Position numbers and translations under genes: made by a program
Notes under the pieces: generated by a model
What the model saw: the letters and a program-made list of their open reading frames with translations, nothing else
What the model was told of the DNA's origin: nothing
Database searches by the model: none
From: Tieghemostelium lacteum
Lineage: Eukaryota; Evosea; Eumycetozoa; Dictyosteliales; Raperosteliaceae
Length of the DNA stretch: 62,166 bases
Direction: 5' to 3'
NCBI GenBank assembly: GCA_001606155.1
Contig: LODT01000033.1
Location: forward strand, 1-62,166
Shown: positions 1 through 62,166 of the stretch, piece after piece
Numbering within the stretch: the stretch's first letter is position 1
How the letters are laid out: each line of letters opens with the position of its first letter

Positions 1-600
1 ACAGATTAGTTTAGGTATTTAACTAAAAAAAAGAAAAAAAAAAAAAATAACAAACAGTTTTTTTGAATTTTATTTTTATTTTGGATTAGATTTCGATCGC
101 CGTTTTTAATTACATGTGTATAATTGTAAAATTTTTTAATTATAATATATTTAATTCTTAGTTTTGGAATTTAAGTTTCTAATCAAATGGTTGGTTTAGA
201 AAGTTAATAGAAACTAACTATTTCAATAAACATTTAATGATTCTCTCATATTTGTCAATTCCTCTTAATTCAAAAAAATATGAGAATTAATAAATAGGAG
301 AGTTAGATGACATGTGAGAGACAAAGGAAAAAAATGAGGAGTGATGAGAATTATGTTTTTTCTTATACCTAAGAGAATAAAAAAGAAAAAATCGATTATT
401 CAATATCTTTTTCTCTTTGTTTTTTTTTTTTTTTAAATTTTTGATATTTCTCATACAATAAAAAGGTTTCTCTTTTTTTTTTTTTTTCATTTTTCAAAAG
501 AGGTATTTATATGTCACAATTTTTTTAAAATTATTCCATTATTCATTCAAAAACTAATTAAATTTAAACAACTAAAACACAAACAAATATAGATATAAAG
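1..600. other. AT-rich upstream region of rab7A
   Basis: No credible gene is seen here. The stretch is A/T-rich with long oligo-T runs near 420-490. The last 100 bases before the rab7A ATG hold a TATA-like run (about 506-511) followed by oligo-T, which is the usual dictyostelid core promoter layout; the immediate leader is A-rich. It probably contains the rab7A promoter. Confidence 0.4.
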
Positions 601-1294
601 ATGGCCACCAAAAAGAAGGTTTTATTAAAAGTTATCATTTTAGGAGATACAGGGTAAATACCAGTGACAAAAATATCAAATATTTTTTAGAATTTTAAAA
701 TATTCATATTATTATTATTTAATCAAACATTATAGTGTAGGTAAGACTTCACTTATGAACCAATATGTAAATAAGAAATTCAGTAATCAATATAAAGCTA
801 CCATTGGTGCTGATTTCCTTACCAAGGAATTAATGGTTGACGACAGAGTTGTTACAATGCAAATTTGGGATACTGCCGGTCAAGAAAGATTCCAATCTTT
901 AGGTGTTGCATTCTACAGAGGAGCTGATTGTTGTGTATTGGTTTATGATGTCAATGTTGCCAAGACTTTTGAAAATCTCGACAGTTGGAGAGACGAATTT
1001 TTGATTCAAGCTGGTCCAAGAGATCCAGATAACTTCCCATTTGTTGTATTGGGTAACAAAATCGATATGGAAAATCAACGTGTTGTCTCACAAAAGAGAG
1101 CTGCCTCTTGGTGTCAATCTAAAGGTAACATTCCATACTTTGAAACCTCTGCTAAAGAGGCTATCAATGTCGAACAAGCTTTCCAAACCATTGCCAGAAA
1201 CGCTATCAAATTAGATGAAGGTTTAGTTTTCCCAATTCCACCAGGTTTCCAAGTTCAACCAGAACCAACTCCAGCTAAAACAACTTGTTGTTAA
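601..1294 (+). CDS. rab7A: Rab7A small GTPase (two exons)
   Basis: Late-endosome/phagosome Rab GTPase that drives fusion with lysosomes. Exon 1 is 601-653, the intron 654-735 (GTAAAT...TTATAG), exon 2 736-1294; the join restores the P-loop GDTGVGKT at residues 15-22 and gives 203 residues, the normal Rab7 length. Visible motifs: the Rab7-type effector loop around residues 37-49 (ATIGADF), WDTAGQE at 62-68, NKID at 125-128, SAK near the end, and a C-terminal CC for geranylgeranylation. An ATG inside exon 2 at 755 would lose the P-loop, so the start at 601 is preferred. The split of the P-loop by a phase-2 intron is unremarkable. Identification is secure; assignment to Rab7A rather than a Rab7B paralogue rests on the overall sequence. 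Confidence 0.96.
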
Positions 1295-1644
1295 ATTAGT
1301 TAATAATACTTTCCTCTTCCCTCCCACCTTTCCATACACCAAACCACTACAGACTTGATTAATCTACCAATTATTTATCAACACATCTCCTCAAAAATAT
1401 CTCCCCTCTTTCAACTTTATTTTAAATTTCACCATCTTCTTTTTTTTGATTATATAATTGGGGTTTCAATCAAACTGCAGGTGTTTTATAATATCAATCC
1501 ATCACTACGTTAATGAAAACTTTAAATATATTAAATGTATATAAAATTTAAAATAATAAAATGAAAGTTACCTTGAAAACAAAATTAACAAAAACAAAAT
1601 CTAAATACATATTTTTATCTTTACAATTTAATGTTTTTGTGATA
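1295..1644. other. Intergenic, 3' flank of rab7A
   Basis: Non-coding, C/T-rich directly after the rab7A stop (likely 3' UTR) and then A/T-rich. A 16-bp perfect palindrome, TTTGTGATATCACAAA, lies at 1635-1650 and overlaps the left end of the following transposon. No gene is seen. Confidence 0.4.
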
Positions 1645-2903
1645 TCACAAATATTGTACTAGAAAAATGAAAAATAAAATTAACAATAAATTAATTTAAA
1701 TCTCTGAGTGGTTTATTGGTTAAAATTTCTCGATTGGCAATTCCAACTATAACATATAAAATTTTATAGTGGTTTTCATAGTTTACTATGAGTCCTTCAA
1801 CTTCACAATCTTCAACTATAGTTCCACGATAATTGTCTAAAATTTTGAACTTTTTCAAACGAGCATTAAAATTTTCAACAATACTTCTAAGGCTACTTTG
1901 ATGTTTGTTGATATGACATTGTTCGTGACTTAAAATTTTGTTTTTAAAAGGAGCAAGAATACTATCATCAAGACCCACATATGCTTTGTCAGCCACTATA
2001 AATTCTTTCTCGTCTAAATAATCCAATCGACCACCTTTAAATAATATTTTTGAGTCTTGTTTACCACCACGATAACTCTTACTAACCCAACAGGCCACAC
2101 CAGTCTCTAGATTGCATCCAATTTCATATTTTACTCCACATTGTTTGTGTTTCTCGCTCCAATGTAGTCTTTGAAGTTCAATATCATTTGGTTTACTTAT
2201 CCCACATAAGGTTGTGTCGACAGTTAAAAATATTTTATTTTCACGACCAACCTTAAAATATCTATCTTCTAAATTTATCTGTTTAAATTATAGGTACTAT
2301 ATTAGATATGTTGGGTTGGTTTGTAAGTGGTCTATTTATTTTTACTCACCTCTGGCAAATTCTCCTCTAATAAATCTAATATTATATCAACCCATTTTTG
2401 ATAGGTATTATGGTGAACATCCCATTGCTTGGACGCAGATCGAATAGTATTATATTCTTTTAAATAATTTAGAGTAAAGAGTAGTTTTCTTGGATTCAAA
2501 CCTTTTATATTGGTATTTTTATCTTTAATAAGATCCCATAACCATAAAATCATACTTTTGTCACACCCATATCTACTAACCAAAAATTCGTCATCTCCCC
2601 ATATCGCAGATGTTTTAGATAGATTTTCAAATGATAATTCTTCCATTTTTTTTTTTTAATTTGAAGTTGAATTTTTTATATGTAATAAAGGATTTATATT
2701 TTTATTTTTTTTATCACCCCATGATAAATTATATCCGGAATTTCCTTTTGTGGAAATATTTAATATAATGAGATAAAATAGCACTCATATTTATTGAAAT
2801 ATGTTATCCTATTTATTTTAATTAAAATAGTAAAATTTTTATTTAAAAAATATTATTTTACGATTATTACAAATTTATATACTTTGTATATCAATATTTG
2901 TGA
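1645..2903 (-). mobile_element. PIF/IS5-like DNA transposon
   Basis: The region around the transposase gene is bounded by a 12-bp inverted repeat: TCACAAATATTG at 1645-1656 and its complement CAATATTTGTGA at 2892-2903. The element would be about 1.26 kb with one spliced gene on the minus strand. The transposase belongs to the DDE_Tnp_4-like group (PIF/Harbinger and eukaryotic IS5 relatives). A target-site duplication is not obvious, so the exact ends are uncertain; only the gene is strongly supported. It lies between rab7A and UBLCP1 and breaks neither. Confidence 0.5.
1691..2646 (-). CDS. PIF/Harbinger-like DDE transposase (two exons)
   Basis: Exon 1 is 2646-2350 and exon 2 2278-1691, joined across a GTGAGT...AACAG intron (2349-2279) in phase 0, giving 294 residues without internal stops. 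Catalytic triad candidates of the DDE_Tnp_4 fold: D120 in TVDTTLCG, D196 in VADKAYVG, and E234 in SIVENFNARLKKFKIL, which is the typical 'xxVExxFxxLKxFxIL' block of this family. The N-terminal 99 residues hold a short helical region rich in W and K (KQWDVHHNTYQKWV), likely the DNA-binding part. The open frame, intact triad and normal splice sites suggest a recent or still functional copy. A single ORF view misses the exon join and the first catalytic Asp. Confidence 0.8.
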
Positions 2904-3055
2904 CAAAGTAAAACAAAATAAATAACAAATTCTTAAGAAAGTAACTTTATTGAATTCTTTTTTTTGCTTTTATTTTACAAATCCTTTTATTTTTTGTATA
3001 CATGTATCTCTGTGTTTTTAAATTAATATATTAATACCACAAATGAATGATTCAA

Positions 3056-4350
3056 TCAATTCATTGTGGATTTTTGTAACCACGTGGAATGATTAATTTT
3101 TGAAAAGTCTTCTTCTGAGGAAATTGATTTTAAATATTTTGTAAGGTAGAGTAAAACAGAGTCTTGTAAGAGATGTTTTTTCACATCTTTTAATTTAAAT
3201 GGTGGAATATGAACACCATTCTTTGGGTTCATTGCAAAATTTCTACTAAGATCGTCAACGTGTAGGGTATTCTTTGGCGTATAATATTTACCCAAATGTT
3301 TATGACTCCAAATGATATCCAATGCCTTTACTTGATGTTTAAATTTAGTTCTATCTTTTCCATTTACATTTCTATAGGTTGTCACACTAAACATTAATGT
3401 TTGATCCATTACAAAACTAATCTTATATTTTGGATTGGTTAGCATTCCCATTTCAGATAGTTTTATACTGTTTTTTTAGGTGAATGAAATATATACATTA
3501 ATATCAAAATTATTATTTAATACTAAATATATTTGAAAATCATACTCTATCCATTTCCAAGAAGTTTGTGACCAAATTGCAATATCAAAATGTTCATAAA
3601 TTGTTGTTAAAAAGTCATCTAAATATGGTCTTTTCATATCTATATTTATATACACACATCAAAATTAGTGGATAAAAACTTTTTAGAAATCTCAAATTGT
3701 TAATACATACTTAATACATCTTGATCTTTAAAATCCAAAATGGTATGATCTAAATCTAATACTAATAATTTTTTACCAGGTCTTGGTTCATTCATTAAAG
3801 AGATTTCAGTAGCTTTAACTTTCATTTGTTCAAGTTGTAGTTTATTCTTTTCCAAATGAGATATTTCATCAGAGTCCGGGAGATAGTCAAATTCAAAATC
3901 ATTAAATACACCATTGTCCTCCTCATCTGCGTCCTGAATGATATTGGCCTCTGGTGTGCCCATCATTATAATAGAGTGATTATGAGAGATATTTAAACTC
4001 TCAATTGTAGTTTCATCAGTTGGTTGTTTACCTTTAGACAAACCCAATATCTTTTGTCTGATAGAGAGTACATTAGTCAGTTTCTCTAATTTCTTTTTTA
4101 AATCTGAAACTTTTGCAGAGGGTTTATGTAGTTCTACATGATGTTCTTTTCCATTCCATTTCACTTTAATTGTAATCATTTCAATCTCTACTACTGTTGT
4201 AGTTGTTGTAGTTGTTGTGGTAGTCCCATTTTCATTAGTCAATGTATTACTAGATGTTGTTACAATAGTAGATGTATCTTTTATATTCAATATAATTTCA
4301 TCATTCTTGTTTAAATGAATAACATCATTGCTTTGTGAATATTGTTCCAT
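3056..4350 (-). CDS. ublcp1: UBLCP1-like ubiquitin-like-domain CTD phosphatase
   Basis: Nuclear HAD/FCP1-type phosphatase that in animals dephosphorylates 26S proteasome subunits. Exons 4350-3711, 3639-3546 and 3467-3056, with GTATGT...ATATAG and GTATGA...AACAG introns, join to 381 residues. Residues 1-60 are low-complexity (Thr run), about 63-130 form a ubiquitin-like domain (KVKWNGKEHHVEL ... IMMGTPE), and the phosphatase motif is D199-L-D-H-T at 199-203. After the first join the product reads MKRPYLDDFL and, after the second, IAIWSQTSWKWIDIKLSEMG, the conserved FCP1-like core of UBLCP1, followed by DDLSRNFAMNP. The C-terminal YLK...W block also matches the family. Human UBLCP1 is about 318 residues; the extra length here is the Thr/Asn-rich N-terminus. 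The identification is firm; the exact first-intron donor (GTATGT versus an upstream GTATTA) is inferred. Confidence 0.93.
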
Positions 4351-4643
4351 TTCTTATTCCAAGTATACTTAAAAAAAAACAATTCAAATAGCAGTAACAA
4401 GTAAATGAAAAAAAATTAATTAAATTATTAAAAAAAAAAAATTAATTATAGGTACCCCAACCAACTCCAAAACAGTAAAATTTTAGAAATAATCAAATCA
4501 AATTAATCAATATTCAATTCGAAATGGATTAAGATTATTTAAATTGAACATTTTATAAATTGATTCTAAAATCTAGATATTTATAATTAAGATAAACAAT
4601 TTGGAAAAAAAAAAAAAAAGCTCTTTATTAAACAATCAAATTA
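4351..4643. other. Divergent spacer, UBLCP1 and small gene 1
   Basis: A/T-rich spacer between the UBLCP1 start and the first small two-exon gene. At 4450-4485 there is a short open piece after a TATAG acceptor-like site (GTPTNSKTVKF then stop), resembling the second exon of the neighbouring small genes, but no first exon could be found for it; it may be a decayed member. Confidence 0.3.
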
Positions 4644-4841
4644 ATGGTAAATAATATACGTTGTGAGTATTGATTCTAACTAATCTAATAGAGTGTAGAG
4701 TAATTAACAATAAGTTAAAAAAAAATAGTATCACAACCACTTAAAGAATTTAATAGTAGAACTGTTGTATTTGGGAACTCAGGGAACTCATCTCATGGAG
4801 GTACAAGATTACCACAACTTGGACCAAGAGGACCTAGATAA
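4644..4841 (+). CDS. Small two-exon gene 1 (43-residue basic protein)
   Basis: Function unknown. Exon 1 4644-4662 (19 nt), intron 4663-4728 (GTGAGT...AATAG), exon 2 4729-4841 (113 nt). The join is phase 1 and gives 43 residues beginning MVNNIRLSQPL and ending in a Gly/Pro/Arg tail (QLGPRGPR). Evidence that it is real: good splice sites, an open frame of unusual composition (Gly, Ser, Arg, Pro) inside otherwise non-coding AT-rich DNA, and the same exon lengths (19 + 113 nt) in the next small gene. No signal peptide or membrane segment. It may belong to a dictyostelid small-protein family comparable in scale to the hssA/sigN group, but the sequence does not match those by eye. Confidence 0.6.
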
Positions 4842-5036
4842 TTAATTAATTAATTCAAATTTGTATTATTGTATATCTAATCACATAGAGAATATTTATA
4901 AAATAAATAAAAGATCTCTATTATATTCAACACTCTATCTTCAATTCTCTCTATTTTCAAAAAAAAATCTGTGTGGTTTTTGAAAGAATTGTTGGATTGC
5001 AATGACAGATTTTTAGTTTATTTTTTATTTTTTTAA

Positions 5037-5260
5037 ATGATTAAAAGAAATAATGGTATGATAAAATTTGAAAGAATTGATTTTAATCAACAATAAACCA
5101 TTAATATTATATAATATTGTTACAAAAAGATTTTGTTTCACCATTAGGAACTCCACTTTTTGGTTCAGGTTCTTTTTTAGGTGAAAATGGAGGTGGTTCT
5201 AAAGGTCCACCAAAATATGGTCCACTACCATCACTCCCACCAAAAAGAGGAGTTATATAA
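5037..5260 (+). CDS. Small two-exon gene 2 (43-residue Gly/Pro-rich protein)
   Basis: Function unknown. Exon 1 5037-5055 (19 nt), intron 5056-5147 (GTATGA...CATTAG), exon 2 5148-5260 (113 nt), phase-1 join, 43 residues. The product starts MIKRNNGTPLFGSG, has a GENGGGSKGPP middle and a basic end (PPKRGVI). Exon sizes and phase are identical to the small gene 400 bp upstream although the protein sequences differ, which argues for common descent of the gene frame. An alternative acceptor 16-17 nt upstream (AAAAAG) would also keep frame and add five residues; the T-rich acceptor was preferred. Confidence 0.6.
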
Positions 5261-5431
5261 ACAAAGGTTTTATTAAAAATAATATTAGCAGTTATAGAAT
5301 TTACAATAGTAGCTTAAAGCTTTATATATTAATAAAGAATATGGTAATTCATTAGATGTATTGACTTTTGGTGTCAATATATACATTCATGTGGGAAAAT
5401 GAATATACAGTGGTTACAAAGAGTTTGGTAT

Positions 5432-7273
5432 TTACAGAGTTTTATTGGCGATTGTTTTCATCATTGTATTTAGGGGTTTTAGATAATCTTTACTTCTGTG
5501 TTCTGACATTTTTAATTTACGTTTCATTGGAATTGGGTTTTCTATAGTGGAGATTTGTTTGATAATTTCCAGTTCTTTAGAAAGAGATTGGAGAGGTGAT
5601 AAGCCATTTTTGAAAGATTTCAGTGAAAATGGATAATTTACAACTGATAATGTAGATGAATATCTACATATCTTGGTAAATGATTCAATGATTGAATTTA
5701 GTGATTCTACATACTGTGATTTATGTATATTTTTAACAGAGACATATTTTAATGACTTTGATTCTATAATTCTATCTGTGAATTTAGGTATATCAAATTT
5801 ATCCAAATCTGAAATCTTCAGTTTAGTCAATGTTGGAATAGTAATAATATTATCAATAAAATCTTTGAATTTAAATGATAATCTCTTACTAATCATAGTT
5901 GTGATATTACAGTTTAGTAGTATAGCATCTCGAATACATTTTGGAAAGTCTACAACTTGGTATATACCAGTGGCATAAAGTACAATTGAATTAAGATAAG
6001 GTAACTCAGATATTGATAGATACCTTACTAAATCACTTGCATCACTTACTGCCAGAGAAATTCTACTACACTGGTTGTGTATTCTAATTAAATTTTCAAA
6101 TTGATTTTTATCTGAAATTTTTGGAAGTAATTGTAGAGATGAAGGTGATCTCCATATACCCAAAAGATCCAGCATCACATCATCATCCAATTGAATACTT
6201 TTCAAATCAGTTAAAGTTCTATTAGATATAGACTTATTACTGAAATCTTTTGGCCAATGTTCAGTAGCAGAAAATGAAGTAAAATGTAAATTTACACTAG
6301 TTATGCAATCATTATGATTTAATAGATCTATAATTGATTCACATCTAATTCTATGATTAATTAGTAACTCTAGTGTCTTTATAGTATGTTGATAATAAAA
6401 TTTCTCTAGTGCCATCTCCCAGAGTTCGCTCATGGTCTTATCATCCATAGGTTCAATATCCACATCACACAGAGCCAGCTTTTCAAGAGATTTCATTTGA
6501 CTAGTCCAAGCTGACAAATCAGAAATAGATATATTCATTGACTTAAACTCTAGAGTTTTGATATTAGGCAACAGAGTTAAAGTTTCAAAATACTTGAAAT
6601 GTGGTAACAGATCTTTTTCAATATCTTCGTTATCATCACTTTCTCTGTGAAAATCAATTTTCAACTTTTGAATTTTCGGTGACATTCTAGAGACATTTTC
6701 AACCAATTCCTTCATATCAAATTGATTATCTCGTGGATTATAGGGTAGCTTCATACCTAATCTTCTTAGTTTCTCTTTAGGTAACTGTAAGTGATCACCA
6801 TATATCATTTTGGACAACCCAGGAAACTCAATCTTCTTCAAATTACGTGGACCATAATACAAAGTATTCAAATTGCCATAGCCTTTAAGTCTATTTACAA
6901 AATCCACATCATCTTCACCATTATTCATAACAATAGCTTGAATATTGTCATAGTAATCAGCAAAGTCTTCTTCATTAACTAGAGTTCCATTATCAGCACC
7001 AGGTCTTGACGCAGTCTCTATTTTACATCCCAATAAACTATAGGTTTTAACCAACATTTTAAATAAATCCAAATCCAATCTATTTGATACTGATATATAA
7101 CCACACTGTAATTTATTCAAAATACCGTCACACCAACTTTTACAAACTAACTTTAACTTTTCTAAACAATAAACTAATTGTTCATTGTTTTTACCATCTA
7201 AATATTGATTTAAAATTTCAATGACCAATATATTTGGTAATTTCTTTGTTGATTCATTCTTTCCTACTTCCAT
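5432..7273 (-). CDS. F-box/LRR-like protein
   Basis: 613 residues from the ATG at 7273. The N-terminus (about residues 9-55: KKLPNILVIEILNQYL ... LKLVCKSWCDGIL) has the spacing of an F-box, the part that binds Skp1 in SCF ubiquitin ligases; the rest is a series of irregular leucine-rich repeats (for example KTLEFKSMNISISDLSAW, SLEKLALCDVDIEPM, LTDLKSIQLDDDVM). An in-frame upstream ATG at 7324 would add 17 residues encoded by an oligo-A/T leader and is considered untranslated. The gene is unlike the amplified LRR family of this window in sequence but similar in plan. Substrate unknown. It is flanked on both sides by small two-exon genes. Confidence 0.75.
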   Translation of the reverse strand: MEVGKNESTKKLPNILVIEILNQYLDGKNNEQLVYCLEKLKLVCKSWCDGILNKLQCGYISVSNRLDLDLFKMLVKTYSLLGCKIETASRPGADNGTLVNEEDFADYYDNIQAIVMNNGEDDVDFVNRLKGYGNLNTLYYGPRNLKKIEFPGLSKMIYGDHLQLPKEKLRRLGMKLPYNPRDNQFDMKELVENVSRMSPKIQKLKIDFHRESDDNEDIEKDLLPHFKYFETLTLLPNIKTLEFKSMNISISDLSAWTSQMKSLEKLALCDVDIEPMDDKTMSELWEMALEKFYYQHTIKTLELLINHRIRCESIIDLLNHNDCITSVNLHFTSFSATEHWPKDFSNKSISNRTLTDLKSIQLDDDVMLDLLGIWRSPSSLQLLPKISDKNQFENLIRIHNQCSRISLAVSDASDLVRYLSISELPYLNSIVLYATGIYQVVDFPKCIRDAILLNCNITTMISKRLSFKFKDFIDNIITIPTLTKLKISDLDKFDIPKFTDRIIESKSLKYVSVKNIHKSQYVESLNSIIESFTKICRYSSTLSVVNYPFSLKSFKNGLSPLQSLSKELEIIKQISTIENPIPMKRKLKMSEHRSKDYLKPLNTMMKTIANKTL

Positions 7274-7487
7274 ATCAAATAAATAAAAAAAAAAATTTTT
7301 TTTAAAAATAAAAACTAAAATCATTAATTCTCTTTAATCATTTAAAGATAAATGAATACTTGGTAAATAATAAAAAAAGTATCTAAAATTCTGATAAAAA
7401 GAGATTTTATTTGTTTTATTAGGATAATTTAATTATCTGGATATTTTTAATTTGGTTTAAATAAAAAAAAACAAAAACAATGATATC

Positions 7488-7693
7488 ATGAAATTTAATA
7501 AACAAGGAAATCTATGTTATGATGATAAAATTGAATATTTATTTATATCTATTATTTATTTAAAGTTAAAACAGTTGAAAATTTTGTACTTTCTTTAAAA
7601 CCACCCCAAGAATTATTTAAAACTCATGGGCATAGAGGACCTGGTAGAACTCCAAAGTCTAGATTTGGTATTCCTTATATTCCAATAAAATAA
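7488..7693 (+). CDS. Small two-exon gene 3 (48-residue basic protein)
   Basis: Function unknown. Exon 1 7488-7515 (28 nt), intron 7516-7574 (GTTATG...ACAG), exon 2 7575-7693 (119 nt), phase 1, 48 residues. The product begins MKFNKQGNLFENF and ends with a Gly/Arg/Pro segment (THGHRGPGRTPKSRFG) followed by IPYIPIK. The C-terminal HG-R-GP-R pattern resembles small gene 1. The donor GTTATG is not a strong consensus, so the first exon is the least certain part; the second exon is better supported by its composition and frame. Confidence 0.45.
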
Positions 7694-8994
7694 CCCTTCT
7701 TTAAGAAATTTCAATCATTTAAATTTGAAATAATTTAAATTTTGTGAAATTAAAAAAATGTATCTTCATTGATAAGAAAGCAAAAGTGGCTATATTTAAA
7801 CAGATATTAGATATGAGGTATTCATTTAATATAATATTTGATTCTACAAAAAATAGAATTTTGAAGATATCCATCCTAAATAAATTATTTCAAAACTCAC
7901 TTCACCATCAAACTAGAAATTCAACTACAGATATAACTTAAATGCAAAACAAAATTGTTGAAAAAACAGCCTATCGTTTACAAGTTTGAATCAGCCCTTA
8001 TACATTAAAATTCCCAAATATGGATTTTGAACCATTTAAATATTTATTTTTTCTACCAATTTCCTAACTTCTTTTAGAAAACAATGGTATTGCTAAAGAC
8101 ACTTGTAGATCTTACTCTAAAAGAGCATTTTATGAAAATGAAAAGAGGCATAAGAGGATGATACTTGGTATCCGATTAAGTGGTTCCTTCATTGCATGGA
8201 TATTGTATGGGTAGTTTTTGTAGAGTTTGGCTGGTTAATATTGTAATTATGCTGCCATTTATTCACTTTCTTTCACTTTCATTACAATCCAAATGATGAA
8301 GGAATTTTTAATTATTGTAAATATATTTCAAAATTTTCAAAATAAATGCAAAGACATTAATAAAGTGTTTGAATAAACTATGCCATAATCTTTTAGCAAT
8401 TATTTTCCTCTAATATCTCCTCTTTATCATAAGACCTTCCGATTTTCTTCTCTTTCCTTACATAGGGAAAATTGGATATCATTTGTGATTAAAGCGCTCT
8501 ATTGAAACCTTTTTCAAAACTATTTAATACTGGTACCATTAGAAAATTTTTTTGACTGGTATTAAAGTGGATTATCATATAAATTTCTTTAGAAATAAAG
8601 TCAAATCAAATTTAATTTAAAACAAATAAAGAAGGGATATTTTATTTCTAAAACATGATATCTTTCCCAATAGAGGTTTATATGTTCTTAATTATAGTCG
8701 TCTAGTTCTTTTATCATCTATTATGTTTTCAGCAGAAGAAAAAAATATTCTAGCCAAAGCTAGTGTAGGAAAAGATGATCCATTTCCCATTAAGGACAAC
8801 TTTGGAGTGATGTATGCTGGTGGATAGATCTGATACAATCTGAACCTGTAAACGTACATGTTACAAAATGTATCTTCCCAAATGTTGTTCTTCACATGCT
8901 GCTCTACTTCCAGAACTTGGAATCCGCATATTAGTTGATGGAGATTAGACCTGCTCATTGAATTTTTTGAATTGGGAGTATTGATGTATTCTAC
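7694..8994. other. Non-coding region with repeat debris
   Basis: No complete gene seen. It holds decayed pieces of the roughly 120-140-bp dispersed repeat (8135-8197 and, inverted, 8386-8460) and a weakly coding-looking stretch on the plus strand near 8700-8828 (MFSAEEKNILAKASVGKDD...) that could not be assigned. A 65-codon ORF at 7744-7941 has no recognisable content. The region appears to be a graveyard bordering the LRR cluster. Confidence 0.4.
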
Positions 8995-9243
8995 ATTACT
9001 TTTCAGATTTTTCTAATCTTCAAGTATTTGATGTAAGCCCAAATAGACGGTGCTGGTCAACATCAAAATTCATCACCAATATTTTCTCAAACAGAAATCC
9101 AAATATTGGACCACTCGAACATCTCATAATTTTTAACTCAAATATTGATGATGAAACTCTTCAATATCTCATTGGAACAAGATCAATTAAGATATTCATA
9201 AACCACAATATCACCTCCAAAGGAATATCATTTCTTGATTGAG
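8995..9243 (+). pseudogene. LRR-family fragment
   Basis: A 240-bp piece of the amplified LRR gene family, corresponding to about residues 365-450 of the full proteins: FSDFSNLQVFDV, TSKFITNIFSNRNPNIGPLEHL, NIDDETLQYLIGTRSIKIF, ending at GISFLD and then a stop. Nucleotide identity with the intact copies is very high, so it is recent. It lacks both ends of the gene and cannot encode a complete protein. It lies 590 bp from the intact copy at 9829-11598. Confidence 0.85.
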
Positions 9244-9828
9244 GATATTTCACTTCTATTAAGTCTTTGCATATTTTTTTAAAAATAATATCAATAAAGT
9301 AATTTAGTATAACAAAGTCTTTCTATCTTTTAGCCTATGCAAATGAATCTCATAAGAGGATGATACTTGGTATCCTATATATCACTTTTGCATTCTGGTT
9401 ATCCCCTTCATTGCTAAATACCTAATAATTCAAAAATTTGAATAAATACCACTCCAGTACTACTATTAAATATCATAGAATTATTTTATGGATAACAAAT
9501 GTACTCTAAGACATCAACTAAGCTAAAATTAAAACTATTTTTTTAAAAGAAAGATCTTTGTCTTATATCTATTGGGATATAACCCTTCTATTTCAACTAT
9601 AACATTCCATCAACATTTTGTACTTTTCAACAGTTATTTTACTATTAGAATTGCAAATATTGTATCGAAATACAATTGAACTAATTGACTATTTCGAACA
9701 ATAAAAAAGAAAATTTAATGATAATAAATAATTTGCATAAGTTAATACTGGTATCAAAATTCTTTTGGTTTATATATTAGAGGTTACATGAGAAATGTTG
9801 AAAGTAACTTTATTGATAATAATTTTAT
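9244..9828. other. 3' flank of LRR copy A
   Basis: Non-coding. Contains a degraded copy of the dispersed repeat at about 9340-9414 and, near 9760-9828, the common 3' flank of the LRR family (complement of a short A/T trailer followed by CATTTCTCATGTAACCTC), which probably carries the polyadenylation signal. Confidence 0.4.
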
Positions 9829-11598
9829 TTATTTATAAAAAATGTATTCTTTAGTTTTGTGTTTGTCAATTCTAACACCTTGAGAAATTAGATATCGAAT
9901 TGAATTATCAGTGAGAAAATCAGGATCTTCAGAAATTTTGATAATTTTGATTTTACTGAGATATTGTTGAATAATTTCTTGTGAAACTGCTTGACTGTCA
10001 TCTTGAAATTTTGGTGCTATTTTGGGATACACTTCACGATAGTCTAAGCCATAATACTTTTCAAATTTGATAACTTCAAGAGTTTCAATGTTTGAGAGGT
10101 ATTGAAATGAATTGTGAGGGAATTTATAATTAGAGATTGTCAAATGTTTGACATGTTGAAGTTGTTTGTATCCTTCACTTGTGATCAATGGACAGTTGAT
10201 AATTGATACTTCTTTGGCATTCCAAAGATATTTCATTGCATTATCATCAATTTTCGAACAAGTTCTCAATTCAATTCTTTCAATTCCATCAAGAAATGAT
10301 ATTCCTTTGGAGGTGATATTGTGGTTTATGAATATCTTAATTGATCTTGTTCCAATGAGATATTGAAGAGTTTCATCATCAATATTTGAGTCAAAAATTG
10401 TGAGATGTTCGAGTGGTCCAATATTTGGATTTCTGTTTGAGAAAATATTGGTGATGAATTTCGATGTTGACCAGCACCGACAATTTGGGTTTATATCAAA
10501 TACTTGAAGATTAGAAAAATCTGAAAAGTATTTTTCCTCAATTTCAAAGTTTTTGATATAAAGATGAGTGATGAATCGTTTTCCTGCTGGAAGATACTGA
10601 ATTTTGTTGAATGCGTGCGTAAGTACTCTGAAATATTGTAAATTGGAAAATGATAATGAATCATATGATTGACACTCTTCAAATCTATCCAAACTTAATG
10701 ATTTAAGTTTTCCACCTCTACATAATATTTCAATATCTTCAGTTTCTATACTATGGCAAATTCTAATTTTAAGTTCTTCCAATTGTGAGAATTCTGAAAT
10801 TGATTTGCCAGTAATTCCATAATGTGTAATATCTCTTAACCAAAGTACTTTGACAATGTCTTTAAAATGAATGAGTCCTTCATCTGTGATATTCTCTCTC
10901 CAACGAGTTAGTTTAAGAATTTCAACTCCACATTCAGAACCTTCAGCTAAATGTTTTAACATTTCATCATCTAGTTTAAGCTTATTTTGCCCTCTTAAAT
11001 TAATCTCTTTCAGATTTGAGAATATTTTGGTTCTGATGAATTTATCAATACGTTTAGATGCCTTGTATTCAAGGGAATCTATGAGAGCTATTCTATTGGT
11101 GAGTGAAGTGATATTGTGAGTTTCAATGTTGAAACCATCATCTGATGTCACACATGACCATTGAGGTGAGTTGTTGAATTTCATCAATGGTTTTGTGTTA
11201 CATATTATACCTTTTGAAAGCATTTTATCAATGATTAATCGATTTCTGATGATATTTGATAAATGATTTATTGTGTTGGAATGTTGAATTTTTGATCTGT
11301 GAATCTCGAGAATATCAACACTTTCAATCAAATTTAATGATTCATCTGTTGGATGGTAAAGTGTCAATTTATGAAATCTATTGATATATTTGAGAATTGA
11401 TATCAATAATTTTGATTCAGGATGACTGAAATCAAGAGTGAAATCAAGAATATCCAATGATCTTGTGATTAATTGTTTGTTGTTTGTTGATGTCAACATT
11501 AATCTGAACAGATCTTGAATTGAATTGATATTCCTCAAAATTTCATTTCTTATTATTTTGTTGTTGAATGATTCTTGAAATTTTACATCATTATTCAT
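9829..11598 (-). CDS. LRR-family protein, copy A
   Basis: 589 residues, single exon, intact. N-terminus MNNDVKFQESFNNKII... is a helical region that might be a divergent F-box (not proven). From about residue 190 come leucine-rich repeats of the Cys-containing FBXL type (e.g. LKEINLRGQNKLKLDDEML, ITDEGLIHFKDIVKVLWL, LEELKIRICHSIETEDI, LKSLSLDRF). C-terminus ends KTKEYIFYK like all paralogues. Variable windows here read DSLEYKASK, LTHAFNKIQYLPAG and REVYPKIAPK. Head-to-head with copy B across the shared SMC4-remnant spacer; its 5' flank (TATTGTATCATAAAATATCG) is the 'type 1' promoter shared with 20418, 37648 and 61380. No membrane segment or signal peptide. Function unknown; a ligand- or substrate-recognition role is inference from the LRR fold. 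Confidence 0.85.
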   Translation of the reverse strand: MNNDVKFQESFNNKIIRNEILRNINSIQDLFRLMLTSTNNKQLITRSLDILDFTLDFSHPESKLLISILKYINRFHKLTLYHPTDESLNLIESVDILEIHRSKIQHSNTINHLSNIIRNRLIIDKMLSKGIICNTKPLMKFNNSPQWSCVTSDDGFNIETHNITSLTNRIALIDSLEYKASKRIDKFIRTKIFSNLKEINLRGQNKLKLDDEMLKHLAEGSECGVEILKLTRWRENITDEGLIHFKDIVKVLWLRDITHYGITGKSISEFSQLEELKIRICHSIETEDIEILCRGGKLKSLSLDRFEECQSYDSLSFSNLQYFRVLTHAFNKIQYLPAGKRFITHLYIKNFEIEEKYFSDFSNLQVFDINPNCRCWSTSKFITNIFSNRNPNIGPLEHLTIFDSNIDDETLQYLIGTRSIKIFINHNITSKGISFLDGIERIELRTCSKIDDNAMKYLWNAKEVSIINCPLITSEGYKQLQHVKHLTISNYKFPHNSFQYLSNIETLEVIKFEKYYGLDYREVYPKIAPKFQDDSQAVSQEIIQQYLSKIKIIKISEDPDFLTDNSIRYLISQGVRIDKHKTKEYIFYK

Positions 11599-12364
11599 TG
11601 TATCTCTATTGTATCATAAAATATCGTTCGTTTTTTAAAAAAAATGAAGTTGATCTGGATTGCACATCTTCATATACAATAGAAATTACAAAAATCTCAA
11701 ATTTATATTAAAAATTCTACTCTAAAAGTGGTCCAACTTCATGAACACCAGAATACGATTTAAAATTTTAAATCTTTGTAATACAACGGTAAAACTTGAG
11801 AAATAACCAAAATCTATAAATTTTGAAAAACTGAAATACAAAACAGAAATAGGTATTTAAATTGATATTAGTTAAAAAGTTGTATATCTGATTTTCTAAT
11901 GAAATGAAGAGTTCATAAATACCAAATATTATCTATTGATATTATTAAGATAAATGCAAATACTTCATTATGATATACAATTGTACAATAAAGTGAATGA
12001 AAAAAAAATTATTTTAATCTTGTATTCCTATAACATAGAATTTAAATAAACTTACAAATATGTAATTCTTAAGACTATTAGCTGTGTAAACTATCTATTT
12101 AATTTATCTATTTTATTATTTTTTGAACAAATTAAAGTTCAAAGACTTAGTTTAAATTTAAACTAACATCAATTTAAAAACATTATAAGTGCAACAAAAT
12201 ACAGTCTTTGTAAAATATTAGAATTTTAGTTAAATAAATTAAAATATTGTTGTGTATTAACACTGTTTTGAGGTATTTGAATCAATTTCAAATTAATAAT
12301 GGTGGCTTTATTGTTTCTACAACATTACTGTCTACCTAATCTTTCTCTTTGGGGTTTAAATTGT
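11599..12364. repeat. Duplicated spacer, left part (unit 1)
   Basis: Promoter-side part of the spacer between LRR copies A and B. The same sequence, inverted, is found at about 19510-20417 and 60670-61379. It is A/T-rich and non-coding. Relative to the other two units this copy has lost the short opposing SMC4 piece next to the type 1 LRR promoter. Confidence 0.7.
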
Positions 12365-13085
12365 CGATGGATTTACTTCTGTAGATTTCTTTAGTCTCCA
12401 TTTGTTGTTGAAGTTGTGGAACTTCACCTTTAACTCAACATGGTCTCTAGCTGCTTCTCTTCATCCACCAATTTCTTTAGCATCTCTAGGAACTCTTTTT
12501 CTCATCTCTTTATATCATTCTGACACTGACCTTGGGTTTATTGATATTTATGACTTCAGCCAATACATCCTTTTCTTTCTCTACAATCTTTATCCTATTC
12601 AGTTTACGTTTTCTTTTATTACTATCTTCAATATCTTTTCCTGTGCGATCAATAGCCTCTACAACTTTTCATTAACCTATAATCTCTTCCAAATAATCCA
12701 ATAGACTTTCATCATGTCCTTGAGATTTTGGTTTCATCATTGCAATAGATTCAACTTCACCCAGTTGTAGAATCATAAATCCATTATTTTCCAAATCAAT
12801 ACTTTCCATTTAGAATAGGTCCAAATCATGCTGTATGTTTTCCAAATGATACTTTGAAGTTGCAGTAAAACCACTTCCATCCTTTTTAAATTTCTTTGTT
12901 ATATATCTAGAAACCACAAATCCTGAACTCTATAATCTCAACTGGCTACAAATTCCCATATTAATACCAACTATATCATTTTCACCAAGTTTAATCTGTT
13001 TAATTTGTTTAGATTTGAAACCAATTACAATAAGCATATCCTCAATGACGTTTGATACCACTACAATTAGGACCAACAACTGAAC
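12365..13085 (-). pseudogene. smc4: SMC4 (condensin) fragment, unit 1
   Basis: Read on the minus strand from 13085: a P-loop-like start VVGPNCSGI, then DMLIVIGF, ITKKFKKDGSGFT, SIDLENNGFMILQ, GEVESIAMMKPKSQGHDESL followed by LDYLEEIIG, and KRKLNRIKIVEKEKDVLAE. This is the N-terminal ATPase head and coiled-coil start of SMC4: the order and wording of the blocks (IDLDNNRFLILQ, GEVEQI..MKPK, LEYLEDIIG, KLNRVK.VEKEK) are characteristic. The Walker A is altered (GPNGSGKS expected, GPNCSGI seen) and several stops and frame changes are present, so it is dead. It is intronless in this piece and lacks the hinge and C-terminal head. The same fragment occurs in two other LRR spacers. Confidence 0.85.
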
Positions 13086-13398
13086 TGAAGTATTTATGAA
13101 ATGGTCCAACTTCTTTTGAACACTTGAATATGATTTAAAATTTCAATTAATTTTAAATCTTTGTAATCATAAGTCTTCTGGTATTAGTCATCGTTGGTGT
13201 GATATTGATAGCTGTGCCAACAGTAACACTCCAGCAAGACTCTAAGAGTAGCTTTTTTTTACTAGTTTGTGAAGAAGAACTGATTTGGTACTTCAGGTTC
13301 CATTTTAATATTTCAACGTACAGTATACTGTATTTGTTTGAAATGAAAATTAAAAAAAAAAATTACAGTGGTATTTTTGTGTGATCCAATGAGATACA

Positions 13399-15156
13399 AT
13401 GAATAATGATGTAAAATTTCAAGAATCATTCAACAACAAAATAATAAGAAATGAAATATTGAGGAATATCAATTCAATTCAAGATCAGTTCAGATTAATG
13501 TTGACATCAACAAACAACAAACAATTAATCACAAGATCATTGGATATTCTTGATTTCACTCTTGATTTCAGTCATCCTGAATCAAAATTATTGATACCAA
13601 TTCTCAAATATATCAATAGATTTCATAAATTGACACTTTACCATCCAACAGATGAATCATTAAATTTGATTGAAAGTGTTGATATTCTCGAGATTCACAG
13701 ATCAAAAATTCAACATTCCAACACCATAAATCATTTATCAAATATCATCAAAAATCGATTAATCATTGATAAAATGCATTCAAAAGGTATAATCTGTAAC
13801 ACAAAACCATTGATGAAATTCAACAACTCACCTCAATGGTCATATGTGACATCAGATGATGGTTTCAACATTGAAACTCACAATATCACTTCAATCACCA
13901 ATAGAATAACTCTCATAAAATACAAGGCATCCAAATGTATTGATAAATTCATCAGAACCAAAATATTCTCAAATCTGAAAGAGATCAATTTAAGATGGCA
14001 AGAAAAGCTTATTCTAGATGATGAAATGTTAAAACATTTAGCTCAAGGTTCTGAATGTGGAATTGAAATTCTAAAACTATCTCGTTGGATGGAGAATATC
14101 ACAGATGAAGGACTCATTCATTTTAAAGACACTGTCAAAGTACTTTGGTTAAGAGAAATGTCACGTTATAGAGTTACTGGCAAATCAATTTCAGAATTCA
14201 CACAATTGGAAGAACTTAAAATTAGAAGATGTAGTCGTATACAAACTGAAAATATTGAAATACTATGTAGAGGTGGAAAACTTAAATCATTAAGTTTGGA
14301 TAGTTTTGAAGAGTGTCAATCATATGATTCATTTTCCAATTTACAATATTTCAGAGTAAATGTGCAAGCAAGCAACAAAATTGAGCATCTTCCACCATCA
14401 GGAAAACAATTCATCACTCATCTTTATATCAAAAAATTTGAAATTGAGGAAAAATACTTTTCAGATTTTTCTAATCTTCAAGTATTTGATATAAACCCAA
14501 ATTGTCGGTGCCGGTCAACATCAAAATTCATCACCAATATTTTCTCAAACAGAAATCCAAATATTGGACCACTCGAACATCTCACAATTTATGACACAAA
14601 TATTGATGATGAAACTCTTCAATATCTCATTGGAACAAGATCAATTAAGATATTCATAAACCACAATATCACCTCCAAAGGAATATCATTTCTTGATGGA
14701 ATTGAAAGAATTGAATTGAGAACTTGTTCGAAAATTGATGATAATGCAATGAAATATCTTTGGAATGCCAAAGCAGTATCAATTATCAACTGTCCATTGA
14801 TCACAAGTGAAGGATACAAACAACTTCAACATGTCAAACATTTGACAATCTCTAATTATAAATTCCCTCACAATTCATTTCAATACCTCTCAAATATTGA
14901 AACTCTTGAAGTTATCAAATTTGAAAAGTATTATGACTTAGACTATCGTGCAAAGCATTACAAAAATACACCAAAATATCAAGATGACAGTCAAGCAGTT
15001 TCACAAGAAATTATTCAACAATATCTCAGTAAAATCAAAATTATCAAAATTTCTGAAGATCCTGATTTTCTCACTGATGATTCAATTCGATATCTAATTT
15101 CTCAAGGTGTTAGAATTGACAATCACAAAACTAAAGAATACATTTTTTATAAATAA
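13399..15156 (+). CDS. LRR-family protein, copy B
   Basis: 585 residues, single exon, intact, ending KEYIFYK. Differs from copy A mainly in the central LRR windows: a four-residue deletion with LIKYKASKC in the first, RWQEKLIL, RWMENITDEG, REMSRYRVTG, CSRIQTENIE, NVQASNKIEHLPPSG, and RAKHYKNTPKY near the C-terminus. Residue 30 is Gln where the others have Leu (SIQDQFRL). Its 5' flank (GATCCAATGAGATACAATG, preceded by a T-rich stretch) is the 'type 2' promoter shared with copies 16894 and 57752. It is convergent with copy C, with LINE debris between their 3' ends. Confidence 0.85.
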   Translation: MNNDVKFQESFNNKIIRNEILRNINSIQDQFRLMLTSTNNKQLITRSLDILDFTLDFSHPESKLLIPILKYINRFHKLTLYHPTDESLNLIESVDILEIHRSKIQHSNTINHLSNIIKNRLIIDKMHSKGIICNTKPLMKFNNSPQWSYVTSDDGFNIETHNITSITNRITLIKYKASKCIDKFIRTKIFSNLKEINLRWQEKLILDDEMLKHLAQGSECGIEILKLSRWMENITDEGLIHFKDTVKVLWLREMSRYRVTGKSISEFTQLEELKIRRCSRIQTENIEILCRGGKLKSLSLDSFEECQSYDSFSNLQYFRVNVQASNKIEHLPPSGKQFITHLYIKKFEIEEKYFSDFSNLQVFDINPNCRCRSTSKFITNIFSNRNPNIGPLEHLTIYDTNIDDETLQYLIGTRSIKIFINHNITSKGISFLDGIERIELRTCSKIDDNAMKYLWNAKAVSIINCPLITSEGYKQLQHVKHLTISNYKFPHNSFQYLSNIETLEVIKFEKYYDLDYRAKHYKNTPKYQDDSQAVSQEIIQQYLSKIKIIKISEDPDFLTDDSIRYLISQGVRIDNHKTKEYIFYK

Positions 15157-15204
15157 ATAAAGTTATTATCAACATTTCTCATCTAACCTCTAATTTTTTT
15201 TTTA

Positions 15205-15700
15205 AAAATTTTAATTATGTTTTTATATTTTGAAGTTTTGTTTATAGGTATTGTTGAATTTGAGTATGGAGAAATTGATTTTGTCTAGATCCCTGTAATT
15301 TGGAAGTGCAAGATTTTGTCTTTAAGGAGTTCTTTTTCTAGATGGATTATATATTTAGGATTTGGTTAAGGGTAGTAGAATTGAACTTAGATGAAGATTG
15401 ATAATATTGTTGATAATCTCATTAAGTGCTTTTTGATTAAAGGGTGTTGATTGAACCAATAGATTTGTATCACCAGTTATTTCTTAAAATTTCTTCAATT
15501 TGGTATTACAATTGTTATTTATATATCAGATTATTAAATTCCTACTTTTTAAAATATTTTATATAATAAATAAAAATAGATGCAAAGAAATCAATATTGG
15601 AATATCATTTTTCAAATTAACATTTTTAGAAGTACTACCAGTGAAAAAATGTTTAAGGTTATCCACAATTTTATTCCATTGACTTGTATCAGAGGCTATA
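15205..15700 (-). mobile_element. LINE fragment (3' end of ORF2), minus strand
   Basis: On the minus strand the sequence reads DTSQWNKIVDNL, then, after non-matching DNA, LTKS..., a LEKELLKDKI-like segment and RDLDKINFS, the same C-terminal words found in the longer LINE piece at 55375-56395. It starts at an oligo-A/T tract (15190-15205) only about 40 bp past the LRR copy B stop, consistent with a 3'-end-anchored, 5'-truncated and later rearranged insertion. No reverse-transcriptase core is present. Family: dictyostelid non-LTR element (TRE-like), assigned by the Cys/His tail of related fragments. Confidence 0.55.
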
Positions 15701-15763
15701 CATGATAATTCACTATTATAGTTATCTGGATATAGGATTGAACGATCAGATTGATAAATTCAA

Positions 15764-15879
15764 TATTGAAAGTGAAAGAAACCAGAAGGTCTTATGATTA
15801 GGAGAAGATACATAAGAGGATAATACCTAGTATCAGATTAATCCCTTTTGCGTAGTGGTTATACCCTCCCTTCATTGCA
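15764..15879 (+). repeat. Dispersed ~120-bp MITE-like repeat, copy 1
   Basis: Best-preserved copy: GAAAGTGAAAGAAACCAGAAG near one end and CCTCCCTTCATTGCA at the other. Other copies lie at 25678-25797 and 57154-57287 (both inverted) with decayed pieces at 8135, 8386 and 9340. The two ends read inward as TG(T/C)AATGAA(A/G)G in the other copies, so they may be imperfect inverted repeats of a small non-autonomous element. The segment TTGCGTAGTGG at 15848-15858 fits the RNA polymerase III A-box pattern at nearly all positions, but no B-box is found. Confidence 0.5.
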
Positions 15880-15899
15880 GATAGTAGTTTGTTGATTAA

Positions 15900-16194
15900 G
15901 AAAATATACAAAGTAAATTATTGAATTCATATTGTAATAAATACAATCAATTTATCAAACCACAGAAGAAATTTCAGATAGAAATGGCAACAGTTATATC
16001 TAATGAAAAAATAGTAGATAATAAAAAGAAATAGATGATATTAGAATTAAATCAAATTCTTCAACAATAATTTATTCAAAACCAAAATCTAGAATATATA
16101 GAACACCATTAGTTCATCATTTCTTATAAATAACATTGATCATAAATTAAATAGAAAATAGTTAATATTTACACCTTTTTAAAATCATCATCCA
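15900..16194. other. Unassigned non-coding DNA
   Basis: A-rich stretch between the dispersed repeat and the next LINE fragment. No ORF, RNA gene or repeat is recognised. Confidence 0.3.
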
Positions 16195-16760
16195 ACCATT
16201 CAAAAAAGGTAGGTCACCAACTCTCTTACAAAAAGTTAACTTTTTAATTTAACTATAACCCTATTTTTCAAATCAATTACAAAAAATTCACCACAACTCT
16301 ACTACAATTCTACCTGACACTAAATACAAAAATGAAATTTCCAAACAACTTCAAATCAACAACTACCAACCCAAGGAAGGAGAATTTATTTCTCTTCCTA
16401 AAATCGATAAAATCAAACCCGCTCCATTATCTATAATCCTACTCCTCACCCCTTCTCAATTAAATATGGAGAAAAAACACCATTTCAACTGTTCCAAACT
16501 ACCCGTAACAATTAGTAAAGTCAAAAACCCAAACCACCACAACATAATATTCCTCTTCATCACCAAATCACTTTTATTAGTCTACTCAAATAAAAAGTGC
16601 ACTATAGGCAACACAATCTGAATCTATCTCCACCCATATCTTCTTCGAGTGTCAAACAACCATAAATGAATACACTCACCTATTCAAAAGCACTATCAAA
16701 CATCTCAAATTCAAAGATATTAACTGTAATCCTTCTTCAATACTCAACAATTAAAATATT
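16195..16760 (+). mobile_element. LINE fragment (C-terminal ORF2), plus strand
   Basis: Translates in broken frames to KIDKIKPAPLSIILLLTPSQ, MEKKHHFNCSKL, NPNHHNIIFLFITKSLL, then KCTIGN and SESISTHIFFEC, and EYTHLFKSTIKHLKFKDI. The Cys...HIFFEC spacing is the post-RT zinc-knuckle (zf-RVT) seen at the end of many LINE ORF2 proteins. Same element as the pieces at 24957, 25845 and 55375. It is 5'-truncated, carries several stops, and ends about 130 bp before the 3' end of LRR copy C. Confidence 0.65.
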
Positions 16761-16893
16761 AATATTTATTTAAAAACAAATTAAATTCTTTGGATGAGGT
16801 TTCTATTTCATCTTTAGACTCATCAGCACATCAAGAATAAAGAAATCTTCAAATTGTTGGGATTATTTTGAGAAATGTTGAAGGTAACTTTAT

Positions 16894-18663
16894 TTATTTA
16901 TAAAAAATGTATTCTTTAGTTTTATGATTGTCAATTCTAACACCTTGAGAAATTAGATATCGAATTGAATCATCAGTGAGAAAATCAGGATCTTCAGAAA
17001 TTTTGATAATTTTGATTTTACTGAGATATTGTTGAATAATTTCTTGTGAAACTGCTTGACTGTCATCTTGAAATTCTGGTGATATTCCGGTAATCTTATC
17101 ACGATAGTCTAAGTCATAATACTTTTCATATTTGAATACCTCAAGAATTTCAATATTTGAGAGGTGTTGAAATGAATTGTGAGGGAATTTATAATTAGAG
17201 ATTGTCAAATGTTTGACATGTTGAAGTTGTTTGTATCCTTCACTTGTGATCAATGGACAGTTGATAATTGATACTGCTTTGGCATTCCAAAGATATTTCA
17301 TTGCATTGTCATCAATTTTCGAACAAGTTCTCAATTCAATTCTTTCAATTCCATCAAGAAATGATATTCCTTTGGAGGTGATATTGTGGTTTATGAATAT
17401 CTTAATTGATCTTGTTCCAATGAGATATTGAAGAGTTTCATCATCAATATTCGAGTCATAAATTGTGAGATGCTCGAGTGGTCCAATATTTGGATTTCTG
17501 TTTGAGAAAATATTGGTGATGAATTTTGATGTTGACACCAACCGTCTATTTGGGTTTATATCAAATACTTGAAGATTAGAAAAATCTGAAAAGTAATTTT
17601 CCTCTGCGAAAAATTTTTTGATATAAAGATGAGTGATGAATCGTTTTCCTGCTGGTGGAAGGTTTTGAATTTGGTTGTATGGGTGCACTAATACTCTGAA
17701 ATATTGTAAATTGGAAAATGAATCATATGATTGACACTTTTCAAATCTATCCAAACTTAATGATTTAAGTTTTCCACCTCTACATAATATTTCAATATTT
17801 TCAGTTTGTATAGTATAGCATCTTCTAATTTTAAGTTCTTCCAATTGTGTGAATTCTGAAATTGATTTGCCAGTAACTCCAACAAAACTTGACATATCTC
17901 TTAACCAAAGTACCTTGACAGTGTCTTTAAAATGAATTAGACCTTCATCTGTGATATTCTCTCTCCAACGAGATAGTTTAAGAATTTCAATTCCACATTC
18001 AGAACCTTCAGCAAAATGTTTTAACATTTCATCATCTAAATAAAGCCTATTTTGCCATTCTAAATTGATCTCTTTCAGATTTGAGAATATTTTGGTTCTG
18101 ATGAATTTATCAATACAGTCAGATCCTTTGTATTCAAAGGATTCTATGAGATCCTTTCTATTGGTGAGTGAAGTGATATTGTGAGTTTCAATGTTGAAAC
18201 CATCATCTAATGTCACACATGACCATTGAGGTGAGTTGTTGAATTTCATCAATGGTCTTGTGTTACATATTATACCTTTAGAAAACATTTTATCAATGAT
18301 TAATCGATTTCTGATGATATTTGATAAATGATTTGTTGTGTTGGAATGTTGAATTTTTGATCTGTGAATCTCGAGAATATCAACACTTTCAATCAAATTT
18401 AATGATTCATCTGTTGGATGGTAAAGTGTCAATTTATGAAATCTATTGATATATTTGAGAATTGGTATCAATAATTTTGATTCAGGATGACTGAAATCAA
18501 GAGTGAAATCAAGAATATCCAATGATCTTGTGATTAATTGTTTGTTGTTTGTTGATGTCAACATTAATCTGAACAGATCTTGAATCGAATTGATATTTCT
18601 CAAAATTTCCTTTCTTATTATTTTGTTGTTGAATGATTCTTGAAATTTTACATCATTATTCAT
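16894..18663 (-). CDS. LRR-family protein, copy C
   Basis: 589 residues, single exon, intact. N-terminus identical to the other copies except RKEIL for RNEIL; C-terminal KEYIFYK. Variable windows: RKDLIESFEYKGSDC, EWQNRLYL, RDMSSFVGVTG (one extra residue), CYTIQTENIE, LVHPYNQIQNLPPAG, KKFFAEENYF, NRRLVSTSK and RDKITGISPEF. Promoter is type 2. Head-to-head with copy D over the SMC4-remnant spacer, convergent with copy B. Confidence 0.85.
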   Translation of the reverse strand: MNNDVKFQESFNNKIIRKEILRNINSIQDLFRLMLTSTNNKQLITRSLDILDFTLDFSHPESKLLIPILKYINRFHKLTLYHPTDESLNLIESVDILEIHRSKIQHSNTTNHLSNIIRNRLIIDKMFSKGIICNTRPLMKFNNSPQWSCVTLDDGFNIETHNITSLTNRKDLIESFEYKGSDCIDKFIRTKIFSNLKEINLEWQNRLYLDDEMLKHFAEGSECGIEILKLSRWRENITDEGLIHFKDTVKVLWLRDMSSFVGVTGKSISEFTQLEELKIRRCYTIQTENIEILCRGGKLKSLSLDRFEKCQSYDSFSNLQYFRVLVHPYNQIQNLPPAGKRFITHLYIKKFFAEENYFSDFSNLQVFDINPNRRLVSTSKFITNIFSNRNPNIGPLEHLTIYDSNIDDETLQYLIGTRSIKIFINHNITSKGISFLDGIERIELRTCSKIDDNAMKYLWNAKAVSIINCPLITSEGYKQLQHVKHLTISNYKFPHNSFQHLSNIEILEVFKYEKYYDLDYRDKITGISPEFQDDSQAVSQEIIQQYLSKIKIIKISEDPDFLTDDSIRYLISQGVRIDNHKTKEYIFYK

Positions 18664-18999
18664 TGTATCTCATTGGATCACACAAAAAAACCTAAGCATT
18701 TTTTTTTTTAATTTTCATTTCAAACAAATACAGTATACTATACTTTGAAATATTAAAATGGAACCTGAAGTACCAAATCAGTTCTTCTTCACAAACTAGT
18801 AAAAAAAAGCTACTCTAAAAGTATTTACGATGAAGATTAACAATGATGATGGAGTGTTACTGTTGGTACAGCTATCAATATCACACCAACGATGACTAAT
18901 ACCAGAAGACTTATGATTACAAAGATTTAAAATTAATTGAAATTTTAAATCATATTCAAGTGTTCAAAAGAAGTTGGACCATTTCATAAATACTTCAGT
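18664..18999. repeat. Duplicated spacer, type 2 promoter side (unit 2)
   Basis: Shared with 59516-59852 (same orientation) and, inverted, with 13086-13398. Holds a segment at about 18826-18935 (ACGATGAAGAT ... ACCAGAAGACTTATGATTAC) that recurs in direct orientation at about 20158-20250 on the other side of the SMC4 remnant. Non-coding. Confidence 0.7.
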
Positions 19000-19509
19000 T
19001 CAGTTGTTGGTCCTAATTGTAGTGGTATATCAAATGTCATTAAGGATATGCTTTTTATAATTGGTTTCAATTCTAAACAAATTAAACAGATTAAACTTGG
19101 TGATCTAGTTCACAAATCTCAAGATAAAAAGAATCTTACAAATTCACAAGTTTGTATGACAAGGAGAATGATATAGTTGTAGAGGCTATTGATCGTACAG
19201 GAAAAGATATTGAAGATAGTAATAAAAGAAAACGTAAACTGAATAGGATAAAGATTGTAGAGAAAGAAAAGGATGTATTAGCTGAAGTCATAAATATCAA
19301 TAAACCCAAGGTCAGTGTCAGAATGATATAAAGAGATGAGAAAAAGAGTTCCTAGTGATGCTAAAGAAATTGGTGGATGAAGAGAAGCAGCTAGAGACCA
19401 TGTTGAGTTCACTTAAAGGTGAAGTTCAACAACTTCAACAACAAATGGAGACTAAAGAAATCTACAGAAGTAAATCCATGGACAATTTAAACCCCAAAGA
19501 GAAATATTA
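19000..19509 (+). pseudogene. smc4: SMC4 fragment, unit 2 (internally deleted)
   Basis: Plus-strand copy of the SMC4 remnant: VVGPNCSGISNVIKDML with IIGFNSKQIKQIKLGDLVHK, then a jump past the IDLENN...LEEIIG part that units 1 and 3 keep, resuming at VEAIDRTGKDIEDSNKRKRK. It has stops and a deletion of roughly 300 bp relative to unit 3. Dead. Confidence 0.85.
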
Positions 19510-20417
19510 GGTAGACAGTAATGTTGTAGAAACAATAAAGCCACCATTATTTTAATTTGAAATTGATTCAAATACCTCAAAACAGTGTTAATACACAACA
19601 ATATTTTAATTTATTTAACTAAAATTCTAATATTTTACAAAGACTGTATTTTGTTGCACTTATAATGTTTTTAAATTGATGTTAGTTTAAATTTAAACTA
19701 AGTCTTTGAACTTTAATTTGTTTAAAAAATAATAAAATAGATAAATTAAATAGATAGTTTACACAGCTAATAGTCTTAAGAGTTAATTATTTGTAAGTTT
19801 ATTTAAATTCTATGTTATAGGAATACAAGATTAAAATAATTGTTTTTCATTCACTTTATTGTACAATTGTATATCATAATGAAGTATTTGCATTTATCTT
19901 AATACTATCAATAGATAATATTTGGTATTTATGAACTCTTCATTTCATTAGAAAATCAGATATACAACAACTTTTTAACTAATATCAATTAAAATACCTA
20001 TTTCTGTTTTGTATTTCAGTTTTTCAAAATCTTATAGATTTTGGTTATTTCTCAAGTTTTACCGTAATATATTACCATTTTGTTTGTCCATACACTTATT
20101 CATACCAAATCTTCATTTTCTTGAAAATATAAGGAAACTTGTGAATTTGTAAGAGACTTACGATGAAGATAATTGAGTGGTTACTATTGGTTTCAATGTC
20201 ACACCAAAAATGACTGATACCAGAAGACTTATGATTACAAAGATTTAAAATTTTAAATCGTTTTCTGGTGTTTATGAAGTTGGACCACTTTTAGAGAAGA
20301 ATTTTTAATATAAGTTTGAGATTTTTGTAATTTCTATTGTATATGAAGATGTGCAATCCAGATCAACTTCATTTTTTTTAAAAAACGAACGATATTTTAT
20401 GATACAATAGAGATACA
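19510..20417. repeat. Duplicated spacer, type 1 promoter side (unit 2)
   Basis: Non-coding part of the duplicated unit, equivalent to 60670-61379 and, inverted, to 11599-12364. Within it, 20080-20160 on the minus strand encodes a second short SMC4 piece (SLTNSQVSLYFQENEDLV, later WTN), so two SMC4 fragments point towards each other inside the spacer. The last 130 bp are the type 1 LRR promoter (GATATTTTATGATACAATAG). Confidence 0.7.
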
Positions 20418-22113
20418 ATGAATAATGATGTAAAATTTCAAGAATCATTCAACAACAAAATAATAAGAAATGAAATTTTGAGGAATATCAATTCAATTCA
20501 AGATCTGTTCAGATTAATGTTGACATCAACAAACAACAAACAATTAATCACAAGATCATTGGATATTCTTGATTTCACTCTTGATTTCAGTCATCCTGAA
20601 TCAAAATTATTGATATCAATTCTCAAATATATCAATAGATTTCATAAATTGACACTTTACCATCCAACAGATGAATCATTAAATTTGATTGAAAGTGTTG
20701 ATATTCTCGAGATCCACAGATCAAAAATTCAACATTCCAACACAATAAATCATTTATCGAATATCATCAAAAATCCATTAATCATTGATAAAATGCATTC
20801 AAAAGGTATAATCTGTAACACAAAACCATTGATGAAATTCAACAACTCACCTCAATGGTCATGTGTGACATTAGATGATGGTTTCAACATTGAAACTCAC
20901 AATATCACTTCACTCACCAATAGAATAACTCTCATAGAATCCTTTGAATATACAGAATCTGACTGTATTGATAAATTCATCAGAACCAAAATATTCTCAA
21001 ATCTGAAAGAGATCAATTTAGAATGGCAAAATAGGCTTTATTTAGATGATGAAATGTTAAAACATTTAGCTGAAGGTTCTGAATGTGGAATTGAAATTCT
21101 TAAACTATCTTATTGGAGAGAGGATATCACAGATGAAGGACTCATTCATTTTAAAGACACTGTCAAGGTACTTTGGTTAAGAGATATGTCACGTTATGAT
21201 GTTACTGGCAAATCAATTTCAGAATTCACACAATTGGAAGAACTTAAAATTAGAAGATGCCATAGTATACAAACTGAAAATATTGAAAGATTATGTAGAG
21301 GTGGAAAACTTAAATCATTAAGTTTGGATATTTTTGAAAAGTGTCAATCATATGATTCATTTTCCAATTTACAATATTTCAGAGTAATGACGCACGCATT
21401 CAACAAAATTAGACAACTTCCAGCAGGAAAACGATTCATCACTCATCTTTATATCAATAAATTTTTAATAGAGGAAAATTACTTTTCAGATTTTTCTAAT
21501 CTTCAAGTATTTGATGTAAACCCAAATAGACGGTGCTGGACAACATCAAAACTCATCACCAATATTTTCTCAAACAGAAATCCAAATATTGGACCACTCG
21601 AACATCTCACAATTTTTGACTCAAATATTGATGATGAAACTCTTCAATATCTCATTGGAACAAGATCAATTAAGATATTCATAAACCACAATATCACCTC
21701 CAAAGGAATATCATTTCTTGATGGAATTGAAAGAATTGAATTGAGAACTTGTTCGAAAATTGATGACAATGCAATGAAATATCTTTGGAATGCCAAAGCA
21801 GTATCAATTATCAACTGTCCATTGATCACAAGTGAAGGATACAAACAACTTCAACATGTCAAACATTTGACAATCTCTAATTATAAATTCCCTCACAATT
21901 CATTTCAATACCTCTCAAATATTGAAACTCTTGAAGTTATCAAATTTGAAAAGTATTATGACTTAGACTATCGTGAAGAGGATGTCGGAATGGCACCAAA
22001 ATTTCAAGATGACAGTCAAGCAGTTTCACAAGAAATTATTCAACAATATTGATTTTTTTAAACAAATTTTGCTCGATATTCATGATTTTGAAAAAAAACA
22101 TGATTCATGACCT

Positions 22114-23207
22114 TTATTTTTTTGAATTGCTACAAAACAATAGATATTGGAGTTGTTCAGTATTGAGCTGAGTAGATGTCAAGTATACCAAAGTTTCTTT
22201 GGACACAAGTTCTTCATTTAGGTTCGTTAATAATTTTTCAACAGAAGCTATGGCTGTTGTTAAAAATTCCTTGGATCTGCTCTGGTAATTTGATTTATCC
22301 AACTGGGTAAATATTGAAACAGATTTAATGGAACTACAGTCACACACAATTATACCATCATTGGATTTAACAGGTACCTCAGGTGTGGGTTGTAAGGCTT
22401 CAATAACTATAGGTGGATCATCTATCTTAGGTAGCATTAAAGTTTGATTATTGATTTTAAAATAGTTCTTGTTTTTCCTATACAGTAATGGTAGAGCATA
22501 TGAACAAAGATTAATATAAAGACTAAGTTTAACTTTTGTAACTTTAAAGGTTTTGTATTTTGTGCTACATACTTTGCTGATCCTTTGATTGATTCAGTCA
22601 TCGATAATGCATTCAATTCTTTGGTTGAGCCATCATCTGCATTAATATATTTAATAATGTTTTGTGCTTCCTCTAGTTGTGACTTCTTTAGCTCCAGCTT
22701 CTTTTGGTTGTTTAGTTCTTTTTTAGCATCTAGATTAGCCTTTTTACTCAGAGCTGGCTTTTCAATGTTGGTTTTGCTCTCTGGGTGCTTGGAAATATTA
22801 TGGCAATTTGAAATAGAAAGGCATTTTTGTTGCTTAGTACAACGATGTACAATACGGAATCTTTTGGACACATCACATTGCCCCTTGGGCTTTCTTAGAT
22901 GGCAGTTTGAACACAATTGTCCAGTTTGTTCACTGGCCTCTTTATTATTTTTTACTATATCATTTAATACTACACCATTGATACAACCATATGTCACAGG
23001 ATTTATGGTTACACATGTATCATCAACCTCCTCTTCATTTTCTTCATCTTCGTCACCTTCTTCTAATTCATATTCATCATCATCCTCCTCTTCAAATTCA
23101 CTTACTTCTACATCTGATTCTTCATTTATATCAATTATTTTTTTATTTTTTTTATTATTAATTATTTTATTATTGATTGGTTGTAATTTTCTTTTTTTAT
23201 TATTCAT
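22114..23207 (-). CDS. Transposon accessory protein, acidic and Cys-rich
   Basis: Exon 1 23207-22534 and exon 2 22477-22114, joined in phase 2 (a donor 9 nt upstream, at 22542, also keeps frame), about 345 residues. Residues 1-25 are Lys/Asn-rich (nuclear-localisation-like), 30-62 strongly acidic, then a Cys/His cluster at about 99-135 (LCSNCHLRKPKGQC ... HRCTKQQKC ... NCH) that looks like a zinc-binding knuckle, then a Lys-rich helical part. The C-terminal half (IVIEALQPTPEVPVK ... EQLQYLLFCSNSKK) has no recognised domain. It lies inside the transposon, divergent from the transposase by about 310 bp. A DNA- or cofactor-binding role in transposition is a guess; no family was recognised. Confidence 0.7.
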
Positions 23208-23518
23208 TATATATAATGTTGATTTACTATCTATATGTGTGTTATCTTGAGGTGAAAAAAATACTAAGATAAAAGATCTTTCTGGAGAAATTCCAAATGG
23301 TTGATAATCATTGAAACTGTTTTATGATAAACATACAACCTGTATGACAACATTTAAAAATCAATGGCGACATTGAACACTTAAATAAACTAATTGGGAA
23401 TTATTAACATATTGATTGAATATTTTCTTGGAAGGTTTTGAAGATATTTATTTAAAATACGTTCACGTTCAAACACGTGTTTGAAATAATTTATAATAAC
23501 TGTACCTTAATTATTACA
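23208..23518. promoter_or_regulatory. Bidirectional spacer inside the transposon, with E-box palindrome
   Basis: Separates the two divergent transposon genes. It contains an 18-bp perfect palindrome TTCAAACACGTGTTTGAA at 23468-23485 centred on CACGTG, 33 bp before the transposase ATG. Such a site could bind a bHLH-type factor or the transposon's own protein; this is inference. Confidence 0.5.
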
Positions 23519-24654
23519 ATGATTGAAGTGGATCCAATATCAATTAGAAAGTCAACAAGACTCAGGTTCCACAAAAATTATAGATTGAGAAGAATATCAG
23601 CAGCTGCATATTCTTTCTCAAATAAAATTAAAAAGGTAACTGATATAACAGGTCTAAAGTATGGTACTATAAAATATTGGAGAAAAAAAGTAAGGGATAA
23701 CTCCTTCCATAATCAAAAGTGGGGTGGGAGAAGACACTCTCATTTAACAGACAGACAAAGATATGGTGCTGCCAAATTAATTGTCCACATAATTAAATTT
23801 AACCCCACATTCACTGTTAACCAACTAAGGTTAAAACTAATATCATTTGGATTTCATCTAAAAGAAAGGTATTATAATACAATATTTAATTAATTTATCT
23901 CTATTTCATTTACATTTATTTATTTACAAATATATTAATTTATTATTCAATTATTTTATTTTTATTCGTCTACTGTAGTTATATCAGAAAACTATTAAAG
24001 GATATGAATTGGTCTTTTAAAATCCCTGAATATAAACAAATCAATAAATATAGACACGAGAATATGATGTTGTATGCTGGCCATTTGTTTTATACCAATA
24101 CCAATGATTGGTCCAAGTTTGTATTCTTGGACGAGGTTCATTTCAATAGCAGAGATCTCCGTAAGAAAAAGGTACTTGGTCCAAAGAATGATAAAGTCTT
24201 TGTAAAAACCGACACCTGCTTATCCACCAGTTTCTCTATGAGCTCAATGGTTAGGTATGATGGTTCAATGTTTGTTTCTCCATATAGACAAACAAATGAT
24301 CAATTCAATGCAAGAGACTTTATCATAGAAGCCCTCAAATCCAAATTCATATTGCCTGGTGATATATTATTCATGGATAACGCTGCTGTTCACACTGGTT
24401 GTGAAACCTTCCAGGTGTTGTGTTTAGTTCTTGAAGGGTTAAATATCACTTTAAGATTCTTGCCAGCTTATTCTCCTGAGCTCAATCCAATTGAACTATG
24501 TTTTGGGTATGTCAAGAATTTTATTAGAAGACATCGATCTGATCTAGAAATGGATCTCCATGGACTAGTTTCTATTGCTTTTCTTTTACTCTGTCAAAAA
24601 CCAGATACAATTAAATCATTTTTCAAGAAAGCTATTAGAAAATGGCATGATTAA
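23519..24654 (+). CDS. Tc1/mariner-type DDE transposase (two exons)
   Basis: Exon 1 23519-23868, intron 23869-23978 (GTATTA...CTGTAG), exon 2 23979-24654, phase-2 join, 341 residues. The N-terminal 115 residues carry two helix-turn-helix-like parts (KKVTDITGLKYGTIKYWRKK and TVNQLRLKLISFGF), as in paired-type binding domains. Catalytic residues: D168 (VFLDEVHF), D250 (LFMDNAAVHT), E289 (SPELNPIELCFGYVK); 38 residues lie between the second D and the E, against 34 in classical Tc1. The ATG at 23519 is used because the upstream in-frame extension begins with GTG. Frame and triad are intact, so the protein is probably active or recently so. Confidence 0.9.
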
Positions 24655-24956
24655 TAAAAGTCATTAATCATGTTTTTTTTCAAAATCATGAATATCGAGC
24701 AAAATTTGTTTAAAAAAATCAATATCTCAGTAAAATCAAAATTATCAAAATTTTTGAAGATCCTGAGTTTCTCAGTGATGATTCAATTCGATATCTAATT
24801 TCTCAAGGTGTTAGAATTGAAAATCATAAAACTAAAGAATACATTTTTTACAAATAAATAAAGTTACCTTCAACATTTCTCATGGAACCTCTAAATTATA
24901 AACCAAAAGAATTTTGATTCAAGTATTACCATCTTTACATTATATTCAAATATAAT

Positions 24957-25425
24957 CTTCTCCATCTATACTCCTACCTCTCACCCCTTCCCAACTAAAA
25001 ATGGAAAAAAAATACCATTTCAACTGTACCAAACTACTCTTAACAATTAGGAAAGATAAAGATCCAAACCACCACAACATAATAATCCTTTACATTACCA
25101 AATCTCTTCCATTAGACTACTCTAACAAAAGTGCACCTTCAACACAGTCTCTGAATCTATCTCCACCCACATCTTTTTTGACTGTCTAACAACCACTGAA
25201 TACACCCACCAATTCAAAAACACAATCAAATATTTCCAACTCAAAGATATTGAATGGACTCCCACTTCAATTCTCAACATCTACAATAGTAAATACCACA
25301 TAATTCTAATTGCCACCTTCAAATTAATTTGGAACAAATGGACATCATTCTCATAAATTGATAAATCCATTTTAATCAAAATACCTCCCTTAACCAAATC
25401 CTAAATATAATTAAAAAATTTTCAA
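24957..25425 (+). mobile_element. LINE fragment in the 3' flank of LRR copy D
   Basis: Encodes MEKKYHFNCTKLLLTIRK, DPNHHNIIILYITKSL, SESISTHIFFDC, EYTHQFKNTIKYFQLKDI, IYNSKYHIILIATFKLIWNK and NQILNI. Same ORF2 tail as the other pieces, 5'-truncated and broken. The flank of LRR copy 57752 lacks it: there ATCTTTACAT continues directly into TTCAAATTTAGAATG, which here resumes at about 25428. TTCAAAT appears on both sides, a likely short target duplication. Confidence 0.7.
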
Positions 25426-25427
25426 AT

Positions 25428-25677
25428 TTAGAATGATTTTTCTTATCTACTTGTAGACTATTGTTTCTATGATTCTTTTTCATAGTTTTTATTGAAGATT
25501 TAAACATCTTAATGAAGTTAAACCTATTATCTATTCGGTTGGTGAAGATTTTCTTCAAAAATAGCTATTCTTTTATTAGAACCAATTGTCAAATATCAAT
25601 TTGTGTATAGAACTTGTAAGATTATTTTTCTTATCATATAATACCAAAACTCTAAATTTCAGGAAATTAATTTCTTT
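25428..25677. repeat. Extended LRR 3' flank, duplicated
   Basis: Homologous, inverted, to about 57430-57675 downstream of LRR copy 57752 (shared words include TTAAACATCTTAA, GGTTGGTGAAGATTTTC and AATACCAAAACTCTAA). This shows that the segmental duplication runs several hundred bases past the LRR stop codons. No gene. Confidence 0.65.
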
Positions 25678-25797
25678 TGCAATGAAGGGAGGGTATAACT
25701 ATTATGTAAAAGGGATTAATCGGATACTAGGTAATCATCCTCTTATGCCTCTTCTCCTTATCATAAGACCTTCTGGTTTCTTTTCACTTTCACTACA
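25678..25797 (-). repeat. Dispersed ~120-bp MITE-like repeat, copy 2
   Basis: Starts TGCAATGAAGGGAGGGTATAA and ends in the complement of CCAGAAGGTCTTATGATAAGG plus a GAAAGTGA-type end. The A-box-like core is decayed here (TTACATAATAG). It is inverted relative to copy 57154-57287 when both are compared with the shared LRR flank, so it moved or flipped independently of that flank. Confidence 0.5.
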
Positions 25798-25844
25798 GTT
25801 TCCATAATTACTCTTGATGTAGGAATTGTAGTACAATGAACTGA

Positions 25845-26160
25845 AAGAAACAAGAAGGATATGGGTGCAATTAGAGCACTCTTTATTTGTAGTCTAAAGG
25901 AAGTGATTTGGAAGCGGAATAATATTTTGTTGTGGTTTGGGTCTTTGACTTTACCAATTGTTTATAGTAGTTTGGAATAGTTGAAATGGTGTTTTTTCTC
26001 CATTTTTAATTGAGAAAAGGTGAAATTGATTTGGAATATAAGGTAATCGTTGATAGAAAAGAAGAATTTTGTAAGAGAGTTGGTGACCTACCTCTTTTGA
26101 GTGGTTGAAGATAGGTTCTGGGTAATGGTTTAGATTGTATTTTGGGTTTATCTTTGTCAA
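25845..26160 (-). mobile_element. LINE fragment, minus strand
   Basis: Minus-strand words RGRSPTLLQ, LYSKSISPFLN, IKNGEKTPFQLFQTT match the beginning of the LINE piece at 16195-16560 (GGTAGGTCACCAACTCTCTT shared). It covers a more N-terminal part of the ORF2 tail than 24957. Broken, no RT motifs. Confidence 0.55.
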
Positions 26161-26544
26161 AATAATATAAATTGATTAATGTAAATAAATATCTTATAGT
26201 AAATATATAATAATTAATTTTGTATATTTCTTTATGTTTATTCGAGAAAAATGAGATTTTAAAGAGTATAAATATAAAATTAATACAACAAACTAAATTG
26301 GGCTTAAAAAAAATAATATAAGTCACTGGCAGAAGCTGATACATCTAGATACTTTACATTTGGTGTAACTGTGAATATTGGTGGTGCTTTAAATATTGAT
26401 CTGTAAATTTGATCAGTTTAAAGAAGGCTTTCTGTTGATGGTATTCCAGTTTCAATCTGGTTTTTAAAAAATTTTATTTTAAAATTGCATTATTGTTGGT
26501 AATGAGAAAATAAAATTTAGTTTTTTTATTTTAAAATATCCAGA
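26161..26544. other. Unassigned region
   Basis: Mostly A/T-rich. A short open segment at about 26332-26406 (EADTSRYFTFGVTVNIGG then a few residues and stop) follows a CAG acceptor-like site and has coding-like composition, but no matching first exon was found. Left unassigned. Confidence 0.3.
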
Positions 26545-26738
26545 ATGTTCCCAAATATCAATAATACTAGATGTCAAAGTAATTACTATTAAATAATCGT
26601 TTTTCAAATCCAATTATTAATATAGCTTCAATATTAGACTCAACAACCAACATTACTACTGTAACTTTTTCCTATAGTATCAATTCAAAACCATCTTCTT
26701 CAGCTAAATCCGGTAGCAGTAGAGCCCGTAGAATTTAA
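26545..26738 (+). CDS. Small two-exon gene 4 (48-residue Ser/Arg protein)
   Basis: Function unknown. Exon 1 26545-26578 (34 nt), intron 26579-26625 (GTAATT...AATATAG), exon 2 26626-26738 (113 nt, the same length as in small genes 1 and 2), phase-1 join, 48 residues. Starts MFPNINNTRCQTSILD; Ser/Thr-rich middle; basic end SAKSGSSRARRI. The 47-bp intron is short even for this genome, which lowers certainty. Confidence 0.5.
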
Positions 26739-26920
26739 AAATCAAAAATTGAATGATCAATTTGAATAAAAATTATCATCTATAAAATTAGACTATTATC
26801 ATAATAGTTATTTTATCATTTTCATAATTTAGATATTTACAATAATGATTTGATTATCGAGAAACCCATTTTATAAAAATTTTATTTTGCTCAACATAAA
26901 ATCCCAAATCCAATACCATC

Positions 26921-27121
26921 ATGAATAATAATATTAGACAATCTGGATTTATTTCAGGTAAATACTACAGATTATTTATCTAATAATACAATGAATATTT
27001 ATTGAAATATTTTTGTATAGGAACATCCACAAGTATTACAGCAACTATCACAGACTCTGACCCCAATATTATGAAATCAGGAGGTTTCAGAAGAGGTAGA
27101 CCAAGTTTTAATTTATTCTAA
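26921..27121 (+). CDS. Small two-exon gene 5 (45-residue protein)
   Basis: Function unknown. Exon 1 26921-26957 (37 nt), intron 26958-27020 (GTAAAT...TATAG), exon 2 27021-27121 (101 nt), phase-1 join across a Gly codon, 45 residues: MNNNIRQSGFISGTSTS at the start and GGFRRGRPSFNLF at the end. The MxNNIR start matches small gene 1. Splice sites are strong. It is convergent with pex16, 123 bp apart. Confidence 0.6.
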
Positions 27122-27244
27122 ATTTTTAGTACAAATTACACTTCATAGTTAATAAATTGAATTATCATTATTGCATATATTCATAAATGTGTATATAATA
27201 TAGTAATACTTCAAAGAACTTCTTAAAAAAGTATTTTATTATAA

Positions 27245-28482
27245 TTAAGAAGTTGAAGTGTAGAAATATCTAGTTCTCATTGCACTTATATAACTTAATA
27301 ATATATCAATTAGAATCTTCAGAATTGGTATCTTTTTGAAAAAGTTTAGTAATCTAATGACAACACCATCACCAATAAACTTATCATAGAAAGGTTTTCT
27401 AATGATATAGTAGAGCAAAAGTTTCTTTCTTCTGTTGAGTTCCAATTGCTCCAATGTGGATATAGGCACTCTCTGAGGTTGACTATTATGTCCAAACTCT
27501 GAAAATGATCCACTAAGTAACTCAATAAACAGTGATATAAACCATGGTTTCCATGATCTTTTATCACAAATACATCTAGAAATCCAGTAGATCACCGGTC
27601 TGAATATATTTAATAGCTCACCAATCACCTTTGTAGTTAAATCCCTAGGTGCATATGGTGGCAATAATGGAATCATTGTGGAATCTTGTGGAGGGCTTTT
27701 TAATTCCTTCTCTAATTCTGCTTGTTGTGTTGATGTATTCTTATAATCATCTAATAGAGTTTTCCTCTTTCCTTGTATATAATCATTATTGGTATCATGT
27801 ACACTCTCTTTACTACTATTACTATTTCGTCTATCGTATTCGTCTATAATTGATTTTACATCTTGTGAAGGTACATGAAATGAATTATGTATCAACATAT
27901 TTCCATTTGTTTTTATCAATAAATTTACTCTTAATAATGCTCTAAATTTAGATATATAAACTTATTAGTATCCACGTCATATATCTTTATATTAAGATAT
28001 ATATAAATTATATATCTAAATCTCTAATAAATATTACTTTAATAATTCGATTATCAATATAGTTGTTTTCCTACCAAACTTTGAAAACTTTTTACTTGCT
28101 AATACTTCTAAAAATAACTCTAGATTTTGTATTATATTTATCCATTTTAGTGTAGGTAGATAGTAATGTGGTGGTAAAACATCACCATTTGATGTCTTTG
28201 AATGATTTGCAAGTAACAAAACATTTGCAGACTCATAATCTATAAATAATTGAAATAGATTCGTTATACTATATACTATATATTATAATTTAAATTGAAA
28301 TATTAATATAATATAATCATATTTGAAGATAAAGGAAAATATGTCATACAAGCTTCTGAAAATAATTCTGAGTCACTGTATCTTCCGGGTAGGAACATAA
28401 TCAGTGATCTTATAGTTGTAAAACTATCTCCATTCGTTACTAGAAATTTAGTAATTGGTGAGAGATTTAAATAATCTGACAT
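27245..28482 (-). CDS. pex16: Peroxin PEX16 (three exons)
   Basis: Peroxisomal membrane protein needed for membrane biogenesis and PEX3 recruitment. Exons 28482-28350, 28239-28038 and 27941-27245, with GTATGA...TATAG and GTAATA...TTTAG introns, join to 343 residues (human 336). Diagnostic words: ESANVLLLANH near residue 48, RSWKPW at 240-245, LLLYYIIRKPFYDKF at 286-300 and a RTRYFY end corresponding to KIYFYSW in animals. The segments around 116-125 (ALLRVNLLIKTNGNM) and 85-110 are hydrophobic or amphipathic as in the family. Residues 145-200 are a divergent Ser/Asn-rich insert. Start chosen because the first exon reads MSDYLNLSPITKFLV and continues in frame into the conserved body. It shares a 313-bp divergent promoter with the SNH/SANT gene. 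Confidence 0.95.
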
Positions 28483-28795
28483 TTCTCCCTATCTCTCTAT
28501 CTCTCTGTTTTAAAATTTCTATTTATGAGAATATATAATAATCTTTGGTTTGTGTTTATTCAAATAAATTTAAAAAATGAAAAATTTTAAAAAATATTCA
28601 TCATCTGGATACTAAAATGGAATGAATATCATTTCAATGATTTTAAATTAAAGTGTATCTATTATTGTGATGAATAAAATATAAAAATCTAATCAAGTAA
28701 TCAAGATGGGAATTGACTAAGTAAGTTGATATTTTTTAAAATTTTTTTTTTAATTTGTTTTTTTTGTTAAATTTTTTGGTGATTCGGACTAAATT
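28483..28795. promoter_or_regulatory. Divergent promoter, pex16 / SNH-SANT gene
   Basis: A/T-rich 313-bp spacer between two divergent starts. A CT-repeat (TCTCTCTATCTCTC) lies about 10-25 bp upstream of the pex16 ATG, and a T-rich stretch precedes the plus-strand ATG. Presumed shared promoter; no specific site recognised. Confidence 0.4.
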
Positions 28796-29890
28796 ATGAA
28801 TTCTACACAAGTTCAACAACAATCTCAACCACAGCAAAGAATTTGGCCATCGGTTGTCATTACAAACGATATCGTCGCAAAGGTATTTATTTTATTTTAA
28901 TTTTTTTTTTACAATAAATACTCAATCTATATTTTTTTAATTATAATAAATTTATTATTTCTATTTTTAATTATATTAATTTTACTAATTATATACATAA
29001 ACACACAACACTCTAAAGACATTAGAAGAAAATAAATCAATACTACAAGCTATATATGAAAAACAAAATCTAGGTAAACTAAGTGATTGTATATCCTATT
29101 TTAGCAAATTACAAGGTAATCTATATAATTTATCATGTATTGCAGATCAACATGTATGTATTTTTATTATCAATAGATAGGCTATTTAATATTATATTAA
29201 TATGTATATGTATATAATAGAAACTACAATCAAGATCAAGTTCAACTAGTAATATAACACAACAACAAAATGGACAAAATACACAAATAACACCAAATGT
29301 AAATATTAGCCCACAACAACAACAGATTCAAAGAAGCCAAACTGCCCCTTCATTACAAAGTGTCAGTAATTCACAGGTACCAACTTCACAGGGAACTCCC
29401 AATAGCACCAATACATCAACTAGTACAATTGTACCAACTCAAAGTTTATATAGTAGTGCACCTGTTACTACACCACAACAACAACAACAGGTAACAACAC
29501 CACAACAACCAACATATCAACAAACACAACAATCTATAACATCACCAAATGGTAATAATGAATATATAAATAATGGTACACCACCCATTAATACCAATAC
29601 TAAAGTACCAAGTCCTTCAAATACATATTCACCACAACAACAACAACAAATTCAACAACAATCTCAAAATTCACCTACTGTGACAAATGTAGCTATAAAT
29701 CAACAGGTTGTATCTACACCTCAACAGCAACAACAGATATCTACACCTCAACAGCAACAGAATACACCACAACAACAATATTCAAATAGTAGTAGTGTTT
29801 CATTAATGTCACCTCAAATTCAACAAAATACACCACAACAACAAGCACCTATTCCATCACCACAACAACAACAGTTTGTGAATAATGCCC

Positions 29891-29955
<65 letters not shown>

Positions 29956-54931: not shown

Positions 54932-55374
54932 ATAAAGTTATTATCAACCTTTCTCATGTAACCTCTAATTCACAAAGTCTTTATCTTTTTTTCTTTCATT
55001 ATTAATGATAGATAAACCTTTCTTGATTTCACTTCTTTTGGTCTTTAGTATATACTATAGTATCTAACTCTTTTTTAAGTTACAAGATAGTTTTTTGATA
55101 ATATGGATTATTATTATATTTCAGGGAAAACTATAAGGTTTTAAGGAAAAAAGGAATAAGTTATATTCCCAATATATCTAGTGGTTTACCCTTTCATATT
55201 GAAAATATTTTTTAAAATGTTATAAATGTATAGATATTGTATTTATATATTTTACTATTTCTTTATTTGTTATTATCAATTTGATTTGTTTTATATTAAT
55301 AATAATAGTTGTAGAAAAAAAAAAAATTGTTATTTTATAATTTCAATTTAAAATATCATCTTATTAGATTCCTA
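54932..55374. other. 3' flank of LRR copy F
   Basis: Begins with the family trailer (AAATAAAGTTATTATCAACC) and then becomes unrelated A/T-rich sequence. No gene recognised. Confidence 0.35.
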
Positions 55375-56395
55375 CTTTAAAATAAAAATAGATGCAAAGA
55401 AATCAATAATGGAATATCATTGTTCAAATTAATTTTAATTTATAAATCTGATCGCGAATTATCAGGTACCTTCAGGTAGGTTAATTACCTATTAAAAGAA
55501 ATCCTAGCCTGATACAAGCCAATGGAATAAAATTGTGGAAACACTCAAACAACACTCACCAATTCAAAAGCACAATCAAATATCTCCAAATCAAAGATAT
55601 TGACTGGAATCCTTCTTCAATACTCAACGTCTCTGAATCTATTTCCACCCACATCTTTTTTGAATGCTTAACAACCACCACTGAATACACCCATCAATTC
55701 AAAAACACATTCAAATACTTCCAACTCAAAGATATTGAATGGACTCCTTCTTCAATTCTCAACATCTACAATAGTAAATATCACATAATTCTAATCAACA
55801 TAATCGCCATCACCTTCAAATCAATCTGGAACAAATGGACATCATTCTCATATACGGACACATCCAATTTAATCAAAATACCTACCCTTAACCAAATCCT
55901 AAATATAATCCACCTAGAAAAAGAACTCCTTAAAGACAAAATCCTGCAACTCCAAATAATTAGAGATCTAGACAAAATCAATTTCTCCATTGTAACTATT
56001 GTAACTAATAGTCTAGAGATAATTAATATATATATAGAATTATATATATATATTAATTATCTCTAGACTATTAGTTACAATAGTTACACTCCATACTCAA
56101 ATTCAACAATTACCTTCAAATCAATACGGAACAAATTGACATCCATCTAAAACTTGGACCCTTCCAACATAATCAAAATTCCAAACATCAACCAAATTCT
56201 AGGTATAATAGAACTAGAAAAGGAGTTACTTAAAGACAAAATACTCCAATTGCAAATCAAAAATGAACAGGACAAAATCGATCTTCTATAAATTCAACAA
56301 AACATACAAACACAATTTTATTATATAAATAAACTCTCAACTGATGTAGGCTTGGTGAGCCTTCTCAGTATTATTAAAGTTTTAAAAAAAATCAT
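55375..56395 (+). mobile_element. Two tandem LINE ORF2 tails with a hairpin at the junction
   Basis: The first part contains SESISTHIFFECLTTTTEYTH, YFQLKDIEWTPSSILNIYNS, ITFKSIWNKWTSFSYTD, LNQILNIIHLEKELLKDKIL; the second, from about 56090, repeats the IWNK-equivalent (SIRNK), NQILGIIELEKELLKDKILQ and a different end. HIFFEC is the post-RT zinc-knuckle. A 534-bp frame (55533-56066) is open but spans only the tail. The 3' end holds a small stem-loop AGGCT-TGGTG-AGCCT (56348-56362), possibly the 3' recognition hairpin of the element, before an A-rich stretch. 5'-truncated, not functional. Confidence 0.7.
55991..56088. repeat. Perfect 46-bp hairpin
   Basis: Two 46-bp arms (55991-56036 and 56043-56088), fully complementary, with a 6-nt loop. 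The arm begins TGTAACTATTGTAACTAATA and ends in alternating TA. It lies exactly between two LINE tails. It could be a template-switch or fold-back product or a tiny inserted element. Confidence 0.95.
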
Positions 56396-57153
56396 CAAAA
56401 TCTTTTATTTTTTATAATAATTCTAATTAATTAAATCATTAATTTCAATAATAAATAATAAATAGAAATCAATAAAAAATCAAAAAATCTTTTGTTTTTT
56501 ACAAATTAACTTATTAAATCCACACATTCATCAGTATCAATTCATAATTTTTGGATAGGATTGATAAAGGGGTGAGTTTGGAGAGGATGTAGGTTTTGAT
56601 TATTATTCTCGAAAATTCCATGATTTGTTTTATATGATAGATATCAGGAGAGGGATAGTAGCTAAAGCAATCGTTATTTAAAACTAAATACCATGCTGTC
56701 TTTTTGAATTTTTAAATTTATGTTTATTAATAAAGTTATTAATAAGCAGAAGTGAGTTGAGAGAGCAATTACTAGGTTGAATATTAATAGAGAGAGAGGA
56801 TGGTTGAGTTTGATGATTTTTTTTAAGATTGAAAGGTTGAGTAGAAACCCGTTCTAATTCTGCTGAAGAGTTTTTATTAATATTGAATTTACAATTTTAG
56901 TTAAAATTGTATTTTATTGTAGATTTTAGAAGTGTGATGGATGTCTTATAATTGAACACATATTATTAAAAAGAGATGCAAAGAATTAAATTATTTTATA
57001 ATATGTTCCATGGTCAATATGGCAATTTTGTTGCTACTACTCTAAAGGGATTAATCGTATATCTTTTTTTAAAAATATTAATTATACTGAGGGAGAGATG
57101 AAATATGTTTTGATTATATTATTTTTTTTTTATGTTCTATGATTGGCTATTGT
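56396..57153. other. Unassigned debris-rich region
   Basis: A/T-rich. On the minus strand between about 56700 and 56890 there is a coding-like Ser/Pro/Asn stretch (LKKNHQTQPSSLSINIQPSN) that may be part of a LINE ORF1, not proven. No other feature recognised. Confidence 0.3.
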
Positions 57154-57287
57154 ATGCAATTAGGAGGGATGTAAGAAAGGGATATTTATAACCACTACGC
57201 AAAAGGGACTAATATGATACTAGGTATCATCCTCTTATGCCTGTCCTTCTCATAAGACCTTCTGGTTTCTTTCACTTTCATTACAAG
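57154..57287 (-). repeat. Dispersed ~120-bp MITE-like repeat, copy 3
   Basis: Complement reads TGTAATGAAAGTGAAAGAAA at one end and carries ACCAGAAGGTCTTATGAGAAG and an intact A-box-like TTGCGTAGTGG. The other end is less clear (TGCAATTAGGAGGGATG on the plus strand). Confidence 0.5.
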
Positions 57288-57429
57288 GGAGATGACTCTG
57301 TTTGTGAGTGTTGGCGTGTTTCATTATTTTTGGTACAACAATTCCTACATCTAGATGGAAAAATCTATTGTTTTGAATTAGATTAAAACAAATGTAAATA
57401 TATCGAACTTAGAGTTTTGGTATTATTAG

Positions 57430-57675
57430 TGTAGAAAAATATTGTTACATGTTCTATTCACACATTGATATCTTGACTATTTGTTATATCAACAGTATAG
57501 CTATTTTCTAAATTGAAAATCTTCACCAACCAAAGAAAAGATAACAGGTTTAACCTCCTTAAGATGTTTAAATATTAAATAAAAACTATTAAAATTACTA
57601 TTAATATAAACAATAGTATCTAAATAGTCTAGAATATACTACTAGTAGATAAGAAAAATCATTCTAAATTTGAAT
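57430..57675. repeat. Extended LRR 3' flank, duplicated (copy G side)
   Basis: Inverted relative to 25428-25677 and related to it over about 240 bp with many small differences. It lacks the LINE insertion seen at 24957-25425 and so marks the empty site. No gene. Confidence 0.65.
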
Positions 57676-57751
57676 GTAAAGATGCTAATACATGAATCAA
57701 AATTCTTTTGGTTATTAGAGGTTAGATAAGAAATGTTGATAATAACTTTAT

Positions 57752-59515
57752 TTATTTGTAAAAAATGTATTCTTTAGTTTTGTGATTGTCAATTCTAACA
57801 CCTTGAGAAATTAGATATCGAATTGAATCATCAGTGAGAAAATCAGGATCTTCAGAAATTTTGATAATTTTGATTTTACTGAGATATTGTTGAATAATTT
57901 CTTGTGAAACTGCTTGACTGTCATCTTGAAATTTTGGTGCCATTCCGACATCCTTTTCACGATAGTCTAAGTGATAATACTTTTCAAATTTGATAACTTC
58001 AAGAGTTTCAATGTTTGAGAGGAATTGAAATGAATTGTGAGGGAATTTATAATTAGAGATTGTCAAATGTTTGACATGTTGAAGTTGTTTGTATCCTTCA
58101 CTTGTGATCAATGGACAGTTGATAATTGATACTTCTTTGGCATTCCAAAGATATTTCATTGCATTGTCATCAATTTTCGAACAAGTTCTCAATTCAATTC
58201 TTTCAATTCCATCAAGAAATGATATTCCTTTGGAGGTGATATTGTGGTTTATGAATATCTTAATTGATCTTGTTCCAATGAGATATTGAAGAATGTCATC
58301 ATCAATATTTGTGTCATAAATTGTGAGATGTTCGAGTGGTCCAATATTTGGATTTCTGTTTGAGAAAATATTGGTGATGAATTTCGATGTTGACAGGCAC
58401 CGTCTATTTGTGTTTATATCAAATACTTGAAGGTTAGAAAATTTAGAAAAGTAATTTTCCTCTACGTCAAATTTTTTGATATAAAGATGAGTGATGAATC
58501 GTTTTCCTGCTGGTGGAAGTTCAGAAATTTGGTTGAATGCGTGCGCAATTACGCTGAAATATTGTAAATTGGATAATGAATCATATGATTGACACTCTCG
58601 AAATCTATCCAAACTTAATGATTTAAGTTTTCCACCTCTACATAGTATTTCAATATCTTCAGTTTCTATACCAAAGCATCTTCTAATTTTAAGTTCTTCC
58701 AATTGTGTGAATTCTGAAATTGATTTGCCAGTAACAAAATAACGTGACATATTTATTAACCAAAGTACTTTGACAGTGTCTTTAAAATGAATTAGTACTT
58801 CATCTGTGATATTCTCCATCCAATGATCTAGTTTAAGAATTTCAATTCCACATTCAGAACCTTCAGCTAAATGTTTTAACATTTCATCATCTAGAATAAG
58901 CTTTTCTTGCCATCTTAAATTGATCTCTTTCAGATTTGAGAATATTTTGGTTCTGATGAATTTATCAATACTGTCAGATGCATTGTATTCAAGGTATTCT
59001 ATGAGAGTTATTCTATTGGTGAGTGAAGTGATATTGTGAGTTTCAATGTTGAAACCATCATCTGATGTCACACATGACCATTGAGGTGAGTTGTTGAATT
59101 TCATCAATGGTTTTGTGTTACAGATTATACCTTTTGAAAATATTTTATCAATGATTAATCGATTTCTGATGATATTCAATAAATGATTTATTGTGTTGGA
59201 ATGTTGAATTTTTGATCTGTGAATCTCGAGAATATCAACACTTTCAATCAAATTTAATGATTCATCTGTTGGATGGTAAAGTGTCAATTTATGAAATCTA
59301 TTGATATATTTGAGAATTGGTCTCAATAATTTTGATTCAGGATGACTGAAATCAAGAGTGAAATCAAGAATATCCAATGATCTTGTGATTAATTGTTTGT
59401 TGTTTGTTGATGTCAACATTAATCTGAATAGATCTGGAATTGAATTGATATTCCTCAAAATTTCATTTCTTATTATTTTGTTGTTGAATGATTCTTGAAA
59501 TTTTACATCATTCAT
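57752..59515 (-). CDS. LRR-family protein, copy G
   Basis: 587 residues, intact, single exon; begins MNDVKF with one Asn fewer than the others, and has SIPDLF for SIQDLF. Variable windows: EYLEYNASDS, RWQEKLIL (as in B), DHWMENITDEV, INMSRYFVTG, CFGIETEDIE, IAHAFNQISELPPAG (as in F), REKDVGMAPKF (near D). Type 2 promoter. Head-to-head with copy H over the third SMC4-remnant spacer. Confidence 0.85.
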   Translation of the reverse strand: MNDVKFQESFNNKIIRNEILRNINSIPDLFRLMLTSTNNKQLITRSLDILDFTLDFSHPESKLLRPILKYINRFHKLTLYHPTDESLNLIESVDILEIHRSKIQHSNTINHLLNIIRNRLIIDKIFSKGIICNTKPLMKFNNSPQWSCVTSDDGFNIETHNITSLTNRITLIEYLEYNASDSIDKFIRTKIFSNLKEINLRWQEKLILDDEMLKHLAEGSECGIEILKLDHWMENITDEVLIHFKDTVKVLWLINMSRYFVTGKSISEFTQLEELKIRRCFGIETEDIEILCRGGKLKSLSLDRFRECQSYDSLSNLQYFSVIAHAFNQISELPPAGKRFITHLYIKKFDVEENYFSKFSNLQVFDINTNRRCLSTSKFITNIFSNRNPNIGPLEHLTIYDTNIDDDILQYLIGTRSIKIFINHNITSKGISFLDGIERIELRTCSKIDDNAMKYLWNAKEVSIINCPLITSEGYKQLQHVKHLTISNYKFPHNSFQFLSNIETLEVIKFEKYYHLDYREKDVGMAPKFQDDSQAVSQEIIQQYLSKIKIIKISEDPDFLTDDSIRYLISQGVRIDNHKTKEYIFYK

Positions 59516-59852
59516 TATATCTCATTGGATCACACAAAAATACCACTGAAATTTTTTTTTTATTTTCATTTCAAACAAATACAGTATACTGTACGTTGAA
59601 ATATTAAAATGGAACTTGAAGTACCAAATCAGTTCTTCTTCCCAAACTAGTAAAAAAAAGCTACTCTAAAAGTATTTACGATGAAGATTAACAATGATGC
59701 TGGAGTGTTACTGTTGGCACAGCTATCAATATCACACCAACGATGACTAATACCAAAAGACTTATGATTACAAAGATTTAAAATTAATTGAAATTTTAAA
59801 TCATATTCAAGAGTTCAAAAGAAGTTGGACCATTTCATAAATACTTCAGTTC
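59516..59852. repeat. Duplicated spacer, type 2 promoter side (unit 3)
   Basis: Same as 18664-18999, in the same orientation, and inverted to 13086-13398. Non-coding, high identity. Confidence 0.7.
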
Positions 59853-60669
59853 AGTTGTTGGTCCTAATTGTAGTGGTATCAAACGTCATTGAGGATATGC
59901 TTATTGTAATTGGTTTCAATTCTAAACAAATTAAACAGATTAAACTTGGTGATCTAGTTCACAAATCTCAAGATAAAAAGAATCTTACAAATTCACAAGT
60001 TTTCAAGAATTCATAAGTGTATGGATAAGGATATAGTTGGTATTAATATGGGAATTTGTAGCCAGTTGAGATTATAGAGTTCAGGATTTGTGGTTTCTAG
60101 ATATATAACAAAGAAATTTAAAAAGGATGGAAGTGGTTTTACTGCAACTTCAAAGTATCATTTGGAAAACATACAGCATGATTTGGACCTATTCTAAATG
60201 GAAAGTATTGATTTGGAAAATAATGGATTTATGATTCTACAACAGGGTGAAGTTGAATCTATTGCAAAGATGAAACCAAAATCTCAAGGACATGATGAGG
60301 TCTATTGGATTATTTGGAAGAGATTATAGTTTAATGAAAAGTTGTAGAGGCTATTGATCGTACAGGAAAAGATATTGAAGATAGTAATAAAAGAAAACGT
60401 AAACTGAATAGGATAAAGATTGTAGAGAAAGAAAAGGATGTATTGGCTGAAGTCATAAATATCAATAAACCCAAGGTCAGTGTCAGAATGATATAAAGAG
60501 ATGAGAAAAAGAGTTCCTGGTGATGCTAAAGAAATTGGTGGATGAAGAGAAGCAGCTAGAGACCATGTTGAGTTAAAGGTGAAGTTCCACAACTTCAACA
60601 ACAAATGGAGACTAAAGAAATCTACAGAAGTAAATCCATGGACAATTTAAACCCCAAAGAGAAATATTA
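59853..60669 (+). pseudogene. smc4: SMC4 fragment, unit 3
   Basis: Reads VVGPNCSGI, MLIVIGFNSKQIKQIKLGDL, KDIVGINMG, SGFVVSRYITKKFKKDGSG, SIDLENNGFMILQQGEVES, KSQGHDE, then EAIDRTGKDIEDSNKRKRK and NRIKIVEKEKDVLAE, with stops and frame changes. It keeps the middle part deleted in unit 2. Dead; N-terminal head and proximal coiled coil only. Confidence 0.85.
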
Positions 60670-61379
60670 GGTAGACAGTAATGTTGTAGAAACAATAAAG
60701 CCACCATTATTAATTTGAAATTGATTCAAATACCTCAAAACAGTGTTAATACACAACAATATTTTAATTTATTTAACTAAAATTCTAATATTTTACAAAG
60801 ACTGTATTTTGTTGCACTTATAATGTTTTTAAATTGATGTTAGTTTAAATTTAAACTAAGTCTTTGAACTTTAATTTGTTCAAAAAAAAAATAAATAGAT
60901 AAATTAAATAGATAGTTTACACAGCTAATAGTCTTAAGAATTTACATATTTGTAAGTTTATTTAAATTCTATGTTTTAGGAATAAAAGATTAAAATAATT
61001 GTTTTTCATTCACTTTACCGTTGTATTACCGTTCTGTTTGTCCATACACTTATTCATACCAAATCTTCATTTTCTTGAAAATATAAGGAAACTTGTGAAT
61101 TTGTAAGAGACTTACGATGAAGATAATTGAGTGGTTACTATTAGTTTCAATGTCACACCAAAAATGACTGATACCAGAAGACTTATGATTACAAAGATTG
61201 TAATGGAAAATTTTAAATCATATTCTGGTGTTCATGAAGTTGGACCACTTTTAGAGTAGAATTTTTATTATAAATTTGAAGATTTTTGTAATTTCTATTG
61301 AATATGAAGATGTGCAATCCAGATCAACTTCATTTTTTTTAAAAAACGAACGATATTTTATGATACAATAGAGATACAA
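60670..61379. repeat. Duplicated spacer, type 1 promoter side (unit 3)
   Basis: Equivalent to 19510-20417 (this copy is about 200 bp shorter). Contains the short opposing SMC4 piece on the minus strand at about 61022-61110 and ends with the type 1 LRR promoter. Confidence 0.7.
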
Positions 61380-62166
61380 TGAATAATGATGTAAAATTTC
61401 AAGAATCATTCAACAACAAAATAATAAGAAATGAAATTTTGAGGAATATCAATTCGATTCAAGATCTGTTCAGATTAATGTTGACATCAACAAACAACAA
61501 ACAATTAATCACAAGATCATTGGATATTCTTGATTTCACTCTTGATTTCAGTCATCCTGAATCAAAATTATTGATACCAATTCTTAAATATATCAATAGA
61601 TTTCATAAGGTGACACTTTACCATCCAACAGATGAATCATTAAATTTGATTGAAAGTGTTGATATTCTCGAGATTCACAGATCAAAAATTCAACATTCCA
61701 ACACAATTAATCATTTATCAAATATCATCAGAAATCGTTTAATCATTGATAAAATGTTTTCAAAAGGTATAATCTGTAACACAAAACCATTGATGAAATT
61801 CAACAACTCACCTCAATGGTCATGTGTGACATTAGATGATGGTTTCAACATTGAAACTCACAATATCACTTCACTCACCAATAGAATAACTCTCATAGAA
61901 TACCTTGAATACAATGCATCTAAACGTATTGATACATTCATCAGAACCAAAATATTCTCAAATCTGAAAGAAATTAATTTAAGATGGCAAAATAAGCTTA
62001 AACTAGATGATGAAATGTTAAAACATTTAGCTGAAGGTTCTGAATGTGGAATTGAAATTCTTAAACTATCTCGTTGGGTAGAGAATATCACAGATGAAGG
62101 ACTCATTCATTTTAAAGACACTGTCAAAGTACTTTGGTTAATAAATATGTCACGTTATTATATTAA
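61380..62166 (+). CDS. LRR-family protein, copy H (cut by the window edge)
   Basis: Begins MNNDVKFQESF at 61380 and stays in frame for 262 codons to the window end. Variable windows so far: EYLEYNASKR, DTFIRTK (Thr for Lys), RWQNKLKL, SRWVENITDEG, INMSRYY. Type 1 promoter. The last bases do not allow a judgement on completeness. Confidence 0.8.

Follow-up and report, generated by a model that had tools for sequence, protein, structure and literature searches.

Plants, animals, and fungi are all known to have recognition repertoires that are intracellular and whose repeat surfaces are diversified, and in plant NLR receptors diversifying selection acts on surface residues of the intracellular leucine-rich repeats (LRRs). 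Two other systems come close. The HNWD non-self genes of Podospora (het-d and het-e) are described as ten genes with exchange of sequence between loci and positive selection on four interaction-surface residues of each repeat (PMC1805685). Nematode F-box families under positive selection are summarized, after Thomas 2006, as lineage-specific expansions in which the adaptor part is conserved and more of the selected residues fall in the substrate-binding part (PMC12062965). Within dictyostelids, tgrB1 and tgrC1 form the known kin-recognition pair of Dictyostelium discoideum, of which tgrB1 is listed as conserved in group 4 only and tgrC1 in D. discoideum only (PMC4931340), while the FNIP subclass of dictyostelid LRR proteins is reported among Skp1 interactors (PMC9485057). 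Here, we analyze a window of 62,166 nucleotides, the whole of contig LODT01000033.1 (C28) of the soil slime mold Tieghemostelium lacteum, a dictyostelid, and the family of LRR genes that it carries. Going by titles and the first lines of abstracts, we found no paper on this family in the open literature library searched.

Results

The window carries copies of a single-frame LRR gene, of which a sequence-only reading had counted eight full or nearly full ones. Seven of them are long, but the eighth (61379..62166, plus strand) is an N-terminal part truncated by the contig end at 62166. Six of the long copies are full, namely those at 9829..11598 (minus strand, 589 residues), 13399..15156 (plus, 585 residues), 16894..18663 (minus, 589 residues), 37648..39459 (minus, 603 residues, belonging to a more diverged subgroup), 53165..54931 (plus, 588 residues), and 57752..59515 (minus, 587 residues). 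The copy at 53165 had been placed at 53036, which is an upstream TTG; its length is counted here from the family's ATG, and the motifs reported for it hold. The seventh long copy, at 20418..22052 (plus), has an open frame of 544 residues and lacks the last ~45, frame and family similarity both stopping at residue 544. The near identity reported for the first 160 residues is not a property of all copies since the one at 37648 and C1:18182 have in common a diverged stretch covering approximately residues 82 to 160. Two fragments were also found, one corresponding to residues 356 to 438 with an in-frame stop (8994..9242, plus), the other to the last 48 residues (24711..24854, plus) beside a DDE_3 transposase open reading frame (ORF). 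The family is not confined to the window: a genome search listed 12 long copies on three contigs (C28, C1, and C23), with open frames of 544 to 603 residues.

Six of the copies in the window are arranged as head-to-head pairs (9829 with 13399, 16894 with 20418, and 57752 with 61379). The spacer of the first pair (11599..13398) contains a block of ~1 kb that includes a 5' remnant of an SMC gene, decayed and on the minus strand, and the same block lies, in the orientation opposite to that of pair 1, in the spacers of pair 2 (18664..20417) and pair 3 (59516..61378). A pseudogene-bearing spacer within a duplicated unit offers a local yardstick of change. Conversion between the arms of one pair was considered and rejected as a general rule, the pairs ranking 3, 7, and 60 of 66 in similarity.

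The proteins have 14 LRR units at a spacing of 20 to 32 residues, which form a solenoid in a predicted structure model (mean pLDDT 71). In the copy at 9829, all on the minus strand, an N-terminal helical part (residues 1 to 50; 11449..11598), perhaps F-box–like but below the curated cut-off, is followed by a hypervariable rim of eight consecutive repeats to whose strand ends the codon-model sites map (residues 201 to 376; 10471..10998), by five further LRRs that are nearly invariant across copies (repeats 9 to 13; residues 401 to 510; 10069..10398), and by one more hypervariable window near the C terminus, beyond the eight rim repeats (residues 516 to 530, including EVYPKI; 10009..10053). F-box/LRR ubiquitin-ligase receptors rank first among the fold and profile matches, with unrelated LRR proteins close behind in the fold lists. 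The four window copies scanned do not reach the Pfam LRR cut-offs, and one of six paralogs passes LRR_6 (33 bits versus a cut-off of 23.4). F-box membership was tested four ways, none of which gave clear support, and we do not claim it: the four window copies score 8.8 to 12.6 bits versus a cut-off of 20.5, a profile of the N terminus compared with five F-boxes gave a probability of 0.15%, no better than shuffled columns, and none of the 64 places listed in a whole-genome F-box search lies within the family. There was no match to IPT/TIG in the four window copies scanned, none to FNIP in these copies and six paralogs, and none to NB-ARC or NACHT in the former at E ≤ 10 or in the latter at E ≤ 1. 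A hydropathy scan of the 12 copies, run without a dedicated signal-peptide program, detected no membrane segment (maximum 0.88). Protein-search matches listed outside T. lacteum include no close relatives and are distant, mostly LRR or F-box/LRR proteins. The family has so far been seen only in T. lacteum, but the evidence for such a restriction is weak because the search misses known members, one such search having recovered only one of the six paralogs in its own query.

The earlier reading proposed that surface positions of the solenoid are diversified, which the codon analyses bear out. Over the 235 codons of residues 166 to 400, the M0 model gives an ω of 1.97, far from the value well below 1 that would have spoken against diversification, and the highest ω in 200 neutral simulations with heavy recombination was 1.33; for residues 1 to 165, ω is 1.0. 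Selected sites cluster just after the β strand of the eight consecutive LRRs (22 of 27 versus 6.3 by chance, both the strand anchors and the range of +1 to +6 having been picked by eye from the alignment), their placement on the surface resting on the structure model and the LRR pattern. In the M1a/M2a comparison, three segments exceed the simulated maximum, while segment 166 to 240 (2dL of 22.7) does not, and segments 1 to 165 (2dL of 3.9) and 401 to 525 (2dL of 5.6) are not significant. In a calibration under heavy recombination, 15 of 40 cases were falsely positive at the standard threshold, and 2 of 40 exceeded 22; we therefore put weight on the mean ω and on the three segments over the simulated maximum. 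The loops that leave the β strand of repeats 1 to 8, and one C-terminal loop, are changing in amino acid sequence faster than neutral.

A second cluster of the same superfamily, on contig C4, had to be abandoned as a plain negative control: its mean ω is 1.0, but site models favor a selected class (2dL of 53.3 with four sequences, 26.5 on columns free of gaps, and 11.1 for three sequences). Of 60 variable residues, 31 lie within positions +1 to +8 past the strand versus a random mean of 17.5, with 13 of 383 circular shifts doing as well. Both signals are only suggestive because the sequences are few, the 5' part of one copy is broken, and the 2dL values are uncalibrated for recombination. The change that they suggest is rim-centered and lies in repeats 6 to 8, 11, and 12, i.e., in other repeats than in the C28 family, as if different clades aimed different parts of the solenoid. 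A recent superfamily pair (L028/L029) gives no sign of selection, with a pN of 0.048 versus a pS of 0.104.

The copies are mosaics, as the sequence-only reading had it. EVYPKI occurs in 9829, 37648, and 53165, and DVGMAPKF in 20418 and 57752, with 13399 and 16894 having forms of their own, while 53165 has QISELPPAG in common with 57752 and MTHAFN in common with 20418. The PHI test gave a z of −11.6 (0 of 2,000 permutations as low), 29 of 30 cross-tests rejected the tree of another segment, and the 12 copies carry 10 to 12 distinct versions of each of ten variable blocks that were picked by eye. Incompatible site pairs rise from ~0.24 of pairs at <30 nt to 0.53 at >800 nt, and the rise is already present inside 300 nt (0 of 1,000 permutations as strong). 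Sequence is exchanged between copies, also across contigs. Intragenic repeat shuffling as in Podospora was rejected, the LRR units inside copy 9829 being too unlike one another (mean 35% and maximum 56% nucleotide identity).

Gene conversion of the conserved ends, another part of that reading, is at most partly supported. Silent divergence is 0.052 (0.027 to 0.080) for residues 1 to 160, compared to 0.071 (0.050 to 0.093) for residues 166 to 400, so the N-terminal end is kept mostly at the amino acid level. It falls to 0.019 (0.004 to 0.039) for residues 401 to 525 and 0.015 (0 to 0.039) for residues 551 to 590, on either side of a window at 0.054 (residues 526 to 550); only these two parts of the C-terminal third look homogenized at silent sites. 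A GENECONV-type test of 66 pairs found a single run significant after correction (W13399–W16894, residues 30 to 108, global p = 0.023), and the exchange tracts are therefore short or old. Recent long conversion was dropped as an explanation.

Discussion

An intracellular recognition repertoire is the most likely role that we predict. We infer a recognition role and think it rather probable that this is a young family of LRR proteins, probably cytosolic, that work like F-box/LRR substrate receptors. In such a protein, an N-terminal helical adaptor part would precede a solenoid of about 14 LRRs, the variable rim would contact a fast-changing partner protein, and the constant repeats and N terminus would contact a constant cellular partner, e.g., Skp1 or a cofactor, the copies jointly forming the repertoire. 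The likeliest targets inside the amoeba would be foreign proteins, whether bacterial, viral, or from some other invader, and, next to these, self/non-self partners or rival mobile elements. This yields a testable map in which some 30 named residues on the rim of each protein should decide binding, while the constant part should bind a shared partner.

The variable rim could instead read polymorphic self markers and help kin stay together during aggregation. Many copies, diversifying selection, and exchange all match self/non-self systems, and the narrow conservation listed for tgrB1 and tgrC1, though 76 IPT/TIG proteins are listed in T. lacteum (PMC4931340), also speaks for it. However, we consider such allorecognition unlikely: the proteins have no membrane segment, so direct cell-surface contact is not expected, and a set of twelve copies in one genome would be more in keeping with a repertoire than with a single self label. 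A shade less likely again is a part in intragenomic conflict, with the proteins marking transposon or drive-element products for degradation or belonging to such an element. The DDE_3 ORF that adjoins an LRR fragment (24004..24854), a reverse-transcriptase ORF ~1.5 kb from copy C23:1796k, and the SMC relic enclosed by the head-to-head pairs speak for it, but the four long copies scanned have no transposase or reverse-transcriptase domain, and mobile elements may often lie near gene clusters.

Two further explanations we regard as equally and highly improbable. In ordinary decay, a recent expansion would have relaxed constraint, with the ends kept by constraint or recent conversion. Fragments and truncated copies, the ω of residues 1 to 165, and the low silent divergence in parts of the C-terminal third agree with it; yet relaxation did not give an ω of 1.97 in the neutral simulations, which if accepted make it fail for the variable windows, would not make changes recur at a single position per 24 residues, and does not square with open frames in all 12 long copies. 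Alternatively, assembly chimeras between near-identical copies could have made the mosaics. The published genome is described as a 454 assembly with a fosmid map and primer walking, from 1.5 million reads at 29-fold coverage, which implies a mean read of about 450 bases (PMC4931340); moreover, the contig breaks off within a copy, and C1 has a length of just 26 kb. Incompatibility nevertheless rises inside 300 nt, which is shorter than the mean read, and chimeras would not lift amino acid over silent change.

Beyond the favored reading of an intracellular repertoire, we advance more tentatively that a social amoeba possesses its own such repertoire built on ubiquitin-ligase–type LRR receptors rather than NLRs, in which rim segments traded across loci give a dozen combinatorial binding surfaces on one constant frame per genome. 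If the family is an intracellular recognition repertoire, there would be a comparable system, on a different frame, in Amoebozoa, in cells that feed on bacteria and encounter invaders within the cytoplasm or elsewhere in the cell.

Among known systems, the F-box/LRR SCF receptors (FBXL2, FBXL17, SKP2, TIR1, and COI1) are alike in having a short N-terminal helical part followed by an LRR solenoid with LxxLxLxxCxxIT-type repeats, and they are the best fold and profile matches; the T. lacteum family differs by its F-box score under the cut-off and its hypervariable rim. Plant NLRs resemble it in their selected LRR surface residues, whereas the copies scanned are without NB-ARC or NACHT. The FNIP-repeat proteins of Dictyostelium, as described in PMC9525666 and PMC9485057, are dictyostelid LRR proteins too, but the copies scanned have no match to the FNIP (FGxxFN) repeat. 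TgrB1 and TgrC1 are recognized by a signal peptide or membrane segment and by IPT/TIG, both of which the family lacks in the scans above. The nematode F-box families, as summarized in PMC12062965, have a similar expansion, conserved adaptor, and selected substrate part, although the latter is an FTH domain and not LRRs. HNWD proteins, in the account of PMC1805685, likewise combine positive selection on a few residues per repeat (in T. lacteum, surface residues according to a model and the LRR pattern) with exchange between loci. However, they are built from WD40 and NACHT, an architecture not seen in the four copies scanned, which have LRRs instead, and their whole repeats are homogenized and exchanged, whereas in T. 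lacteum exchange takes place at equal positions of different copies.

Diversifying selection acts on the hypervariable repeats

A model-free count in 12 family copies gave a pN/pS of 1.78 (1.30–2.51) for residues 166–400 and 2.73 (1.19–16.73) for residues 526–550, with 0.76 (0.46–1.46) for residues 1–160, 0.65 (0.21–3.15) for 401–525, and 1.42 (0.33–4.51) for 551–590. Under a codon model, omega was 1.00 for residues 1–165, 0.58 for 401–525, and 1.97 for 166–400 (p = 7e-6 vs 1). Recombination can distort tests of this kind. Since 200 neutral simulations (232 codons) gave a mean omega of 1.00 and a maximum of 1.33, which the value for residues 166–400 exceeds, mean omega is not misled, and the diversification proposed by the sequence-only reading holds in the dN/dS check. 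The site models were calibrated with 40 null simulations, using a new random tree labelling per eight codons: 15 passed the usual cut-off, with a maximum of 28.0. Observed values were 3.9 (1–165), 22.7 (166–240), 71.9 (241–320), 71.0 (321–400), 5.6 (401–525), and 38.2 (526–600).

Codon site models yielded 27 selected sites (posterior >0.9) in residues 190–395, including those of segment 166–240, whose test value is not above the simulated maximum. When variable positions, expected at the surface of an LRR solenoid, were mapped on a structure model of copy 9829 (copies are named by start; mean pLDDT 71.3), 22 of these 27 sites fell one to six residues past the last LxL strand residue of repeats 1–8, a range that, like the LxL anchors, was picked by eye, with the strands of the model concordant. 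Random placement gave a mean of 6.3 such sites and never more than 14 in 5,000 trials, while one of 205 circular shifts attained 22. Variability showed an autocorrelation peak at 24 residues, and rim entropy was 0.83–1.54 bits per residue in repeats 1–8, 0.35 in repeat 9, and zero in repeats 10–13. Silent change was 0.177 at selected codons (a biased figure, these codons having been picked for variability), 0.082 within three codons of them, and 0.041 elsewhere. The rise near selected codons is as expected if old variants were kept there and the remainder homogenised; a local mutation hot spot may also lie behind it.

Copies are mosaics

The PHI statistic was 0.326, vs 0.440 (sd 0.010) in 2,000 permutations. 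Six segments produced six trees, and another segment's tree was rejected in 29 of 30 cross-tests (p < 0.05), the sole exception being segment 241–320 with the tree of 1–165 (p = 0.13); both results bear out the mosaic copies described earlier from sequence. Identical or near-identical blocks connect contigs, e.g., block G, one of ten variable blocks chosen by eye, shows 0 differences between 57752 and a copy on contig C23 (C23:1771k). Significant long tracts are rare (1/66 pairs). The mosaics might be assembly chimeras, but site incompatibility climbs with distance already within 300 nt, which speaks against this explanation.

Gene pairs and genomic context

Four head-to-head pairs (9829/13399, 16894/20418, 57752/61379, and C1:1429/4403) have spacers with a common block that includes a degraded 5' portion of an SMC gene (11599–13398, 18664–20417, and 59516–61378 in window pairs 1–3), so the gene–spacer–gene pair was probably duplicated as one unit. 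The likely parent, C14:264601–268000 (L043), has SMC_N and SMC_hinge domains and is presumably SMC4-like. Similar pieces also occur elsewhere in the genome. Two types of upstream sequence occur, each on its own side of the spacer; coding sequences show no matching split.

As an outside yardstick, we used the spacers (pseudogene plus both upstream regions). Those of pairs 1 and 2 are 3.0% different over 1,505 aligned bases. Comparisons with pair 3 give 7.5% and 9.9% as aligned, falling by arithmetic from the alignment to ~1.9% and 3.5% without two 150-column non-aligning stretches (61/140 and 41–44/78 positions different), and comparisons of window pairs with the C1 pair give 5.4%, 6.1%, and 5.4% as aligned. 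Within residues 166–400, genes at equivalent positions differ by 8.7–10.1% among window pairs (four comparisons) and 11.2–13.7% vs C1 (five comparisons).

Among the neighbours, an ORF with a DDE_3 transposase domain lies directly ahead of an LRR gene fragment (both within 24004–24854), and a reverse-transcriptase ORF (RVT_1; L044:1658–3625 = C23:1799658–1801625) ~1.5 kb downstream of copy C23:1796k. A 630-aa ORF (5432–7324, minus strand), whose start looks F-box/LRR-like to the eye, had no Pfam match above cut-off and was not retrieved by the family searches made.

The family within the genome

This genome comprises 23.3 Mb in 43 contigs; excerpts of PMC4931340 give the published T. lacteum genome as 23.4 Mb, from 454 reads and a fosmid map. 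A protein search of the present 43-contig genome returned at least 39 family matches (family and superfamily counts are lower bounds). There are at least 12 long copies at 80–100% identity (seven on C28, the 62,166-base contig that the window covers completely; two on C23; three on C1), 12 having single open frames of 544–603 codons, besides two cut or partial copies (C28:61379 and C23:1815887) and small fragments. Database entries for copies on C1 and C23 are DLAC_00683, DLAC_00686, DLAC_00693, and DLAC_06225. Distant paralog pieces (~25–38% identity) lie on C4, C18, C26, C27, C33, C36, and C40, and fully read paralogs share the family's layout. One paralog's N-terminal 57 residues matched at least 28 places, 26 within superfamily loci known from other searches. 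A lone degenerate N-terminal piece (C31:296202–296498, L027; 73% identity, three stops) is distant from the clusters. Contig C28 ends (62166) within an LRR copy, and C1 (1–26265) is short with copies close to its start; breaks in the assembly thus probably fall at this family, and it may include further copies that were not assembled.

A second cluster of recent superfamily copies (L025, L026, L031, L033, L036, and L037; C4:341727–346145 and 383354–395929) has a mean omega of 1.0 and is rich in indels around residues 165–210. Changes again fall past LRR strands, but in other repeats; this weaker form of the pattern, seen in three to five sequences, suggests that members of this superfamily habitually diversify the rim. 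The C4-type pattern was not seen in the recent pair L028/L029.

According to excerpted tables of PMC4931340, conservation of the dictyostelid gene tgrB1 is confined to group 4 and that of tgrC1 to D. discoideum. The LRR family is a member neither of the Podospora HNWD genes (PMC1805685) nor of the nematode F-box families whose substrate domains are under selection (PMC12062965), yet, as far as excerpts of these sources describe them, it works alike.
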